Shown: positions 1-64,000 of the stretch, piece after piece
Layout: each line of letters begins with the position of its first letter
Numbering within the stretch: position 1 is the first letter of the stretch
Assembly (NCBI RefSeq): GCF_024105735.1
Contig: NZ_JAAAML010000001.1
Coordinates: forward strand, 1,373,809-1,437,808
Reading direction: 5' to 3'
From: Parahoeflea alexandrii
Lineage (GTDB): Bacteria; Pseudomonadota; Alphaproteobacteria; Rhizobiales; Rhizobiaceae
Length of the DNA: 64,000 bases
Notes under the pieces: model-generated
The model's database searches: none
Seen by the model: the letters and a program-made list of their open reading frames with translations, nothing else
What the model was told of the DNA's origin: nothing
Position numbers and translations under genes: made by a program

Positions 1-275
1 AACAGCTTGCAAAGAACCGGGCCCAGTGTGACGCGATCATCGCCGCTGCCGACGCGGCCGGTCTTGAGCTGGCCTCGCCGCGGGATGCAGCCAGGCGCGG
101 TGGCAGCGTCATGATCCGCTTGTCCGACGCGGACGCTGCGCAGGCGTTGCTTGCGCACCTGCGATCAGTCTCCGTGTTTGCAGACGCGCGCGGCGCCATT
201 CTGAGATGCTCGCCGGGCTTCCTGACGACCGATGACGGCATCGGACGGCTGACAGCTGCCCTGAGTCAGAGTTGA
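1..275 (+). CDS. PLP-dependent aminotransferase class V/kynureninase-like protein, C-terminal fragment
   Basis: An open frame enters from the left edge (codons in the frame starting at base 3) and stops at TGA 273-275, giving about 90 C-terminal residues. The segment ASPRDAARRGGSVMIRLS, followed by a helix and ILRCSPGFLTTDDGIGRL, lines up with the C-terminal small domain of the kynureninase encoded at 8158-9351, where [17 protein letters not shown] and [15 protein letters not shown] occupy the same places. It is therefore probably a class V PLP enzyme, perhaps a second kynureninase-like or a cysteine desulfurase-like protein. The catalytic lysine lies outside the window, so the substrate cannot be judged. 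Its position before the anthranilate genes suggests a link, but 274 bases with an operator-like site separate them. Confidence 0.65.
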   Translation, partial: QLAKNRAQCDAIIAAADAAGLELASPRDAARRGGSVMIRLSDADAAQALLAHLRSVSVFADARGAILRCSPGFLTTDDGIGRLTAALSQS

Positions 276-464
276 AGTGGCAGCAGGGCAAGGCGTCCGC
301 TCCATTCGGAGCGCATTGACCTGCCGAAAATTCCCGCTACCTGAATTAAGAGCATGTGGCCCGGCCGGGTCCCGTCCCCCGCTTTCTCGCGAGCGGCGGC
401 GGAGCCGGCAAAACGGGCGTCCGTTGTTGCGCACGGCCCAGTGAGCTCCCGACATCCCATTTTG

Positions 465-495
465 TTTCAGTCTTAAAATTTTATGCTTGAAATAT
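465..495. promoter_or_regulatory. Palindromic operator-like site before the anthraniloyl-CoA gene cluster
   Basis: Bases 465-492 form a symmetrical element: TTTCA (465-469), a central AAAATTTT (475-482) and TGAAA (488-492), all around one centre. The right part, CTTGAAATAT (486-495), recurs at 10227-10236 in the perfect palindrome before the cupin gene. Aligned over 20 bases, the two sites share 16. An AT-rich palindrome 55-85 bases before the first start codon fits a MarR-family operator. Assignment to the MarR protein encoded at 3605-4105 is inference. Confidence 0.5.
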
Positions 496-549
496 AATTC
501 TTCAGGCGTAGGATTGCTGTCAGTGAAAACCGGTCTGGAGGTGCGAAAA

Positions 550-2844
550 ATGAGAATTGCTTGTCTTGGTGGTGGTCCTGCCGGTCTCTATTTCGCGATC
601 TCGATGAAGCTGCGCGATCCTTCGCACGAGATTGTTGTCATCGAGCGCAACAAGCCTGATGACACGTTCGGCTGGGGGGTCGTGCTGTCCGACGAGACGC
701 TCGACAATCTGGCGGAGAATGATGCGGTCAGCGCGGAATCGATCCGGGCGCACTTTGCCTATTGGGATGACATCGCGGTTCTGTTCAAGGATACCAAGAC
801 GGTATCCACCGGTCACGGTTTTTGCGGAATCGGCCGCAAGCAACTGCTTCTGCTGCTTCAGGCGCGGGCCAGAGAACTGAATGTCGAGCTTCGCTTTGAG
901 ACCAATGTGGCCAGTGCCTCCGAATATGCCAAGGAGTTCGACCTGGTGGTGGCGTCGGATGGTTTGAACTCGCACACGCGCACCGAATTCGCCGACAAGT
1001 TCCAGCCCGAGATCGATGTGCGAAAGTGCCAGTTCGTCTGGCTGGGCACGCATCAGAAGTTCGATGATGCCTTCACCTTCATCTTCGAGGAAACCGACAA
1101 GGGATGGATCTGGGCGCATGCCTACCAGTTCGACGACGAGACCGCGACATTCATCGTCGAATGCACCGAGGAGACATTCCAGGCTTATGGCTTCGGCGAG
1201 ATGAGCCAGCAGGAAACGATAGCCACCTGCGAGGAGATCTTTGCGAAGCATCTTGGCGGCCACAGCCTGATGACCAATGCCAACCACATCCGCGGGTCGG
1301 CCTGGATCCGGTTCCCGCGGGTGCTGTGCGCGCGCTGGAGCCATGAAAACATCGTGCTGATGGGCGATGCTGCGGCAACGGCGCATTTTTCCATCGGGTC
1401 GGGCACCAAGCTGGCGCTGGAAAGCGCCATCGCGCTGGCCAATTACCTGCACTCCGAACCAACGCTGCAGAAGGCTTTCGACAAATACGAGGACGAGCGG
1501 CGACTGGAAGTGCTGCGGCTGCAGTCGGCGGCGCGCAACTCGATGGAGTGGTTCGAGGAAATCGAGCGCTATTTCCACCTCGATCCGGTGCAGTTCAACT
1601 ATTCGCTTCTGACCCGTTCGCAGCGCATCAGCCACGAAAACCTGCGCATGCGCGATGCGGAATGGCTGGAGGATGCCGAGCGCTGGTTCCAGACCCAGGC
1701 CGAGGTCTCCTCCCAGGCCCCGGTTCGGCGGCCGATGTTCGCACCCTACAAATTGCGCGACATGGAGCTCAAGAACCGGATCGTGGTGTCGCCGATGGCG
1801 CAGTACAAGGCCGTCGACGGATGCCCGACCGACTGGCACCTGGTTCACTACGGCGAGCGCGCCAAGGGCGGCGCAGGCCTGGTCTACACCGAGATGACCT
1901 GCGTATCGCCTGAAGGCCGGATCACGCCGGGCTGTCCCGGGCTTTATGCCCCGGAACATGAAGCAGCCTGGAAGCGGATCGCCGATTTCATCCATGCCGA
2001 AAGCGAAGCCAAGGTCTGCATGCAGATCGGCCATTCCGGGGCAAAGGGATCAACCCAGCTCGGCTGGGAAATCATGGATGCGCCGCTGAAGGAGGGCAAC
2101 TGGCCGCTGATGTCGGCCTCCGATGTTGCCTGGTCGTCCGACAATCAGGCACCCAAGGCGATGACCCGCGAGGACATGGATCAGGTGCGCGACCAGTTTG
2201 TCGCCGCCGCCGAAATGGCCGAGCGCGCCGGTTTCGACATGATCGAGCTGCACATGGCGCATGGCTATCTGCTGTCGTCCTTCATCACGCCGCTGACCAA
2301 CCGGCGTAGCGACGAATATGGCGGCAGCCTCGAGAACCGCATGCGCTATCCGCTGGAGGTCTATCACGCGGTGCGCGAAGCCTGGCCGCAGCACAAGCCG
2401 ATCTCCGTGCGTATCTCGGCCAGCGACTGGGTTGAGGGGGATGGCGTCACCCCGCAGGACGCGGTCGATATCGCCCGCATGCTCAAGGAAGCCGGCGTTG
2501 ACATCTGTGACGTTTCGGCGGGCCAGACCTCGAAGCTCGCAAGGCCGGTCTATGGACGCATGTTCCAGACACCTTTTGCCGACCGGATCCGCAATGAAGC
2601 GCAAATGGCGACCATGGCCGTTGGCAACATCTACGAGCCCGACCATGTGAACTCGATCCTGATGGCTGGACGTGCCGACCTGGTCTGCCTTGCCCGTCCG
2701 CATCTCTCCAATCCCTACTGGACGCTGCATGCGGCGAGCGCGCTTGGCGACCATGACGAGAAATGGCCTGATCCGTATCATCCCGGCCGCGACCAGATGT
2801 GGCGGCTGGCGGAACGCAACGACGTGATGCTCGGCAAGGTCTGA
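550..2844 (+). CDS. Anthraniloyl-CoA monooxygenase/reductase (FAD monooxygenase-OYE fusion)
   Basis: A two-domain flavoenzyme of 764 residues. The N-terminal half (about 1-370) is a class A FAD monooxygenase with GGGPAG at 7-12 and the FAD-binding [10 protein letters not shown] motif near 272. The C-terminal half (from about 395) is an Old Yellow Enzyme domain with [11 protein letters not shown] near 568 and the RRSDEYGGS motif. This fusion is diagnostic of 2-aminobenzoyl-CoA monooxygenase/reductase and the related salicylyl-CoA 5-hydroxylase. The known enzyme hydroxylates anthraniloyl-CoA at C5 and then reduces the ring, so it dearomatises without ring cleavage. The ATG at 550 is chosen because TCTGGAGG sits just upstream; the frame is open to 487 but without a better signal. 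It is first of a tight gene run, 2 bases before the SDR. Salicylyl-CoA is an alternative substrate, but linked kynU and kynA favour anthraniloyl-CoA. Confidence 0.85.
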
Positions 2845-2846
2845 CC

Positions 2847-3608
2847 ATGGCCGAGCTGATGGGACATCATGCGATCGTCACCGGTGCCGGATCGGGCGCC
2901 GGAGAGGCGATCGCGCTGGCGCTTGCGGGCAAGGGGGCGCGGGTCACCGCGATCGGCCGGCGGCTGGCGCCGCTTGAGGTGCTGGCGGCGCAGGATGACC
3001 GGATCATAGCGGTTTCCGCCGATGTGACGGATGCGGACGCCATGGCGGCCGCGATTGCCGAAGCCGTCGAGAAGAACGGGGCGCCGACGATTGTCATCGC
3101 CAATGCCGGGTCGGCTGAGAGCGCGCCGTTCCAGCGCACTGATGCGGCCTTGTTCCGTGCCACGCTGGATGTCAATTTGACCGGTGTTTTCAATACGTTT
3201 CAGGCGTCATTTGTGAAGATGAATCGGGCGCAGCCCGGCCGCTTGATCGCCATTGCCTCCACAGCCGGGTTGAAGGGCTATGCCTATGTCAGCGCCTATT
3301 GCGCGGCCAAGCACGGCGTTGTCGGCCTCGTCCGCAGCCTGGCGCAGGAGTTCGCCAGGACCGGCGTGACGGTCAATGCCATCTGTCCGGGTTTCACCGA
3401 GACGCCGATGTTGCATCGCTCAATTGACAACATTGTGGAAAAAACCGGACGATCGCGTGAGGAGGCGGAGGCGTCGCTGCGCGATGTCAATCCGCAGGGG
3501 CGGTTCATACAGCCGGAGGAAATCGCCGAGACGGTGTTGTGGCTCTGCAGTGATGCGGCGGCTTCCGTGACCGGTCAGGCAATCTCGCTATCGGGGGGAG
3601 AAACATGA
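2847..3608 (+). CDS. SDR family oxidoreductase (probable beta-oxidation-type hydroxyacyl-CoA dehydrogenase)
   Basis: A 253-residue classical short-chain dehydrogenase. The NAD(P)-binding VTGAGSGAG lies near residue 11, NAG near residue 87, and the active site shows Ser in IAIASTAG and the YCAAK catalytic pair in SAYCAAKHG. It starts 2 bases after the monooxygenase stop, and its TGA overlaps the MarR start (ATGA at 3605-3608), so it belongs to the same operon. In this context it may oxidise a hydroxyl or reduce an oxo group on the alicyclic CoA ester made by the monooxygenase/reductase. The exact step is inference; SDR sequence alone does not fix the substrate. Confidence 0.75.
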   Translation: MAELMGHHAIVTGAGSGAGEAIALALAGKGARVTAIGRRLAPLEVLAAQDDRIIAVSADVTDADAMAAAIAEAVEKNGAPTIVIANAGSAESAPFQRTDAALFRATLDVNLTGVFNTFQASFVKMNRAQPGRLIAIASTAGLKGYAYVSAYCAAKHGVVGLVRSLAQEFARTGVTVNAICPGFTETPMLHRSIDNIVEKTGRSREEAEASLRDVNPQGRFIQPEEIAETVLWLCSDAAASVTGQAISLSGGET

Positions 3609-4105
3609 GCGACAAACTGGCAAGCAGGTCGGGCATGGCCGACACCGGCATCAAGGACCCAGCGGCGTCAAAGGCGAGGCTGCGGCTCTGGCTGAAGCTG
3701 CTCAAGGCGACCAAGCATGTCGAGGCCGAGTTGCGCGAGAATTTCCGCACCGGCTTTGATACGACGCTGCCGCGTTTCGACGTGATGGCGGCGCTGTACC
3801 GCGTCGAGCAGGGCCTGAAAATGAGCGAACTGTCGAGCGTGCTCAGGGTTTCGAACGGCAATGTCACGGGTATTGTTGACCGGCTGGTCGATGACGGAAT
3901 CCTGGTCCGGATACCGGTGGACAATGACCGGCGCGCGACAACCGTGCGGCTGACCAAGGCGGGCCGAGAGCAGTTCGAAGCGATGGCGGCAAGCCACGAA
4001 ACCTGGATCGACAGCCTTCTCGACGGCATCAATGTCTCCGAGGTGCAGCATCTGTCCGATCAGCTCGAATGCATCGCCCGCAAGAGTACCAAGGGAGAGG
4101 ACTGA
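3605..4105 (+). CDS. MarR family transcriptional regulator of the cluster
   Basis: A 166-residue winged-helix protein. The recognition region is [19 protein letters not shown], followed by a wing with [16 protein letters not shown]; the flanking helices are those of MarR dimers. Being embedded in the operon between the SDR (ATGA overlap) and the enoyl-CoA hydratase (4-base gap, AAGGGAGAGG ribosome site), it is likely the local switch. Known MarR regulators of aryl-CoA pathways, such as BadR and CouR, repress until an aryl-CoA thioester binds. By analogy it may respond to anthraniloyl-CoA and bind the palindromes at 465-495 and 10217-10236. Neither effector nor site is shown by the sequence itself. 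Confidence 0.85.
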
Positions 4106-4109
4106 ACCC

Positions 4110-4913
4110 ATGCCGACTGACGCCCCCGTCAATTTCCGACTGACCCTGACCGACGGCATTGCCGAGGTTTCGCTGGACCGTCCGGAGAAGAAGAACCCGC
4201 TGACCTTTGAAAGCTACGCCGAACTGCGCGACTGGTTTCGCGGTCTGGTCTACCGTGATGATGTCAAGGTGGTGATCTTCGGATCCAACGGCGGCAATTT
4301 CTGCTCGGGCGGAGACGTGTTCGAGATCATCGGTCCGCTTCTCGACAAGGACATGAAGGGTCTGATGGAGTTCACCCGCATGACCGGTGACCTGGTCAAG
4401 GCCATCATCGGCTGCGGCAAGCCCGTGATTGCGGCTGTCGACGGGGTCTGCGCCGGGGCCGGTGCGATCATCGCCATGTGCTCCGATCTGCGCATGGCAA
4501 CACCGGAAGCCAAGACCGCATTCCTGTTCAACCGGGTTGGCCTTGCGGGTTGCGATATGGGCGCTTGCGCGATCCTGCCGCGGATCATCGGCCAGGGCAG
4601 GGCTGCCGATCTTCTTTACACCGGACGCGCGATGAGCGCCGAGGAAGGCGAACGCTGGGGCTTTTACAATCGTGTCGTGGCCGCGTCCGACATCGAGGAC
4701 GAGGCGCGAAAGATGGCAAAACGGATCGCCGACGGGCCGACATTCGCCAACATGATGACCAAGACCATGCTGGCGCAGGAATGGAACATGGGCATCGAGC
4801 AGGCGATCGAGGCCGAGGCACAGGCTCAGGCGATCTGCATGCAGACCCAGGATTTCCGCCGCGCCTATGAAGCCTTTGCCGCCAAACAGAAACCCGTGTT
4901 CGAGGGCAACTGA
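4110..4913 (+). CDS. Enoyl-CoA hydratase/isomerase family protein
   Basis: A 267-residue crotonase-fold protein. It has [15 protein letters not shown] at the N-terminus, the oxyanion-hole segment FCSGGD (about residue 65-70) and a second segment near [19 protein letters not shown], then [16 protein letters not shown]. Crotonase members hydrate enoyl-CoAs or open alicyclic rings of oxo-acyl-CoAs. In this operon it would act on the cyclohexene-type CoA ester after dearomatisation, as hydratase or ring-opening hydrolase. The ATG at 4110 has a strong AAGGGAGAGG 10 bases upstream. Its stop overlaps the following start (TGATG at 4911-4915), pointing to coupled translation with the acyl-CoA dehydrogenase. 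Confidence 0.8.
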
Positions 4914-6079
4914 TGTCTGACCGCAGTTTTCTCCAATGGCCGTTCTTCGATGAGGCCCATCGTGACTTGGCCGATCGCGTCGATGCGTGGGCCAGGAAGG
5001 AACTGGCCGATCTCGACCATTCCAATGTCGACGAGACCTGCAAGGCGCTGGTCAAGGCGCTGGGCGATGCCGGCTGGCTCAAGCTCTCCGCGGTGGATCC
5101 GGAAGACGAGAGGTCGAAGATCGATGTGCGCAGCCTGTGCATCCTGCGCGAGACGCTGGCCCGGCACGACGGGCTGGCCGATTTCGCCTTTGCCATGCAG
5201 GGGCTTGGCACCGGCTGCATTTCGCTGTTCGGCAGGCCGGACCAGAAGACCGAGTGGCTGACCAAGACCCGTGCGGGCAAGGCGCTGTCCGCCTTTGCAC
5301 TGTCGGAACCGGCATCGGGATCGGATGTCGCCAACATGGCAATGACGGCGGTCCGCGACGGCGACGACTATGTTCTCAACGGCGAGAAAACCTGGATTTC
5401 CAACGGCGGCATCGCCGATGTCTACTGCGTGTTCGCACGTACCGGAGAGGCGCCGGGCGCCAAGGGGCTGTCCGTGTTCATCGTGCCTGCCGACACGCCG
5501 GGGCTCGAGATCGCCGAACGGCTGGAAGTGGTGGCGCCGCATCCGCTGGCGCGGCTCGCCTTCAACGATTGCCGGATCCCGGCATCGGCGATGATCGGCA
5601 ATCCGGGCGACGGGTTCCGCATCGCCATGTCTGTGCTCGACGTGTTCCGCTCCACTGTTGCCGCGGCCGCTCTGGGCTTTGCCCGCCGGGCGCTCGATGA
5701 AAGCCTCGACCGCGTCAGCGAACGCGAGCTGTTCGGCGCGCCGATGAGCGATCTGCAGATGGTGCAGGGCCACATCGCCGACATGGCGCTCGATGTCGAT
5801 GCCTCGGCACTGCTGGTCTACCGGGCCGCCTGGCTTAAGGACCAGGGTGCGCCGCGCGTCAGCCGCGAGGCGGCGATGGCAAAGCTTTACGCCACTGATC
5901 ATGCCCAGGACGTGATCGACAAGGCGGTGCAGCTGCATGGCGGCGACGGCGTGCGCAAGGGCCACATCGTCGAGAGCCTCTATCGCGAGATCCGGGCGCT
6001 GAGGATCTATGAGGGCGCGTCAGACGTTCAGAAGGTCGTGATCGCGCGGCAGACACTGGCGAATTCCAAGGGAGTGTAA
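4913..6079 (+). CDS. Acyl-CoA dehydrogenase family protein
   Basis: A full-length 388-residue flavoprotein. It contains FALSEPASGSDVANMAM in the middle domain, the WISNGG segment after it, ELFGAPMSDLQMVQ, and the C-terminal HGGDGV and RIYEGASDVQ. The glutamate in YEGAS is the usual catalytic base of short-chain acyl-CoA dehydrogenases. The enzyme removes two hydrogens from an acyl-CoA and passes electrons to ETF. Here it probably oxidises the alicyclic or ring-opened CoA ester downstream of anthraniloyl-CoA. It overlaps the hydratase by one base and is followed by the CoA ligase after one base. Confidence 0.85.
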   Translation: MSDRSFLQWPFFDEAHRDLADRVDAWARKELADLDHSNVDETCKALVKALGDAGWLKLSAVDPEDERSKIDVRSLCILRETLARHDGLADFAFAMQGLGTGCISLFGRPDQKTEWLTKTRAGKALSAFALSEPASGSDVANMAMTAVRDGDDYVLNGEKTWISNGGIADVYCVFARTGEAPGAKGLSVFIVPADTPGLEIAERLEVVAPHPLARLAFNDCRIPASAMIGNPGDGFRIAMSVLDVFRSTVAAAALGFARRALDESLDRVSERELFGAPMSDLQMVQGHIADMALDVDASALLVYRAAWLKDQGAPRVSREAAMAKLYATDHAQDVIDKAVQLHGGDGVRKGHIVESLYREIRALRIYEGASDVQKVVIARQTLANSKGV

Positions 6080-6080
6080 C

Positions 6081-7706
6081 GTGCTGGGACCATCGGGCCA
6101 TATCGACAGCTTCACACGCGACAACCTGCCGCCGGCCGATCAATGGCCTCAGATGCGGCTTGACGGGTTCGAGTATCCGGAATGGCTCAATTGCGGCTAC
6201 GAGCTGACAGATGCGATGGTGGCCAAGGGGTTCGGCGATCACACCGCGCTGATCGGCAATGGCCGGATCAGGACCTACAAGGAACTGACCGACTGGACCA
6301 ACCGCATCGCCCATGTGCTGGTCGAGGATTACGGCGTCAAGCCGGGCAACCGGGTTCTCATCCGCTCGGCCAACAATCCGGCAATGGTGGCCGTCTGGCT
6401 GGCGGCGACGAAAGCGGGTGCCGTGGTCGTCAACACCATGCCGATGCTGCGCGCTGTCGAACTCTCCAAGATAGCCGACAAGGCGGAGATCTCGCTGGCG
6501 CTGTGCGACACGCGGCTGATGGACGAGATGGTGGCCTGCGCCAAGGAAAACCGGTTCCTCACCAAGGTGGTGGGCTTTGACGGCACCGCAAATCACGATG
6601 CGGAGCTCGACCGGCTGGCGCTGTCCAAGCCGGTGCGCTTCGAGACGGTGAAGACCGGCCGCGACGACGTGGCGCTGCTTGGCTTTACCTCCGGCACGAC
6701 CGGCATGCCGAAGGCGACGATGCATTTTCATCGCGACATGCTGATCATCGCCGACGGCTACGCCAGGGAAGTGCTTGGCGTCACGCCCGAGGATGTGTTT
6801 ATTGGTTCGCCGCCGCTGGCGTTTACGTTTGGTCTTGGCGGGCTGGCGGTGTTCCCGCTGCGCTTCGGCGCGGCTGCGGCCCTGCTCGAGCAGGCGACGC
6901 CGGCGAACATGGTGGAGATCATCCAGGCCCATAGGGCAACTGTCTGTTTCACCGCGCCGACCGCCTATCGCGCCATGCTGGCGGCGATGGAGGAGGGGGC
7001 GGACCTGTCCTCGTTGCGCGCAGCCGTTTCCGCCGGAGAGACGTTGCCGGGGCCAGTCTATGAGCAATGGATGGCCAAGACCGGCAAGCCGATGCTTGAC
7101 GGGATTGGTGCCACCGAGATGCTGCATATCTTCATCTCCAACCGGTTCGAGAACTCGCAACCTGCCTGCACCGGGCTTCCGGTCACGGGTTACGAGGCGC
7201 GGATCGTCGATGGCGACATGAACGAAGTCCCACGCGGCGAGGTTGGACGGCTGGCGGTGCGCGGGCCGACCGGCTGCCGCTACCTTGCCGATCCGGAGCA
7301 GCAGCAGAAATATGTCCGCGACGGATGGAACCTCACCGGGGATTCGTTCACACAGGATGCCGACGGCTTCTTCCATTTCGCCGCGCGCAGTGACGACATG
7401 ATCATTTCCGCCGGTTACAACATTGCCGGCCCGGAGGTCGAGGCGGCACTTCTGGCACATGCGGATGTCGCCGAGTGCGCGGTGATCGGCGTCGCCGATG
7501 AGGCGAGGGGGCAGATCGTGCAGGCGCATGTCGTGCTCAAGGCCGGTGTCGCCGCCGACGAGGTAACCACCAAGCGGTTGCAGGATCACGTGAAGGCCGT
7601 CATCGCCCCTTACAAGTATCCCCGGTCGGTCGTCTTCGTCGACGCGCTGCCCAAGACCCAGACCGGCAAGATCCAGCGCTTCCGGCTTCGCACCGGCGAC
7701 GCCTGA
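6081..7706 (+). CDS. Aryl-CoA ligase, probable 2-aminobenzoate (anthranilate)-CoA ligase
   Basis: A 541-residue AMP-forming ligase of the benzoate-CoA ligase group. It shows the P-loop LGFTSGTTGMPKATMHFH, DGIGATEMLHIFISNR (adenine/aryl pocket region), the hinge FAARSDDMIISAGYNI and the C-terminal catalytic lysine in LPKTQTGKIQRFRL. It activates an aromatic acid with ATP and CoA. Co-location with the monooxygenase/reductase and kynureninase points to anthranilate as substrate; benzoate or salicylate remain possible. The start is GTG at 6081, one base after the dehydrogenase stop, with AAGGGAG upstream; no ATG fits better. The following RidA gene begins after 36 bases. Confidence 0.8.
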   Translation: MLGPSGHIDSFTRDNLPPADQWPQMRLDGFEYPEWLNCGYELTDAMVAKGFGDHTALIGNGRIRTYKELTDWTNRIAHVLVEDYGVKPGNRVLIRSANNPAMVAVWLAATKAGAVVVNTMPMLRAVELSKIADKAEISLALCDTRLMDEMVACAKENRFLTKVVGFDGTANHDAELDRLALSKPVRFETVKTGRDDVALLGFTSGTTGMPKATMHFHRDMLIIADGYAREVLGVTPEDVFIGSPPLAFTFGLGGLAVFPLRFGAAAALLEQATPANMVEIIQAHRATVCFTAPTAYRAMLAAMEEGADLSSLRAAVSAGETLPGPVYEQWMAKTGKPMLDGIGATEMLHIFISNRFENSQPACTGLPVTGYEARIVDGDMNEVPRGEVGRLAVRGPTGCRYLADPEQQQKYVRDGWNLTGDSFTQDADGFFHFAARSDDMIISAGYNIAGPEVEAALLAHADVAECAVIGVADEARGQIVQAHVVLKAGVAADEVTTKRLQDHVKAVIAPYKYPRSVVFVDALPKTQTGKIQRFRLRTGDA

Positions 7707-7742
7707 GCCCAGTTTCCCAGGACATAAACGAGGATTTTCAAA

Positions 7743-8153
7743 ATGATAGAAGCCATCAATCCGCCGGATTGGGAAAAGCCGAAGGGCTATGCGAACGGCA
7801 TGCTGGTCGACGGCTCCCGGCTGTACACAGGCGGCCAGATTGGCTGGAACAAGGATCAGGTGTTCGAACACCACGATTTCGTCGGCCAGCTCGAGCAGAC
7901 GCTGGCCAATATTGTTGCGATCGTTCACGCGGCCGGAGGTGAAGTCACGGATATCGTGCGGTTGACCTGGTTCATCACCGACAAGAAGGAATACATGGCG
8001 CGGCAGAAGGATGTCGGTGCCGCCTACCGGAAGGTCATGGGCCGGCATTTTCCGTCGATGTCGGTGATCGTCGTTGCCGGGCTGATCGAGGACGAGGCGA
8101 TGATCGAGATCGAGGCGACAGCGGAAATCGGCAAATCGGCAAAGGACGCGTGA
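7743..8153 (+). CDS. RidA/YjgF family protein, possible enamine/imine deaminase of the pathway
   Basis: A 136-residue chorismate-mutase-like fold protein with GGQIGWNKD, the helix QLEQTLANIVAIVHAAGGE and the C-terminal VIVVAGL and EIEATAEIG segments. Classical RidA hydrolyses 2-aminoacrylate-type enamines and relies on an Arg in the motif V-A-R-L. Here the residue at that place is Gly (V-A-G-L), so it belongs to a divergent Rid subgroup. It lies between the ligase and kynU, with an AACGAGG ribosome site. The dearomatised anthraniloyl-CoA product is itself an enamine, so release of ammonia by this protein is an attractive inference. Confidence 0.75.
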   Translation: MIEAINPPDWEKPKGYANGMLVDGSRLYTGGQIGWNKDQVFEHHDFVGQLEQTLANIVAIVHAAGGEVTDIVRLTWFITDKKEYMARQKDVGAAYRKVMGRHFPSMSVIVVAGLIEDEAMIEIEATAEIGKSAKDA

Positions 8154-8157
8154 GACC

Positions 8158-9351
8158 ATGAGCAGCTTCCAGACGCGGCGGGATCTGTTCGACCTGCCGG
8201 AGGGGATCACCTATCTCGACGGCAATTCGCTCGGCCCCCTGCCGAAGTCGGCGGTCGAACGCGCCCGCGCGACAATGGCCGAGGAATGGGGTCCGATGCT
8301 GATCACCGGCTGGAACAAGGCCCGGTGGATGGATCTGCCCGGGCGTCTGGGGGACCGGATCGGCCGTTTGATCGGCGCACCGGCCGGAAGCACGGTGGTC
8401 GGCGACACACTGTCGATCAAGGTCTACCAGGCCGTGGCTTCTGCGGTGGAGATGCGTCCGGGCCGCAAGATCGTACTGTCCGACAACGGCAATTTTCCGT
8501 CCGACCTCTACATGGCGGACGGTCTGCTCAAGAGCCTCAAGCAGGGGCACGAGCTCAAGGTCGTCGATCCGGAAGCAGTGGCGGAGAATATCACCGAGGA
8601 CGTGGCCGCGGTCATGCTGACCCATGTCGATTACCGCACCGGCCGGGTGCACGACATGAAGGCGATCACCGACAAGGCACACGCCGCCGGCGCCATCATG
8701 ATCTGGGACCTGGCGCATTCCGCCGGCGCGCTGCCGGTCGATCTCACCGGCTGCAATGCCGATATCGCGGTGGGCTGCACCTACAAGTATCTCAATGGCG
8801 GCCCGGGCGCGCCCGGGTTTATCCATGTCCGCCCCGACCTGATCGACCAGGTGCGCCCTGCGCTGTCGGGCTGGCTCGGGCACCAGGCGCCGTTCGCCTT
8901 CGATCTCGACTACCGTCCGGGCGAGGGTATCAGCCGGATGCGGGTCGGCACCCCGCCGGTGATCCAGATGGCCGTGCTCGACGCGGCGCTCGACGCCTTT
9001 GACGGCGTCGACATGACCGATATCCGCGCGCGCTCGATCGAGCTTTCCGAGCAGTTCATCTCGGAGGTCGAAACCGGTTGCAAGGATGTGGAGCTCGCCA
9101 GTCCGCGCGACCCGCAGGCGCGTGGCAGCCAGGTCTCTTTCCGTTTTCACGAAGGCTATGCGGCGATGCAGGCGCTGATCGCGCGCGGCATCATCGGCGA
9201 TTTCCGGGCGCCGGACATCATGCGGTTCGGATTTTGCCCATTGTACAACACGGCCGAAGACGTCAGCCATGCGGCAGCGGTGCTCTGCGAGATCATCGCC
9301 ACCGGCGAATGGGATCGCCCCGAATTCAAGCAACGGAAAGCCGTTACATGA
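8158..9351 (+). CDS. kynU: Kynureninase
   Basis: A 397-residue PLP enzyme cleaving kynurenine to anthranilate and alanine. Features are the N-terminal [11 protein letters not shown], the PLP-phosphate region, [13 protein letters not shown] carrying the cofactor-binding Asp, the Schiff-base lysine K210 in [15 protein letters not shown], and the C-terminal [10 protein letters not shown] motif. Length and motifs are typical of bacterial KynU. It follows the RidA gene after 4 bases, and its TGA overlaps the kynA start (ATGA at 9348-9351), so the two tryptophan-degradation steps are translationally linked. Anthranilate made here feeds the CoA ligase at 6081-7706. Confidence 0.93.
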
Positions 9352-10190
9352 GCGAGCCCCGGGACTACGATCCTTCCGCCGAGGGTGCGGAGATGAATTT
9401 CGACGGGCGCATGTCCTATGGCGATTATCTCTGTCTCGACAAGGTCCTCTCGGCGCAGAATCCGCGAACCGATGCGCATGACGAGATGCTGTTCATCGTT
9501 CAGCACCAGACATCGGAATTGTGGATGCGGCTGGCGATCCACGAGATCGTCGCGGCGCGGGCGGCAATCCGCGCCGATCAGCTGCAGCCGGCGATGAAGA
9601 CCCTGGCGCGGGTGTCGCGGATATTCGAACAACTCAATTCGGCCTGGGACGTGCTCAGGACCATGACGCCGAGCGATTACACCCATTTCCGGCGCAAGCT
9701 GGGGCAATCTTCGGGTTTCCAGTCCTATCAGTACCGGATGATCGAATTCGCGCTCGGCAACCGCAATCACGCGATGATGCGGCCGCATGCGCATGTTCCC
9801 GGTGTGTCTGCAAAACTCGAGGCGGAGCTCAGCGAACCGAGCCTGTACGACGAGGCGATCCGGCTCGCGGCACGGCGTGGCATCGCCATGCCCGAAGAGG
9901 TGCTTTCCCGCGACGTGCGGCAGACCCACGCGCTGCATGACGGGGTGACCGAGGGTTGGAAAATGATCTACGAGGCGCCGGAAAAATATTGGGCGCTCTA
10001 CGAGGTTGCCGAGAAGCTGGTGGATCTCGAGGACTATTTCCGGCGCTGGCGCTTCAACCATGTGACCACCGTGGAACGGGTGATCGGGCTCAAGCGCGGC
10101 ACCGGCGGCACCGGCGGTACGAGCTATCTCAAGCGGATGCTTGATGTCGAGCTTTTCCCCGAACTCTGGCGTGTGCGGACCGAGTTGTAG
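9348..10190 (+). CDS. kynA: Tryptophan 2,3-dioxygenase
   Basis: A 280-residue haem dioxygenase that opens the indole ring of L-tryptophan to N-formylkynurenine. The family signatures are present: [30 protein letters not shown] with the substrate-contact His at 53, [13 protein letters not shown], and the haem ligand His at 238 in [11 protein letters not shown], followed by a glycine-rich loop. It starts inside the end of kynU. It is last in the first gene run; the following 143 bases carry a palindrome and a promoter-like pair. The formamidase needed between this enzyme and kynureninase is not encoded in the window. Confidence 0.95.
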
Positions 10191-10216
10191 ACAGCGGTCG
10201 GGGCAGCCCGGGAGAG

Positions 10217-10236
10217 ATATTTCAGCCTTGAAATAT
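10217..10236. promoter_or_regulatory. Perfect palindromic operator-like site before the cupin gene
   Basis: ATATTTCA (10217-10224), GCCT, TGAAATAT (10229-10236) is a perfect 8-4-8 inverted repeat. It matches 16 of 20 aligned bases at 476-495, before the monooxygenase gene. It sits about 20 bases upstream of a promoter-like pair. Two related palindromes in front of the two halves of the island suggest one regulator, probably the MarR protein at 3605-4105. Confidence 0.5.
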
Positions 10237-10254
10237 CCATTCGGTTCGAAAGTC

Positions 10255-10284
10255 TTGGACTGCCTCTGGTGGGCGGGCTAGGCT
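10255..10284 (+). promoter_or_regulatory. Candidate sigma-70-type promoter for the cupin gene
   Basis: TTGGAC at 10255-10260 and TAGGCT at 10279-10284 are 18 bases apart, about 50 bases before the cupin start. The upstream palindrome at 10217-10236 would allow control from the same regulator. This is a pattern match only. Confidence 0.35.
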
Positions 10285-10333
10285 GATCCCGAAACCACCA
10301 CCATGACGGTTTGCCTGAAATTGGGAGAGCAGG

Positions 10334-11425
10334 TTGGATACGCGCGCAGAAATCAGGTTGCCGACTTCGGAACTCAGGGACGACCTGCCATTCTACACCA
10401 AGACGCTGAAGATGCGTCTCGACATGATCTATCCGGCGGATGACCCGGAAGTGGCGGTTCTTTCGGGTCATGGATTGAGGATCCGGATCGAGAAGGGCGC
10501 GCCGGAAGCGCCGGGAACGTTGCGCATCCTGACCGATGATCCGGACGGTTTTGCCGATGGCAAGCGCGAACTGGTCGCGCCGAACGGCACCCGTATCGAG
10601 ATCGACGAACTCAATCCGCCGATGGTTTTGCCACGGACCGAACACGCTTTCGTGGTTCGCAGGCTGGCCGACCAGGCGCCCTGGATTATAGGCCGTGCCG
10701 GGATGGAATACCGCGACCTGATCCCGACCCGGCTCGGCGGCGCGATGATCGCCTCGCATATCCGGGTACCTGACGGCCCGGTGCCCGACATGGTGCATTT
10801 CCACAAGGTGGGTTTCCAGCTGATCTTCTGCATTAATGGCTGGGTCGACGTGCTTTATGAGGATCAGGGCGGAACCCGCCGGCTGCATGCCGGCGACTGC
10901 TTCATCCAGCCACCGCAGATCCGCCACAAGGTGCTGCATGCGGCGGACGGGATAGAGGTGATCGAGATCGGCGTTCCGGCCGAACATGTCACCGAAATCG
11001 ATCACACGATGGAACTGCCGACACCGCATGAGCGGCCGGACCGGGAATGGGACGGCCAACGCTTCGTCCACAGCCTTGTCAAGGACGGCATCTTCACACC
11101 GTTCCGGATTCCCGGTTTTGAAGCCCGCGACACGACCATCAACGAGAACACCAAGGGTGTCGCGTCGGTCATGGTGGCGCGGCCTTCGGGAGTGCATTCG
11201 CCGGTCTGGACCCGGCACGAGGGCGACATCCTGTTCAATTTTGTCATGTCGGGAACCATGGTGCTGGAAGGCGAGGGCAAGGAGCCTTATCGTCTTGAAA
11301 AAGGCGATGCTTTTGTCATTCCACCGCGGATGGCAACGCGCTACAGTGACCCGAGCGGCGATCTGCAACTGCTGGAAGTCTCGCTTCCCGGATCGTTTGA
11401 AACACAGGTCGTTGAAGAAATCTGA
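10334..11425 (+). CDS. Double-cupin protein with an N-terminal glyoxalase (VOC)-like segment
   Basis: A 363-residue protein starting at TTG 10334 behind GGGAGAG. Residues 1-75 look like half of a vicinal-oxygen-chelate domain (LPTSELRDDLPFYTKTLKMR, then GHGLRIRIE). A first cupin domain (about 155-215) has MVHFHKVGFQLIF and GDCFIQPPQIRHKV, with several His positions able to hold a metal. A second cupin (about 290-350) has WTRHEGD and GDAFVIPPRMATRY, where the second-motif His is replaced. Many double cupins are dioxygenases or sugar/aryl-acid isomerases; the substrate here is unknown. It lies between kynA and the ABC importer, so a role in the aromatic pathway is likely but unproven. Confidence 0.6.
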   Translation: MDTRAEIRLPTSELRDDLPFYTKTLKMRLDMIYPADDPEVAVLSGHGLRIRIEKGAPEAPGTLRILTDDPDGFADGKRELVAPNGTRIEIDELNPPMVLPRTEHAFVVRRLADQAPWIIGRAGMEYRDLIPTRLGGAMIASHIRVPDGPVPDMVHFHKVGFQLIFCINGWVDVLYEDQGGTRRLHAGDCFIQPPQIRHKVLHAADGIEVIEIGVPAEHVTEIDHTMELPTPHERPDREWDGQRFVHSLVKDGIFTPFRIPGFEARDTTINENTKGVASVMVARPSGVHSPVWTRHEGDILFNFVMSGTMVLEGEGKEPYRLEKGDAFVIPPRMATRYSDPSGDLQLLEVSLPGSFETQVVEEI

Positions 11426-11493
11426 GCGTTTTTGATCAAGCCCGCGAGGCGCTCACATAGCATAGGGCACACAAATTCAATGGGAGCAGAACA

Positions 11494-12696
11494 ATGAAAA
11501 AAACAACATATGCATTGGCGATTGCGGCGTTGCTCGCGTCGAGCGCGTCAACTCTCGCAGCCGACACCAAAGTCGGAGTCCTGATGGACATCACCGGTCC
11601 GATCGCGAGCTTCATTCCGCCGCTGCAGAACGCGGCCAATCTGGCTTTCAGCCAGGTCAACGAACAGGGCGGACTGCTCGACGGTCAGGCCGTGGCGGTT
11701 TATGGCGACACCACCGGCTCCTCGCAGGGCGCGGTCGATGCCGCCGGCAAGCTGATCAACGTCGAGAATGTGCCGATCATCATGGGTGCGCTGATGTCGG
11801 GCACGACGATCGCCTCGGCCGAAGCCGCAGGCATTCCGGCCGGCGTGGTGCAGATTTCGCCAACTGCCACTTCGCCGGCGATGACCGGCATCCAGGACAA
11901 TGACCTGCTCTACCGCATCGTGCCGTCCGACAACTTCCAGGGTCAGGTGCTGGCCAAGATGGTGATGGATGAAGGTCTGACCAAGGTCGCCGTAACCTTC
12001 GTCAACAATGACTACGGCGTCGGCATCGGCGGCACCTTTGTCGAGGCCTACAAGGCGCTCGGCGGCGAAGTCGTGGCCGAAGTCAAGCATGAGGAAAAGA
12101 AGAACTCCTACCGTTCCGAACTGGCAACGCTGTCGAAAGCCGGCGGCGACGCGCTGGTGGTGGTCGCCTATGCCGGTGATTCCGGCGGGAAGATCGTCAA
12201 GCAGGCGATCGAAGGCGGGTTGTTCACAAGGTTCATCGGCACCGACGGTCTTCGCGATGAAGCCCTGATCTCCGATATTGGCGCGGAAGCGCTGGCGACC
12301 TCGTTCTTCTCGGCGCCGACCTCTCCTGCCGACAACCCGAACCAGGCCAAGTTGCACGAACTCTACACCGCGGCCTACAACGAGCCAGCCGACAAGCCGT
12401 TTGTCGACCAGACCTATGATGCCACCTTCCTGGCGCTGCTCGCCGTCGAGCAGGCCGGTTCCGCCGACCGCACAAAGATGGCCGAAGCACTGCGCGCCGT
12501 CGCCTCGGCTCCAGGCGAAAAAGTTGGTCCTGGTGAGTGGGCCAAGGCCAAGGCACTAATCGCCGAAGGCAAGGACATCGATTACGATGGTGCCGGCGGC
12601 AGCTACGACTTCGACGAAAACGGCGATGTGGCCGGATTTATCGGCAAGTTCGTCGTTGACGGCACTGTCTATAAGCAGGTTGCCATCGTCGAGTGA
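11494..12696 (+). CDS. Branched-chain-amino-acid-type ABC transporter substrate-binding protein
   Basis: A 400-residue periplasmic binding protein of the LivK type. It has a Sec signal peptide (KK followed by a hydrophobic stretch, cleavage near STLAAD at about residue 22), then KVGVLMDITGPIASFIPP and an inter-lobe region with VTFVNNDYGVG, as in receptor-type Peripla_BP_6 domains. It captures the ligand for the permease and ATPase genes that follow. Liv-type importers beside aromatic clusters often carry aromatic acids rather than leucine, so anthranilate, kynurenine or tryptophan are candidates. The ATG has a GGGAGC site. A strong hairpin separates it from the ATPase gene. Confidence 0.85.
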   Translation: MKKTTYALAIAALLASSASTLAADTKVGVLMDITGPIASFIPPLQNAANLAFSQVNEQGGLLDGQAVAVYGDTTGSSQGAVDAAGKLINVENVPIIMGALMSGTTIASAEAAGIPAGVVQISPTATSPAMTGIQDNDLLYRIVPSDNFQGQVLAKMVMDEGLTKVAVTFVNNDYGVGIGGTFVEAYKALGGEVVAEVKHEEKKNSYRSELATLSKAGGDALVVVAYAGDSGGKIVKQAIEGGLFTRFIGTDGLRDEALISDIGAEALATSFFSAPTSPADNPNQAKLHELYTAAYNEPADKPFVDQTYDATFLALLAVEQAGSADRTKMAEALRAVASAPGEKVGPGEWAKAKALIAEGKDIDYDGAGGSYDFDENGDVAGFIGKFVVDGTVYKQVAIVE

Positions 12697-12723
12697 TTCT
12701 GCCTGAACCGGCCTGAAACTTAA

Positions 12724-12752
12724 GCCCCTCCCTGCGACCCGCGGGGAGGGGC
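12724..12752 (+). terminator. Intercistronic hairpin between binding-protein and ATPase genes
   Basis: GCCCCTCC (12724-12731) pairs with GGAGGGGC (12745-12752), and the inner CTGC/GCGG bases extend the stem to about 12 pairs around a 5-base loop. No U-run follows, so it is more likely an mRNA-stabilising or partial-stop structure, as often found after periplasmic binding-protein genes. Confidence 0.6.
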
Positions 12753-12839
12753 ATAAACAAAGCGCGAGCCATCCGTCGGGCAAGGACCTGCTCGGAAAGG
12801 CTCGCCGGCGGTTGAACAAAACCGCACTATGGGGCGCAA

Positions 12840-13613
12840 ATGATATCAGTTGAACATGTGAAGGTGAGTTACGGCGGCCCCAATGTCGTCGATGACGTCA
12901 GCTTCGACATACCGTCCGGGCGTATCACCGGGCTTATCGGGCCGAATGGCGCCGGCAAGACCACGATGTTCAATGCGATTGCGGGGCATGTGGGACTGGC
13001 CGGCGGTCGTATCCTGCTCGAGGGCAAGGACATCACCGGGCTCAAGCCGCATCAGCGCGCGGCGCGCGGTCTGGCGAGGACCTTCCAGATCCCGCATGAA
13101 TTCTCTCAACTGACGGTGATCGAGAACTTCATGGCCGCCGCCGCCACCCCAATCGGCGAGAACGTGTTCAACGTCATTTTCCGGCGCGGCCGGTTTGCCG
13201 CCGAAGAAGAGGCGACATACCGCGCGGCACGCGACATGGTGACCTTTCTCGAGATCGACCATGTCAAGGACGAGAAGGCCGGCAACCTCTCGGGCGGCCA
13301 GAAGAAACTGCTGGAACTCGGCCGGGCGCTGATGCGCAAGCCCAAGATCATCCTGCTCGACGAGATCGGCGCCGGCATCAACCGCACCCTGCTGGCCAAG
13401 ATTTCCGACAAGATCCTGCTCTTGAACAAGGAGCAGGGGCTGACCTTCTGCCTGATCGAGCACGATCTCGATTATGTCTCGAAACTTTGCGACGAGGTCA
13501 TCGTCATGGCGCAGGGCACGCTTCTGACCCGTGGCTCGGTCGATGATGTGCGCCAGGATGCACGTGTCATCGAAGCCTATTTCGGTGGCGGAAAATACGA
13601 GGCTCAGTCATGA
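12840..13613 (+). CDS. livG: ABC transporter ATP-binding protein, LivG type
   Basis: A 257-residue ATPase with Walker A GLIGPNGAGKTTMFNAI, Q-loop region ARTFQIPHEF, signature LSGGQKKLLELGRAL, Walker B IILLDEIGAGIN and a switch His in LIEHDL. The C-terminal extension VIEAYFGGG is typical of LivG. The usual Pro after the catalytic Glu is Ile here, a mild oddity that keeps D and E. It energises uptake through the LivH/LivM pair. Its TGA overlaps the livF ATG (ATGA at 13610-13613). Confidence 0.88.
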   Translation: MISVEHVKVSYGGPNVVDDVSFDIPSGRITGLIGPNGAGKTTMFNAIAGHVGLAGGRILLEGKDITGLKPHQRAARGLARTFQIPHEFSQLTVIENFMAAAATPIGENVFNVIFRRGRFAAEEEATYRAARDMVTFLEIDHVKDEKAGNLSGGQKKLLELGRALMRKPKIILLDEIGAGINRTLLAKISDKILLLNKEQGLTFCLIEHDLDYVSKLCDEVIVMAQGTLLTRGSVDDVRQDARVIEAYFGGGKYEAQS

Positions 13614-14329
13614 GCGCTTTGCTGTCGGTTGCAGGGCTTACTGCCGGCTATGGCGGTGTGCCGATCATCGAGGGGGTCAATCTCGATGTGGCCGAACACG
13701 AGATCTCCGTCATCATCGGGCCGAACGGTGCCGGCAAGTCGACACTGCTCAAGACCATCTTCGCCCTGACCGCACGTTCGGAGGGCGAAATCAGCTTTGC
13801 CGGCAAGGAGATCACCGGTCTGAGGACGGCGCAGTTGGTGCCATTGGGCATTTCCATGGTGCCGCAGAGCCGCAACGTGTTTCCGACGCTCACCGTCGAC
13901 GAGAACCTCGATGTCGGCACCTATGCCGCGCCGCCAAAGGACAAGGAAAAGGTGCGCGAGAACGTGCTGTCGCTGTTTCCCGACCTCAGGGGCAAGCTTG
14001 ACCAGGCGGCGGGTGAACTCTCGGGTGGCCAGCGGCAGATGGTGGCGATGGGCCGGGCGCTGATGAGCGAGCCGAAGCTGCTGCTGCTCGACGAGCCGAC
14101 CGCGGGTCTTTCGCCGGCCTATCTCGAGATCATCTTCGATCTGCTGCTCGACATCCGCAAGCGCGGCGTGACCATCCTGATGGTCGAGCAGAACGCCAAG
14201 CAGGCGCTCAGGATCGCCGACAATGGCCATGTGCTGGTCAGCGGCAAGAATTTCGTTTCAGGAACGGGGGAGGCGCTGCTCAACGACGATGCGGTGCGGC
14301 GCTCCTTCCTCGGGGGTGCAGCAGCGTGA
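13610..14329 (+). CDS. livF: ABC transporter ATP-binding protein, LivF type
   Basis: A 239-residue ATPase with Walker A IIGPNGAGKSTLLKTIF, SMVPQSRNVFPTLTVDENL, signature LSGGQRQMVAMGRALM, Walker B LLLLDEPTAGLSP and ILMVEQNAKQAL. This short form without C-terminal additions is LivF, partner of LivG. It overlaps livG by 4 bases and livH by 4 bases (GTGA at 14326-14329), so the transporter genes form one coupled unit. Confidence 0.9.
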   Translation: MSALLSVAGLTAGYGGVPIIEGVNLDVAEHEISVIIGPNGAGKSTLLKTIFALTARSEGEISFAGKEITGLRTAQLVPLGISMVPQSRNVFPTLTVDENLDVGTYAAPPKDKEKVRENVLSLFPDLRGKLDQAAGELSGGQRQMVAMGRALMSEPKLLLLDEPTAGLSPAYLEIIFDLLLDIRKRGVTILMVEQNAKQALRIADNGHVLVSGKNFVSGTGEALLNDDAVRRSFLGGAAA

Positions 14330-15216
14330 TCGACTTTATCAACCTCTATCTGGTTCCGGGACTGACCATCGGCAGCGTCTATGCGCTTGGCGCGGTCGGC
14401 ATCTCGATGATCTTCGGGATTTTACGGTTTGCCCATTTCGCCCATGGCGACCTGATGACCATCGGCGGCTACGGCGTGCTGACCGCGGTCTGGTTCATTC
14501 CGCTGCATCCGCTGCTCTTGTTGCCGGTCGGCATGGCGCTGGCCATCGGGGCGGCGCTGGCGGTGGATGAGTTCTTCTACAAGCCGCTGAGAAAGCTGCC
14601 GACCATCTACACGGTGATCGCCTCCTTCGGTGTGGCACTGATCTTCCGCTCGTTGGCGCAGCTGTTCTGGAGTTCCGGCAACCAGGTGTTCGTTTCCGGC
14701 GTTCGGCCGCCAATGGTGTTCTTCGACACGTTCAGGATTTCGGAACTGCATCTGCAGGTTATCATCCTGACACTGATCATCGCCGTTGCGCTGCACTTCT
14801 TCCTGACCCGGTCGAAGCTTGGCCGGGCCATGCGCGCGGTTTCCGACGAGCCGGAACTGGCAGCCGTTGCAGGGCTTGATACCGAGCGCGTGGTGCGCTG
14901 GACCTGGGTGATCGGCGCCGCACTTGCCGCAACCGCGGGCGTGTTTGCCGGGATGGATACCTCGATGCATCCGAATCTCGGCTGGAACCTGCTGCTGGCG
15001 ATGTTCGCCGCGGCCGTGCTCGGCGGCATCGGCAAGCCGATGGGCGCGATTGCCGGCGGGCTGATCATCGGCATTGCCGAGGAAACCGCGACATTTACCT
15101 GGCTCAGCGACGAGCCGCTGATCTCGCCTTCCTACAAATCCGCGGTCGCCTTCTTCATCATGGTGGCGCTTTTGCTGTTCCGGCCGCAGGGCCTGTTCAA
15201 GGGGAGGCTTCTGTAA
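14326..15216 (+). CDS. livH: Branched-chain-type ABC transporter permease, LivH type
   Basis: A 296-residue inner-membrane permease with about eight hydrophobic helices. It has GLTIGSVYALGAVGISMIFG and FAHFAHGDLMTIGGY near the N-terminus, the LivH hallmarks, and the cytoplasmic coupling region SKLGRAMRAVSDEPELAAVAGLD. The start is GTG at 14326 within the end of livF. It pairs with LivM to form the channel. Confidence 0.88.
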   Translation: MIDFINLYLVPGLTIGSVYALGAVGISMIFGILRFAHFAHGDLMTIGGYGVLTAVWFIPLHPLLLLPVGMALAIGAALAVDEFFYKPLRKLPTIYTVIASFGVALIFRSLAQLFWSSGNQVFVSGVRPPMVFFDTFRISELHLQVIILTLIIAVALHFFLTRSKLGRAMRAVSDEPELAAVAGLDTERVVRWTWVIGAALAATAGVFAGMDTSMHPNLGWNLLLAMFAAAVLGGIGKPMGAIAGGLIIGIAEETATFTWLSDEPLISPSYKSAVAFFIMVALLLFRPQGLFKGRLL

Positions 15217-16160
15217 TGGAACTCACCGGCCTTTTCTTCTACCTGGTCAGCGTGCTGATCGCCGGCGGCATCTATGCCGTGCTCTGTCTCGCGCTCAATG
15301 TGCAATGGGGCATGGGTGGTCTGTTCAATGCCGGCATCGCCGGGTTCTTCGCGGTCGGCGCCTATACTTCGGCGATCGTCACTACGGCTGTCTCCACCAA
15401 GCATCTGGGTGGTTTCGAGCTGCCGATCCCGTTCGGACTTGTGGCGGCGATGATCGTCGCCGGGGTGACCGGCTGGGTGGTGGCCAAGATCTGCGTTCGG
15501 CTGAAGAGCGATTACCTGGCGATGGCCTCGGTCGGCATCGCCGAGATCCTGCGGCTGGTGATCGTCAACGAATCCTGGCTGACAAACGGCAGCCTCGGCA
15601 TTGCCGGGGTGCCGCGTCCGTTCGGCGATCTGGTGCAGGGCAGGGAGGCCGATCTTCTCTATCTGGCGATGGTGTGGCTCTGCGTGCTCGCCGTCTACAT
15701 CCTGTGCCAGAGGCTTTACGTCAGTCCCTGGGGGCGGACCTTGCGGGCGATCCGCGACAATGAGGATTCGGCGCGCGCCGCGGGCAAGGATGTCGACTGG
15801 TTCCGGTTGCAGACCTTCGTCATCGGTTGCGCCATCATGGGCCTCGCCGGCGCCCTGTCGGCACATTACTTCAAGTTCCTGTCACCGTCGGCAACCGAGC
15901 CGCTGCTGGTGACGTTCCTGGTCTGGGTGATGCTGATGGCCGGAGGATCCGGCAACAACAAGGGCGCCATCGTTGGTGCGCTTGCGATCTGGTTCATCTG
16001 GTCGGCGACCGAGATCATCACCAGCCGCTTGCCGCCGGAATGGATTACGCGCTCATCCTATATCCGCATGCTGCTGGTCGGCCTGCTCTTGCAGTTCGTG
16101 CTGCAGAAGTTCCGCTCCGGGCTGATCCCGGAGAAATCGCCGAAAATCAGATCCGATTGA
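15216..16160 (+). CDS. livM: Branched-chain-type ABC transporter permease, LivM type
   Basis: A 314-residue permease with about nine hydrophobic helices. It has GIYAVLCLALNVQWGMGGLFN near the start, FFAVGAYTSAIV, and the coupling loop PWGRTLRAIRDNEDSARAAG of LivM proteins. Its ATG overlaps the livH stop by one base (TAATG). It is the last gene of the importer and is followed by a perfect 9-pair hairpin and the convergent thioesterase gene. Confidence 0.88.
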   Translation: MELTGLFFYLVSVLIAGGIYAVLCLALNVQWGMGGLFNAGIAGFFAVGAYTSAIVTTAVSTKHLGGFELPIPFGLVAAMIVAGVTGWVVAKICVRLKSDYLAMASVGIAEILRLVIVNESWLTNGSLGIAGVPRPFGDLVQGREADLLYLAMVWLCVLAVYILCQRLYVSPWGRTLRAIRDNEDSARAAGKDVDWFRLQTFVIGCAIMGLAGALSAHYFKFLSPSATEPLLVTFLVWVMLMAGGSGNNKGAIVGALAIWFIWSATEIITSRLPPEWITRSSYIRMLLVGLLLQFVLQKFRSGLIPEKSPKIRSD

Positions 16161-16178
16161 CCTGAACTGCCGGCACAG

Positions 16179-16200
16179 TCCCGCAGATCACTCTGCGGGA
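16179..16200. terminator. Hairpin between convergent livM and thioesterase genes
   Basis: TCCCGCAGA (16179-16187), TCAC, TCTGCGGGA (16192-16200) is a perfect 9-pair stem whose loop contains the thioesterase stop codon. No U-run is present on either strand, so it may stop transcription weakly from both sides or protect 3' ends. Confidence 0.5.
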
Positions 16201-16613
16201 TCGGCTGGCAGGAACGAGAGCAGCTTGGCGCGGACGTCGTCCGGCCAGGGCATGGAGGTGTGTTCGTCGAGATGGCTCGCCGCCAGCACCTGCTTGCTCG
16301 TCCAGCGCTCCTCCTCGCCACACAGCACGGTGTGCTCCACGGTCATTGATGATCTGCCGACCTTGGTGACAGTCAGCTCGAAGGTCAGCTTGTCGCCGAA
16401 AAAAGAGGGCTTGGAGAAATCGCAGCTCAGATGCACCGTCGGCGTGCCCCAGCGTTCCTTCCAGATGATTTCGTGCCAGGGGTAGCCGATCGCCGCCCAG
16501 AACTCCTCGTTCACGCCATTGAGCAGGTTGAGATAGGACGGATAATAAGCGGTGCCGGAAATGTCGCAGTCGCCGAAATGCAGCATGCGATCTGTGGTAA
16601 AGCTGACAGTCAT
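16188..16613 (-). CDS. Acyl-CoA thioesterase, 4-hydroxybenzoyl-CoA thioesterase type
   Basis: A 141-residue single hotdog protein. The N-terminal FGDCDISGTAYYPSYLNLLN matches the D-x-x-G-x-x-Y-x-P active-site motif of 4-hydroxybenzoyl-CoA thioesterases, followed by EFWAAIGYPWHEI. The start at 16613 is chosen for AGGGGG a few bases upstream; the frame is open to 16700 without a better signal. It hydrolyses acyl- or aryl-CoA. Convergent to the importer and at the edge of the island, it may free CoA when aryl-CoA builds up. The link to the pathway is by position only. Confidence 0.75.
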   Translation of the reverse strand: MTVSFTTDRMLHFGDCDISGTAYYPSYLNLLNGVNEEFWAAIGYPWHEIIWKERWGTPTVHLSCDFSKPSFFGDKLTFELTVTKVGRSSMTVEHTVLCGEEERWTSKQVLAASHLDEHTSMPWPDDVRAKLLSFLPADPAE

Positions 16614-16778
16614 GATCCCCCCTTGAACGTAAATCCCTCCCGGATTTCGCATGCATGAGGCCATGAGGCAACTCCCCATAGGTTTGAAAGGTAATCGCAA
16701 GCTATCTCGAAAAGGAGCGGAGAAGGGCAGTCGTGAAACCGGCCGGGTGTGGGGCCCGGCCGGAAGTCAGACTGGCGA

Positions 16779-17189
16779 TCAAAGCGCGGCCATGATCGAC
16801 TTCTCGATTTCGTCGGTTGGGCTGTTGACCAAAGTCTTGGGCAATTCCAGCATGATCTTGTCCGTCACGCTGACATGCAGGCTCGGGCGGGTTTCACCGA
16901 GCGTGTCGGGATCGAGGACCAGGATGAGGTCGTCGAACTTGTGCGACTGGGCAAGCGCATAAAGGTGGTTTGCCAGGATTTTCGCAAATGTCGCTTCCAT
17001 CGATTCCTTGGCTGACATATCCGGCGGTTGTTTGCCGGCGGGACCCTGATCGGCGAGGTCGCCGGGTTCGAGATCTTTCGAATGCTGCAGCTTGAGATCG
17101 CCGTTCTTGCCGGCATTCCGGTAGAACTTGGCGCCCTCTCCGGTGCCGACAACGATGAGGGTCTTGTGTGGAACGGGCAGGTGGGTCAT
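16779..17189 (-). CDS. Host attachment family protein
   Basis: A 136-residue protein starting LPVPHKTLIVVGTGEGAKFY, with an acidic central linker and the C-terminal DLILVLDPDTLGETRPSLH and LPKTLVNSPTDEIEK. These match the Host_attach family (named from an Agrobacterium attachment-linked gene), now linked to the archaeo-eukaryotic release factor fold. The biochemical role is not known. A GAGGGAG site precedes the ATG; the open frame extends to 17519 without signals. It lies just downstream of the DJ-1 gene on the same strand. Confidence 0.75.
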   Translation of the reverse strand: MTHLPVPHKTLIVVGTGEGAKFYRNAGKNGDLKLQHSKDLEPGDLADQGPAGKQPPDMSAKESMEATFAKILANHLYALAQSHKFDDLILVLDPDTLGETRPSLHVSVTDKIMLELPKTLVNSPTDEIEKSIMAAL

Positions 17190-17290
17190 GCAATCTCCCT
17201 CGGGTGGTGGATGTTCAGCCCAGTGGACACCGGTTGGATGCTGAACGGGCTGGCCCGGGGCAGCCACAGAGGTGGCCACCCCGGTATAGG

Positions 17291-17860
17291 TCAGGCAGCG
17301 TTGGCGGAATCGCGATGATGCTCGCCTTCGCGGACTTCCTCGATGATCTTGTTGACGAAGGCCTCGAGATCCTTGGGCGAACGGCTGGTGATGATGCCGT
17401 TGTCGATCGCGATCTCGCTGTCTTCCCACTTGGCGCCGGCATTTTCCATGTCGGTGCGGATCGAGTGGTAGGAGGTTGCCTCGCGGCCCTTGATGACGCC
17501 GGCCTCGATCAGCAGCCACGGGGCATGGCAGATGGCGGCGACAATCTTGTCGTTGGTGACGAAGTCGCGGACAAGTTGCACGGCATCCTTTTCGACGCGC
17601 AGGAGGTCCGGGTTGATCTGGCCGCCGGGCAGCACAAGAGCGATGTAGTCATCGACATTGACGTCCGATATCTTCAGATCGGCGTCGACGGTATTGCCCC
17701 AGTCTTTCTCATCCCAACCCCTGATCGGCTTGCCGTCGAGGGTGGCGACGTGAACGGTAGCGCCGGCCTTCTTGAGGTGTTCGAGCGGATATTCCAGTTC
17801 TGACTGCTCAAAGCCGTGGGTCGACATGATGAGGATCTTCGCATTTTCCATTGTGGGCAT
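17291..17860 (-). CDS. DJ-1/PfpI family protein (type 1 glutamine amidotransferase-like)
   Basis: A 189-residue class I amidotransferase-fold protein. It has ILIMSTHGFEQSELEYP with Glu near 18, LVLPGGQINPDLLR and the nucleophile elbow AAICHAPWLL with Cys at 111, followed by His. The family includes stress chaperones, deglycases and peptidases such as PfpI and YhbO. ACAAGGAG-type spacing (AAGGAG, 7 bases before ATG) supports the start at 17860. Together with the neighbouring host-attachment gene it looks like a stress-response locus; the substrate is unknown. Confidence 0.85.
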   Translation of the reverse strand: MPTMENAKILIMSTHGFEQSELEYPLEHLKKAGATVHVATLDGKPIRGWDEKDWGNTVDADLKISDVNVDDYIALVLPGGQINPDLLRVEKDAVQLVRDFVTNDKIVAAICHAPWLLIEAGVIKGREATSYHSIRTDMENAGAKWEDSEIAIDNGIITSRSPKDLEAFVNKIIEEVREGEHHRDSANAA

Positions 17861-18009
17861 GGTTTGCTCCTTGGTCGTGAAACTTACGAGCAGTCAACGC
17901 ATGCCCGCGGCTTGAGTTCCGACATTTCCCGATAGCCTGGGTTCGGTGCGGTGAACGCAGTGTCACGGGACTGGTCCGAGGGTCTGAGCCAGTCGCGGAT
18001 TGGAACGAA

Positions 18010-18037
18010 TTGACTCCGGTCAGCTGACAAATTACCA
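18010..18037 (+). promoter_or_regulatory. Candidate promoter of the FMN riboswitch-ribH unit
   Basis: TTGACT (18010-18015) and TTACCA (18032-18037) are separated by 16 bases and would start transcription just before the riboswitch P1 stem at 18045. The fit to the aptamer start supports it. Confidence 0.5.
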
Positions 18038-18044
18038 CCACCCT

Positions 18045-18166
18045 ATTCTCAGGGCGGGGCGGAATTCCCCACCGGCGGTTACAGCCCGCGAGCGCCACCT
18101 TCGGGTGGGTCAGCAGACACTGGTGAAACTCCAGGGCCGACGGTTACAGTCCGGATGGTAGAGAAT
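18045..18166 (+). promoter_or_regulatory. FMN riboswitch (RFN element)
   Basis: The closing stem is ATTCTC (18045-18050) with GAGAAT (18161-18166). Between them are the conserved RFN blocks AGGGCGGGGCGGAATTCCCC, ACCGGCGGTTACAGCCCGCG, a stem-loop around CACCTTCGGGTG, CTGGTGAAACTCCAG and CCGACGGTTACAGTCCGGATG. This is the standard FMN aptamer. It lies about 80 bases before ribH and should lower RibH synthesis when FMN is plentiful. Confidence 0.97.
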
Positions 18167-18217
18167 GGGCGTGAGGCAGCGGGTCGAAAGACCCGTTCCA
18201 AGCGCTTGTGCGCTCTG

Positions 18218-18243
18218 GGATCTTGTCATTATTGAAAGGATCC
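18218..18243 (+). promoter_or_regulatory. Possible Shine-Dalgarno-sequestering stem of the riboswitch
   Basis: GGATCTT (18218-18224) can pair with AGGATCC (18237-18243), covering the AAGGA ribosome site of ribH. A stable hairpin CGGGTC-GAAA-GACCCG lies upstream at 18180-18195. No U-run terminator is present, so control is probably at translation. Structure is inferred by eye. Confidence 0.4.
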
Positions 18244-18248
18244 GAGCA

Positions 18249-18686
18249 ATGACAAAATCCCTCAAAATTGCTTTCATCAAGGCTCGCTGGCATGCCGATA
18301 TCGTCGACCAGGCGCTTGTGGGCTTCAGGCAGCGCATGGCGGAGCTGGCTCCTGACGCCGAAGTCCGTCCCTTCGACGTGCCCGGTGCGTTCGAGATGCC
18401 ACTCCTGGCGCAGAAGCTGGCAAAAACGGGCGACTATGACGCGATCGTGGCTGCCGCCCTGGTGGTCGACGGCGGCATCTACCGGCATGATTTCGTCGCC
18501 CAGGCGGTCGTCACCGGGCTGATGGATGTCCAGCTCAAGACGGAAGTTCCGGTGTTCTCTGTGTCCCTGACCCCGCATCATTTCCAGCCCAAGGGCGAAC
18601 ACGAAGCCTTTTTCACAACCCACTTTGTGCAGAAGGGCCGCGAAGCGGCGGATGCCGTGGCGCAGGTCGCAAGCCTGAAGGTCTGA
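18249..18686 (+). CDS. ribH: 6,7-dimethyl-8-ribityllumazine synthase, type II (RibH2)
   Basis: A 145-residue lumazine synthase condensing 5-amino-6-ribitylamino-uracil with dihydroxybutanone phosphate in riboflavin synthesis. It shows IAFIKARWHADIVDQAL (aryl pocket with Trp), VPGAFEMPLLAQKL, a GGIYRHDFVAQAV catalytic His region and FSVSLTPHHFQPKGEHEAFF. The PHHFQ and KGEHEAFF stretches are typical of the decameric RibH2 form of Brucella and rhizobia rather than the ribosome-like RibH1. It stands alone behind an FMN riboswitch and is closed by a rho-independent terminator. Confidence 0.93.
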   Translation: MTKSLKIAFIKARWHADIVDQALVGFRQRMAELAPDAEVRPFDVPGAFEMPLLAQKLAKTGDYDAIVAAALVVDGGIYRHDFVAQAVVTGLMDVQLKTEVPVFSVSLTPHHFQPKGEHEAFFTTHFVQKGREAADAVAQVASLKV

Positions 18687-18703
18687 ATGGGTTCGTGGAT
18701 TCG

Positions 18704-18742
18704 AAAACCCCGCTACGGAGGGGGCAATCCGAGCGGGGTTTT
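18704..18742. terminator. Rho-independent terminator after ribH, bidirectional
   Basis: AAAACCCCGCT (18704-18714) pairs with AGCGGGGTTTT (18732-18742). The stem is GC-rich with A- and T-runs on both sides, so it can serve ribH on + and the small gene at 18781-19047 on -. Confidence 0.85.
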
Positions 18743-18780
18743 CTGGCCTGCCTGGGCGGGCCGGAGGGTTGATCGCGTCT

Positions 18781-19047
18781 TCAGTTGTTGCGCAGTGCGG
18801 TGATCAGTTCGTCCTTGCTCATTGAGGAGCGGCCGTCGAGATCAAGGTCCTGGGCACGCTGATACAGGTCGTCCTTGGTCCACTCATCGTAGGGTGAAGC
18901 CTTGCCACCCTTGACCGATGGCTTCTGGCTGTCATTGGCCTGGGCGTTGGCGATGCGGGCAGCCTTTTCCTTGGAGGCGCCGTCGTCGCGCAATGCCTCG
19001 TATGTGTCGTCGTCCTTGACGGAAGCTCCGTGCGAATTGCTGGCCAT
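18781..19047 (-). CDS. Small Rho-N/SAP-like domain protein
   Basis: An 88-residue acidic protein. The N-terminal half holds DDDTYEALRDDGASKEKAARIANAQAN split over two helices, and the C-terminal half ends in WTKDDLYQRAQDLDLDGRS and MSKDELITALRNN, the helix-extended-helix pattern of Rho N-terminal or SAP motifs that bind nucleic acids. The family is common in alpha- and actinobacteria and found near stress genes. AAGGAG lies 8 bases before the ATG at 19047, so this start is preferred over the one at 19065. Function unknown. Confidence 0.7.
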   Translation of the reverse strand: MASNSHGASVKDDDTYEALRDDGASKEKAARIANAQANDSQKPSVKGGKASPYDEWTKDDLYQRAQDLDLDGRSSMSKDELITALRNN

Positions 19048-19103
19048 GGATATTGCTCCTTGCAAACGAGTTGATCGAACCGGGCTGGTTGATCGAACCG
19101 GGT

Positions 19104-19373
19104 TCAGGCCCGGGATGACAGTTGGGCGATGGCGGCATCAATGTCGTCGAGCAACGGTCCCATGTCGTTTCCGAAGTCGGCATGGGATCGTGCTTCTATT
19201 TCAGCGCGCATCGCCTTGAGGCTTTCAAGCCGCTGTTCGGCCGGCTGTGGCGACATCAGCACAGCGTTGATATCGTCGGCGGTCAGCGTCTGGGCGATGC
19301 CGTCGATGTCCCCGTCGCCGCCGATCTGGGCGTCGACGGGGTCTATGGGCGATCCGTTCTTGTCTGTCGGCAT
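19104..19373 (-). CDS. Small acidic protein of unknown function
   Basis: An 89-residue acidic protein, DKNGSPIDPVDAQIGGDGDID followed by two predicted helices, LTADDINAVLMSPQPAEQRLE and LKAMRAEIEARSHADFG, ending in a short amphipathic helix. No family is recognised. CGGAGA precedes the ATG at 19373, and a longer open frame to 19442 lacks a signal. It is upstream of the Rho-N-like gene on the same strand with a 56-base gap, so both may be one transcript. Codon use resembles the neighbours. Confidence 0.55.
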   Translation of the reverse strand: MPTDKNGSPIDPVDAQIGGDGDIDGIAQTLTADDINAVLMSPQPAEQRLESLKAMRAEIEARSHADFGNDMGPLLDDIDAAIAQLSSRA

Positions 19374-19547
19374 GAAGATCTCCGTTGCTGTTTGGTGGTC
19401 AACGCAGAAGTGCCGGGACTTGTTCCACCAGGCCGGTCGCAAGGCTACCGAGGCCGGAGTTTCGCACCTGGGAAAATTGCGCTATACGCAGGCCAGAATG
19501 TTTGGCCGGAAAATCCAGCCTTTTCTTGATCCGATCAAAAGGACGAT

Positions 19548-20543
19548 ATGAGCACCTATCCGTCACATCGATTTGCGGTCGCGCCGATGATGGACTGGAC
19601 GGACCGGCATTGCCGGTTTCTCCATCGTCAGCTCACGCGTGAGGCGTTGCTCTACACCGAGATGGTGGTTGCCGATGGCATCATCCATGGCGATCGCGAA
19701 AGGCTGATCGGCTATGATGCGTGTGAACATCCGGTGGCGTTGCAGGTGGGCGGCTCGGAGCCGGACAAGCTGGCCGAGGCGGTGCGGATTGCGAGTGATT
19801 TTGGCTATGACGAAATCAATCTCAATGTGGGCTGTCCGTCCGACCGGGTGCAGTCCGGCGCCTTTGGCGCCTGCCTGATGCGCGAGCCCGATCTGGTGGC
19901 GCGCTGCGTGGCAGCGATGAAGGCTGTCGCGAGTGTGCCGGTGACAGTCAAATGCCGCATCGGGGTCGATGAGCAGGATCCGGAGGTTGCCCTCTCGGAC
20001 CTCGCCGGCGCGGTTGCGAATGCGGGCGTCGACGCGATCTGGGTGCATGCACGCAAGGCCTGGCTCGAGGGGCTCTCGCCCAAGGAAAACCGTGACATTC
20101 CGCCGCTCGACTATGATCGAGTTTACCGATTGAAGCAGGATTATCCCAATCTCTTCATAGGGATAAACGGTGGTGTTACGGATTTGAATCAGGCCGTTGA
20201 GCATCTCAATCATGTCGATGGCGTGATGCTCGGCAGGGCCGCTTACCACAATGCCTCTTTGCTCGGTGGGGTGGACCGGCAGATCTACGGGATGGATGTG
20301 GCTGATACCGACTGGGCTGCGGTTTGCGCAGCCATGATGGCACACGCCGAGAAGCATCTTGTGGCCGGTGGCCGGGTTGTTCACGTCACCCGGCACATGG
20401 TCGGGCTGTTCCAGGGTGTGCGCGGGGCGCGCCGTTTCCGCCAGATCCTGTCGGCGGACGCGGTTCGTCCCGGTGCGGGCCCCGAGGTAATCGCGGCCGC
20501 GTTCGACGCAATCGACTTCAGCGATCTGACAGCCGCGGCCTGA
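19548..20543 (+). CDS. dusA: tRNA-dihydrouridine(20/20a) synthase DusA
   Basis: A 331-residue FMN enzyme reducing uridine to dihydrouridine in the tRNA D-loop. Features are FAVAPMMDWTDRHCRFLHR at the N-terminus, EMVVADGIIHGDRERLIGYD, the signature NVGCPSDRVQSGAFGACLM, VKCRIGVDEQDP, and HARKAWLEGLSPKENR, the loop specific to DusA. The C-terminal helical domain with HVTRHMVGLFQGVRGARRFR is complete. The methyltransferase gene follows after 40 bases on the same strand. Confidence 0.95.
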   Translation: MSTYPSHRFAVAPMMDWTDRHCRFLHRQLTREALLYTEMVVADGIIHGDRERLIGYDACEHPVALQVGGSEPDKLAEAVRIASDFGYDEINLNVGCPSDRVQSGAFGACLMREPDLVARCVAAMKAVASVPVTVKCRIGVDEQDPEVALSDLAGAVANAGVDAIWVHARKAWLEGLSPKENRDIPPLDYDRVYRLKQDYPNLFIGINGGVTDLNQAVEHLNHVDGVMLGRAAYHNASLLGGVDRQIYGMDVADTDWAAVCAAMMAHAEKHLVAGGRVVHVTRHMVGLFQGVRGARRFRQILSADAVRPGAGPEVIAAAFDAIDFSDLTAAA

Positions 20544-20583
20544 CGATGGGGCACGGCAGGCGGTCCAATCGACAGGATCCGGC

Positions 20584-21393
20584 ATGAGGGCAATTCGCAG
20601 CTACCCGATCATCGGCGCGGTCATTGCGCAGGTCGCAGCCGGCGTCACGGTGATCGCGATCAGCGCCGGGCTGGCGGGTGTGCTCGATGCGCAGAGCCTG
20701 TTCTGGCTCGGGCTGGTTGTCCAGAGCGTGGCGGCCGCCTTGGTGACCAGGCTGCTGGGCCTGCCGGTCTGGTGGGTCTGGATCTGCCTGTGCTTTCCGG
20801 CTGCGCTGGCGCTGGCGCTCAATGCTGGCGAACTACCGGCCTGGCCATTCGGTGTCGGGTTTGTCGTGCTCTATCTCTTCTTTTCCAACACCGCGCGGGA
20901 GCGCGTACCGCTGTATCTGACCAACCGGCTCACCACCGAAGCTCTGCTGTCGCTGGTGCATCAACGCGGCGCCCGGCGCTTCATCGATCTCGGTTCGGGT
21001 CTTGGCGGTGTCGTGCGGGCGCTGGACGGGGAGGGGCGGCATGCGACCGGCGTCGAATCTGCGCCGATGGTCTGGCTGGTTTCTGCCCTCCTGTCGAAAA
21101 TCCAGCGGCGGGGTGAGATTGTGCGCCAGGATATCTGGTCAACCGACCTGTCCGGTGAAGACATTGTTTATGCGTTTCTGTCGCCTGAACCGATGCCGCA
21201 GCTGTTTGAAAAGGCGAGACGGGAAATGAAGCCCGGCAGCCTGCTGGTCTCGAACAGTTTCGCAGTGCCCGGTGTCGAGGCTTCGGAGATCTGGGAGCTC
21301 GCCGACCGGCGCAAGACGCGATTGTACCTTTACGAGATGCACCAGGCGGAAGCGGCCAGTGCTGGGGATGGTGCTGCAGCGAAAGCCAGCTGA
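20584..21393 (+). CDS. Membrane-anchored class I SAM methyltransferase (FAM173-like)
   Basis: A 269-residue protein. The first third (about 8-105) has three to four hydrophobic helices. The rest is a Rossmann methyltransferase with FIDLGSGLGGVVRAL as SAM motif I, TGVESAPMVWLVSALL, and DLSGEDIVYAFLSPEPM with MKPGSLLVSNSFAVPG. This arrangement resembles the ATP synthase c-subunit/ANT lysine methyltransferase family (FAM173), of which bacterial relatives of unknown target exist. It follows dusA closely. Target protein is not predictable from the sequence. Confidence 0.65.
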   Translation: MRAIRSYPIIGAVIAQVAAGVTVIAISAGLAGVLDAQSLFWLGLVVQSVAAALVTRLLGLPVWWVWICLCFPAALALALNAGELPAWPFGVGFVVLYLFFSNTARERVPLYLTNRLTTEALLSLVHQRGARRFIDLGSGLGGVVRALDGEGRHATGVESAPMVWLVSALLSKIQRRGEIVRQDIWSTDLSGEDIVYAFLSPEPMPQLFEKARREMKPGSLLVSNSFAVPGVEASEIWELADRRKTRLYLYEMHQAEAASAGDGAAAKAS

Positions 21394-21539
21394 TGAATGC
21401 TCTTTGTGTCCGCTGGACCAAGGTTGCCGCCAGAGCTGCGATTGTCTTTTTTCAATGAGTTAGGCAAGCGAGTTGCCGGATTGAATCGCATGGCTGATAA
21501 GCTGATTCAAGCCGTGCTGCTGGGCTTTGGTTTGCCGGA

Positions 21540-21917
21540 TCACTCGGCCGGTAGTGGTGTCGGCTTGTTGTTTGCGTCCAGCGCCACCATGACAAACAGG
21601 GCGTTGGTGACCTTGTCCATCTGCGGCGAGAGATAGCGCTGCGCCCAGGCCTCGACCAGGAGCGTCATCGAGGTGCGGCCAACCTTGACGATGTCGGTGT
21701 AGATGCACAGCGTGTCACCGATCTTGACCGGCATGGCGAAGGACATCTCATTGACGGCGGCGGTGACCACACGGCCACGGGCCCGCTCTGCGGCGCGGAT
21801 GCCGCAGGCAAGGTCCATCTGGGCCATCACCCATCCGCCGAAAATGTCGCCGGCGGCGTTGGCATCGGCCGGCATGGCAAGGGTCCGCAAAGTCAATTCA
21901 CCGGTCGGGCTGATCAT
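21540..21917 (-). CDS. yciA: Acyl-CoA thioesterase YciA
   Basis: A 125-residue hotdog thioesterase. It closely follows the E. coli YciA pattern: GELTLRTLAMPADANAAGD then IFGGWVMAQMD, RVVTAAVNEMSFAMPVKIGD, and the short ending ALDANNKPTPLP. The Asp in the GD-IFGG segment is the catalytic residue. It hydrolyses a broad range of acyl-CoAs. Of two in-frame ATGs (21923 and 21917), the second is preferred since GAGGAG then sits 6 bases upstream. Confidence 0.88.
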   Translation of the reverse strand: MISPTGELTLRTLAMPADANAAGDIFGGWVMAQMDLACGIRAAERARGRVVTAAVNEMSFAMPVKIGDTLCIYTDIVKVGRTSMTLLVEAWAQRYLSPQMDKVTNALFVMVALDANNKPTPLPAE

Positions 21918-22161
21918 GGTCATCTCCTCATTTGACTGAAGCTTTAACCCGGCGCCGCATTGTTTTGAAGGGAGAGTCGGCGAGAACATGGGGAAGACGG
22001 CCGGGTGATCCGACCTCCACGGTTGCCATCGTCCCCGCAGTCGGGGCCGTGGATCGACCAATTGCCGCAATATTGCCCCAGCCGTTAACGCCGGGGATCA
22101 GTCTTCCTTTACTGTTGTGTGAGAGTGTCATGGTTAGTTTTGCGTATCTCCGGAGTAAGCC

Positions 22162-23232
22162 ATGTTGTCCCGCGTATCCAGATACCGCCATTGCCGGCTT
22201 TCCAGAGCCGGACTGGCGCTGACAACCGCGCTGTTTGCTGCCGGGTGTTCGGGCGACATGGCGCCTCCGGGTGATCTCCTGGCAATCGAGCCGTCTGCGC
22301 CGGTCATCCTGAGCGAACCGGTTGCCCCAGCAATGACCAGCGCGCCGCTTGCGCCGGCCATGTTTGCCGACGTCTCCGACAGTGCCGTGCCCAACAGTCC
22401 GGATGCGCCGATGCAGAATGTTCTTGCCTATCCGGTCTCTGACGGCGTCGACGCGAGACAGATGACTTCGGCCCTTCCCGAGAGTGGCGGCGATCAGCCG
22501 ATCGTTACGGGCATCGGCACCGACAACCCGCAACTGGTCACCGCTTCGGGCTATCCCTCCAGCAGCGGATCCGACGGTTCGCTGCAGAACGACCGCACCG
22601 AAAATGCCCAGGTGCAGGTGGCCGGGTTGATGCCGCGGGTCACCGATCCGATGAACGCACCGCAATGGGCCGGAGGCATGCCGGCTTCGGAGAAGGCCTG
22701 CCGCAACCGGCTGAAACGCCTGGGCGTGACCTTCCGCGACCTTCCGGCCATCAACAGCGGCAAGGGCTGCTCGATCCCCTATCCGATCGAGGTCACCGAG
22801 CTTTCGGGCGGTATCGAGATCAAGCCGGCGGCGAAGCTCAACTGCCAGATTACGGACGCGTTTGCGCAATGGGTCAAGAACGAACTCGCGCCTGCGGCGC
22901 GGCTCCGCTATCTCTCCGGCGTTAGTTCGATCCGCCAGCTCTCCTCCTATTCGTGCAGGACCATGAACTCCAAACGCGGGGCCCCGATGTCCGAGCATGC
23001 CAGCGGCAATGCGATCGATGTCGGCAAGATCACGCTCAACAACGGCCAGGCGATTGCCGTGCGCAAGCCCGGCTTCTTTTCCTTCCGCGAGAAGAGCCTG
23101 CTCAAGACGATCAGGCACGACAGCTGCAAGTATTTCACCACAGTGCTTGGTCCGGGCAGCGATATCCACCACAAGGACCACTTCCATTTCGACCTGAGAA
23201 CGCGCAAGGCAGGCTACCGACACTGCGACTGA
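22162..23232 (+). CDS. Extensin-like family lipoprotein (putative M15-like fold)
   Basis: A 356-residue exported protein. The N-terminus is basic, then hydrophobic, ending in a lipobox (LFAAGC, Cys at 29). A Pro/Ala/Ser-rich, probably disordered linker covers about 30-165. The C-terminal extensin-like domain has CRNRLKRLGVTFRDLPAI, CSIPYPIEVTEL, SEHASGNAIDVG and HHKDHFHFDL. The His/Asp arrangement SEHASGNAID plus DHFHFD matches zinc-dependent peptidoglycan peptidases of the M15 type, so a cell-wall role is likely. Conserved cysteines probably form disulfides in the periplasm. Confidence 0.8.
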   Translation: MLSRVSRYRHCRLSRAGLALTTALFAAGCSGDMAPPGDLLAIEPSAPVILSEPVAPAMTSAPLAPAMFADVSDSAVPNSPDAPMQNVLAYPVSDGVDARQMTSALPESGGDQPIVTGIGTDNPQLVTASGYPSSSGSDGSLQNDRTENAQVQVAGLMPRVTDPMNAPQWAGGMPASEKACRNRLKRLGVTFRDLPAINSGKGCSIPYPIEVTELSGGIEIKPAAKLNCQITDAFAQWVKNELAPAARLRYLSGVSSIRQLSSYSCRTMNSKRGAPMSEHASGNAIDVGKITLNNGQAIAVRKPGFFSFREKSLLKTIRHDSCKYFTTVLGPGSDIHHKDHFHFDLRTRKAGYRHCD

Positions 23233-23241
23233 GGTAAAAAA

Positions 23242-23264
23242 GAAGGCTGGACGTGCCAGCCTTC
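23242..23264 (-). terminator. Hairpin after the extensin-like gene, U-run on the minus strand
   Basis: GAAGGCTGG (23242-23250), ACGTG, CCAGCCTTC (23256-23264) is a 9-pair stem. On the minus strand it is followed by TTTTTT, giving a full intrinsic terminator; on + there is no U-run. No minus-strand gene needs it, so it may still serve the extensin gene as a hairpin or stop antisense transcripts. Confidence 0.6.
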
Positions 23265-23495
23265 AGCCCGTTGCCGGGGGATGGGGCGTCAACCCGGATC
23301 GGGGAACTCCAGACGCGGCCGGGTTGCGTGCGGGGAACCGGCCCATGAAGTTCATGCGGCCGGAATTGTGTACGCCGGTCGCAGGGGGAGAGTGCCTGAT
23401 CTATGTCTCGGTTTGATGACGGCTATCCGTTGGGGTAAGCCGGCAGGCGAGATGCTGCGGCAGCCGCCGCAAAGCGTGTACAAGGAACATCGTCA

Positions 23496-24314
23496 ATGCC
23501 GGCAGTGGGGGATTTGATCTGGTTTGCGGCTGCGCTGGCCGGAGCTGGGGCCGTGGCAGGTTTGCTTGCAGGCCTTTTCGGGATCGGGGGTGGGGCGATC
23601 CTGGTGCCGGTGTTCTACCAGCTGTTCGGGTTGCTGCACATTGATGATGCCGTTCGCATGCACCTTTCCGTCGGCACGTCTCTGGCAATCATCGTGCCCA
23701 CGTCGATCCGCTCGTTCCTGGCGCACAGGAAACGCGGCGCCGTGGATCAGGATCTGCTGAGGAGCTGGCTGCTGCCGGTGCCACTCGGGGTCTTTTCGGC
23801 AGCAGTGGTCGCTGCGTCGGTTTCGAGCGCCGGATTGCGGGCGATCTTTGCCCTGATCGCCATTCTCGTCGGGGTGCGCATGCTGCTCAACCGGCAGCAT
23901 TGGCGGCTTGGAACCGTGTTGCCTTCCAATCCGGTAAGGGCTGTCGTTGGCTGGCTGATCGGGCTGCTTTCGGGATTGATGGGGATCGGCGGCGGCGTTC
24001 TCAACAACACCTTCATGACGCTCTACGGCAGCCCGGTTCACCGGGCGGTCGCCACCTCCGCAGGCGTTGGCGTGCTGATCGCCATCCCCGGTCTGTTCGG
24101 CTACATCTGGGCGGGATGGGGGGCTGGTGGCCTGCCGCCGTTTTCGACCGGTTACATCAACTGGGTGGTCGCGGCACTGATTATCCCGATCACGCTTGTG
24201 GTTGCACCGCTGGGCGTTCGCTTTGCCCATGCGCTGAACAAGCGGCAACTGGAGATCGGGTTCGGGATCTTCATGCTTTCGGTCGCAGCGCGGTTCCTCT
24301 ACAGCCTGAGCTGA
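23496..24314 (+). CDS. TauE/SafE family sulfite exporter-like permease
   Basis: A 272-residue inner-membrane protein with about eight hydrophobic helices in two related halves. The half-repeats begin with AGLLAGLFGIGGGAILVP and GLLSGLMGIGGGVLNNT, the glycine-rich motif of the family. TauE/SafE proteins export sulfite, sulfoacetate or related anions; the substrate cannot be judged here. It has no sulfur-metabolism neighbours and appears monocistronic. Confidence 0.85.
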   Translation: MPAVGDLIWFAAALAGAGAVAGLLAGLFGIGGGAILVPVFYQLFGLLHIDDAVRMHLSVGTSLAIIVPTSIRSFLAHRKRGAVDQDLLRSWLLPVPLGVFSAAVVAASVSSAGLRAIFALIAILVGVRMLLNRQHWRLGTVLPSNPVRAVVGWLIGLLSGLMGIGGGVLNNTFMTLYGSPVHRAVATSAGVGVLIAIPGLFGYIWAGWGAGGLPPFSTGYINWVVAALIIPITLVVAPLGVRFAHALNKRQLEIGFGIFMLSVAARFLYSLS

Positions 24315-24381
24315 CCGTCAAGTCCCGGAGATCGGTGCCATCGTCGGATGCCATGCTCAGGCGGCTGCGACAGTGTCAGGA

Positions 24382-26688
24382 TCAGAAGCTGGCGCGCAAT
24401 TGCGCCAGTGTCGCCACCGTCTCGAAGTTGATCGAGGTGCTGCCGTTCATGATCGTAAGCAGTGGGTCCGGCGCACCATTGTCGAGATCGTAAAGCGCCA
24501 GGAAACGCTGAATAAGGGATTCCAGCTTTTCCGGATCGAGCAGGTCGTCCACATCGAGGTACCTGTCCAGCATGGCTTTCTGCTTGTCGATGTCGCTGCT
24601 TGCCGTCTCTTCGGATATGGAGAACGCTGTACGGACAAATTGCGCCAGGGCATCGTCGGCCAGGATTTCAAAGTTGCTGGTCACAGTGGGCGCCATGCGT
24701 TCGAAATAGAGCGCCAGACGGGCACCGAGGCTTTCCTGGCCTGCTTCTTCTTCGATCGCCTGTGTCAGGTATAGCCGCTGGGTTTCAACCAGGCCGCGCT
24801 CATTCTGGACGCTGCGGCCGGACTCGCTGCGGATGAAGCCGTCGGCATCGAAATTGAAGGAGCCGGCAACCTTCTGAAATCCGATATCGCTTTGCTGGTT
24901 GGCAAAACTGTCGGGATCATCGAGATCCGAGGTCAGCACGGCCCTGAGCATCTCGTTGCTGACATCGACCGGCCTCAGGCCCTCAGCGACAAGCAGTACG
25001 TTTTTCAGGCGGACATCGGCGAGCAGTTGATCAACGGTTTCCAGCGACTGCAGCTGGGTGCGGTAGTAGACCGCTTCGGCTTCAGCCGCAGCCTTGGAGG
25101 ATTCGCTCGAATCCAGCCTGGTGACGGCAGTGTAGTAGGCCTTGCTGATCCGGGTGATCTCGTTTTCGGACTGTGCATAACGCGGTGAGCCGATGCTGCC
25201 GTCGGCGGCAAAGTTGTAGGCCTTGACCAGTTGCACAAACCGGTCGTCCTTCATCTGGTTGACATAGCTCTCGGGATCATAGGGGTCGCTGGTGAAGATC
25301 TGCTTGAGCTTGAAGGTGGAGACCTCTTCGGGTGCGATGTTGAAGGCTTTCAGCGCAAATTCGCGAATGGTCACCGCTGCCGGTTCGGCAGAGAGGAAGT
25401 CATCGAGGTTCTTGGTCAGCCCGATATAGAGCTTGTACTTGGCGATCGCGGCCTGGTCGGCCTCCTCATCGGCATCATTGTACTTGTCGATGTAATTGGC
25501 CATGGTCAAGAAGAGCTGATCGCTGTCCTGAATATCCAGACCAGGAGTGATGCTGCCATCGGCTTCGAAATTGAAGGCCTTGGCCAGAGCGATCATTCCC
25601 TCGCTCTTGGTGTAAATCTCGCCATTGAGGTCGGAGGTGTCCTGTTCCAGCGCCCATTTCACATCGGCACGGCTGGTGGTCAGGGGAATGCCGTAGGCGG
25701 TCAACAACATGATGCTGAGGCGCGAATTGTTCAGAAGCTCGTCGATCGTGGTGACGGTCGAAATCGTGTCCTCGTAATACTGCTTGTTGAGCAGGGCGCC
25801 GGTGGTCGTCAGTCTCGGCTGCGAGAGAACGTAGGATTCGGTGACCATTTTCAGCTGGGCGGCGCTCATCGCGTCGACGCCGGCATCCAGCGTGCCGTCA
25901 GCCTTGAAGTTGAATGCGGCCGCCAGATTGTAGAAATTGTCGGCCTTGGCGATGGCTTTGGAGTACTGGGCAATCAGGTAGTTGATCTTGTCTTTCTGCG
26001 CCGGAGTATTGGCCGGGTCGGCGAGTTGCGTGTTGAGATCGTCGACGAGAACAAGCCAGTCATTGACCTGCGGCGCAATCACGGAATTCACGTAACTGTT
26101 GGCATCGCTGATGTCGCTGGTGATGACGCTTCTGATCGTGTTGTAGTCGAAGGTCGAGGGATCGATTCCGAAGGTGGTGAAAACGTAGTCCCGCGCCCGC
26201 GTGTCCCTGAAGAGATCGTCGACAGTGGTGAATGTCTGCGAGACGGCGGTGAAGTAGGCGGTGTCTGCCTTCAACTGACCGTCATTGTCCTCGATGGACT
26301 GCTCGTAGGTATCGATCAGGTTGTCGATCTGGCTGGTGGTCTGGATGATTTCGGATGTCACGGTGCTGCCGAAATCATAGGCCGCCGCCAGCGTGCGGTA
26401 CTTGGTATCTGTCAGCAGGTTGGCAAAGCTGTCGGTGTCGGTCAGATCGCTTTCCAGCACCTTCCGGATGAAGGCCTTGGCGTAGGTCATCTCTTCCAGG
26501 CCATAGGCTTTCATCGCATAGGCGTAGATCCGGTCGTCGCCGAGGAACTCGTCAATGCTGGTGATCGAGCCGATGTTGTCGCGGTAGTATTGCAGTTCCC
26601 GGCTGGTGACCGCGTCCGCCGCAGCACGGCGCAGGGTCTCGTTGATGTCCTTTGTGTAGAACTGGTAGGATTGAAAACTCGTTATCAT
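24382..26688 (-). CDS. DUF1217 multi-repeat protein
   Basis: A 768-residue protein built of about five to six copies of a 130-residue helical unit. Each unit has a segment such as ITSIDEFLGDDRIYAYAMKA, VTTIDELLNNSRLSIMLLTA or LETVDQLLADVRLKNVLLVA, then a line like VLESDLTDTDSFANLLTD or VLTSDLDDPDSFANQQSD, and A-F-N-F-x-A-D-G. This is the DUF1217 pattern, which in rhizobia usually occurs in flagellar clusters as a shorter protein. No signal peptide is seen. ATG 26688 is preferred; a GTG further upstream would add 19 atypical residues. No flagellar gene is nearby. Confidence 0.8.
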   Translation of the reverse strand: MITSFQSYQFYTKDINETLRRAAADAVTSRELQYYRDNIGSITSIDEFLGDDRIYAYAMKAYGLEEMTYAKAFIRKVLESDLTDTDSFANLLTDTKYRTLAAAYDFGSTVTSEIIQTTSQIDNLIDTYEQSIEDNDGQLKADTAYFTAVSQTFTTVDDLFRDTRARDYVFTTFGIDPSTFDYNTIRSVITSDISDANSYVNSVIAPQVNDWLVLVDDLNTQLADPANTPAQKDKINYLIAQYSKAIAKADNFYNLAAAFNFKADGTLDAGVDAMSAAQLKMVTESYVLSQPRLTTTGALLNKQYYEDTISTVTTIDELLNNSRLSIMLLTAYGIPLTTSRADVKWALEQDTSDLNGEIYTKSEGMIALAKAFNFEADGSITPGLDIQDSDQLFLTMANYIDKYNDADEEADQAAIAKYKLYIGLTKNLDDFLSAEPAAVTIREFALKAFNIAPEEVSTFKLKQIFTSDPYDPESYVNQMKDDRFVQLVKAYNFAADGSIGSPRYAQSENEITRISKAYYTAVTRLDSSESSKAAAEAEAVYYRTQLQSLETVDQLLADVRLKNVLLVAEGLRPVDVSNEMLRAVLTSDLDDPDSFANQQSDIGFQKVAGSFNFDADGFIRSESGRSVQNERGLVETQRLYLTQAIEEEAGQESLGARLALYFERMAPTVTSNFEILADDALAQFVRTAFSISEETASSDIDKQKAMLDRYLDVDDLLDPEKLESLIQRFLALYDLDNGAPDPLLTIMNGSTSINFETVATLAQLRASF

Positions 26689-26856
26689 GGCGCGACCTGT
26701 GACCGGGAAACAAATGCAGCAATATTTGAACAATCGGGTTTCCACCGCGCAGCGATGGAACGTCTGTCACAGTGTCACCGGTCGCTTGCCCGAGGCTTTC
26801 CGCCGGTCGGACGGGCTGCAGCCTGAACCAGGCCGGCATTTCTCATCAAGATGATA

Positions 26857-27546
26857 CTAGTCGCGCAGGATGACTTCGTCCCGCCGCATCTCGAAAGCGG
26901 TTAAGGAAGAGATAAAGTTCATTCCCAACAGGCTCTGGTCGAGACGGCCGGGCTCGGCCACGGTGGCGCGAAGCCCGCGTCGTTCGACGGTGCCGATCGC
27001 GACGCTGTCAAGCCGCACCGGAGCCGCGCGGGCCTGGCCGTTGGCGGTGTTGATGATGAGCGAGTAGTTCAACTCACCCTCGGTGAAGCCGATGCTGAGC
27101 GCATCCCGGTGCGACAGGGCGATCGACGTTGCGCCGGTGTCGATCAGGAAGTTCACCGGCTGGCCGTTGACGTCGCCTGCCGCCTCGAAATGGCCGTTGA
27201 GTGACTTGCGGATCAGCACCGCCTGGCCTTTCTCGTCGGAAACAGTGACCGGCCGTCCCGGCGCCAGGCCCCCGGCGACGCGCAGCACGGCCTCCTTGGC
27301 CTGGTCCTGGTAGAGCCAGCCGGTGGCAAGCCCGAGGATCATCACCACCCAGATCAGCAGGTTCTTGACCATCTCGCCGATGTTGCGGTGAGCGCCGACC
27401 ACGCCTGCGCCGATGACCGAGGCGATCAGGCCGAGATAGACGAGGCTGGCGAGGTCGGTGTTTGGCAGGCCGAAGCTGAAACCCGTTTCATGATTGAAAA
27501 TCAGGACGGCGAGGGCGGCGCCGATCAGCGCGAGAACGAAAACCAT
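26857..27546 (-). CDS. Membrane-bound retropepsin-like aspartic protease (TIGR02281 type)
   Basis: A 229-residue protein with two to three N-terminal hydrophobic helices (to about 80) and a C-terminal clan AA aspartic protease domain. The active site is FLIDTGATSIALSHRDA, and the C-terminal LLGMNFISSLTAFEMRRDE closes the single-lobe fold, which must dimerise. The start may instead be TTG 27555, which overlaps the stop of the DUF1289 gene (TTGA); either way the two genes are coupled. The substrate is unknown. Confidence 0.8.
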   Translation of the reverse strand: MVFVLALIGAALAVLIFNHETGFSFGLPNTDLASLVYLGLIASVIGAGVVGAHRNIGEMVKNLLIWVVMILGLATGWLYQDQAKEAVLRVAGGLAPGRPVTVSDEKGQAVLIRKSLNGHFEAAGDVNGQPVNFLIDTGATSIALSHRDALSIGFTEGELNYSLIINTANGQARAAPVRLDSVAIGTVERRGLRATVAEPGRLDQSLLGMNFISSLTAFEMRRDEVILRD

Positions 27547-27551
27547 CCTTC

Positions 27552-27779
27552 TCAACTGTCCTGGCGCTCGCGCGCAATGCGCTGGCGCCTGGTTTCACGG
27601 CGGGGCTTGCGCTCGACCGTTTCGAGCCGGGCCGGCAACTCCGCCATCAACTGGCGTCTGGACTCGGGGGAATAGTTCATCCAGCCGGCAATCTCGTCGC
27701 GGGTTCGACCGCAGCCAAAACAAAACCCGCTCTTCATGTCGATCGAGCATACCAGGATGCAGGGCGATTCTATGCTCAT
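27552..27779 (-). CDS. DUF1289 domain protein (small Cys-rich)
   Basis: A 75-residue protein starting [20 protein letters not shown] with four cysteines in the spacing C-x3-C-x8-C-x2-C, followed by [18 protein letters not shown] and a basic C-terminal tail. This is the DUF1289 family, likely binding zinc or an iron-sulfur cluster; role unknown. Its stop overlaps the protease start region, a pairing common in rhizobia. Confidence 0.88.
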
Positions 27780-27828
27780 CGGTGGTTTCGCTCGTTTGGT
27801 ACAACAGTCAGTGTTTTATATCGGTCGT

Positions 27829-28611
27829 TCACAGCAAAAGGGCAAGGGTCGTCAGGCAGACTGTCTCGCTGATCTGCTGGGTCGCACCGATCGTGTCGCC
27901 GGTGTGCCCGCCCAGCCGGGAGCGGACCATCGTGGTCCACTGGCGTGCTGCCGCCGCCAGAAGGGCCAGACCGAACAGCGCGGCGACGATGCCCGCTGCA
28001 AATGTGACCAGAGCCACGAAAACGACGGTGCCGGAGACAAGTGCCAGCGTCGCAGCGCCTTCTTCCGGCGCGCCGACTGCTGCGGCGACGCCGTTCGAGC
28101 GTGCCGATGGCAGCGTGTTCCAGTGCCATACCATGGCTGCACGGGAGGCAGATGCAACCGCCAGCAGCACGAAGAATGCACCCCATCCGCCAGCGACCGA
28201 CAGGATGACGGTCAGTGCCACGGCGCGCAGCGAAAAGCTCAGCAGCAGCGCAAGCACCCCGTAGGTTCCGATGCGGCTGTCCTTCATGATGTCGAGCATC
28301 TTGTCCCGTCCGCCCCGCGCGCCCAGTGCGTCGGCGCAATCTGCGAGCCCGTCCTCGTGCAGCGCCCCGGTCACGCCAATCAGGACCATGAGGCACAGGA
28401 TTGCCGTCAGCGCCGCATTGGCGTCCGCGGCCGAAAGCAGCAGCGCCACGAGACCCGGGCACAGGGCAATCACGATGCCTGCCATCGGGGCCATGCCTGA
28501 CGCCCGGCTCAACGACCCGTCATGGCCCTGGAAATGGCGGGCCGGCATCGGCAGGCGACTGAGGAAGCCGGTGGCGCGGACGAGGTCGTCGATGTAGTCG
28601 CTGATCTGCAT
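27829..28611 (-). CDS. cobS: Adenosylcobinamide-GDP ribazoletransferase (cobalamin synthase)
   Basis: A 260-residue membrane enzyme joining adenosylcobinamide-GDP to alpha-ribazole in the last steps of B12 synthesis. It has FLSRLPMP near the start, then the HEDGLADCADALGARGGRDK motif with acidic metal ligands, MKDSRIGTYGVLALLL and at least five hydrophobic helices. The start at 28611 is set by GGAGAG upstream; the open frame to 28689 is without a signal. It is divergent from cobT, which supplies its ribazole phosphate substrate. Confidence 0.93.
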   Translation of the reverse strand: MQISDYIDDLVRATGFLSRLPMPARHFQGHDGSLSRASGMAPMAGIVIALCPGLVALLLSAADANAALTAILCLMVLIGVTGALHEDGLADCADALGARGGRDKMLDIMKDSRIGTYGVLALLLSFSLRAVALTVILSVAGGWGAFFVLLAVASASRAAMVWHWNTLPSARSNGVAAAVGAPEEGAATLALVSGTVVFVALVTFAAGIVAALFGLALLAAAARQWTTMVRSRLGGHTGDTIGATQQISETVCLTTLALLL

Positions 28612-28740
28612 GGGCTCTCCGGCGGGCGGCATTGTCCGGGGCAAGACCCCGGATGTCGCGAACGTTATTGTCCTTGGGCGATTTGACAATTACACCGGGC
28701 CACGTCGCGCGTCATGCGCAGAAAAGTCTTGGAGAATAAA

Positions 28741-29757
28741 ATGAGTGCCAGCGGTTTGCCTTTTGATGATTTTCGCGAACTCCTGCGCAATCTGCCGGGC
28801 CCGGACAGCTCCGCGCTGGCGGTGGCGCGCGAGCGTGATTCGCAACTGACCAAGCCGGCAGGTTCGCTGGGTCGGCTCGAGGAAATCGCATTCTGGCTGG
28901 CCGCCTGGACCGGACGCTCGCCACAGGTGACGCGCCCGCTGGTGGCGATCTTCGCCGGCAATCACGGCGTCACCGCGCAGGGCGTGTCGCCGTTCCCGCC
29001 CTCGGTGACGGCGCAGATGGTGGAAAATTTCGCCGCCGGCGGCGCCGCGATCAACCAGATCTGTGTTGCCAATGACCTTGGCCTGAAGATCTTCGACCTT
29101 GCGCTGGAAGTGCCGACCGGTGACATCTCGGTCGAAGCGGCGATGGACGAGCGCACCTGTGCTGCGACGATGGCGTTCGGCATGGAGGCGATCGCCGGTG
29201 GCACCGATCTTCTGTGCATCGGTGAAATGGGCATCGGCAACACAACCATTGCAGCGGCGATCTTCTACGCGCTCTATGGCGGATCTGCGGTCGACTGGGT
29301 CGGTCCGGGCACCGGCGCTGAAGGCGAGGTGCTGGCGCGCAAGATCGCGGTCGTTGAAACCGCGGTGGCGCTGCACAAGAGCCATCTCGATGATCCGTTC
29401 GAAGTGCTGCGCCGGCTGGGCGGGCGCGAGATCGCGGCCATGGCCGGGGCGATCCTCGCGGCGCGGATGGAACGCATCCCGGTGCTTATCGACGGTTATG
29501 TGGCGACCGCGGCGGCTGCGGTGCTGCATGCGGCCAACCCTTCTGCGCTGGATCATTGCCTTATCGGGCATGTCTCGGCCGAACCGGGCCATATGGCGGC
29601 CATCGAAAAGCTCGGAAAGACGCCGCTGCTGGCACTTGGCATGCGCCTGGGCGAGGGGACAGGCGCCGCACTGGCCGCCGGCATCGTCAAGTCGGCGGCC
29701 CAATGCCATTCAGGCATGGCAACCTTCTCCCAGGCAGGAGTTGCCGGCAAGGAGTGA
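28741..29757 (+). CDS. cobT: Nicotinate-nucleotide--dimethylbenzimidazole phosphoribosyltransferase
   Basis: A 338-residue enzyme making alpha-ribazole phosphate from dimethylbenzimidazole and nicotinate mononucleotide for the B12 lower ligand. Motifs are LTKPAGSLGRLEEIA, FAGNHGVTAQGVSPFP, EMGIGNTTIAAAI, LIDGYVATAAAAVL, GHVSAEPGH and the catalytic glutamate in LGMRLGEGTGAALA. The ATG at 28741 has TTGGAG 6 bases upstream. The 129-base gap to cobS holds a CCGGGG/CCCCGG hairpin but no cobalamin riboswitch. Confidence 0.95.
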   Translation: MSASGLPFDDFRELLRNLPGPDSSALAVARERDSQLTKPAGSLGRLEEIAFWLAAWTGRSPQVTRPLVAIFAGNHGVTAQGVSPFPPSVTAQMVENFAAGGAAINQICVANDLGLKIFDLALEVPTGDISVEAAMDERTCAATMAFGMEAIAGGTDLLCIGEMGIGNTTIAAAIFYALYGGSAVDWVGPGTGAEGEVLARKIAVVETAVALHKSHLDDPFEVLRRLGGREIAAMAGAILAARMERIPVLIDGYVATAAAAVLHAANPSALDHCLIGHVSAEPGHMAAIEKLGKTPLLALGMRLGEGTGAALAAGIVKSAAQCHSGMATFSQAGVAGKE

Positions 29758-29787
29758 AGCTCCGTCAGTCAGGCAAGAGGCGGAAGT

Positions 29788-31305
29788 TCAGGCGAAGGCC
29801 CGCTTCTTCTTGACTGCTCCGCCGGGGACGCCTTCCACCGGCGCCATGCTTTCAAGCACGCGGTTGCGTGGCAGGATGGCGATGCCTTCGGTGCCTTCGC
29901 GCAGTTTCGATTTCAGCACGAATTCGCCGCCATGCTTGGCGAGGATTGCCTGGACGATGGGCAGGCCGAGGCCGGTGCCCTGTTCCGCGCTCTTGATGGC
30001 GACCGAGCCCTGGCCGAAGGCGGAAAGCACCACCGGGATTTCTTCCTCGGCAATGCCGGGGCCGTTGTCCTTGATCGCCAGGTACTGACCGCCACCGGCG
30101 GTCCAGCCGAGCTTGACGCGGATTTCCCCTCCGGACGGGGTGAACTTGACCGCATTGGAGAGAAGATTGAGCACCACCTGGCGCATGGATTTCTCGTCCG
30201 CCCATACCATCGGCAGGTTTTCCTCGAACGCCTCGATGATGCGGATGTTCTTGCTGCGCGCCTTGAGCTGCACCAGGCCTATGCAGTCCTCGGCGATATC
30301 GGCAAGAGACAGGGCATTCTCGTTGAGCTCGTAGCGACCTGCTTCAATTCGCGACAGGTCGAGGATCTCGTTGATCAGATTGAGAAGATGCTGGCCGGAA
30401 CGGTGGATGTCGCCGACATATTCCTTGTAGCTGGCATTCTCGATCGGGCCGAGCACCTCGCCGGACATGACCTCGGAGAAGCCGAGGATGGCGTTGAGCG
30501 GGGTTCGCAGTTCATGGCTCATCGAGGCCAGGAAGCGTGATTTGGCGAGATTGGATTCCTCGGCACGGCGGCGGGCTTCGTCGGAGACGGAATTGGCGAC
30601 CTCGAGTTCCGCAATGAGGTCGTCCTTCTCGGTCTGGTAGCTGAGCATCTTCAGGTTGGTGCTGTAGAGGCGCTGCGACATGAAGGCAAAGAACAGGGCT
30701 GCTGCGGCAATCATGGCAAAAGCGGAGAGGTCTGCCGCATCGTGGCTGATCGAGGCACGGGCCGCAAGCGCGAGGATGGCGGGAATGGCCGCGAAGTAGA
30801 ACGCATAGCGCAAGGCGAATGTGGTCATCGCGGTTGCGGCGAGCGCAATCAGCAACACAGCCGCCTTGTAGAACACGAACGTGTCACCCTGACAGGTGGT
30901 GCAGTTCTGAAAGGCAAACAGGGCCCAGGTCAGGCCGATAACCGTATAGGCGGCAAGAAAGCGCTTGCGCCACCGACCGAAGTTCTCCTGGCTGGAGTGT
31001 TCGCGCGAGGCGCGTCGGGCGATGAGAATCTGTCCGGCATAGACCACCAGCGTCATCAGCGCCCAGCCCAGCAACCACAGCGCTTCGTCAAACCAGAGAC
31101 CGCCGACCGCGGCCAGGATCACCAGAACAGCCGGTGCGGCGGCGCCCTGCAGCACTGCGTTGATGTGGAGACGGAGCATCTCATGGTCGAAGAAGGGCGA
31201 ACGCTCACGGCCATACTGCAACTGTTCGCGGGTGGCACGCACGGTTTTCATCACCGCCGCGTTCTTGTGAATGCGCGAACGATCGACAATGTTCTTGTCG
31301 GTCAT
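29788..31305 (-). CDS. Membrane sensor histidine kinase, PleC/DivJ/PdhS type
   Basis: A kinase of about 505 residues. Around six hydrophobic helices (about 55-210) are followed by a coiled linker, a HisKA domain with FLASMSHELRTPLNAILGFS (phospho-His in SHE) and a HATPase_c domain with VVLNLLSNAVKFTP, DNGPGIA and GTGLGLPIVQAI. The EVMSGEVLGP segment after the H-box is typical of the rhizobial DivJ/PleC/PdhS group that acts on DivK. No response regulator is adjacent. The start is uncertain: ATG 31305 is chosen, TTG 31368 would add 21 residues, and neither has a strong ribosome site. Confidence 0.8.
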   Translation of the reverse strand: MTDKNIVDRSRIHKNAAVMKTVRATREQLQYGRERSPFFDHEMLRLHINAVLQGAAAPAVLVILAAVGGLWFDEALWLLGWALMTLVVYAGQILIARRASREHSSQENFGRWRKRFLAAYTVIGLTWALFAFQNCTTCQGDTFVFYKAAVLLIALAATAMTTFALRYAFYFAAIPAILALAARASISHDAADLSAFAMIAAAALFFAFMSQRLYSTNLKMLSYQTEKDDLIAELEVANSVSDEARRRAEESNLAKSRFLASMSHELRTPLNAILGFSEVMSGEVLGPIENASYKEYVGDIHRSGQHLLNLINEILDLSRIEAGRYELNENALSLADIAEDCIGLVQLKARSKNIRIIEAFEENLPMVWADEKSMRQVVLNLLSNAVKFTPSGGEIRVKLGWTAGGGQYLAIKDNGPGIAEEEIPVVLSAFGQGSVAIKSAEQGTGLGLPIVQAILAKHGGEFVLKSKLREGTEGIAILPRNRVLESMAPVEGVPGGAVKKKRAFA

Positions 31306-31450
31306 GGTCTGAGGCGTCGACACAGCGGTTCCGATTTCTCCGGTTTGGGCTGAAAATCTAGTCGTCAAAGTTTAAGAACCTGTTTGCATTTTGAATCTCA
31401 ACCGGATCAATCGTCTTGAATCCAATGGATGAATAGGATCATCTCTCCCA

Positions 31451-32047
31451 ATGAGATTCCCCGGACGGCGATCAGGAAAACGGCGGCCGCGCTGGCGCAG
31501 GATCCTCGATATCTGCGTTGCCGTGCTGCTGTTTGCCGGCGCAGCCTTCTTTGCCGCCCGCATGGAAGAGTTCGCAGCAACCGAGATTTCGGGGTCCGTG
31601 CGCGTTGTCGATGGCGACAGTCTGGCTATGGGAGCGCGGCGGCTGCGGCTCAAGGGTATCGATGCACCCGAGCTCAAGCAGCGCTGTCTGAGGGACGGGC
31701 TGGACTATGGCTGTGGTCTGGAATCGGCAGCCCACCTGAGAAGTCTTGTCGGGAGCACGCCGGTCGACTGCAAGGGTGAAGGCATTGATCGCTACGGCCG
31801 GGATCTGGTGCGATGCCGGTCAGGCGGCATCGATCTCAACGCGGCCATGGTGCGGTCCGGCCACGCGGTGGCTTTCGGGGACTATGTATTGGCGGAAGCG
31901 GAAGCGAGGTCGGCGCGGGCAGGGCTCTGGGCCGGTGAATTTGAACAGCCGAAAGCGTGGCGCGCCGTTCATGGCGGGCTCGACGAAGATTTTCATGCGG
32001 GATTGTCAACGCTGACGGCTTTCCTGCGACGGCTGTTTGGTGTCTGA
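31451..32047 (+). CDS. Membrane-anchored thermonuclease (SNase-like) family protein
   Basis: A 198-residue protein. A basic N-terminus and one hydrophobic helix (about 18-38) would anchor it or direct export. The nuclease domain has VVDGDSLAMGARRLRLKGID followed by APE, with the Arg and Glu of the active site, RYGRDLVRC with the second Arg, and GHAVAFGDY. Four cysteines may form disulfides in the periplasm. It probably cleaves nucleic acids with calcium. GST and glycosylase genes follow on the same strand. Confidence 0.82.
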   Translation: MRFPGRRSGKRRPRWRRILDICVAVLLFAGAAFFAARMEEFAATEISGSVRVVDGDSLAMGARRLRLKGIDAPELKQRCLRDGLDYGCGLESAAHLRSLVGSTPVDCKGEGIDRYGRDLVRCRSGGIDLNAAMVRSGHAVAFGDYVLAEAEARSARAGLWAGEFEQPKAWRAVHGGLDEDFHAGLSTLTAFLRRLFGV

Positions 32048-32076
32048 TCGGATCTTTGTTTGGGAGAGGAAATTGC

Positions 32077-32688
32077 ATGAAACTTTATGATGGCGGGCGG
32101 GCGCCAAATCCGCGCCGGGTAACCGTGTTTCTGGCGGAAAAGGGGATCGAGGTCGAAAAGGTGCCGGTGGACATGGGGCAACTGGGCCACAAGTCCGAGG
32201 AAGTCACCAGGCTCAACCCGCTGCAACGCCTCCCTGTGCTTGAGCTGGATGACGGCACGGCGATTTCGGAAACGGTGGCGATTTGCCGTTACTTCGAGGA
32301 ACTGCATCCCGAACCGCCGCTGATGGGCACGGATGCCAAGGACAAGGCCATCGTCGAGATGTGGAACCGCCGGGTGGAACTGATATTCCTTGGTGCGGTC
32401 GCCAACGCTTTCCGGCATACGCATCCGGCGATGAAGGAGTGGGAAGTGCCACAACTTCCCGAATGGGGTGAGGTCAACCGGCCCAAGGCTTTGAAATTTC
32501 TGGAAATGCTGGACACTGAACTGGCTGATCGCGAGTTCATCGCCGGCGATCGCTACACGATTGCCGACATCACCGGGATGATCGGAATGGACTTCATGAA
32601 ACCGGCGAAGATCGAGCGTCCGGAACATCTGAGCAATGTGATGCGCTGGTACCAGGCAGTGTCTTCGCGGCCGAGCGCCAAGGCCTGA
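32077..32688 (+). CDS. Glutathione S-transferase family protein
   Basis: A 203-residue GST. The N-terminal thioredoxin-like domain has MKLYDGGRAPNPRRV, LNPLQRLPVLELDDG with the cis-Pro of the GSH site, and ISETVAICRYFEEL. The C-terminal helical domain has AGDRYTIADITGMIGMDFM, the N-capping box. The ATG at 32077 lies behind GGGAGAGGA. The physiological substrate cannot be assigned. The glycosylase gene follows after 7 bases, suggesting co-transcription. Confidence 0.88.
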   Translation: MKLYDGGRAPNPRRVTVFLAEKGIEVEKVPVDMGQLGHKSEEVTRLNPLQRLPVLELDDGTAISETVAICRYFEELHPEPPLMGTDAKDKAIVEMWNRRVELIFLGAVANAFRHTHPAMKEWEVPQLPEWGEVNRPKALKFLEMLDTELADREFIAGDRYTIADITGMIGMDFMKPAKIERPEHLSNVMRWYQAVSSRPSAKA

Positions 32689-32695
32689 CTGGCCA

Positions 32696-33358
32696 ATGAG
32701 CGGTGCCGCCGACGGTTCCGGGGACAGGCAGGCGGCGCTCGACGCACTGCTTGCCGACATCGCATCCTGCAGGATCTGCCGGGATGCCCCTCTCGGCGGT
32801 TCTACCAATGCGCTGCCGCACGAGCCGCGCCCGGTCTGTGTAGCCTCGTCCAGGGCGCCGATCCTGATCGCCGGCCAGGCGCCGGGGACACGGGTGCACC
32901 GGAGCGGCCGGCCGTTTACCGACCCCTCCGGTGACCGGCTGCGCGACTGGCTCGGTGTGGACGAAGCGCAGTTCTATGATCGAGACAACTTCGCCATCGT
33001 GCCAATGGGGTTCTGTTTTCCGGGCCAGGACGCGAAGGGCGGCGACCTGCCGCCACGGCGTGAATGCGCGCCCGCTTGGCGGGGCATGGTGATGGAGCAC
33101 ATGCCGCAACTCAAGCTCATCCTGGTGATCGGTCAGTATGCGCAGGCCTGGCATCTGGGCAGGCTCAGGCAGAAATCGCTGACGGAAACGGTGCGCAACT
33201 GGAGATCCATCATGGCCGAGAGCGGTGCCGGATGCGCCGTGCTGCCGCTGCCGCATCCGTCCTGGCGCAACAGCGGCTGGATCCGCAAGAACCCTTGGTT
33301 CGAGACGGAGCTGCTGCCGGAGCTCAAACAGATCGTGAAACGGGAGATCTCGCCATAA
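32696..33358 (+). CDS. Uracil-DNA glycosylase family protein
   Basis: A 220-residue protein of the UDG superfamily. It carries the ILIAGQAPGTRVHRSGRPF motif (GQAPG at 60-64) as water-activating loop, FCFPG and GDLPPRRECAPAW in the middle, and the DNA-intercalating PLPHPSWRNSGW near the end. It also has Cys pairs at the N-terminus (CRICRD), which may help hold an iron-sulfur cluster as in family 4/5-like enzymes. It likely removes uracil or deaminated bases. It is 7 bases after the GST gene. Confidence 0.82.
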   Translation: MSGAADGSGDRQAALDALLADIASCRICRDAPLGGSTNALPHEPRPVCVASSRAPILIAGQAPGTRVHRSGRPFTDPSGDRLRDWLGVDEAQFYDRDNFAIVPMGFCFPGQDAKGGDLPPRRECAPAWRGMVMEHMPQLKLILVIGQYAQAWHLGRLRQKSLTETVRNWRSIMAESGAGCAVLPLPHPSWRNSGWIRKNPWFETELLPELKQIVKREISP

Positions 33359-33365
33359 ACAGAAA

Positions 33366-33378
33366 CGATAAACTATCG
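33366..33378. promoter_or_regulatory. Small palindrome between the glycosylase and Lrp genes
   Basis: CGATA-AAC-TATCG (33366-33378) is a perfect 5-3-5 repeat in an AT-rich patch about 90 bases before the Lrp-type gene. It may be an autoregulatory site or part of the 3' end of the glycosylase transcript. Confidence 0.3.
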
Positions 33379-33463
33379 ATTTGTCTTTGAGAGGTAAAAT
33401 CTTCTTTGTGAAGGGGCAAGAGACGGAGTATCAGGGTGTTTATTCCTGTTTCCGGAGATTTTC

Positions 33464-33955
33464 ATGGACCGCCTCGACCGCAAGATACTACGCCTCCTCC
33501 AGGAGGACGCCACGCTGGCGGTGGCTGAAATCGCCAAGAAGGTAGGGCTTTCGACCACGCCCTGCTGGCGGCGAATCCAGAAACTCGAGGAAGACGGCGT
33601 GATCAAGCGGCGTGTGGCGCTGCTCGAGCCTGCTGCCGTCAATGCCAAGGTGACGGTTTTCGTCTCGATCCGCACAAACTCGCACTCGAATGAATGGCTC
33701 AAGCGGTTTTCGGAGGTGATCACCGAGTTTCCGGAGGTGGTCGAGTTCTACCGGATGAGCGGCGACGTCGATTACCTGCTGCGCGTGGTGGTGCCCGACA
33801 TCGCCGCCTATGACGCATTCTACAAGCGGCTGATCGCCAAGATCGAGATCCGCGACGTATCGTCGTCCTTCGCCATGGAGCAGATCAAGTACACCACGCA
33901 GTTGCCGCTCGACTATATTCAACTCGCCAAGGAAAAGTCTGAGTCGAACTCGTAA
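33464..33955 (+). CDS. Lrp/AsnC family transcriptional regulator
   Basis: A 163-residue regulator. The N-terminal HTH has LDRKILRLLQEDATLAVAEI and VGLSTTPCWRRIQKLEEDG; the C-terminal RAM domain has VTVFVSIRTNSHSNEWLKRF and FYRMSGDVDYLLRVVVPD for amino-acid binding and oligomer formation. CCGGAG precedes the ATG. No amino-acid gene is adjacent, so its targets are unclear; it may act at a distance or on itself. Confidence 0.92.
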   Translation: MDRLDRKILRLLQEDATLAVAEIAKKVGLSTTPCWRRIQKLEEDGVIKRRVALLEPAAVNAKVTVFVSIRTNSHSNEWLKRFSEVITEFPEVVEFYRMSGDVDYLLRVVVPDIAAYDAFYKRLIAKIEIRDVSSSFAMEQIKYTTQLPLDYIQLAKEKSESNS

Positions 33956-34115
33956 TCGACCTGCCGGCGCCTGATTGCGCCCAAAATCATCTTTTGGTTC
34001 GGGAGGAAAGTAGCGGTCTGGGCAACCTGCGATCAAATCAGTCGCGGTCTTCGCCTTCTTGGTATATAGTGAAAACTCGATATGTTTGGGGGTGTCCCCT
34101 GACCGGAGGTGTCAC

Positions 34116-34571
34116 ATGAGAACGCTACTTGCTGCAACCATTGCTCTTTCCTGCTTTGCCGCATCGGCCCATGCTGCGGGTGACGATGTCAGGACCGTCG
34201 AGACCGAAGCAGTCTTCGCCGATGTTGCCTCGGGCATCGAGAACGCCATCGTCAACCGCGGTTTCAAGATCGATTATCACGGTTTCATCGGCGATATGCT
34301 CAAGCGCACCGCGTCCGATGTGGAGGCCGGCAAGGCGCTCTACAAGGATGCTGAATTCTTCACCTTCTGCTCGGCGGTGGTGTCGCGCCAGGTAATGGAA
34401 GCCGAGATCGGCGACATCGCCTACTGCCCCTATGTGGTGTTTGTCTATGAAGCGGAAGCCAATCCGGGCACGGTCGTGGTCGGCCATCGGTTGTTGCCGG
34501 CAGGTGGTGAGCGCGATCAGGTCAATGTCTTGCTCGATGAGATCGTGACGTCTGCTGCTGAGGGCTTCTGA
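34116..34571 (+). CDS. Exported DUF302 domain protein
   Basis: A 151-residue protein with a clear Sec signal peptide (MRTLLAATIALSCFAASAHA, cleavage at about 20/21). The mature part has FADVASGIENAIVNRGFKID, FFTFCSAVVSRQVMEAE and YCPYVVFVYEAEANPGTV, matching DUF302, a small alpha/beta fold of unknown function. Two Cys could bind a ligand or form a disulfide. CCGGAGG before the ATG at 34116 sets the start; the frame is open to 34059. It stands alone. Confidence 0.75.
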   Translation: MRTLLAATIALSCFAASAHAAGDDVRTVETEAVFADVASGIENAIVNRGFKIDYHGFIGDMLKRTASDVEAGKALYKDAEFFTFCSAVVSRQVMEAEIGDIAYCPYVVFVYEAEANPGTVVVGHRLLPAGGERDQVNVLLDEIVTSAAEGF

Positions 34572-34603
34572 CAGCAGATCAGGCTGCTGAGAAGTTGCGG
34601 GCC

Positions 34604-35353
34604 TTACAGTTTGCCCAGTATTCGCTGTCTGTTGGCGGCGGTCTTCTTCTGGCCGATCATGGCAATGCGCTTGGGGTCGGACAGTTCCCTGACCGCGTCC
34701 TTGCCGATCCAGCGCGCCGTCTTGTCTTGAGATGAGGCGAGCTTTTCCGCCAGAGCGAGCGCTGGTCCGTGGCAGTCCATGCTGCGTTTCCCGATCTGCC
34801 GGAGCGCCCAGTTGACAGCCTTCTTGACGAAATTGCGCGGATCGGTGGCGTGGATTTCAATCATTGGTAGAAGCGCGATGAAATCCGCGTCGTCGCGTTT
34901 CTTCAGGTGCACCGCGGCCCAGGCGATCATGGCGAAGGCGGTGCGGCGGACGAATTCGCGGTCGTCGGCGGCGAACTCCGGCACCAGTTCATCGAGATGG
35001 CCGGCGGCGACGAACAGATCCGACGCGTGGTCGACAATTTCCCAGCTGTCGAAGTCGCCGGTCATCTCGCGGGCCTGATCCGGGCTGACCCGGGCCGGCT
35101 CCTCGGTAAAGAGGGCCAGCAGCCGGGCTTCGCGAATGCCGGTCCGCCAGAGGTCCAGCGCGCGCTCATGATTGCGCCCCAGCGTCTTTCCGAATGGCCT
35201 CAGCGCGGTGTTGCCGACGCCATAGGCCTTTTCGGTGTTGATGCCGAAGCGCGCCATGCCGGCAATGTTGTGAGCCGACCCGTGCGCCTCTAGCCACGCC
35301 AGGATGTCGGGCAGGCTGTAGTCGGCGTTTTCGGGAGGCCGGCGGGGCGCCAT
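34604..35353 (-). CDS. DNA alkylation repair protein (AlkD-like HEAT repeat)
   Basis: A 249-residue helical protein. NIAGMARFGINTEKAYGVG, LRPFGKTLGRNHERALDLW and IREARLLALF are the N-terminal AlkD signatures; later come TGDFDSWEIVDHASDLF, FVRRTAFAMIAWAAVH, and DPRNFVKKAVNWALRQIGKR with the Asp-Arg pair used in base excision. AlkD removes bulky alkylated purines without base flipping. Its ATG lies one base after the stop of the beta-hydroxyacid dehydrogenase, so the two are co-translated, an unexpected pairing. Confidence 0.88.
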   Translation of the reverse strand: MAPRRPPENADYSLPDILAWLEAHGSAHNIAGMARFGINTEKAYGVGNTALRPFGKTLGRNHERALDLWRTGIREARLLALFTEEPARVSPDQAREMTGDFDSWEIVDHASDLFVAAGHLDELVPEFAADDREFVRRTAFAMIAWAAVHLKKRDDADFIALLPMIEIHATDPRNFVKKAVNWALRQIGKRSMDCHGPALALAEKLASSQDKTARWIGKDAVRELSDPKRIAMIGQKKTAANRQRILGKL

Positions 35354-35354
35354 G

Positions 35355-36224
35355 TCATTTTTCCAGGCGGGCCAGCAGCGAGGAGGTGTCCCAGCGGTTG
35401 CCGCCCATCGCCTGGACATCGGCGTAGAACTGGTCGACCAATGCCGTTACCGGCAGCGTCGCGCCATTGCGCTTGGCCTCGTTGAGCACGATGTCGAGAT
35501 CCTTGCGCATCCAGTCGACAGCGAAGCCGTAATCGTACTTGCCGACATTCATGGTCTTGTGGCGGTTTTCCATCTGCCAGGAACCCGCAGCCCCCTTGGA
35601 GATGACATCAACCACCTTCTCGATGTCGAGACCGGCCTTCTTGCCAAAGTGAATGCCTTCGGCCAGACCCTGAACCAGGCCCGCGATGCAGATCTGGTTG
35701 ATCATCTTGGTCAGCTGGCCGCTGCCGACCGGGCCCATCAGGCCGACCATTCGGGCATAGGCGTCGATGACGGGGCTTGCCTTTTCGAACGTCGCCTCGT
35801 CGCCGCCGACCATGACGGTCAACACGCCGTTGTCGGCCCCGGCCTGGCCGCCGGACACCGGCGCATCGAGAAAGCCGCAGCCCTTGGCGGCGCAGGCTTC
35901 GGCCAGCTCACGCGCCACTTCGGCGGAAGCCGTGGTGTTGTCGATCAGGATGGCGCCATTCTTGATGCCGCTGAGAACCCCGTCCGGGCCAAGCGTCACG
36001 GCGCGCAGGTCATCGTCGTTGCCGACGCATGTGAAGACGAAATCGGCGCCCTTGGCAGCCTCGGCCGGAGTGTCGCAGGCGGTGCCGCCAAACTCATCGG
36101 CCCACTTGCGGGCTTTCTCCGCAGTGCGGTTGTAAACCCTAAGTTCGTGGCCGCCCTTGGTCTTGAGGTGTCCCGCCATGGGGTAGCCCATCACGCCAAG
36201 TCCGATGAAGGAAACTGTTGCCAT
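35355..36224 (-). CDS. NAD(P)-dependent beta-hydroxyacid dehydrogenase (3-hydroxyisobutyrate dehydrogenase type)
   Basis: A 289-residue oxidoreductase. It has the dinucleotide motif VSFIGLGVMGYPMAGHL, the substrate segment FLDAPVSGGQAGADNG, and the catalytic Lys in SGQLTKMINQICIAG. The family covers 3-hydroxyisobutyrate, tartronate semialdehyde and related substrates; the exact one cannot be read. ATG 36224 follows AAGGA. It is divergent from the penicillin acylase gene and coupled to the AlkD-like gene. Confidence 0.85.
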   Translation of the reverse strand: MATVSFIGLGVMGYPMAGHLKTKGGHELRVYNRTAEKARKWADEFGGTACDTPAEAAKGADFVFTCVGNDDDLRAVTLGPDGVLSGIKNGAILIDNTTASAEVARELAEACAAKGCGFLDAPVSGGQAGADNGVLTVMVGGDEATFEKASPVIDAYARMVGLMGPVGSGQLTKMINQICIAGLVQGLAEGIHFGKKAGLDIEKVVDVISKGAAGSWQMENRHKTMNVGKYDYGFAVDWMRKDLDIVLNEAKRNGATLPVTALVDQFYADVQAMGGNRWDTSSLLARLEK

Positions 36225-36318
36225 TTCGCCTATCCTTTTGTCACAAATGCGCTTTACGGCTGACCTGATTGCGCGATACGTAAGGCAGGCCGCCGGTTCC
36301 TGGGAGGGACATAAACCA

Positions 36319-38781
36319 ATGATGCGCATCGTCAAAGGGCTTATCAAGCTCATTCTTCTGCTGGTTCCGCTGGCGGTAATGGCTCTGGGCGCGGGAATGC
36401 TGTGGGCTTCGCGCTCGCAAGCGCCCTCCGACGGGGCCATGCAAATTGCCGGACTGGGCGGCGAGGTGACGATCACGCGGGACGTTAACGGCGTGCCGCA
36501 CATCAAGGCCGCGACCCGGGGCGATGTCGCAGCCGGCCTCGGATTTGCGCATGCACAGGACCGGCTCTGGCAGATGGAAGTCAGCCGCATGGCCGGGCAG
36601 GGGCGCCTGTCCGAACTGTTTGGCGGCGCCACGGTCAGCACCGATATCTGGCTCAGGACCATGGCGATCAGCGAGGCAGCGGAAGCTTCGCTTGCCGTCA
36701 TGGACGCGGACACGATGGTGATGCTCGAGGGTTATGCGCGCGGCGTCAACGCCTGGATCGAGCGGAACCCACAGGTGTTTTCCTCCCGGCTGCCGCCCGA
36801 ATATGTGATCCTCGGCTACAAGCCGGAGCCCTGGCGGCCGGTGGATACGCTGACCGCGATCAAGATGATGTCGGTTTCGCTCGCAGAGAACCTTGGCGAA
36901 GAAGCGCTGCGTCTCGGTTTTCACCGGATCGGGCTGAGCGAGGCGGAAATCCGCGATCTGCTGCCTTACCTCGATGTCGACACTCCGCCGGAGATGCCGG
37001 ATCTGACGGCGCTGCTTGGTCTTGATCCGGCGCCGATCGGCGAGCCCGCGACCACGGCCGATGCATCGGCAGTCTTTGACGACATCGATGGCGTTCTGGC
37101 GACGGGCGCTTCCAACAATTGGGTTGTTTCGGGTGAGCGGACCCAGTCGGGACTGCCGATCGTTGCCAATGATCCGCATCTTGGCCTGATGGCGCCGTCG
37201 ATCTGGTACCTTGCGCATCTGGAGGTGACAGGGGAGTTCGACGAACCAAGGCGCCTGATCGGAGTTTCGCTGCCGGGCACGCCCTTCGTGCTGCTGGGAC
37301 GGGGCAACGACATCGCCTGGGGGTTCACCAACACGGCGACCGATGCGCAGGACGTGTTTGTCGAGCGGGTCAATCCCGACAATCCGGACGAGTATCTGAC
37401 GCCCACCGGTTGGGCGCCGTTCGGGCAGAAAGAGGAAGTCATCAAGGTCAAGGGTGGTGAAGACCAGAGCTTCACCCGGCGCTGGACCCGCCACGGACCT
37501 GTCTTCCCGGCGACCTACAAGCATTTCGACAGGTTGTTGCCCCAGAACACCGTTGCGGCGCTGCAATGGGTGGCGCTTGCGCATGACGACACCACGGCCA
37601 TGGTCGGGCCGCGGCTTTACAGCATGCGCACGGTCGAGGATTTCCAGAACGGGTTCGACGCTTTCCTGACGCCGATGCAGTCGATGGTGGTGGCTGACAG
37701 GTCCGGCAATATCGGTTTTGTTGCTGCGGGGCGGGTGCCGCGGCGCGATCCTGCCAACCGGCTGATGGGCCGTGCGCCGGCGCCGGGATGGAACGCGATC
37801 TATGACTGGCGTGGCTATGCGCCCTACAGGGATCTGCCGCGGCAGACCAACCCGGACAGCGGGCTGATCGCCACGGCCAACACCAAGATTGTCGGGCCGG
37901 AGTATCCGCTTCATCTGACCTTCGACTGGGAAGAACCTTACCGTCAGAACCGCATCGAGACGCTGTTCAACGGATCCGGCGAGAAGCACACGCCGGCGAT
38001 GTCGCGGCAGATGCAGGCCGATATCTTCTCTCCGGCCTTTGCCAGTCTGAAGCCGCGCATGCTCAAGGCATTGGAGGGCAAGTCCCTGTCTCAAGACAAT
38101 CAGGCGCTTGTTGCCCGGCTTGCCTCCTGGGACGAGACCATGGCGCGCGACAAGATGGAGCCGCTCCTGTTCATGGCCTGGGTTCGTCACACCATGATGA
38201 TGACGTTTGAAGACGATCTGGGTTTTATGTTCAGGGACTGGTTCAAGATCCGCGGCAAGGTGGTCGAGCGGCTGCTCGACGGCCAGACCGCGCGCAACTG
38301 GTGCGATGTCAAATCCACCACGGACGAGGAAAGCTGCGAGCAGATCGTCACAGACGCCTTCGGGGCTGCGGTTGCAGAACTTTCCGAACGGTATGGCGAG
38401 GATCCGGGCACATGGCGCTGGGGTCAGGCGCATTACGCCAAGGGCGCGCACCGCCCGTTCGGCGAAGTGAGCCTGCTCAGGCGGTTCTTCAATGTCGAGG
38501 TGGAAAGCGGCGGCGGGCCGTTCACGCTGGACCGCGGACGCACCCAGGTCCAGGACGACAAGGATCCCTATGCCAACACCAATGCGGCCAGCTATCGCGG
38601 CATCTTCGACATGGCCGATCTCGACCGCTCCACCTACATCCAGACGACCGGACAATCAGGCAATGTGTTCTCTGGCCATTACAACGATTTCGCGCCGATC
38701 TGGGCCGATGTGAACTCGATCGAGATCCCGGCCACGGACGTGGCCGATCCGGTGGGGGTATGGAGCCTCAGCCCGGGGTAA
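36319..38781 (+). CDS. Penicillin acylase family protein (Ntn hydrolase)
   Basis: An 820-residue exported N-terminal nucleophile hydrolase precursor. A hydrophobic helix at about 5-30 is a signal anchor or peptide. The small alpha chain has ITRDVNGVPHIKA and LGFAHAQDRLWQMEVSRM; the spacer ends at GVLATGA and the beta chain begins at Ser 265 in SNNWVVSG, the self-cleavage nucleophile. NDPHLGLMAPSIWYLAHLEV follows. Substrates in the family are N-acyl compounds such as penicillins, acyl-homoserine lactones and cyclic lipopeptides. ATG 36319 is chosen behind GGGAGGG; the frame is open to 36205. Confidence 0.88.
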   Translation: MMRIVKGLIKLILLLVPLAVMALGAGMLWASRSQAPSDGAMQIAGLGGEVTITRDVNGVPHIKAATRGDVAAGLGFAHAQDRLWQMEVSRMAGQGRLSELFGGATVSTDIWLRTMAISEAAEASLAVMDADTMVMLEGYARGVNAWIERNPQVFSSRLPPEYVILGYKPEPWRPVDTLTAIKMMSVSLAENLGEEALRLGFHRIGLSEAEIRDLLPYLDVDTPPEMPDLTALLGLDPAPIGEPATTADASAVFDDIDGVLATGASNNWVVSGERTQSGLPIVANDPHLGLMAPSIWYLAHLEVTGEFDEPRRLIGVSLPGTPFVLLGRGNDIAWGFTNTATDAQDVFVERVNPDNPDEYLTPTGWAPFGQKEEVIKVKGGEDQSFTRRWTRHGPVFPATYKHFDRLLPQNTVAALQWVALAHDDTTAMVGPRLYSMRTVEDFQNGFDAFLTPMQSMVVADRSGNIGFVAAGRVPRRDPANRLMGRAPAPGWNAIYDWRGYAPYRDLPRQTNPDSGLIATANTKIVGPEYPLHLTFDWEEPYRQNRIETLFNGSGEKHTPAMSRQMQADIFSPAFASLKPRMLKALEGKSLSQDNQALVARLASWDETMARDKMEPLLFMAWVRHTMMMTFEDDLGFMFRDWFKIRGKVVERLLDGQTARNWCDVKSTTDEESCEQIVTDAFGAAVAELSERYGEDPGTWRWGQAHYAKGAHRPFGEVSLLRRFFNVEVESGGGPFTLDRGRTQVQDDKDPYANTNAASYRGIFDMADLDRSTYIQTTGQSGNVFSGHYNDFAPIWADVNSIEIPATDVADPVGVWSLSPG

Positions 38782-38837
38782 GGCTGATCCGGCAAGGCTC
38801 CGTCATAGCCACGGCCCTTTATTGCGACCGAAGAGAT

Positions 38838-38879
38838 GCGACCCGGACGAGGAGAGAAACCACTCCGTTGCCGGGTCGC
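38838..38879. terminator. Long stem-loop between convergent genes
   Basis: GCGACCCGG (38838-38846) pairs with CCGGGTCGC (38871-38879), with a second short stem GGAG/CTCC inside the loop. It separates the ends of the convergent penicillin acylase and TPR genes. No U-run follows. Confidence 0.5.
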
Positions 38880-38900
38880 GGCTTGCTGCAGCGACGAGTA

Positions 38901-39434
38901 TCAGTAGCTGTAGGTCTTGCCTGACTGGATTGCCTGACGCAGCGCGAGGCCAGGCCAATCCCACTTACCGCCACGGGCTTCGATCTCCGCCAGTTGCACG
39001 CTGGCGCCCTTGACGTCGCCTGCGGCCACCAGACCCTGGCCCATATAGGACCGTGCAAGCAGATTGTCCGGATTGCTCTTCAATGCGGCCTGATAGTATT
39101 GCATCCCAAGTTCGACACGTCCGGCCTTGCGATGGGTGAACCCATAGTAAGTCAGCACACGGCTCTCATTCTGATCCGACATTGCCGCAAGCACTGTGAG
39201 CGCGTCGTCATACTTGCCGGCATAGGCGAGTTCACGTACCGCGGAGTAACGCGTGTCGTCATCCAGCCGGCTCTCCTTTGCGTTGACGCAGGATTTGGTT
39301 TTCTTGTCCCAGATCTTGCCATCCTTGCAGACTTTGGTGGTCTCTGTCGGCTTCGGGGGAGATGTGTCTGTGGTTCCGGCGGCAAAGACCGCGGTCGGCA
39401 TCATGAGTGCTGCTGCGAAGAGAAGACGGCGCAT
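38901..39434 (-). CDS. Exported TPR-like protein
   Basis: A 177-residue protein with a signal peptide (MRRLLFAAALMMPTAVFA, cleavage after about 19). A short region with two Cys (VCKDGKIWDKKTKSCVN) resembles a small disulfide loop. Tetratricopeptide-type helices follow: YSAVRELAYAGKYDDALTVL, LTYYGFTHRKAGRVELGMQY and LLARSYMGQGLVAAGDVKGA. It is probably a periplasmic adaptor. AAGGAA is in front of the ATG. No partner gene is adjacent. Confidence 0.75.
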   Translation of the reverse strand: MRRLLFAAALMMPTAVFAAGTTDTSPPKPTETTKVCKDGKIWDKKTKSCVNAKESRLDDDTRYSAVRELAYAGKYDDALTVLAAMSDQNESRVLTYYGFTHRKAGRVELGMQYYQAALKSNPDNLLARSYMGQGLVAAGDVKGASVQLAEIEARGGKWDWPGLALRQAIQSGKTYSY

Positions 39435-39708
39435 TGTAGGTTCCTTCCGAGTGCGTTGACATGAGTCATACGTTGCCGCCCGCTGGATAATTTCAAGAGA
39501 TCACGCTTCTGTGATCGCCGGAATCTGAATGCGATCCGGCCGGAATTGCTTGCGCTACGTTACAGCGGGCCAAAATTCGACACAGCCCTGCCGCCCCCTT
39601 CTCTTGGTAAAGTTTGTGGGCTGGGGTTGCGGCGGTGCGCGAGGTGCTTAAGTGACAGGCTGGAACGACGCTGCAGTCGCACCGCCTTTTTCACATCAAG
39701 GATCGAGA

Positions 39709-40539
39709 ATGACTGACCAGAAAAACATTGCTTTTCATGACGGACACGCAATTCCGCAGCTCGGGTTTGGTATCTGGCAGATCCCGCAGGACGAGACTGC
39801 GGCCGCCGTCGCCAGCGCCATCAAGACCGGTTACCGGCTGATCGACGGAGCTTTCATCTACGGTAACGAAGCCGGTCTTGGCGAAGGCCTCAGGAGTTCT
39901 GGCGTGCCGCGCGAGGAGATCTTCGTCACCACCAAGATCTGGAACCGTGATCAGGGGCGCGACAAGGCCCGGGCTTCGGTCGAGCGAAGCCTGAAGAGGA
40001 TCGGTGTCGATCAGCTCGACCTGGTTCTGATACACTGGCCGGTGCCGAGCCAGGATCTCTATATCGAAACCTGGAAGGCGATGATCGAAATGCGCAACGA
40101 GGGCCTGATGCGCTCGATCGGCGTGTCGAACTTCAATGCCGACCATCTGGCCCGGCTGATCGCGGAAACCGGCGAGACGCCGGTGCTCAACCAGATCGAA
40201 ATCAATCCGCTCCTGCAGCAGCCCGACCTGCGTGCGGTCTGCGATGCGCACAAGATTGTAACGCAAGCCTGGACTCCTCTTGGCAATGCACGCTCGTTCG
40301 AGGCCAAGCCGATCGCGACGGCTGCAGCGCGTACCGGAAAGAGCCCGGCACAGGTGATCCTGCGCTGGCACATGCAGCTCGGCCATGCTGCGATCGCCCG
40401 CTCGGTCAATCCGGGCCGTCAGGCGGAGAACCTCAACGTGTTCGACTTCACGCTGACCGACGACGAAATGAAGGCTATCGAGGGTCTCGATGTCGGCCTG
40501 CGCAATGGCCCCGATCCCTCTGTGTTCAAGATGAAGTAG
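39709..40539 (+). CDS. Aldo/keto reductase (2,5-diketo-D-gluconate reductase-like)
   Basis: A 276-residue TIM-barrel reductase. The catalytic tetrad is visible: Asp and Tyr in LIDGAFIYGNE, Lys in TTKIWN, His in LVLIHWPVP. SIGVSNFNADHLARLI, NQIEINPLLQQ and the C-terminal IARSVNPGRQAENLNVFDF NADPH-binding region agree, although the usual Pro-Lys of IPKS is altered (ARSV). ATG 39709 follows CAAGGATCG. Typical substrates are aldehydes and keto sugars. Confidence 0.88.
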   Translation: MTDQKNIAFHDGHAIPQLGFGIWQIPQDETAAAVASAIKTGYRLIDGAFIYGNEAGLGEGLRSSGVPREEIFVTTKIWNRDQGRDKARASVERSLKRIGVDQLDLVLIHWPVPSQDLYIETWKAMIEMRNEGLMRSIGVSNFNADHLARLIAETGETPVLNQIEINPLLQQPDLRAVCDAHKIVTQAWTPLGNARSFEAKPIATAAARTGKSPAQVILRWHMQLGHAAIARSVNPGRQAENLNVFDFTLTDDEMKAIEGLDVGLRNGPDPSVFKMK

Positions 40540-40622
40540 TCACTTCCGAATAGGGCGTTATACAAGAACCGTGAAGTGGCAAAATGAATTGATTGTGGTT
40601 CTCACGTAGCCAATATCTTTTG

Positions 40623-40652
40623 TTGATCTCGATAAAATGTGTGGGATATAAA
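40623..40652 (+). promoter_or_regulatory. Candidate promoter of the AT-rich orphan gene
   Basis: TTGATC (40623-40628) and TATAAA (40647-40652) are 18 bases apart and about 70 bases before the gene start, in a clearly AT-rich stretch. This looks like a strong sigma-70-type promoter, unlike the GC-rich surroundings. Confidence 0.45.
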
Positions 40653-40723
40653 GGATAATATTTAGTGCGTTGGGTTATGTATTTAGTGGAAATTGGAATG
40701 TCGCTTGTGTGGGGTAGAGATTG

Positions 40724-41440
40724 ATGAATTCTGTAGCCCGTAACAAAATTGAGACTGCGATTTCTCAAATACGAACCTTCTTGGAGGTCGACTTAGTTGC
40801 TGCATTTGACGGGAAGCAATGCTTTGAACCTCAGGTAGGCTGGGCCCCAATAGCCACGGCATGCATTGATATCAGGGCTAACGATCACTTTTTGAACGAT
40901 GACGGGAAAGCGCTTCTGGAGCTGATGATATCCAGGCTTGAAGACAACCTGAATGATATTGTTTCCGTTCTACGAGAAGCTGCCGACGGGCAGACAGGCG
41001 AAGATCTACTCAAAAAACTCCGCAAGGCTATTGAGGTAACAAAATCTGATTTTTCGGAGATGGCGGGTCAATATCAATCGTTGAACGACGGCTACATTTC
41101 ACCAATTATAAATTATGGGAGAATGCATGTGGGTGATGTGTTCAAAGACATAAGAGAATCTCAGATAATCAACAGGTCAATTGTAAATAATACGCTGAAC
41201 AATCTGAGAATTCGGTCGGACGAAAATTTGGCTTCATTTGTTGGCGCTCTCTCGGCGGTTGTTGAGAAATCGCAAAATAAAGAGGCTGGAGAGTTGTTGG
41301 ACCAATTCAATGAAGAATTGTCACGTTCGGAGCCACGTAAGTCTCTACTTAGGCGGTCATGGAAATCTCTTGTCGAAGTGCTTCCTGACGTTGCGAAAAT
41401 CGCAGGTGCTAGTGCCGCTTTAGCTAAGCTGATTGGTTGA
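40724..41440 (+). CDS. AT-rich orphan protein of unknown function
   Basis: A 238-residue mostly helical protein with no family I can name. The base composition is far lower in GC than all neighbours, and codons are unlike theirs, for example frequent AAA, AAT and TTA-type choices, so it was probably acquired by transfer. The middle has ESQIINRSIVNNTLNNL, then a long helix with SAVVEKSQNKEAGELLDQF, then SEPRKSLLRRSWKSLVEVLP and a hydrophobic end (AKIAGASAALAKLIG). From memory, similar tails occur on uncharacterised proteins in variable islands, some linked to phage defence; this is an impression only. ATG 40724 lies behind GGGGTAGAG. It stands alone between an aldo/keto reductase and a methyltransferase gene. 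Confidence 0.65.
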   Translation: MNSVARNKIETAISQIRTFLEVDLVAAFDGKQCFEPQVGWAPIATACIDIRANDHFLNDDGKALLELMISRLEDNLNDIVSVLREAADGQTGEDLLKKLRKAIEVTKSDFSEMAGQYQSLNDGYISPIINYGRMHVGDVFKDIRESQIINRSIVNNTLNNLRIRSDENLASFVGALSAVVEKSQNKEAGELLDQFNEELSRSEPRKSLLRRSWKSLVEVLPDVAKIAGASAALAKLIG

Positions 41441-41629
41441 AAATTGAGAATGCAACCTCATGTAACAATTGAATTTTGAAATGCTGAGCATGCCAATACA
41501 AATTTGGAAGCGGCGATTGGCGGTACCGTAATGAACTTTAGAAAAGCTGCACAGCAGTCATCAGATCATCGTTGATGAACAGGCCTGCCTCTAAGGGCCG
41601 GAACTCTGCCGCCGCCCGATCAGGATGCC

Positions 41630-42442
41630 CTATCTCATCCGCGCGATGAAAAGATGGCCTGCAATCGGCAGGCCCTGTTCGTGGCGGACAATGATGTCGC
41701 CGGCCTCCAGCGTCTCGAAGCCCGCAGCGGTGAGTGCCTCGCGGACATAGGACTCGGTGTGGGCGAAGCGCTGGAAGCGGCCAACCGTGTAGGGGCGGCC
41801 CTCGAAATCGGCGTCGGGCAGGGTCTCGCTCGAGAAGCAGAACAGTGCGCCTCGCGTGGCGTTTTTCGCTGCTGCCTCGAACAGCGGCTCAAGTGCGCCG
41901 AGATAGGGCAACACGTCGGTCGCGGCGATGAGATCGAACGGCTCGTCGTCATTGTCCTCGAGATAGTCGACAGCGTCGGCCACGTAGAGCGTGTCGTAGA
42001 GGCCCTTCTCATGGGCGATCTCGACCATGTTCTCGGCGAGATCGAGGCCGGTAGCGTCATCGACCATGTCTTCGAGCGCGCCGCCGGTCAGGCCGGTGCC
42101 GCAGCCGAGATCGAGCATCCGGTCGAAGCTGGTGAGGCCGAGTTCGATCAGGCGCTGCCTGAGCAAGAGCGGCACATGGTAGCCCAGGTCCTCGACCAGA
42201 ACCTTGTCGAAGACATCGGCATGCTGGTCGAACAGGGTGGCGACATAGGCTTCGGGTGCGCGCACGGGGATCTCGCCGCGCTTCATCGAGGCGAGCCTTA
42301 CCGCGGCACCGCCGTGATCATCGGGATCGAGCGCCAGAACCTCGGCGTAGGCCGCTGCGGCGAGATCGAACTCGCCGGATTTCTCCAGCGCAAGTGCGCG
42401 GTTATAGGCTTCCGCCAAAGCATCGTCGTCTGTTCTGGCCAT
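41630..42442 (-). CDS. SAM-dependent methyltransferase with N-terminal TPR-like helices
   Basis: A 270-residue protein. The first 50 residues form a TPR-like hairpin (AEAYNRALALEKSGEFDLAA, YAEVLALDPDDHGG). The methyltransferase domain follows with FDRMLDLGCGTGLTGGALED as SAM motif I, ATGLDLAENMVEIA, FDLIAATDVLPYLG and LFCFSSETLPDADF. This layout is found in TPR-methyltransferases of unknown target. ATG 42442 is chosen; one at 42457 is possible. It is downstream of the ABC permease genes on the same strand. Confidence 0.75.
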   Translation of the reverse strand: MARTDDDALAEAYNRALALEKSGEFDLAAAAYAEVLALDPDDHGGAAVRLASMKRGEIPVRAPEAYVATLFDQHADVFDKVLVEDLGYHVPLLLRQRLIELGLTSFDRMLDLGCGTGLTGGALEDMVDDATGLDLAENMVEIAHEKGLYDTLYVADAVDYLEDNDDEPFDLIAATDVLPYLGALEPLFEAAAKNATRGALFCFSSETLPDADFEGRPYTVGRFQRFAHTESYVREALTAAGFETLEAGDIIVRHEQGLPIAGHLFIARMR

Positions 42443-42515
42443 CTGGAGGCTCCACATCTGGTTTCGCGCCCCTTTTATACAAAGGTGCGGTCGCGGCAAG
42501 CGGCGAATGGCCCGG

Positions 42516-43346
42516 CTAGCGCTTGAGGTGGCGGGTCAGGCGCTGCTCGAGCTTTTCCCAGATGTTGCGCAGGGCCTCGACGATGACCAGGTAGAACACA
42601 GCGGCCCAGATATAGGTCTGGAAATCGAAGGTGCGGGAATAGGCGCGGCGGGTTTCGCCCATCAGGTCGAAGACGGTGACGATGGCGACAATCGCCGAGC
42701 CCTTGATCATCAGGATGATCTCGTTGCCATAGGGCCTCAGTGCCACGATCATCGCCTGGGGCAGGATGATCTTGTAGAAGGTCTGGAACCGGGTCAGGCC
42801 CAGGGCGGCTGCGCCCTCATGCTGGCCGCGGGTGACACTCTCGATGGCGCCACGCAGGATCTCGGCCTGATAGGCGGCGGTGTTGAGCGTGAAGGCGAAC
42901 AGCGCGCAGTTCCAGGCGTCGCGGAAGAATACCCAAAGCCCGACTGCCTCAAGCTGATCGCGGAAAGTGCCGAAGCCGTAGTAGATCAGGAAAAGCTGTG
43001 CAATCAGCGGAGTGCCGCGGAAGAAATAGACATAGCCGTAGGCGAGCGACGACAGGATGCGGTTCGACGACATCCGGCCGAAGGCGACCGGAACCGACAA
43101 CACCGCTCCGAGCGTGATCGAGATGCCGACGAGGGTCAGCGTGGTGCCGAGGCCCGAGAGGAACTTCGGGCCATAGGTGTTTACCTTGTCGATGTCCCAG
43201 GCGTCGATCAGCCAGAGCACCAGGGCGATGCCCGCCAGGATCCAGAGGCCGAGCAGGGACGCCCCGAGGATGCGCAGTCCGGTCCAGCGGAAGGCCGTGA
43301 CAGGCGGTGGCGGCTGCGGCGGGATCAGGTCGTTGGCGATGCTCAT
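42516..43346 (-). CDS. Polar amino acid ABC transporter permease, HisM type
   Basis: A 276-residue permease with five or more hydrophobic helices. It has a proline-rich N-terminus, YVYFFRGTPLIAQLFLIYYG, TAAYQAEILRGAIESVTRGQ and the coupling motif EGAAALGLTRFQTFYKIILPQ. These mark the HisM/GlnP family. Its start overlaps the stop of the HisQ-type gene by 4 bases. With that permease it forms the channel for the binding protein at 44248-45045. Confidence 0.88.
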   Translation of the reverse strand: MSIANDLIPPQPPPPVTAFRWTGLRILGASLLGLWILAGIALVLWLIDAWDIDKVNTYGPKFLSGLGTTLTLVGISITLGAVLSVPVAFGRMSSNRILSSLAYGYVYFFRGTPLIAQLFLIYYGFGTFRDQLEAVGLWVFFRDAWNCALFAFTLNTAAYQAEILRGAIESVTRGQHEGAAALGLTRFQTFYKIILPQAMIVALRPYGNEIILMIKGSAIVAIVTVFDLMGETRRAYSRTFDFQTYIWAAVFYLVIVEALRNIWEKLEQRLTRHLKR

Positions 43347-44143
43347 CGGCTCACCCCCGAACGCCGCACGCGGGTCTCGATCTTGGAGAACACCACGGAT
43401 GAGGCCATCGCCAGGGCCAGGAACAGCAGGCAGGCGATGCCATAGAAAAAGAAGGCTTCCTTGGTGACCTTGGCGGCGATGCCGGTCTGTCGCAGCGTGT
43501 CGCCAAGCCCGATCACCGATATCAGCGCCGTATCCTTGATCAGGATCATCCAGAGGTTGCCGAGACCGGGCAGAGCGATACGGACCAGCTGCGGCAGGAT
43601 GATGAGCCGCATGGTCTTGCCCGGGCGCAGGCCGAGCGCATGTCCCGCCTCGTACTGGCCCTTGGGGATTGCCTTGAAGGCGGACGACAGGACCTCCGAG
43701 GCATAGGCGGAGAAAACCAACGACAGTGCAATGGTGCCGGCAATGAAGGAGTTGATGTCGAAGCCGCGCTCGAAACCCAGCGCGATGGCTACTTCGCGGA
43801 CTGCGATCTGCAGGCCGAAATAGATCATGAAGATCGTCAGGAGTTCGGGCAGGCCGCGGAAAATAGTGGTGTAAATGTTCGCCGCCGCCCGAAGCGAACG
43901 GACTTCGGTCTGCTTGGCCAGAGCCAGGAAAAGCCCGATGATCAGCCCGATCGGAAGCGTGCACAGAGCCAGCGTAATGGTAACGAAAAAGCCTCTTGCC
44001 ACCTCGTCACCCCAGCCCGTGTCCCCGCAGGACAAGAGCGAGCCGTCGGGCAGCAGGTTGAGAAAGCCGAGCGGGCCGCAGAACGGGTCAAACAGCGATG
44101 CAAGCCAATACAGCTGCTCTCCCAGCGATGCCGTCGGTTCCAT
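43343..44143 (-). CDS. Polar amino acid ABC transporter permease, HisQ type
   Basis: A 266-residue permease with an unusually long N-terminal part before the first helix (FDPFCGPLGFLNLLPDGSLL). It has YTTIFRGLPELLTIFMIYFG, YASEVLSSAFKAIPKGQYEA and GHALGLRPGKTMRLIILPQ, the coupling motif. It overlaps the next permease gene by 4 bases and follows the binding-protein gene after 104 bases that hold a hairpin. No ATPase gene is present on either side. Confidence 0.88.
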   Translation of the reverse strand: MEPTASLGEQLYWLASLFDPFCGPLGFLNLLPDGSLLSCGDTGWGDEVARGFFVTITLALCTLPIGLIIGLFLALAKQTEVRSLRAAANIYTTIFRGLPELLTIFMIYFGLQIAVREVAIALGFERGFDINSFIAGTIALSLVFSAYASEVLSSAFKAIPKGQYEAGHALGLRPGKTMRLIILPQLVRIALPGLGNLWMILIKDTALISVIGLGDTLRQTGIAAKVTKEAFFFYGIACLLFLALAMASSVVFSKIETRVRRSGVSR

Positions 44144-44191
44144 GCTGTCCCCTGACCCTTGCCGCCTTTCCGGCGGTTCTGGTGTGGTGCA

Positions 44192-44219
44192 GGGCGGCGA
44201 ACATTGCTGCCCGCCGCCC
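44192..44219 (-). terminator. Intercistronic hairpin between binding-protein and permease genes
   Basis: GGGCGGC (44192-44198) pairs with GCCGCCC (44213-44219) around a 14-base loop, just after the binding-protein stop codon on the minus strand; a second stem CCGCC/GGCGG lies at 44162-44176. Like the hairpin at 12724-12752, it would favour more binding protein than permease. Confidence 0.45.
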
Positions 44220-44247
44220 CCTGATGCCTCAGAGAAGCTTTTGCGGC

Positions 44248-45045
44248 TTAGTCGCCATAGACATCAACGTCAAAATACTTGTCGTTGATTTCCTTGTAGG
44301 TGCCGTTGGCGCGGATGGCGGCAATGGCCTCGTTGAACATGTCGCGCAGTTCGGTCTCGCCCTTGCGGATGGCGATGCCGGCGCCTTCGCCGTTGATGAC
44401 CGGATCAGGGGTCAGGGTGCCGAGCAGCTTGCAGCAGGTGCCGGCGTCCGACTTGAGCCATTCGGTCAGCACGATGACATCGTCGATGACCGCGTCGATG
44501 CGGCCGGAATCGATGTCGAGCTTGTACTCGTCCGGAGTCGGGTAGAGCTTGAGCTCGGCCGACGGCAGCTTTTCCTCGGCATAGTTGGAATGCGTGGTCG
44601 AGGACTGGGCGCCGATCATCTTGCCGGCAAGGCCGGCATCGGTGGCTTCGGTGATCGGGCTGTCCTTTGGCACGGCGACGGCCGGGGGCGTGTTGTAGTA
44701 CTTGTTGGTGAAATCGACCTTCTCCTTGCGCTCCTCGGTGATCGACATCGAGGCAATGATGGCGTCGAACTTGCCGGCGAGCAGGGCGGGAATGATGCCG
44801 TCCCAATCCTGGGTGACGAATTCGCACTCGACCTTCATCTCGGCGCACAGGGCGTTGGCGATGTCGATGTCGAAGCCGACGAGGCTGCCGTCCGATTCAA
44901 GATTGTTGAAGGGAGGGTATGCGCCCTCGGTGCCGATGATGACCTTCTTCATGCCGCCGTGGCTGGCTGCCTGGGCCGCAGCGCTCATGGAAAGGGCAAG
45001 GGCTGCAGCGGAGACTGCGAGGGTAAAGCGTCTGGAAATTGACAT
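44248..45045 (-). CDS. Polar amino acid ABC transporter substrate-binding protein
   Basis: A 265-residue periplasmic protein of the HisJ/ArgT (SBP_bac_3) family. It has a signal peptide ending near SAAAQAA (about 27), then VIIGTEGAYPPFNNLESDG, VGFDIDIANALCAEM, and FDAIIASMSITEERKEKVDF, the ligand-binding signature. DAVIDDVIVLTEWL and a C-terminal KYFDVDVYGD follow. Basic amino acids or opines are likely ligands. Two Cys next to each other (TCCKLLGTL) resemble the disulfide region of this family. The upstream region carries a 12-base palindrome. Confidence 0.88.
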   Translation of the reverse strand: MSISRRFTLAVSAAALALSMSAAAQAASHGGMKKVIIGTEGAYPPFNNLESDGSLVGFDIDIANALCAEMKVECEFVTQDWDGIIPALLAGKFDAIIASMSITEERKEKVDFTNKYYNTPPAVAVPKDSPITEATDAGLAGKMIGAQSSTTHSNYAEEKLPSAELKLYPTPDEYKLDIDSGRIDAVIDDVIVLTEWLKSDAGTCCKLLGTLTPDPVINGEGAGIAIRKGETELRDMFNEAIAAIRANGTYKEINDKYFDVDVYGD

Positions 45046-45125
45046 AGGTGTCCTCTCTGTTGGCGGGATAGCGGCTTGTTGACCGCCGCTTTCCGTTGAT
45101 CGCTGGTGATGCTCACCGCGCTATG

Positions 45126-45137
45126 GGGAATATTCCC
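45126..45137. promoter_or_regulatory. Perfect 12-base palindrome before the amino-acid binding-protein gene
   Basis: GGGAATATTCCC is a perfect inverted repeat about 80 bases upstream of the binding-protein start. It could be an operator; the binding factor is unknown. Confidence 0.35.
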
Positions 45138-45293
45138 ATTGTTTAGCAGATGATTGCAACAGGAAATCCCAGGTTACCCAAATCCGTTTCGCGTAAGTTT
45201 TGCCGAGCTGTCAATCACTGCCCGGCCGGAGCCGGAATTGATCGAGGACCATCAGGCCGGCGGCCGGTCAACGACTGAACCGGTGGGCGGTTT

Positions 45294-46523
45294 TCAGGAC
45301 ACGCGTGTGATCTTTGCATCGTCCGAAAGGCTGTTTTCGACCCGGATCACGTAGAGCGTGGCAAAGACGCTGAAGATACAGGAAACCAGCATGACGATGA
45401 TCAACGGGTAGGGACCTGTTTCGGCGGAGAGGATCGCTCCGGCAAGCGCCGACAGGGCTGCGCCGCCGCCAATCATCATGGCCCCGCCAAGACCCGATGC
45501 GGATCCCGCCAGATGCGGGCGGACACTGACGATGCCGGCATTGGCGCTTGGCAGGGTGATGCCGTTGCCGAGGCCGACAAGCAGCATCGGTCCGAAAAAG
45601 GACAGCGGATGCCAGAGGCCTGCGAGGAAAAGCGTCAGCGAAAGGCTCATGCCAAGCGTTGCGATGATGCATCCGGTGACCATCATCCGGTTGATGCCGA
45701 TCTGGCTGGCGAAGCGCCCGGAGAGGAAATTGCCGGTCATGTATCCCAGGGCGATGAACACGAAATAGAGGCCGAGCTGGGAGGGCGGCAAGTCGAGGAT
45801 GGCGGTTGCCACGAAAGGACCGCCGCCGAGAAACGAGAAGAATGCGCCGGACGCGAAGGTGGCTGTCAGTGCATAGCCCCAGAAGCGGCGCGAGCGGATG
45901 AGTTCGGGGTAGGCACCGAACTGCTTGAGCATGCTGGCGGAGCGGTTGTGGTTGGTCTCGCCCAGATCGGTCAGGAGCATCACGAATGCGATCACCCCGA
46001 ACAGGAACAGCAACCCGAACACGGATTGCCAGCCGAACAGTTCCTCCATGATGCCGCCCAGGGCCGGCCCGATCATCGGCGCCAGCGTCATGCCCATGGT
46101 GACATAGCCGATCATCGACGCTGCCTTTTCGGTGCCGACGATGTCCCGCACGATGGCGCGCGAAAGAACCATTCCCGACACGACGCCGGCCTGAACCATG
46201 CGGATTATCAGGAAAGCCTCGATGGTCGGGGCAAACGGGGTCAGGGCGGTGGCAATGAGAAAGATGCTCAGGCTCGCGATCATCACCGGGCGCCGGCCGT
46301 ACCGGTCCGACAGCGGGCCGATGATCAGCTGCAGCAGGCCCGTGACGGCGAGGTAACCGGATACTGCCAGCTGCACCAGTGCATAGTCCGCCTCATAATA
46401 GGAAGCGATGCCGGGCAGGGACGGCAGAATGAGGTTCATGTTCAACGCACTGAGCCCGGCGATCACCACGAGGGTGGCAATGTGCGGCGGAGTCGAACGA
46501 TCAAGGAATACTGTTCTGGTCAT
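45294..46523 (-). CDS. MFS transporter, Bcr/CflA drug-resistance type
   Basis: A 409-residue membrane protein with twelve hydrophobic helices. It has LNMNLILPSLPGIASYYE at helix 1, the loop 2-3 motif GPLSDRYGRRPVMI, motif C-like MTLAPMIGPALGG and FASGAFFSFLGGGPFVA. These are hallmarks of the Bcr/CflA group, which exports drugs, sulfonamides or small peptides such as cysteinyl compounds by proton antiport. ATG 46523 is chosen; the TTG at 46559 would add 12 polar residues. It appears to be a single gene. Confidence 0.85.
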   Translation of the reverse strand: MTRTVFLDRSTPPHIATLVVIAGLSALNMNLILPSLPGIASYYEADYALVQLAVSGYLAVTGLLQLIIGPLSDRYGRRPVMIASLSIFLIATALTPFAPTIEAFLIIRMVQAGVVSGMVLSRAIVRDIVGTEKAASMIGYVTMGMTLAPMIGPALGGIMEELFGWQSVFGLLFLFGVIAFVMLLTDLGETNHNRSASMLKQFGAYPELIRSRRFWGYALTATFASGAFFSFLGGGPFVATAILDLPPSQLGLYFVFIALGYMTGNFLSGRFASQIGINRMMVTGCIIATLGMSLSLTLFLAGLWHPLSFFGPMLLVGLGNGITLPSANAGIVSVRPHLAGSASGLGGAMMIGGGAALSALAGAILSAETGPYPLIIVMLVSCIFSVFATLYVIRVENSLSDDAKITRVS

Positions 46524-46742
46524 TGCGTGTGTTGTGTGTCCTTGTTGATCGCGATGCAAACGAATTGAGACAGGAACGGTGCCTGATCGCGCGGATTTTT
46601 ACCGCCGGGAGAACTGTTTTGACGCTGTTGCATGCAGGACCAATAAAATTTACTTTGTGATTCTGAAGGAAAGTCTTGAAAGCAGTAGATTCCTAGGGTG
46701 TTTGTTGTTGATGGGAGCTGTGTTGCGATTGGGTGGAGCCGC

Positions 46743-46973
46743 ATGTCCGGCAACAGCGAAGTAGACCAATGTCCATTCTGCAACGCTGCGTGGGGCGAAT
46801 GTATGCATGTCAAGTTGCTCGTTGATCTGGACAAGGAAGCAGCTTCCCGGTCCGGCGTGACGTCCTCTGCAAGTACGCCTCGGGCCGGCAATGTCAACAG
46901 TTCCGCCGAAGGAGGCACGGCCGGCAATGGCGATGAGCCCGATTGCCCGAAGTCGATTTCAGGTACAGGATGA
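46743..46973 (+). CDS. Small Cys/His-rich protein, possible zinc-binding, maybe truncated
   Basis: A 76-residue protein beginning SGNSEVDQCPFCNAAWGECM, followed by HVKLLVDLDKEA. The C-x2-C-x6-C-x-H pattern suggests a zinc knuckle. It resembles the start of longer alphaproteobacterial proteins in which a CPFC/C-H module precedes a helical region, but the second half here is low-complexity Ser/Gly/Thr, so it may be a truncated or decayed copy. GGTGGAG lies just before the ATG. It is convergent with the EamA transporter gene. Confidence 0.45.
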   Translation: MSGNSEVDQCPFCNAAWGECMHVKLLVDLDKEAASRSGVTSSASTPRAGNVNSSAEGGTAGNGDEPDCPKSISGTG

Positions 46974-46980
46974 ACGCTCA

Positions 46981-47889
46981 TCATGGCGAATGGCGGGGCG
47001 CGGAACGGGCGGCGGGTTTGGCCGTGCCCCTGACGCGCTCGCGATAAAGCGTGTAAAGACCTGATCCGATGACGATCACGCCGCCGGTGATCATGTAGGC
47101 ATCGGGATATTCGCCGAACACCACCATTCCCAGGAGCAGGGCCCAGATGAAGCTGGTGTAGCGGAACGGGGCGATGAACGAGATCTCGCCCTCGCGCATC
47201 GACATGATGATGAACTGGTATCCGACCAGCAGAAGGCATGCCGCGAGGCTGATCAGTCCGAAATCGGCCGCGCTGACCGGCCGCCAACCGCCCATCGGCC
47301 AGGTCATGAAGAGGCCGGCGACAGCCACGGCAGCCGCCGTTATCGTTGACAGGAACAGCGAGGGGATCGCGGCATTGATCTTGCGCGTGGCAAGGTCGCG
47401 CGCGGCCGCGAATAGGACCGTGCCGACGATCATCAGCGCATAGGGCGAGAACCCGTCCAGTCCCGGGCGGACGATGATCAAGACACCGGCAAACCCGGCA
47501 AGAATGGCGCCCCATCGCCTCCATCCGACCGGTTCGGACAGGAACACGGCTGCTCCCATGGTCACCGCCAGCGGCAGCGCCTGCAGGATTGCCGAGGCAT
47601 TGGCGAGCGGGATATGGGACAGGCCGATGAGGAAGGTGAGGGTGCCGCCCACCTCGCCAACCACGCGCAGGCCGACCCAGCGATCGGCGAGTACGCGTAC
47701 TGGACGCAGGGCGCGGCGCTGGCGGGCCAGAAGATAGATCAGTACCGTGGCAACGACGCCGCGCAGGAACATCACCTGTCCGACATTGATGTGATCGGTA
47801 AGGAGCTTGACGATCGAATCGTTGAACGTGAACCCGGCCATCGACAGGGACATGAACAACGCACCGCGCAAATTGGAGGAAAGTGCCAT
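46981..47889 (-). CDS. EamA/DMT family transporter
   Basis: A 302-residue membrane protein with ten hydrophobic helices in two EamA halves. The N-terminal part has MSMAGFTFNDSIVKLLTDHI and LRGVVATVLIYLLA; the second half has FIAPFRYTSFIWALLLGMVVFGE, the family end motif. DMT exporters move amino acids, nucleobases or other metabolites; S-adenosylmethionine-type transport is seen in close rhizobial relatives but cannot be shown here. Convergent with the small Cys/His gene. Confidence 0.85.
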   Translation of the reverse strand: MALSSNLRGALFMSLSMAGFTFNDSIVKLLTDHINVGQVMFLRGVVATVLIYLLARQRRALRPVRVLADRWVGLRVVGEVGGTLTFLIGLSHIPLANASAILQALPLAVTMGAAVFLSEPVGWRRWGAILAGFAGVLIIVRPGLDGFSPYALMIVGTVLFAAARDLATRKINAAIPSLFLSTITAAAVAVAGLFMTWPMGGWRPVSAADFGLISLAACLLLVGYQFIIMSMREGEISFIAPFRYTSFIWALLLGMVVFGEYPDAYMITGGVIVIGSGLYTLYRERVRGTAKPAARSAPRHSP

Positions 47890-48059
47890 GTGATTTCCGG
47901 AACTGGCCGGCAGGAATCGCTGGCTCGAGCCTCACCCTAGCATCGTTGGGAAAGTCGAGACAGCTGCCGTCAATGACCGGTCCATCACGGAAATTGATCG
48001 ATCAGGGGCTGGGATCTGTCGGTCCAACGCCGAGCGGCGCCAAGCAGTGATCGGTGAGC

Positions 48060-49073
48060 CTAGCCACCGGTGACGCTCATGTGGCGCGAGACCGCCGGCT
48101 GCTTTGTGGTCCGGTCGATGATGAAATCGTGGCCCTTGGGCTTGCGGCTGATGGCTTCATCGATGGCGGCCGACAGCAGCTCATTACCTTCGGAAGCGCG
48201 CAGGGGGGCGCGCAGATCTGCGGCATCGTTCTGGCCGAGGCACATGTAGAGCGTGCCGGTGCAGGTCAGGCGCACCCGGTTGCAGCTTTCGCAGAAATTG
48301 TGGGTCATCGGGGTAATGAAGCCGAGCTTGCCGCCGGTTTCCTTGACCGTCACATAGCGGGCAGGGCCGCCGGTGCGGAACGGGATATCCTCAAGCGTGA
48401 ACTGTTTGGCGAGATTGCTCCTGAGCAGCGACAGCGGCATGTACTGGTCGGTGCGGTCCTCGTCGATCTCGCCCATCGGCATGGTCTCGATCACCGTCAT
48501 GTCCATGCCCTGGCCATGCGCCCATTTGAGCATTTCGGGAATCTCGGTGTCGTTGAAGCCCTTGAGCGCCACGGCGTTGATCTTGATCTTCAGACCCGCT
48601 GCCTGGGCCGCGCGAACACCGTCGAGAACCTTGCCGAGATCTCCCCATCGGGTGATCTTGGCGAACTTGTCCGGATCCAGCGTGTCGATCGAGACATTGA
48701 TGCGGCGAACGCCGCAATCATGGAGTTCGGAGGCGAAGCGCGTGAGCTGCGAGCCATTGGTGGTCAGCGTCAGCTCATCCATGCGGCCGGCGTCGATGTG
48801 GCGTCCGACTTGGCGAACGAACTCCATGATGTTCTTGCGCACCAGCGGTTCGCCGCCGGTCAGGCGGATGCGGCGCACGCCCTTCTCGACAAAAACGGTG
48901 CAGACCCGATCAAGCTCTTCAAGCGTGAGAAGATCCTTCTTGGGCAGAAAGGTCATGTTTTCCGCCATGCAATAGGTGCAGCGGAAATCGCAACGGTCGG
49001 TGACCGAAACCCGGAGATAGTTCACCGTCCGCCCAAAGGGGTCGATCATGATCGGCGCTGCGGTGTCTTCCAT
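48060..49073 (-). CDS. moaA: GTP 3',8-cyclase MoaA
   Basis: A 337-residue radical SAM enzyme in the first step of molybdenum cofactor synthesis. It has the SAM cluster motif [38 protein letters not shown], and the C-terminal cluster motif [20 protein letters not shown] that binds the GTP-site iron-sulfur cluster, ending in the Gly-Gly tail (SVTGG) needed for activity. The ATG at 49073 has GAAGGA 9 bases upstream; an in-frame ATG at 49112 has poor spacing. It is divergent from the DUF971 gene. Confidence 0.96.
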
Positions 49074-49247
49074 GGCGGATGATCCTTCACTTGTGGTGTG
49101 CAATGTCGTCATCCTCCGCCGGTGCGTCAAGGGGGCGGAGCAAACGGATTGGCGCCAGTACGCTGTGTTTTGACGGCTTTGGCTTGTGATCAGGCCGGAT
49201 CGGTTCTAGATCAGCCACAAATGCGAAGAATTTGAGGACAGCGACCG

Positions 49248-49616
49248 ATGAGCGTTCATGAAACGGCTTGGCCCAAGCAATTGCGGGTCTCTCCCGACCG
49301 TCGCATGCTGACGGTCCAATTCACCGACGATAGGTCCTATGCGATAGAGGCCGAGTTGCTGCGGGTCCGATCCCCGTCGGCGGAAGTACAGGGGCACTCT
49401 CCGGCGCAACGGGTGACTGTGGGCGGCAAGTCCGACGTGACCATCACGAAGGTGTTGCCGGTGGGCAATTATGCCGTGCGGCTGGTGTTCGACGATGGTC
49501 ATGACAGCGGCATCTTCACCTGGAATTTCCTGTCGGAGATTGGCGAGGCGAAGGAAGAGCGCTGGGCGGAGTATATCGCTGAACTTGCCGACAAGGGCAT
49601 GACACGGACCCGGTAA
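49248..49616 (+). CDS. DUF971 (GBBH-like N-terminal domain) protein
   Basis: A 122-residue protein with WPKQLRVSPDRRMLTVQFTD, AIEAELLRVRSPSAEVQGH and YAVRLVFDDGHDSGIFTW, the DUF971 pattern. The same fold occurs at the N-terminus of gamma-butyrobetaine hydroxylases. In bacteria it is often near iron-sulfur (Mrp) or molybdenum-cofactor genes; the divergent moaA supports such a link. The role is unknown. A GGACAGCGACCG sequence precedes the ATG. Confidence 0.85.
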   Translation: MSVHETAWPKQLRVSPDRRMLTVQFTDDRSYAIEAELLRVRSPSAEVQGHSPAQRVTVGGKSDVTITKVLPVGNYAVRLVFDDGHDSGIFTWNFLSEIGEAKEERWAEYIAELADKGMTRTR

Positions 49617-49624
49617 GGGCTGGA

Positions 49625-50125
49625 TCAGGCCTTCTTGCGCTCGGCTTCTTCCGTCCGGGCCTCAATTGCACCGTCTGGTCGGGTCAGCTCGTGGATGATG
49701 CGGGTCATCACTTCGCCAACGAGGTTGCACTCCTCCGTGCTTGCTGTCTTCATGGTCCGGTCGATCAGGTCTGTCTGGATGGCAATTGCCTCAAGCGTCA
49801 GATCGGTTCCCGAAGGCGTCAGTTCCAGCCGCAGCACGCGCCGGTCCTGGGGGTCGCTGCGCCGGACCAGAAGCCCGCGTTTTTCAAGTTGCGGCAACAG
49901 CATCGACAGGTTGGAGCGGCCCACCAGCAGCTTGTCGGCCAGATCTTGCTGCGAGATACCCGGCGTGCGGAACAGATTGACCAGAATGTCGAGGTGCGGC
50001 GGCTTGATGTCGAGCGGCTGAAGCGCGCGCGCAAGGCTCAGTCCCATCACCTGGCAGGCGCGGGCCACAGCGATCCAGTTGTGAAAACGCGGGTTGTCCC
50101 AGGGAAGGGGTTGCTTTTTGTTCAT
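49625..50125 (-). CDS. MarR family transcriptional regulator
   Basis: A 166-residue winged-helix protein. It has LDILVNLFRTPGISQQDLAD, VGRSNLSMLLPQLEKRGLL as recognition helix and RRSDPQDRRVLRLELTPSG as wing. The start ATG is within the first of two tandem repeats (50120-50153), which also lie just before the divergent hydrolase gene, so it probably represses itself and that gene pair. The open frame extends upstream through the hydrolase gene in antisense, but the HTH protein begins here. Confidence 0.88.
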   Translation of the reverse strand: MNKKQPLPWDNPRFHNWIAVARACQVMGLSLARALQPLDIKPPHLDILVNLFRTPGISQQDLADKLLVGRSNLSMLLPQLEKRGLLVRRSDPQDRRVLRLELTPSGTDLTLEAIAIQTDLIDRTMKTASTEECNLVGEVMTRIIHELTRPDGAIEARTEEAERKKA

Positions 50126-50153
50126 GGTTGTACAATTCTGTTCATAGTTGAAC
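50120..50153. promoter_or_regulatory. Tandem MarR-type operators in the divergent promoter
   Basis: Two 14-base elements, GTTCATGGTTGTAC (50120-50133) and GTTCATAGTTGAAC (50140-50153), are 20 bases apart centre to centre, two helix turns. The second is a perfect GTTCA-N4-TGAAC inverted repeat; the first has one mismatch. They overlap the MarR start codon and end 18 bases before the hydrolase gene. Confidence 0.7.
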
Positions 50154-50171
50154 CAATCTGGAAATCCCACT

Positions 50172-51161
50172 ATGGCATCTCTCGTTGAAAAGGTCACCCG
50201 TGCGCTGCTCGGTCTTGTCGCCGCACAATCGCCCGACCGGGCAGGCGAAATGGCGTTCTGGCTGTTCACGCGCACCAGATCGACCAAGCCGCAGAGCGAC
50301 AAGGAACGCAAGGCGCTGGAACTGGCCAGGGCGCGCATGGATGAGAGCGAAACCGTCCGTCTCGTCATTCCCGGCAGCGTCATTGCCACCCATGTATTCC
50401 GGCCGGATCCCTGCCGCGCCGGGGGGCAGAAGGTGCTCCTCGTGCATGGTTACAGATCCCGCAGCGATCACATGATTGCGCTTGCCGATGCGCTTGTTGC
50501 CGCGGGCCATACCGCGGTCTGCCTTGATCTTCCGGGGCACGGGGCGTCGACCGGTCGCACGCTTCATCTGGGCAAAGCGGTGGAGGCGATCGATGCCGCC
50601 TGGCGGCAGCATGGACCGTTCGATGCGTTTGTCGGCCATTCCTTCGGCGGCCCTTCGGTGATGGCGGCGGCGGCGGGGTCGATCCTGCATGTGCCGCAAC
50701 GGCGGCCCGACCGTATCGTCACCATCGCAGCCCCCTCGGACATGGCCGATGTGTTCAGGTGGGCCGGCAGGCTGCTTGGTCTTGGTGCTGCGGCACAGCG
50801 GGCCTTTGAACGTCAGGTTTTGAGGTTTGCCGGCCGGCCATTGTCCGAGTTCCAGGTTGAAAGGATGATGCACGACCTGCCGATCCGGACACTGGTGATC
50901 CACGCCGAGGACGACAAGGAAGTAGCATTTGCCAATGCGGAAGCCATCGCCCGGCTCGGACCGCATGTCCGGCTGATGAAGACGAACGGTTTCGGGCATC
51001 GCCGCATCGTCGCTGCTCCTCCGGTCACACAGGCGGTTGTCGAATTTCTGCAACAGGGCGCAGGTGCGGGGGAAATCGTCGGCCTGCCGCTTCCATGTGA
51101 GCGCGAAGCGAATAGAGTGGCACCGCCCGCTGAACAGGGGAGCAAACGGAGGCTCGCATGA
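50172..51161 (+). CDS. Alpha/beta hydrolase
   Basis: A 329-residue serine hydrolase. It has VLLVHGYRSRSDHMIALAD as oxyanion-side motif, CLDLPGHGASTG, the nucleophile elbow FVGHSFGGPS, and acid and base in VIHAEDDKEV and GFGHRRIV. The final 30 residues are Pro/Arg-rich and probably disordered. Substrate unknown; esterases and lyases share this pattern. ATG 50172 is chosen over an upstream TTG at 50148 that lies inside the operator. Its TGA overlaps the next ATG (51158-51161). Confidence 0.85.
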   Translation: MASLVEKVTRALLGLVAAQSPDRAGEMAFWLFTRTRSTKPQSDKERKALELARARMDESETVRLVIPGSVIATHVFRPDPCRAGGQKVLLVHGYRSRSDHMIALADALVAAGHTAVCLDLPGHGASTGRTLHLGKAVEAIDAAWRQHGPFDAFVGHSFGGPSVMAAAAGSILHVPQRRPDRIVTIAAPSDMADVFRWAGRLLGLGAAAQRAFERQVLRFAGRPLSEFQVERMMHDLPIRTLVIHAEDDKEVAFANAEAIARLGPHVRLMKTNGFGHRRIVAAPPVTQAVVEFLQQGAGAGEIVGLPLPCEREANRVAPPAEQGSKRRLA

Positions 51162-51766
51162 GCGTTGTCAGGACGGTGGCTGAACTCGAGGCGATCTACG
51201 GAGAGAGCTCGGAGGCCTCTCGGATCAAGGTCAGCCACCGGCTGACCGAAGGCTACCGCAGACTTGTCGAAGCTTCGCCGGTCGTTGCGCTTGCCACCTG
51301 CGGCCCGGAAGGCCTCGATTGCTCGCCGCGGGGTGATCCGGGCCAGGTTATCTCGATCAGGGATGACCGGACGATGTTGCTGCCCGACAGGCGCGGCAAC
51401 AACCGTATTGATTCTCTGCGCAATATCGTGCGCGACAGCCGGGTTGCGTTGCTGTTCCTGATTCCCGGATCCAACAGCACGCTGAGGGTCAACGGTACCG
51501 CCGAGATATCGGTTGAGCCGGCGCTGCTCGCCAGCCTTGCCATGGAGGGAAAGCCGCCGCGCTCGGTGATCGTCATTACCGTCGGGGAGATCTACTTCCA
51601 GTGTGCGCGGGCACTGATGAGGGCCAGGCTCTGGGAGCAGGAAGCCTGGCCTGATGCGTCCGGGTTGCCGACGCCCGGAGCGCTGATGCGCGAGCTCAAG
51701 CAGGATTTTGACGGCCGCGCCTACGACCGGGAATGGCCGGAGCGGGCGAAGAATAGCTTGTGGTGA
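51158..51766 (+). CDS. Pyridoxamine 5'-phosphate oxidase family FMN-binding protein (MSMEG_1061-like)
   Basis: A 202-residue split-barrel protein. It has VVALATCGPEGLDCSPRGDP, MLLPDRRGNNRIDSLRNI for FMN binding, VALLFLIPGSNSTLRVNG and IYFQCARALMRARLW, the features of the MSMEG_1061 group of flavin/deazaflavin oxidoreductases. It likely reduces or oxidises a small molecule; the substrate is not predictable. It is coupled to the hydrolase (ATGA overlap) and under the same MarR-type operators. A terminator follows. Confidence 0.85.
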   Translation: MSVVRTVAELEAIYGESSEASRIKVSHRLTEGYRRLVEASPVVALATCGPEGLDCSPRGDPGQVISIRDDRTMLLPDRRGNNRIDSLRNIVRDSRVALLFLIPGSNSTLRVNGTAEISVEPALLASLAMEGKPPRSVIVITVGEIYFQCARALMRARLWEQEAWPDASGLPTPGALMRELKQDFDGRAYDREWPERAKNSLW

Positions 51767-51772
51767 TAAAAA

Positions 51773-51793
51773 AACCGGCCTGAGAGGCCGGTT
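51773..51793. terminator. Bidirectional intrinsic terminator between convergent genes
   Basis: AACCGGCCT (51773-51781), GAG, AGGCCGGTT (51785-51793) has a 9-pair stem. An A-run precedes it on +, which gives a U-run for the minus-strand L,D-transpeptidase transcript; on + it is followed by CTT only. Confidence 0.8.
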
Positions 51794-51823
51794 CTTGCAT
51801 TGCTGGACGGTGTGGCGGCCCGA

Positions 51824-52444
51824 TCAGTTCCGGACAATCACCCTGGTTCCGACCTTGACCTGGTCGTAGAGGTGTTCGACGTCCTCGTTTGCCATGCGGA
51901 TGCAGCCCGACGACATCGCCTGACCGATGGTCCAGGGCTGATTGGTGCCGTGAATGCGGTAGATGGTCGAGCCGATATACATGGCGCGGGCACCGAGCGG
52001 GTTGTCGGGGCCGCCGGGCATATAGGCCGGCAGCACGCGGCCTTCCTGGCGCTTTACGCGATCGCGCATGACCTGTGGCGGGGTCCAGCCCGGCCATTCA
52101 GCCTTGCGGGTGATCTTGTTCTTGCCCTGCCACGTGAAGCCGTCGCGGCCGACACCGATGCCGTAGGCCATGGCCTTGCCCTTGCCGGTGACGTGGTAGA
52201 GGCGCCGGTCTGACGTGTCGATGATGATCGTGCCCTCGGGATGGTTTTCCTTGAAGGAGATCACCTTGCGCTTGATCGGCGACTTATCCGAGCGACGGTA
52301 CTTGTTGTAGTTTTCCGATGGCGGAAAAAGAATCTGCAGGAGGGTTTTGGATTCCGATGAAGTCTGGCCGGCCGGCTGGGCCTGCACGGCAGCGGGCGCC
52401 ATCAGGCACAGGGCGAGAAAAGCGGAGGAAATCAGGCGTATCAT
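51824..52444 (-). CDS. L,D-transpeptidase (YkuD domain)
   Basis: A 206-residue periplasmic enzyme. A signal peptide (cleavage near AAVQAQ, about 22) is followed by a linker and a YkuD domain: GTIIIDTSDRRLYHVTGKGK, PGGPDNPLGARAMYIG, and the active site IHGTNQPWTIGQAMSSGCIR with Cys at 181. It forms 3-3 crosslinks in peptidoglycan or attaches proteins to it; rhizobia have many paralogues. Monocistronic, ending at a strong intrinsic terminator. Confidence 0.92.
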   Translation of the reverse strand: MIRLISSAFLALCLMAPAAVQAQPAGQTSSESKTLLQILFPPSENYNKYRRSDKSPIKRKVISFKENHPEGTIIIDTSDRRLYHVTGKGKAMAYGIGVGRDGFTWQGKNKITRKAEWPGWTPPQVMRDRVKRQEGRVLPAYMPGGPDNPLGARAMYIGSTIYRIHGTNQPWTIGQAMSSGCIRMANEDVEHLYDQVKVGTRVIVRN

Positions 52445-52652
52445 GTCACGATCCAGGGCTGTCGTTGAAATGTTGCGGGACGGTTCGGTCTGCCAGGCTC
52501 GCGCCTGCCCACTGACAAGACCCGACCCTCAATTGTTATGGGTAACTGCTTCGCCACGGGCTGTCCAGCATGCAGCGGTTCGGTTGCGCCAAAATCTCTT
52601 GATGTTCCGGCCCGGTGAATACAGGCCATGTCCAGTATGGCGGAGTAAAACT

Positions 52653-53723
52653 TCAGGTTTTGTATATGGCCCAGTTTTTCTCGAACTCCTGGTTGAGTTC
52701 CGGCTTGTAGAGCTGCGACCTGTTGCGGCCGCTGTGCTTGGCGGTATAGAGCGCAACGTCGGCCTTGTTGTAGAGTTCCTCGGCGCTGTCGGCGTCGGTG
52801 GCCATGCATATTCCGAGAGACAGCGTAATGGGGCCGTAATTCACACCAGTTTTCTGGTTGCGCAACGGCGTTGATTCGACCGCCTTGCGCAGGCGCTCGG
52901 CGATTTCGAGGGTGATCTCGAGGCTGGTTCCCTGGAGAATGACCGCGAATTCCTCGCCGCCCGTGCGCGAGATGAAGACATCCTTGCGCAGCGTGCTTTT
53001 CATCACCGCAGCAACCACGCCCAGGACCCTGTCGCCGACCGGGTGACCGTAAGTGTCGTTGAACTTCTTGAAATGATCGATGTCGGCAACAATCAACGCG
53101 TAATACATCGCATCGCGCTGTTCGTTGTAAATGTTGGCGAGGACCTCGTCAAAGGCGCGGCGGTTGGCAAGCCGGGTCAGCGGATCGGTGTTGGCAATGC
53201 GCTTGTACTCGTCGAGTTCAAGCTTGACCTGTTCCATCTCGCGCGCGCGCTCGACCATGTGCTCGACGACGACCTTGCCCTTTTCCATGTTGTCGCCGGT
53301 GGCATTGGTGAGAACGCTGATCACGTTGTTGAGGATCTCGGCGCTTGCCATGCTCTTGCTGGAAATGCGGTTGTAAGCTTCGCCAAGCAGTTTCGAATAG
53401 CTCTCCATGGATGACTGTTCCTGCTTGAGCAGGCGCAGCATACCGTCGAGTTCTCCGGAAATCCTGTCGTGCGCGCCTTCGACAACGGCGGCGCGATGGT
53501 GATGGGGCAACACCTTCTTGCCAAGAACATCGAGTTCTTCCTGGCTTGGGTTGCGTCCGAGCGCTTCAAACTGCCTTGTCAGGGTCGGATTGGATGCGTT
53601 GAGGGCTTCGTAGACCAGCTCGTAGTTGCGCGGCAGGCCGGCAATACCACGACGGCGCATGGTGGCGAGCACCAAAGTGGCCGTGTCCATTGAATGGACC
53701 TTGTTCGTAGGCGCTACCGTCAT
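52653..53723 (-). CDS. Diguanylate cyclase (GGDEF domain)
   Basis: A 356-residue cytosolic protein. The first 170 residues are helical (RNYELVYEALNASNPTL and a long coiled coil ending VKLELDEYKRI) and likely sense or dimerise. The GGDEF domain begins at ANTDPLTRLANRRAFDEVL, with DIDHFKKFNDTYGHPVGD for metal/substrate binding and the active loop SRTGGEEFAVIL. It makes cyclic di-GMP. No clear RxxD inhibitory site sits at the usual place before GGEEF. It follows the fumarase gene on the same strand after 143 bases. Confidence 0.9.
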   Translation of the reverse strand: MTVAPTNKVHSMDTATLVLATMRRRGIAGLPRNYELVYEALNASNPTLTRQFEALGRNPSQEELDVLGKKVLPHHHRAAVVEGAHDRISGELDGMLRLLKQEQSSMESYSKLLGEAYNRISSKSMASAEILNNVISVLTNATGDNMEKGKVVVEHMVERAREMEQVKLELDEYKRIANTDPLTRLANRRAFDEVLANIYNEQRDAMYYALIVADIDHFKKFNDTYGHPVGDRVLGVVAAVMKSTLRKDVFISRTGGEEFAVILQGTSLEITLEIAERLRKAVESTPLRNQKTGVNYGPITLSLGICMATDADSAEELYNKADVALYTAKHSGRNRSQLYKPELNQEFEKNWAIYKT

Positions 53724-53866
53724 CTTTCGTCCCCAAAGTGGCTTTCATAGCTCTGACTACCGATATTCTTACGGGTTAAATCTTGGGGAAATGTTAATGG
53801 CAACGAAGTCAGACACCTCCGTTGCACCAATGTCTAATGTGCTAATCTCCGAACTCTTTCGTGATT

Positions 53867-55474
<1,608 letters not shown>

Positions 55475-55698
55475 GGGATACCTTTCCGGTCGCCTGTTTG
55501 TCGCTTTGATTGAGGCCCGGTCTTAAGATGAAGGCCGGTGAATTGCAATTGCGCCATAGGTGCGGGATCGGACGTCTTGTATGCTTCGAGATATCATGAT
55601 TTATGGAAATTAATAATCTGTCGGTTTTTTGCGAATCCGGGCTTACAGGGCCTCGTTCATCGTGCGCAGCCGGCGAAGTTCATGACCAGGAGAAAGAC

Positions 55699-56772
55699 AT
55701 GTCGACATTCGAGCGCTACCTGACGGTCTGGGTTGCCCTTTGCATCGTGGCGGGCATTGGCCTCGGCTATGTCTTTCCGTCCTTCTTCCAGGCCATCGGA
55801 TCGGCCGAGATTGCGAATGTCAACCTGCCGGTGGCGGTGCTGATCTGGCTGATGATCATCCCGATGCTGGTCAAGATCGACTTCGCCTCGCTGGGACAGG
55901 TCAGCCGGCACTGGCGCGGAATCTCGGTCACGCTGATCGTCAACTGGGCAATCAAGCCGTTCACCATGGCGGTCATGGCCTGGTTCTTCATCGGCTGGCT
56001 GTTTCTTCCCTATCTGCCTGCTGACCAGATCAACAGCTACATCGCCGGCCTCATCCTGCTCGGCGCCGCGCCGTGCACGGCGATGGTCTTCGTCTGGAGC
56101 AACCTGACGAAGGGCGATCCGTTGTTCACACTGAGCCAGGTAACCGTCAATGACCTGGTGATGGTGTTTGCCTTTGCCCCGATCGTGGCGGTTCTGCTTG
56201 GTATCTCGGCGATCACGGTTCCTTGGGAAACCCTGATGCTGTCAGTGGCGCTGTATATCGTCGTTCCGGTGGCCATTGCGCAGTTCCTGCGCAGCAGGCT
56301 TCTGGCGTCGGGTGGCGAGGCTGCGCTTCAGGGGCTTCTTTCGAAACTGCAGCCGCTGTCGATCCTTGCGCTGCTGGTCACGCTCGTTGTGCTGTTCGCG
56401 TTCCAGGGCCAGGCGATCCTTGCCCAGCCGCTGATCATTGTGCTCTTGTCCGTCCCGATCATCATCCAGACCTACCTGATCTTCGGCATCGGCTATTTCG
56501 CAAACCGCGTTGTGGGCGAGACCCACGTCATCGCAGGGCCTTCCGCGCTCATTGGCGCCAGCAATTTCTTCGAACTTGCCGTTGCCGTGGCGATCAGCCT
56601 GTTCGGATTCAATTCGGGGGCGGCGCTGGCCACCGTTGTCGGGGTACTCATCGAAGTGCCGGTGATGCTTTCGCTGGTCTGGGTCGTGAACCGGTCGAAA
56701 GGCTGGTACGACACGAGTTCAGCACTCGCCCGCCGGTCCGCCGCCGTGCCGCCGGGCCAATCCGGCAGCTAG
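55699..56772 (+). CDS. ACR3 family arsenite efflux transporter
   Basis: A 357-residue membrane protein with ten hydrophobic helices. It has the ACR3 features [40 protein letters not shown] with the essential Cys, [18 protein letters not shown] and [19 protein letters not shown]. It exports arsenite or antimonite by proton exchange. The ATG at 55699 is behind AGGAGAAAG; the frame is open to 55603. No arsR or arsC is adjacent, which is unusual. Its stop overlaps that of the convergent kinase gene (CTAG). Confidence 0.9.
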
Positions 56773-57845
56773 GCACTATCGCCTTCAAGCACGTGGAGCG
56801 ACTGCATCGAAAGCCGTGCCGTCAGCCCCTCGCCATCAAAATCGAACTCGCATGAGCCCCCGAGCGACCGGCTCATCCGGTCCAGCAGTTCGGTCCCGAA
56901 ACCGGTCCGCTCGGGCGGGCTTACGTCCGGACCGGCCCTTTCCACCCAGACAAATGACAGCATCGACCTGTCGTCTTCACGGGTAACCACATCCCACGAC
57001 AGGCTGAGCCGTCCCGATTGGTTGCTGAACGCACCATGCTTGACCGAATTTGTCCCGAGTTCGTGCAGGATGAGGTTGAGCGGGATGAGTCCGTTCGGAC
57101 TGATCGTCAAATCCGGCCCTTTGATAGCCAGCCGATCCGATTCGGTCAGGCCGAGGGGCTCAAGCGCCGACTCGATTGCCTTGCGCAAGGAGATGCGTTC
57201 CCCTTCCACCGCTCCGCGGAGCAATGCGATCGAGTGGCTCAGAGCGTCGATCCTCTGCCGCAGCTGATCGCCGAGCTCCTTGGGTGTCGAAGCATGTTTC
57301 TGCAGCATCGAGATCAGGCCATTGATGGTGGCCATCAGGTTCTTCAGCCGATGGTCGACCTCCTGGGAAACAAGTTTCTGCAACTCCAGGGCCGTGGTGA
57401 GTGCTTCGTGTGAGCGAATCTGCGCGCCCAGGGCGCGAAGCGCGAGAAACAGGAGCCCTATGTCCGTGGCGACGACGAAGACATAAAAGACGAGTGCGGT
57501 GGCGGCGGGTCCGTTGAGTGCAAAACTGCCCGATGGCTCTATGAACCAGTACCAGGACGCCAGACCTGAAAGGACGCTGGCGGTAATGGCGGGAAAAATG
57601 CCCCAAACGAAACCGGTGATCACGACGGTTGGAAAAAAGGTGAGATAGGGAAAGCCCGGCGGCAGCAACGGGTCGAGGTAGAACCGCAGAGCCAGGGCGA
57701 TGGAGGTCATGGCGAGCGCCGCGATCTGGCCGACCAGCATGCTTGACGAGGTCGGTCCATGCACTGCGTTTCGGAAGGCAGGCAGGGTGAACAAGACACG
57801 CAGGACGCTTGTTTGTTCGGGATATCCTTTTAGTCTGTCTTCCAT
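56769..57845 (-). CDS. Sensor histidine kinase, DUF4118-HWE/HisKA_2 type
   Basis: A 358-residue membrane kinase. A DUF4118 region with four hydrophobic helices (about 35-140: RFYLDPLLPPGFPYLTFFPT, WGIFPAITASVLSGLASWYW) is followed by a HisKA_2 domain with LQKLVSQEVDHRLKNLMATI and an ATPase domain with LILHELGTNSVKHGAFS and GFGTELLDRM. This group commonly feeds the alphaproteobacterial general stress response (PhyR) or light-type signalling. No partner is adjacent. The true start is ATG 57845; TTG 57854 is possible. Confidence 0.88.
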   Translation of the reverse strand: MEDRLKGYPEQTSVLRVLFTLPAFRNAVHGPTSSSMLVGQIAALAMTSIALALRFYLDPLLPPGFPYLTFFPTVVITGFVWGIFPAITASVLSGLASWYWFIEPSGSFALNGPAATALVFYVFVVATDIGLLFLALRALGAQIRSHEALTTALELQKLVSQEVDHRLKNLMATINGLISMLQKHASTPKELGDQLRQRIDALSHSIALLRGAVEGERISLRKAIESALEPLGLTESDRLAIKGPDLTISPNGLIPLNLILHELGTNSVKHGAFSNQSGRLSLSWDVVTREDDRSMLSFVWVERAGPDVSPPERTGFGTELLDRMSRSLGGSCEFDFDGEGLTARLSMQSLHVLEGDSA

Positions 57846-57968
57846 CGGACTCAATTCTGTTCGGAAATGGCTGACGATTGTCGGCTGAGCGTTGTAAAAT
57901 GAGAGGTTGCAATGAAGGTTGTTCTAGCAATATACGCCGATTTTGCGCAACTTTTTTGGCGGTGAATT

Positions 57969-58829
57969 TTGACCGGCCAGCGCTTCGATCTCAAGAACTC
58001 GCAAAGCGAGGCGGTCCGTCGGCATCGCGCCTGGCCGGGGATTTCGGTCGAACATGTCATCCCTGCCCAAGGCGACCGCTTCGCCTACCAGTGGCAAAGC
58101 GATCTCCATTTCTGCGCAATTCATGACATCCTGCTCAAGGATGGTGGCATTCGTGCTGGAGGCGGCAGGGAGGAGAAAAGAAAAGATCTTCGCGGCTTGC
58201 TGACCTATGTCCCGGCAGGAGCCGAGGTTGAGGGCTGGTCTGAGCTCACGCAAAGGCAAAATTCGTACAGCGCGATCTATTTCAATCCGGGCGAATTGCA
58301 TGAGGAGCTCGATCAACGGTTCCCCGATGATTGGGATGTACGGCTGTATTTTCGCGATCCCGAGCTCTCGGCCTGTCTGCACAGGTTTACCAGGCTGCTT
58401 GAACAGGGGGACGGTGCGGACGACCTCTACGCCGAAACCCTTGGGCTGATGACGGTGCTGACCCTGCACAAGAACCAGATCGACCAGCCGGCTCGAAAGC
58501 CCGCTTTGCCGCGCCGCGCCCTGGCAAGGGTTGTCGAGTATGTCGAAGCGAATCTGGCCAATCCGATCAGCCTGGAAGATCTTGCGGCACAGGCTGGATT
58601 GAGCCGGTTTCACTTCAACAGGGCTTTCAAGGCCGAAACTGGTGAAAGCCCCTATCAATACGTGCTCAGGCAACGCATCGAATCGGCGCGGGTTCTCCTT
58701 GCTGAGCGCCGCTTGAGCGTGGAACAGATCGCGGCTGCCGTGGGTTTTCGCGATTCTTCGTATTTCCAGAAAGCCTTCAAGGCCCGTACCGGCATGAATC
58801 CGTCCGATTTCGCCAAGCAGTCTCGATGA
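57969..58829 (+). CDS. AraC family transcriptional regulator
   Basis: A 286-residue regulator. The N-terminal 170 residues are a sensor part of unknown ligand (ISVEHVIPAQGDRFAYQW, TYVPAGAEVEGW). The C-terminal AraC domain has two HTH motifs, SLEDLAAQAGLSRFHFNRAF and SVEQIAAAVGFRDSSYFQKA, ending in MNPSDF. The start is TTG at 57969, since the frame opens only just upstream and no ATG fits. It lies 123 bases from the divergent kinase gene; a shared regulation is possible. Confidence 0.85.
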   Translation: MTGQRFDLKNSQSEAVRRHRAWPGISVEHVIPAQGDRFAYQWQSDLHFCAIHDILLKDGGIRAGGGREEKRKDLRGLLTYVPAGAEVEGWSELTQRQNSYSAIYFNPGELHEELDQRFPDDWDVRLYFRDPELSACLHRFTRLLEQGDGADDLYAETLGLMTVLTLHKNQIDQPARKPALPRRALARVVEYVEANLANPISLEDLAAQAGLSRFHFNRAFKAETGESPYQYVLRQRIESARVLLAERRLSVEQIAAAVGFRDSSYFQKAFKARTGMNPSDFAKQSR

Positions 58830-59043
58830 TCCCAGTGCAAGGGCAAAGCCGGAACAGATGATCGCAACCGGAGGCATGTCCGGGCCGCTGATCGGTGCGC
58901 CGGTCCGGACAAGTTTTTTTGATGCGTTGATGTCAGCCTCCGTTCTTTCCATGGAAGGCGCGATTTGTTAGGGTCTTCGCTGACTGAGGACTGGGCATGA
59001 ACGCGCGTGGCTGCTGGCTCGCGCACAACAATCTGGGTTGGGT

Positions 59044-60918
59044 ATGAGCATCAAGATACGTGCAGGTGTGGCGCTGATCGCCATCGCGGTTTCATTTACT
59101 GGCGTGGTTGCGACAACACCTCCGGTACAGGCACAGGGGCTGCTCGATGCCTTGTTCAAGAGCCCGGCGCAGCGCAAGCGGGAGCAGGCGGCTCGCGAAC
59201 AAGCGCGCCAGGATGCCGCTGCGGCGCGGCAGGTCAAACCGGTCCGGATCAGCGGGCCGAGCTATCGTACCTACAAGCCCGACACATTGGTCAAGGTCGA
59301 TTTCGGCAAGATCGCCGACCCGGTGGTGACCGGTGCCATCGATGACATGGGGCTGGCACCGCTCGGGATCGATCCGTTCGAGGAAGGCCGTCCGGCTCTC
59401 GCAGACCTTTCTGTCAGCGCCCTGCCGGAAGCCGCTGAAGCGGTTGTCGAACATTATTCAACCCATCCCGCCTATATGTGGGTTGCGGGAACCGCGATCA
59501 CTGACCGCGCCCGGGCGGTGATCGATGTGCTCAATGCCGCCGACGAGGTCGGTCTGTCGGCCGATGATTACAAGGTCGAGGTTCCGGCGGATGGCTTCGA
59601 CGTGACCCAGGGCACCGAGCGTCAGAAGGAGCTGATGGCGTTTGAAATGAAGCTGTCTGTCGCGGTCGCCAGCTACATGCTTGACGCGACCCGCGGGCGG
59701 GTCGATCCCAACCGGATCTCCGGCTACCATGATTTCAAGCGCAAGGCGCCGGATCTCGTCAAGCAGCTTGAAGCGCTGTCCAAGGCTTCAGATCCCGACG
59801 AGGCGCTGCTGGCGCAGAATCCGCAAGGGGCGCATTTCGAGGCGCTTACGGCGGAGCTCAAGCGGCTTCAGGATCTCGATGAGGGCGCGCGCATCGAAAT
59901 CGCGCCCGATGTGCTGCTCAAGCCGGGACAGTCCAATCCGGAGCTAGCCAATGTGATGGCGGCACTCCTGATGAAGGGCAGCGATGCGCTGAAGACCGAC
60001 AATGCGCTGCTGTTTGCGAGCTATGCGGGCAAGCCCGAGTATGACGAGGAACTGGTTGCGCTGGTCAAGGCGTTCCAGAAGGAAGCCGGGCTTAAGCCCG
60101 ACGGCGTTGTCGGCCCTGCAACGCGCCGTGCGATGGTCGGCATCACCAATGCCGACAAGATCGAGAAGGTGCGACTGGCCATGGAGCGGGCGCGCTGGCT
60201 GCCGGGCGTGCTGGCTTCGCGGCGGGTGTTCATCAACCAGCCGGCCTACACCGCGACCTATGTCGAGAATGGCAAGGCCGACCTGTCGATGCGGGTCGTT
60301 GTCGGCACAAAATCCAACCAGACCTATTTCTTCGACGACACGATCGAACTGGTCGAGTTCAATCCCTACTGGGGTGTTCCGCAGTCGATCATCTTCAACG
60401 AGATGGTGCCGAAGCTTCGGGCCGATCCGTCCTATCTCGACCGTCTCGGCTACGAGGTGACCGCCGGCGGCAAGCGTGTGTCATCGAGCAACATCAACTG
60501 GTCGACGGTCGGTCGCGGCAGCAATATCGGCGTGCGCCAGCCGCCGAGCGACGGCAACGCGCTGGGTGAACTGAAGATCCTGTTCCCCAACAGCCACGCC
60601 ATCTACATGCATGACACGCCGTCGAAATCGCTGTTCCAGCGTGATACCCGTGCTTACAGCCATGGCTGCATCCGCCTGCAGGATCCTCGCGCCATGGCTG
60701 CCAAGGTGCTTGGCACCTCTGTCGACGCCATCGGTGGTCACATTGCCGGCGGGCAGAACAAGCAGGTGCAGCTGTCGACGCAGATTCCTGTCCACGTGGC
60801 CTATTTTACCGCGTGGCCTGATGATGCCGGCAAGGTCGAGTATTTCGCAGACGTCTATGCCCGCGACAGCTATCTGCGCAAGGCAATCGACGCCACGGAA
60901 TCTGCTCGCGGATCCTGA
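59044..60918 (+). CDS. Murein L,D-transpeptidase with peptidoglycan-binding domain (YcbB/LdtD-like)
   Basis: A 624-residue secreted or anchored enzyme. A signal peptide (about 1-30, ending PPVQAQ) is followed by a charged helical stretch, an N-terminal scaffold with DEVGLSADDYKVEVPADGF, a peptidoglycan-binding domain (ELVALVKAFQKEAGLKPDG, VVGPATRRAMVG) near 340, and a YkuD domain with FNPYWGVPQSIIFNEMVPK and YSHGCIRLQDP, active Cys at 542. It makes 3-3 crosslinks in the cell wall, important in polar-growing rhizobia. The ATG at 59044 is used; TTG at 59038 adds two residues. Confidence 0.92.
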   Translation: MSIKIRAGVALIAIAVSFTGVVATTPPVQAQGLLDALFKSPAQRKREQAAREQARQDAAAARQVKPVRISGPSYRTYKPDTLVKVDFGKIADPVVTGAIDDMGLAPLGIDPFEEGRPALADLSVSALPEAAEAVVEHYSTHPAYMWVAGTAITDRARAVIDVLNAADEVGLSADDYKVEVPADGFDVTQGTERQKELMAFEMKLSVAVASYMLDATRGRVDPNRISGYHDFKRKAPDLVKQLEALSKASDPDEALLAQNPQGAHFEALTAELKRLQDLDEGARIEIAPDVLLKPGQSNPELANVMAALLMKGSDALKTDNALLFASYAGKPEYDEELVALVKAFQKEAGLKPDGVVGPATRRAMVGITNADKIEKVRLAMERARWLPGVLASRRVFINQPAYTATYVENGKADLSMRVVVGTKSNQTYFFDDTIELVEFNPYWGVPQSIIFNEMVPKLRADPSYLDRLGYEVTAGGKRVSSSNINWSTVGRGSNIGVRQPPSDGNALGELKILFPNSHAIYMHDTPSKSLFQRDTRAYSHGCIRLQDPRAMAAKVLGTSVDAIGGHIAGGQNKQVQLSTQIPVHVAYFTAWPDDAGKVEYFADVYARDSYLRKAIDATESARGS

Positions 60919-61087
60919 AACCGGGCGCCCGCGCTTTCAGGCAGGGCTGCCCAGCGTTGACCCGCATGCGGGCTCGAAGCTGCGGCCACCCGCTGGTTCG
61001 CGGCTGTGCCTTTGCGGTGGCTGCCGCCATGTATTGCAGAAAACCGATTTGACCCGTGTCACATTGCGGGGGGATCGGATTTGCTAG

Positions 61088-62074
<987 letters not shown>

Positions 62075-62083
62075 ATTTCGTGC

Positions 62084-63031
62084 TCAGATTTCCTCGGTCA
62101 CCACCTGGCCCAGTATCTCGTCAGCGGTTGCCTTCGAGCACAGTTCGGTGGCCGGTGTCAGCACGGCCGACCCGGCGGCGGCAACGCCGTGGCGGACGGC
62201 GTCCCTGAGGCTCATGCCTTGCGACAGCTCGAGCGCGATGGCCGCGACCATGCTGTCGCCGGCGCCGATGGCGCTGAGTGTTTCGAGCTTCGGCGGGCGG
62301 CAGAAGAACCGTTCGGTGGCTGACACGCCGACGGTGCCGGTGGCGCCCATCGACATCACCAGTTGCTCCGCCACGCCGCCACGCACCAGTTCGAGCCCGT
62401 AATCGGCCAGTTCGGCGGGTGAGGTGAATGTGCGGCCTGAAACCTCGGTGGCTTCCGCTCCATCCATCCGGAGCAAGGCAAAGGGCGGGCCGGGGTTGGC
62501 GGCAGCGGCGACAAGGGCTGCACCCGAGGTGTCGAGGATCAGCCGCGATCCGCGTTCAACCGCCAGCTTGTTGACGGTTGAGGCGATGTCGGCGGGAACC
62601 CCCGGCGGCAGGCTGCCGGACATCACAACGATGCGGCCCCGGGTCAGGTGTGACCGCAAATGCTCGAGCATTGCCGCGGTCTGTTTCGGCCGCCAGTCCG
62701 GGCCGGGCAGCTGAAAGCGATATTGCTGCCTGGTCGAGGTCTCGATGACGGCGAGCGACTGGCGGGTGTTGCCCTCGATCTCGAACTGCGCAACCTCGAA
62801 ATCCTCGGCGTCGAGCAGCGCATGGAACATCGCCCCGGTCTGGCCGCCGAGCGCCACGAAGGCGGTGGACACGCCGCCGAGCCGGGAGATGGCGCGGCTG
62901 ACATTCACGCCGCCGCCGCCGGGATCGTAAGTCGCAGGTTCGCAGCGCAGTTTCGGCCCGGGCGTCACCGTGCCGACCGAGGTCGACACGTCATAGGCAG
63001 GGTTGAGCGTGATGGTCAGGATGTCAGACAT
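62084..63031 (-). CDS. pfkB: PfkB-type 6-phosphofructokinase/hexose kinase
   Basis: A 315-residue ribokinase-family enzyme. It begins ILTITLNPAYDVSTSVG and shows GGGGVNVSRAISRLGG, VMSGSLPPGVPADI and the catalytic GAGDSMVAAIALELSQG. The pattern is that of E. coli Pfk-2 and of 1-phosphofructokinases; without ptsFru genes nearby, fructose 6-phosphate is the likelier substrate. ATG 63031 matches the family start; an ATG at 63043 is possible, and ribosome sites are weak at both. It lies 59 bases downstream of the end of the PEP synthase gene. Confidence 0.85.
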   Translation of the reverse strand: MSDILTITLNPAYDVSTSVGTVTPGPKLRCEPATYDPGGGGVNVSRAISRLGGVSTAFVALGGQTGAMFHALLDAEDFEVAQFEIEGNTRQSLAVIETSTRQQYRFQLPGPDWRPKQTAAMLEHLRSHLTRGRIVVMSGSLPPGVPADIASTVNKLAVERGSRLILDTSGAALVAAAANPGPPFALLRMDGAEATEVSGRTFTSPAELADYGLELVRGGVAEQLVMSMGATGTVGVSATERFFCRPPKLETLSAIGAGDSMVAAIALELSQGMSLRDAVRHGVAAAGSAVLTPATELCSKATADEILGQVVTEEI

Positions 63032-63090
63032 GGCGCGAACCATCACACAGAGGGCAGGGCGGTTTCAATCTCGTCGGACGAGGAGGGCGA

Positions 63091-64000
63091 TCAATTCCCG
63101 GCTTTTTCCGCCTCAGCGACGTTGGTCTTGACCGCCACGAAACTGTCGGGCGTCACCGAGATGGTATCGATGCCGGCCTTGACAAGGATCTTGGCGAAGG
63201 CCGGGTTGTTGGACGGCGCCTGGCCGCAGAGCCCGACTTTCGCTCCCGCCTCGTGGGCGCGGGCGACAAGCGTCTCGATCATCCAGATCACCGCCGGGTC
63301 AGATTCGCTGAACAGGTTCGCCAGTTCGCCCGAATCGCGGTCGACGCCAAGCGTCAGCTGGGTCAAATCATTCGAGCCGATGGAGAAGCCGTCGAAGCGG
63401 TCGGCGAATTCGGCGGCGCGGATGACATTGGACGGGATCTCGCCCATGACATAGACCTGCAGCCCGTTCTCGCCGCGCTTGAGGCCATTGTCGGCCATCA
63501 CTGCGAGCACCTTGTCGGCCTCATCTGGCGAGCGGCAGAACGGGATCATGACGACCACATTGTCAAAGCCCATCTCCTCGCGCAGCATCTTGATCGCCCT
63601 GCATTCGAGCGCGAAGCCGTCGCGGTAGGCGTCGGAATAGTAGCGCGAGGCCCCCCTGAACCCGATCATCGGGTTTTCCTCGTTGGGCTCGAATGGGCGT
63701 CCGCCGAGCAGTTCGGCATATTCATTGGTCTTGAAATCGCTCATCCGCACGATCACCGGCTTCGGGTAGGCGACGGCTGCAATGCGCGAGAGGCCGCGCG
63801 CCAGGGTCTCGACGAAGTAGTCGCCCTTGTTCTCGTAGCGGCGGGTGAGCTTGGCGATCTCCGCCTTGGCCTCTTCGTCCTTGAGCGTATCGAAATGCAC
63901 CAGCGCCATCGGGTGCACCTGGACGGCGGAATTGACGACGAATTCCATCCGCGCCAGACCGACGCCGTCGGCCGGAAGCCGCCACCAGCGGAAGGCAGCC
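63091..64000 (-). CDS. ppsA: Phosphoenolpyruvate synthase, C-terminal part
   Basis: About 303 C-terminal residues; the gene continues past the right edge. The visible part starts FRWWRLPADGVGLARMEFV, then IVRMSDFKTNEYAELLGG, ENPMIGFRGASRYYSD, VMIPFCRSPDEADKVL, FSIGSNDLTQLTLGVDRDS and KVGLCGQAPSNNPAFAKILV, the PEP/pyruvate-binding barrel with the catalytic Cys in GLCGQ. Motifs point to PEP synthase rather than pyruvate phosphate dikinase. It makes PEP from pyruvate and ATP for gluconeogenesis. The pfkB gene follows on the same strand, an opposite-direction step of glycolysis. Confidence 0.9.
   Translation of the reverse strand, partial: AAFRWWRLPADGVGLARMEFVVNSAVQVHPMALVHFDTLKDEEAKAEIAKLTRRYENKGDYFVETLARGLSRIAAVAYPKPVIVRMSDFKTNEYAELLGGRPFEPNEENPMIGFRGASRYYSDAYRDGFALECRAIKMLREEMGFDNVVVMIPFCRSPDEADKVLAVMADNGLKRGENGLQVYVMGEIPSNVIRAAEFADRFDGFSIGSNDLTQLTLGVDRDSGELANLFSESDPAVIWMIETLVARAHEAGAKVGLCGQAPSNNPAFAKILVKAGIDTISVTPDSFVAVKTNVAEAEKAGN

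Follow-up and report, generated by a model that had tools for sequence, protein, structure and literature searches.

Does the locus at the start of the stretch of Parahoeflea alexandrii DNA analyzed here (64,000 nucleotides, the window) serve to degrade tryptophan via anthranilate bound to coenzyme A, and do the adjoining genes belong to the same system? Judged by its gene families, the island is very probably dedicated to tryptophan and anthranilate catabolism through the aerobic 2-aminobenzoyl-CoA ('hybrid') route, and the neighboring genes suggest a second entrance from an auxin breakdown product.

The initial annotation had proposed a single island in which catabolic genes on one strand are followed by a full Liv-type importer and bordered by a CoA-thioesterase. 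Every gene named there was recovered (Table 1). Positions 550-10190 form one tight operon in the order ACMR, SDR, MarR, crotonase, acyl-CoA dehydrogenase, aryl-CoA ligase, RidA, KynU and KynA, with near-zero gaps (MarR counted: 2, -4, 4, -1, 1, 36, 4 and -4 nt), followed by a bicupin gene, a complete LIV importer (binding protein, two ATPases and two permeases at 11494-16160) and, at the edge, the 4HBT thioesterase, whose real start codon is probably inside the called ORF. The catabolic and importer genes all lie on the + strand, the thioesterase on the - strand. The earlier gene list had mentioned neither MarR and the bicupin nor the lack of a formamidase gene. The gene for the class-V PLP enzyme begins before the window (L003:16701-18083), and its product matches the kynureninase PDB 1qz9 at 2.9e-15.

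The gene order of the window is kept in named Hoeflea genomes (e.g. loci L198 and L199) and the order from ACMR to KynA in Thalassospira marina, indicating that this is not a chance arrangement. Most same-clade loci keep the order ACMR-SDR-MarR-crotonase-dehydrogenase-ligase, and 49 same-clade ACMR neighborhoods with at least 6 kb on each side contained KynA in 33 and KynU in 26 cases. A promoter and terminator scan was uninformative (6 promoter-like sites vs 3.0 expected; 10 terminator-like sites vs 11.6 expected).

Table 1. Features of the locus, with positions in the window.
Feature	Position	Strand	Evidence or context
Class-V PLP enzyme, 3' end, distantly kynureninase-like	1-275	+	Aminotran_5 1.1e-16, KYNU_C 27.6 bits
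Operator-like palindrome ATTTTATGCTTGAAAT, 1 mismatch to ATTTCANNNNTGAAAT	478-493		Upstream of ACMR
ACMR, FAD monooxygenase-OYE fusion, 2-aminobenzoyl-CoA monooxygenase/reductase-type	550-2844	+	NF006101; Pfam FAD_binding_3, Oxidored_FMN
Short-chain dehydrogenase/reductase (SDR)	2847-3608	+	Pfam adh_short 1.2e-50
MarR-family regulator	3605-4105	+	Pfam MarR_2/MarR
Crotonase, PRK08258 family	4110-4913	+	NF006107 473 bits, cut-off 330
Acyl-CoA dehydrogenase	4913-6079	+	Pfam Acyl-CoA_dh domains
Aryl-CoA ligase, probably anthranilate-CoA ligase	6081-7706	+	TIGR02262 367.7 bits, cut-off 375.25; PDB 4wv3
RidA-family protein, enamine/imine deaminase type	7743-8153	+	Pfam Ribonuc_L-PSP 6.8e-19
KynU kynureninase	8158-9351	+	TIGR01814 276.9 bits, cut-off 246.4; PDB 1qz9
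KynA tryptophan 2,3-dioxygenase	9348-10190	+	TIGR03036 419.4 bits, cut-off 390.7; PDB 2nox
Exact operator-like palindrome ATTTCAGCCTTGAAAT	10219-10234		Ahead of cupin/importer unit
Bicupin, TTG start	10334-11425	+	Pfam Cupin_2
LIV-type substrate-binding protein	11494-12696	+	Pfam Peripla_BP_6
ABC ATPase 1	12840-13613	+	Pfam ABC_tran
ABC ATPase 2	13610-14329	+	Pfam ABC_tran
LIV permease 1	14326-15216	+	Pfam BPD_transp_2
LIV permease 2	15216-16160	+	Pfam BPD_transp_2
4HBT acyl-CoA thioesterase	16188-16700	-	Pfam 4HBT_2 1.6e-14

From tryptophan to anthraniloyl-CoA

KynA and KynU are close to solved bacterial enzymes (PDB 2nox, 364 bits, and PDB 1qz9, 419 bits), and both exceed their family cut-offs, the pair by which we recognized the anthranilate branch of the kynurenine pathway. 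ACMR is a full-length fusion (1315 bits with NF006101, cut-off 1078). The ligase has the anthranilate-CoA ligase 4wv3 as its best solved match (277.8 bits, compared to 263.9 bits for benzoate-CoA ligase) and narrowly misses the TIGR02262 cut-off. In the source organism, we infer, KynA would convert tryptophan to N-formylkynurenine, whose formyl group would be lost spontaneously by hydrolysis or through an AFMID-like hydrolase encoded outside the locus, and KynU would cleave kynurenine to anthranilate and alanine. The ligase would then form anthraniloyl-CoA, which ACMR is predicted to hydroxylate and reduce to 2-amino-5-oxocyclohex-1-enecarbonyl-CoA. RidA probably takes off the amino group of this product, and crotonase, SDR and acyl-CoA dehydrogenase are predicted to carry it through ring opening into beta-oxidation. 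According to PMC3534580, Arthrobacter Rue61a on anthranilate contained anthraniloyl-CoA together with C7H8O4-CoA, which in the authors' view might be cyclohexanedione-carboxyl-CoA, as hydrolytic loss of the amino group would predict.

No formamidase gene was found in the locus, so that the pathway as first listed is incomplete, and canonical KynB (TIGR03035) was over the cut-off in none of the 151 family genomes. The four PF04199 proteins of the genome, the nearest of which is the isatin hydrolase described below, were rejected as KynB candidates because they reach at most 54 bits with TIGR03035 (cut-off 223). From its sequence, an AFMID-like hydrolase is the likely replacement. The genome's own copy of this alpha/beta hydrolase (C1:514128-514937) carries GHSAGG and HGGYW, the latter fitting HGGxW, which we take to be the motif of AFMID-type kynurenine formamidase, an alpha/beta hydrolase as well. 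A relative matches PDB 4e11 at 5e-16, yet is over the cut-off of the NCBIfam hormone-sensitive-lipase family. Matches below 44% identity were dropped from the hydrolase count, which scored six KynA genomes as lacking it; three of these (G034, G082 and G132) contain a match of 36-38%.

Among the 151 family genomes, 69 of the 73 with KynA also contain ACMR; of these 69, 40 have the two genes no more than 30 kb apart. Ligase homologues of at least 71% identity, the definition of ligase in the family counts (eight rows at or below 58% were excluded), occur only alongside ACMR (74/74). Of the 68 genomes with both KynA and the ligase, 49 have the two at most 30 kb apart. ACMR was defined by at least 818 bits with NF006101 in the family (including the contig-edge fragment of G089) and at least 968 bits in the phylum sample, thresholds that admit matches below the curated cut-off, which is exceeded in 80/151 family and 64/398 phylum genomes. 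Omitting three more rows, from G169 and G463, left the genome counts of the phylum sample the same; the two samples overlap by at least nine genomes. Linkage counts are lowered because distances were taken within one contig in broken assemblies, and the Fisher values for co-occurrence exaggerate independence since the genomes are related. The initial annotation had presented a start at tryptophan as unusual for an anthraniloyl-CoA route; the homology of KynA, KynU, ligase and ACMR supports the biochemistry, whereas the rarity is not supported, given the frequent proximity of KynA and ACMR. The chief outcome for tryptophan is that alphaproteobacteria widely possess a route that has received little study.

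Upstream genes and a possible second entrance

Genes for isatin hydrolase and for an indolepyruvate-oxidoreductase pair lie upstream, outside the window. The former matches PDB 4j0n with 475 bits over 261 residues and retains EHSGTHFDAPHH, corresponding to HxGTHxDxPxH, presumably the metal motif of isatin hydrolase. One member of the pair scores 677 bits with NF006179 (cut-off 348) and its partner 279.5 bits with IOR_alpha, below the cut-off of 650.9; both scores are against NCBI family profiles. The iad loci of Variovorax and Bradyrhizobium (PMC9613470 and PMC12633357) share with this neighborhood a MarR gene, an iadA/iadB-type oxidoreductase pair and a kynurenine-formamidase-like amidohydrolase. 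They differ from it in that neither the Rieske oxygenase iadDE nor the reductase iadC was found among the 15 upstream ORFs searched here.

The island and its upstream flank together hold the genes of both proposed entrances to a route in which anthraniloyl-CoA would be a hub, a proposal to which we give an even chance. Through the first entrance, anthranilate formed from tryptophan by KynA, the AFMID-like formamidase and KynU would be activated by the ligase. Through the second, interchangeable with the first, auxin-type indoles would be converted to isatin and by isatin hydrolase to isatinate, which the iadA/iadB-type oxidoreductase would oxidatively decarboxylate with CoA directly to anthraniloyl-CoA, bypassing ATP-dependent activation. 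If this is true, aerobic auxin and tryptophan degradation converge on one coenzyme A intermediate, and the oxidoreductase genes typical of iad auxin loci gain an assigned reaction. A precedent for convergence is the iaa pathway of Aromatoleum from auxin to 2-aminobenzoyl-CoA, which is likened here by description only and which, according to PMC9613470, is anaerobic and uses other genes.

Alternatively, isatin hydrolase and oxidoreductase may constitute a separate auxin module, with the oxidoreductase working on indolepyruvate, as its NCBI family name says, and having no role in the ACMR route; we hold this to be possible, if somewhat doubtful. According to PMC12633357, the ability to form anthranilate is restored by a set of nine genes from Variovorax, iadC to iadK2. 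Only 23 of the 50 family genomes with both have oxidoreductase and ACMR within 30 kb on one contig, and the pair occurs without ACMR in two phylum genomes and in the stretches read of nine Roseibium-type loci. In Roseibium aggregatum IAM 12614 (locus L212), the isatin hydrolase (76%), the oxidoreductase pair (76% and 65%), the PLP enzyme, the bicupin and the LIV importer are shared in one stretch, which as read holds no ACMR, ligase or kyn genes. Against a separate module, the family oxidoreductase is confined to genomes with ACMR (50/50, and 0/62 without ACMR), and in the phylum sample 27 of 29 oxidoreductase genomes contain ACMR. Moreover, the ligase is missing from 12 of 14 ACMR neighborhoods with the oxidoreductase pair and stands next to kyn genes in the other two. 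Oxidoreductase or ligase is present in 88 of the 89 ACMR genomes of the family; G137 has ACMR without either, together with a 58% ligase homologue. Fourteen ACMR genomes have the oxidoreductase and no ligase of at least 71% identity; five of these (G016, G018, G020, G027 and G037) contain a homologue of 53-58%, and the other nine none at E 1e-130. Mutants of Pseudomonas LY1 in iadA, iadB and iadE lost growth on auxin (PMC8383072); since iadA and iadB of that strain need not be the oxidoreductase genes, we did not count this as evidence.

Palindrome, bicupin and importer

The palindrome ATTTCAAGCTTGAAAT is conserved ahead of ACMR and occurs also ahead of the cupin/importer unit. We tested it only after having spotted it in the window, with mononucleotide shuffles as multi-locus controls. 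The exact palindrome occurs at two places in the 4.9-Mb genome, one at 10219-10234 and the other within a gene. With up to two mismatches, 57 of 61 same-clade loci carry a like palindrome in the 250 nt ahead of ACMR; in the second clade, 40 of 61 loci have one upstream of this gene. The 2.6 Mb contained 81 sites, compared to a single site in one shuffled copy. ACMR follows 59 of the 81, and further sites precede KynA, MarR-ligase, SDR, cupin, binding protein or RidA genes. The window alone contains five sites in a two-mismatch search, with 1.37 expected from dinucleotide shuffles. The MarR regulator is the likely reader of the palindrome and, as a repressor, would probably govern the operon and the cupin/importer unit jointly; we infer this pairing, and any substrate assigned to the importer would be inferred likewise. 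Taken together, the findings open three points to testing: the role of the oxidoreductase pair in auxin-degradation loci, the KynB substitute in a large bacterial family and the regulator of the 2-aminobenzoyl-CoA route.

The bicupin matched no NCBIfam family at 0.001. It adjoins malic-enzyme-like and nucleoside-salvage-like genes (named from sequence reading) in the three loci of Rhodobacterales that were read and need not belong to the tryptophan pathway for that reason. It was rejected as the missing formamidase or a kyn-specific enzyme on the same grounds and because only 15 of the 151 family genomes contain it at E 1e-30. In Roseibium loci, it travels with the PLP enzyme and the importer without kyn genes in the stretch. 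That cupin and importer lie outside the tryptophan island altogether nevertheless seems unlikely to us: in Hoeflea, a like palindrome precedes ACMR in 7/7 loci whose upstream DNA could be read, and one precedes the cupin gene in 9/9 loci read; the binding protein gene has a site of its own in locus L107; and 20 of 41 KynA loci encode, no more than 6 kb from KynA, a protein that is LIV-binding-like as judged by eye after antisense shadow ORFs had been filtered out.

Related clusters and the substrate of the fusion protein

The 2-aminobenzoate (abm) gene clusters of Azoarcus evansii were reportedly described by Schuhle et al. in 2001. Presumably, they comprise the ACMR fusion, a CoA ligase, three beta-oxidation-type enzymes, MarR, a RidA-like protein and an ABC binding protein. 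By this gene content, the window shares all of these, with beta-oxidation enzymes, MarR and RidA-like protein as companions beside ACMR, and adds KynU and KynA in the operon and a complete LIV importer, bicupin and thioesterase adjoining it. The locus is an Azoarcus-type 2-aminobenzoyl-CoA cluster with kyn genes, the core of which is already known and common. The aerobic pathway of A. evansii is summarized in PMC4539516. In the public annotation of T. marina, kynU and kynA are already within the ACMR operon: plasmid pCSC3H3 has the same ACMR-SDR-MarR-crotonase-dehydrogenase-ligase-kynU-kynA run, with thioesterase and RidA after kynA. Only there, divergent alpha/beta hydrolase and 3-hydroxyacyl-CoA dehydrogenase genes lie upstream, and, unlike in the window, the LIV importer is absent from the stretch read. 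In Ruegeria pomeroyi, likewise by public annotation, the dioxygenase gene adjoins ACMR. Within the open-licence literature, itself covered in part and leaving absence unproven, what came closest to connecting kyn genes with ACMR, or isatinate with anthraniloyl-CoA, was a gene list for Cupriavidus metallidurans (PMC8879955), which names kyn (peripheral) and abm (central) genes in one strain.

That the fusion acts on salicylyl-CoA, in a pathway for salicylate or hydroxybenzoate to which the kyn genes are only passengers, is very improbable, although NCBIfam (salicylyl-CoA 5-hydroxylase) and most annotated plasmid matches name it salicylyl-CoA 5-hydroxylase/oxidoreductase and the ligase is of the benzoate-CoA ligase kind, because KynA so regularly accompanies ACMR, often in close proximity, because the operon holds RidA, as expected for an amino-bearing product, and because an anthranilate-CoA ligase is the best solved match of the ligase, by a small margin. 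The edge of the island has relatives elsewhere: a homologue of the 4HBT thioesterase, 80% identical and likewise on the opposite strand, follows RidA in loci L120 and L121.

The catabolic operon and its substrates

The initial annotation had described a single island joining tryptophan breakdown, the anthraniloyl-CoA hybrid pathway and an importer, and this observation was borne out: catabolic operon, LIV importer and thioesterase are all present (see table). From ACMR, the monooxygenase-OYE fusion of the 2-aminobenzoyl-CoA monooxygenase/reductase type, to KynA, the intergenic gaps range from -4 to 36 nt. The bicupin gene begins 143 nt past KynA and is followed by genes for the LIV binding protein, two ATPases and two permeases, ending at 16160. 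The nearest loci carrying a genus name belong to Hoeflea, and the gene order from ACMR to the thioesterase recurs in L198, L199, L201-L205 and L217.

Features of the island, its upstream flank and the remaining window (window = L003 minus 17808, where L003 is the locus including DNA before the window; C1, contig of the same genome)
Feature	Position	Strand	Remark
CrtO/CrtI-like flavoprotein, second	L003:7561-9138	-	flanks isatin hydrolase; outside window
CrtO/CrtI-like flavoprotein	L003:10090-11664	+	flanks isatin hydrolase; outside window
Class-V PLP enzyme	L003:16701-18083; window 1-275		starts before window, only 3' end inside
Palindrome ATTTCANNNNTGAAAT	window 478-493		one mismatch
ACMR, SDR, MarR, crotonase, acyl-CoA dehydrogenase, aryl-CoA ligase, RidA, KynU, KynA (this order)	window 550-10190	+	MarR at 3605-4105
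Palindrome ATTTCANNNNTGAAAT	window 10219-10234		exact
Bicupin	window 10334-11425		
4HBT thioesterase	window 16188-16700	opposite to operon	
FMN riboswitch RF00050	window 18041-18170		
Lumazine-synthase-family gene	window 18165-18686		
Penicillin-amidase-family protein	window 36205-38781		PF01804
ORFs	window 40721-41440; 41654-42526		
HGGYW hydrolase	C1:514128-514937		distant from island

Solved bacterial enzymes aligned with KynU along its length (kynureninase 1qz9, 419 bits) and with KynA (tryptophan dioxygenase 2nox, 364 bits). Among solved structures, the aryl-CoA ligase scored highest against anthranilate-CoA ligase 4wv3 (277.8 bits) and only slightly lower against benzoate-CoA ligase 2v7b (263.9 bits), so that these scores do not decide its substrate preference. 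The NCBI family name of the fusion is salicylyl-CoA 5-hydroxylase/oxidoreductase, but the kyn genes argue for anthraniloyl-CoA rather than salicylyl-CoA as its probable substrate. The proposed route from tryptophan to anthraniloyl-CoA stands in substance. In anthranilate-grown Arthrobacter, anthraniloyl-CoA was detected together with CoA esters of C7H7NO3 and C7H8O4 acids, for which the authors suggested hydroxyanthraniloyl-CoA and perhaps cyclohexanedione-carboxyl-CoA (excerpt of PMC3534580). The latter would fit removal of the amino group by a RidA-type enzyme, after which the crotonase may open the ring and later steps would follow.

KynB exceeded its cut-off in none of the 151 family-level (Rhizobiaceae) genomes, and the four PF04199 proteins of the genome itself are not close to this cut-off. 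A survey of KynA-adjacent genes, with no candidate picked in advance, yielded an HGGYW-motif alpha/beta hydrolase that was present in 67 of 73 KynA genomes versus 26 of 78 others; a close copy is missing from six KynA genomes and present in one third of the KynA-less genomes. It lies at most 15 kb from KynA in 36/67 genomes holding both and 144-289 nt from ACMR in 22/74 family genomes holding both. The hydrolase resembles the solved kynurenine formamidase 4e11 (5e-16), an insect enzyme, although NCBIfam assigns the hydrolase to a hormone-sensitive-lipase family. The copy in this genome is 58% identical. This hydrolase is probably the formamidase in place of KynB.

Distribution of the arrangement

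ACMR was searched in the family sample and in 398 genomes of the phylum, both including the window's own genome, and 139 of 159 ACMR neighbourhoods were compared. Among the 61 same-clade neighbourhoods (ACMR at least 69% identical to the window's), 49 have at least 6 kb on either side, and these contain the ligase in 47, KynA in 33 and KynU in 26 cases. In the family, ACMR was found in 89 genomes, KynA in 73, the ligase in 74 and the oxidoreductase discussed below in 50; 69 of the 73 KynA genomes also have ACMR, within 30 kb of KynA in 40 of the 69. Public annotation displays the same operon in Thalassospira marina, the dioxygenase gene adjoining an alpha/beta hydrolase and ACMR in Ruegeria pomeroyi, and the cluster with a LIV importer in Paracoccus denitrificans, where kyn genes are absent from the stretch read. 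Because the arrangement is frequent in family, clade and public annotation, the claim that a tryptophan-fed anthraniloyl-CoA locus is novel fails. What is added here is a co-occurring, putative second entrance and a shared control element.

Seven second-clade ACMR loci (L060, L065, L072, L074, L075, L082, L083) have a KynU approximately 47-52% identical nearby and neither KynA nor ligase in their stretches; in all but one of the seven genomes, 11-19 kb separate KynA from ACMR.

A putative entrance from isatinate

Approximately 6-14.5 kb before the window lie genes for two CrtO-like flavoproteins, an isatin hydrolase that scores 475 bits against 4j0n, a MarR-type protein and the iadA/iadB-type oxidoreductase pair, with an Opp-type importer between the oxidoreductase/isatin hydrolase genes and the window. 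One oxidoreductase subunit matched NF006179 above cut-off (677 bits), the other IOR_alpha below cut-off. In the simplest reading, the pair would convert isatinate and CoA to anthraniloyl-CoA by oxidative decarboxylation. In the family, the oxidoreductase is confined to ACMR genomes (50/50; 0/62 ACMR-less genomes), of which 38 have the ligase only, 36 both, 14 the oxidoreductase only and one neither, so that 88/89 possess at least one of them. Within the phylum sample, ACMR occurs in 27/29 oxidoreductase genomes versus 44/369 others (15/17 oxidoreductase genomes outside the family). The oxidoreductase is found in 14 of the 139 neighbourhoods, 12 of them without ligase, while L162 and L163 have the ligase beside kyn genes. 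L120 and L121 have the pair on the far side of RidA and thioesterase; ligase and kyn genes were not found in these stretches, nor ligase and KynA in the genomes at the thresholds used. Indole-3-acetate induces an indolepyruvate oxidoreductase pair 7.6- and 30.7-fold in Bradyrhizobium (excerpt of PMC3788728), and conversion of auxin to 2-aminobenzoyl-CoA is already known from an anaerobic pathway (PMC9613470, in part).

Several points count against an entrance from isatinate to anthraniloyl-CoA. Nine Variovorax genes without the pair bring back anthranilate formation, according to an excerpt of PMC12633357. Just 23/50 family genomes have the pair and ACMR on the same contig and at most 30 kb apart, two phylum genomes have the pair without ACMR, and an isatin hydrolase at least 40% identical occurs within the stretch in only 4/14 pair-bearing neighbourhoods. 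Nine Roseibium-type loci also carry the pair, seven with isatin hydrolase, bicupin and LIV importer but without ACMR in the stretch, and two split (L208, L210), without isatin hydrolase in the stretch. A search of 15 upstream ORFs revealed no Rieske oxygenase as a source of isatin; the CrtO/CrtI-like flavoproteins are candidates for its formation. Both flavoproteins are kept in Roseibium loci.

Shared palindrome and further features

In nine Hoeflea loci, a version of the palindrome precedes ACMR in 7/7 cases with readable upstream DNA and the cupin in 9/9; judged by eye, some versions carry two or three changes, and one version sits 208 nt upstream. Sites matching ATTTNANNCTTGAAAT with at most two mismatches within 250 nt 5' of ACMR were found in 57/61 same-clade, 40/61 second-clade and 2/13 more distant loci, whereas mononucleotide shuffles would give about 0.2, 0.2 and 0. 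When up to one mismatch was allowed, ATTTCANNNNTGAAAT had 81 sites in the 139 loci (2.6 Mb), and a single shuffled copy had 1. Sorted by the gene that follows, with one site counted twice, 59 precede ACMR, three MarR (two loci, both MarR-ligase), two the cupin, two the SDR and one each KynA, the binding protein and RidA; two lie inside known genes and 11 elsewhere. The whole genome contains two exact copies, the second falling within a gene. The common palindrome appears to tie the cupin/importer unit to the catabolic operon, and the MarR protein of the operon may be its reader.

The bicupin is 74-83% identical to Rhodobacterales copies, which in three loci lie between malic-enzyme-like and nucleoside-salvage-like genes (named from their sequences). 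The class-V PLP enzyme has distant similarity to kynureninase; in Roseibium, Oricola and other loci its gene lies divergently next to the bicupin-importer unit. The lowest GC content of any 2-kb bin in the window is 0.523, at 40001-42000, and the two tabulated ORFs had no Pfam match at 1e-8. The FMN riboswitch (106 bits) extends to the listed start of the lumazine-synthase-family gene, and the large penicillin-amidase-family protein scored 692 bits.
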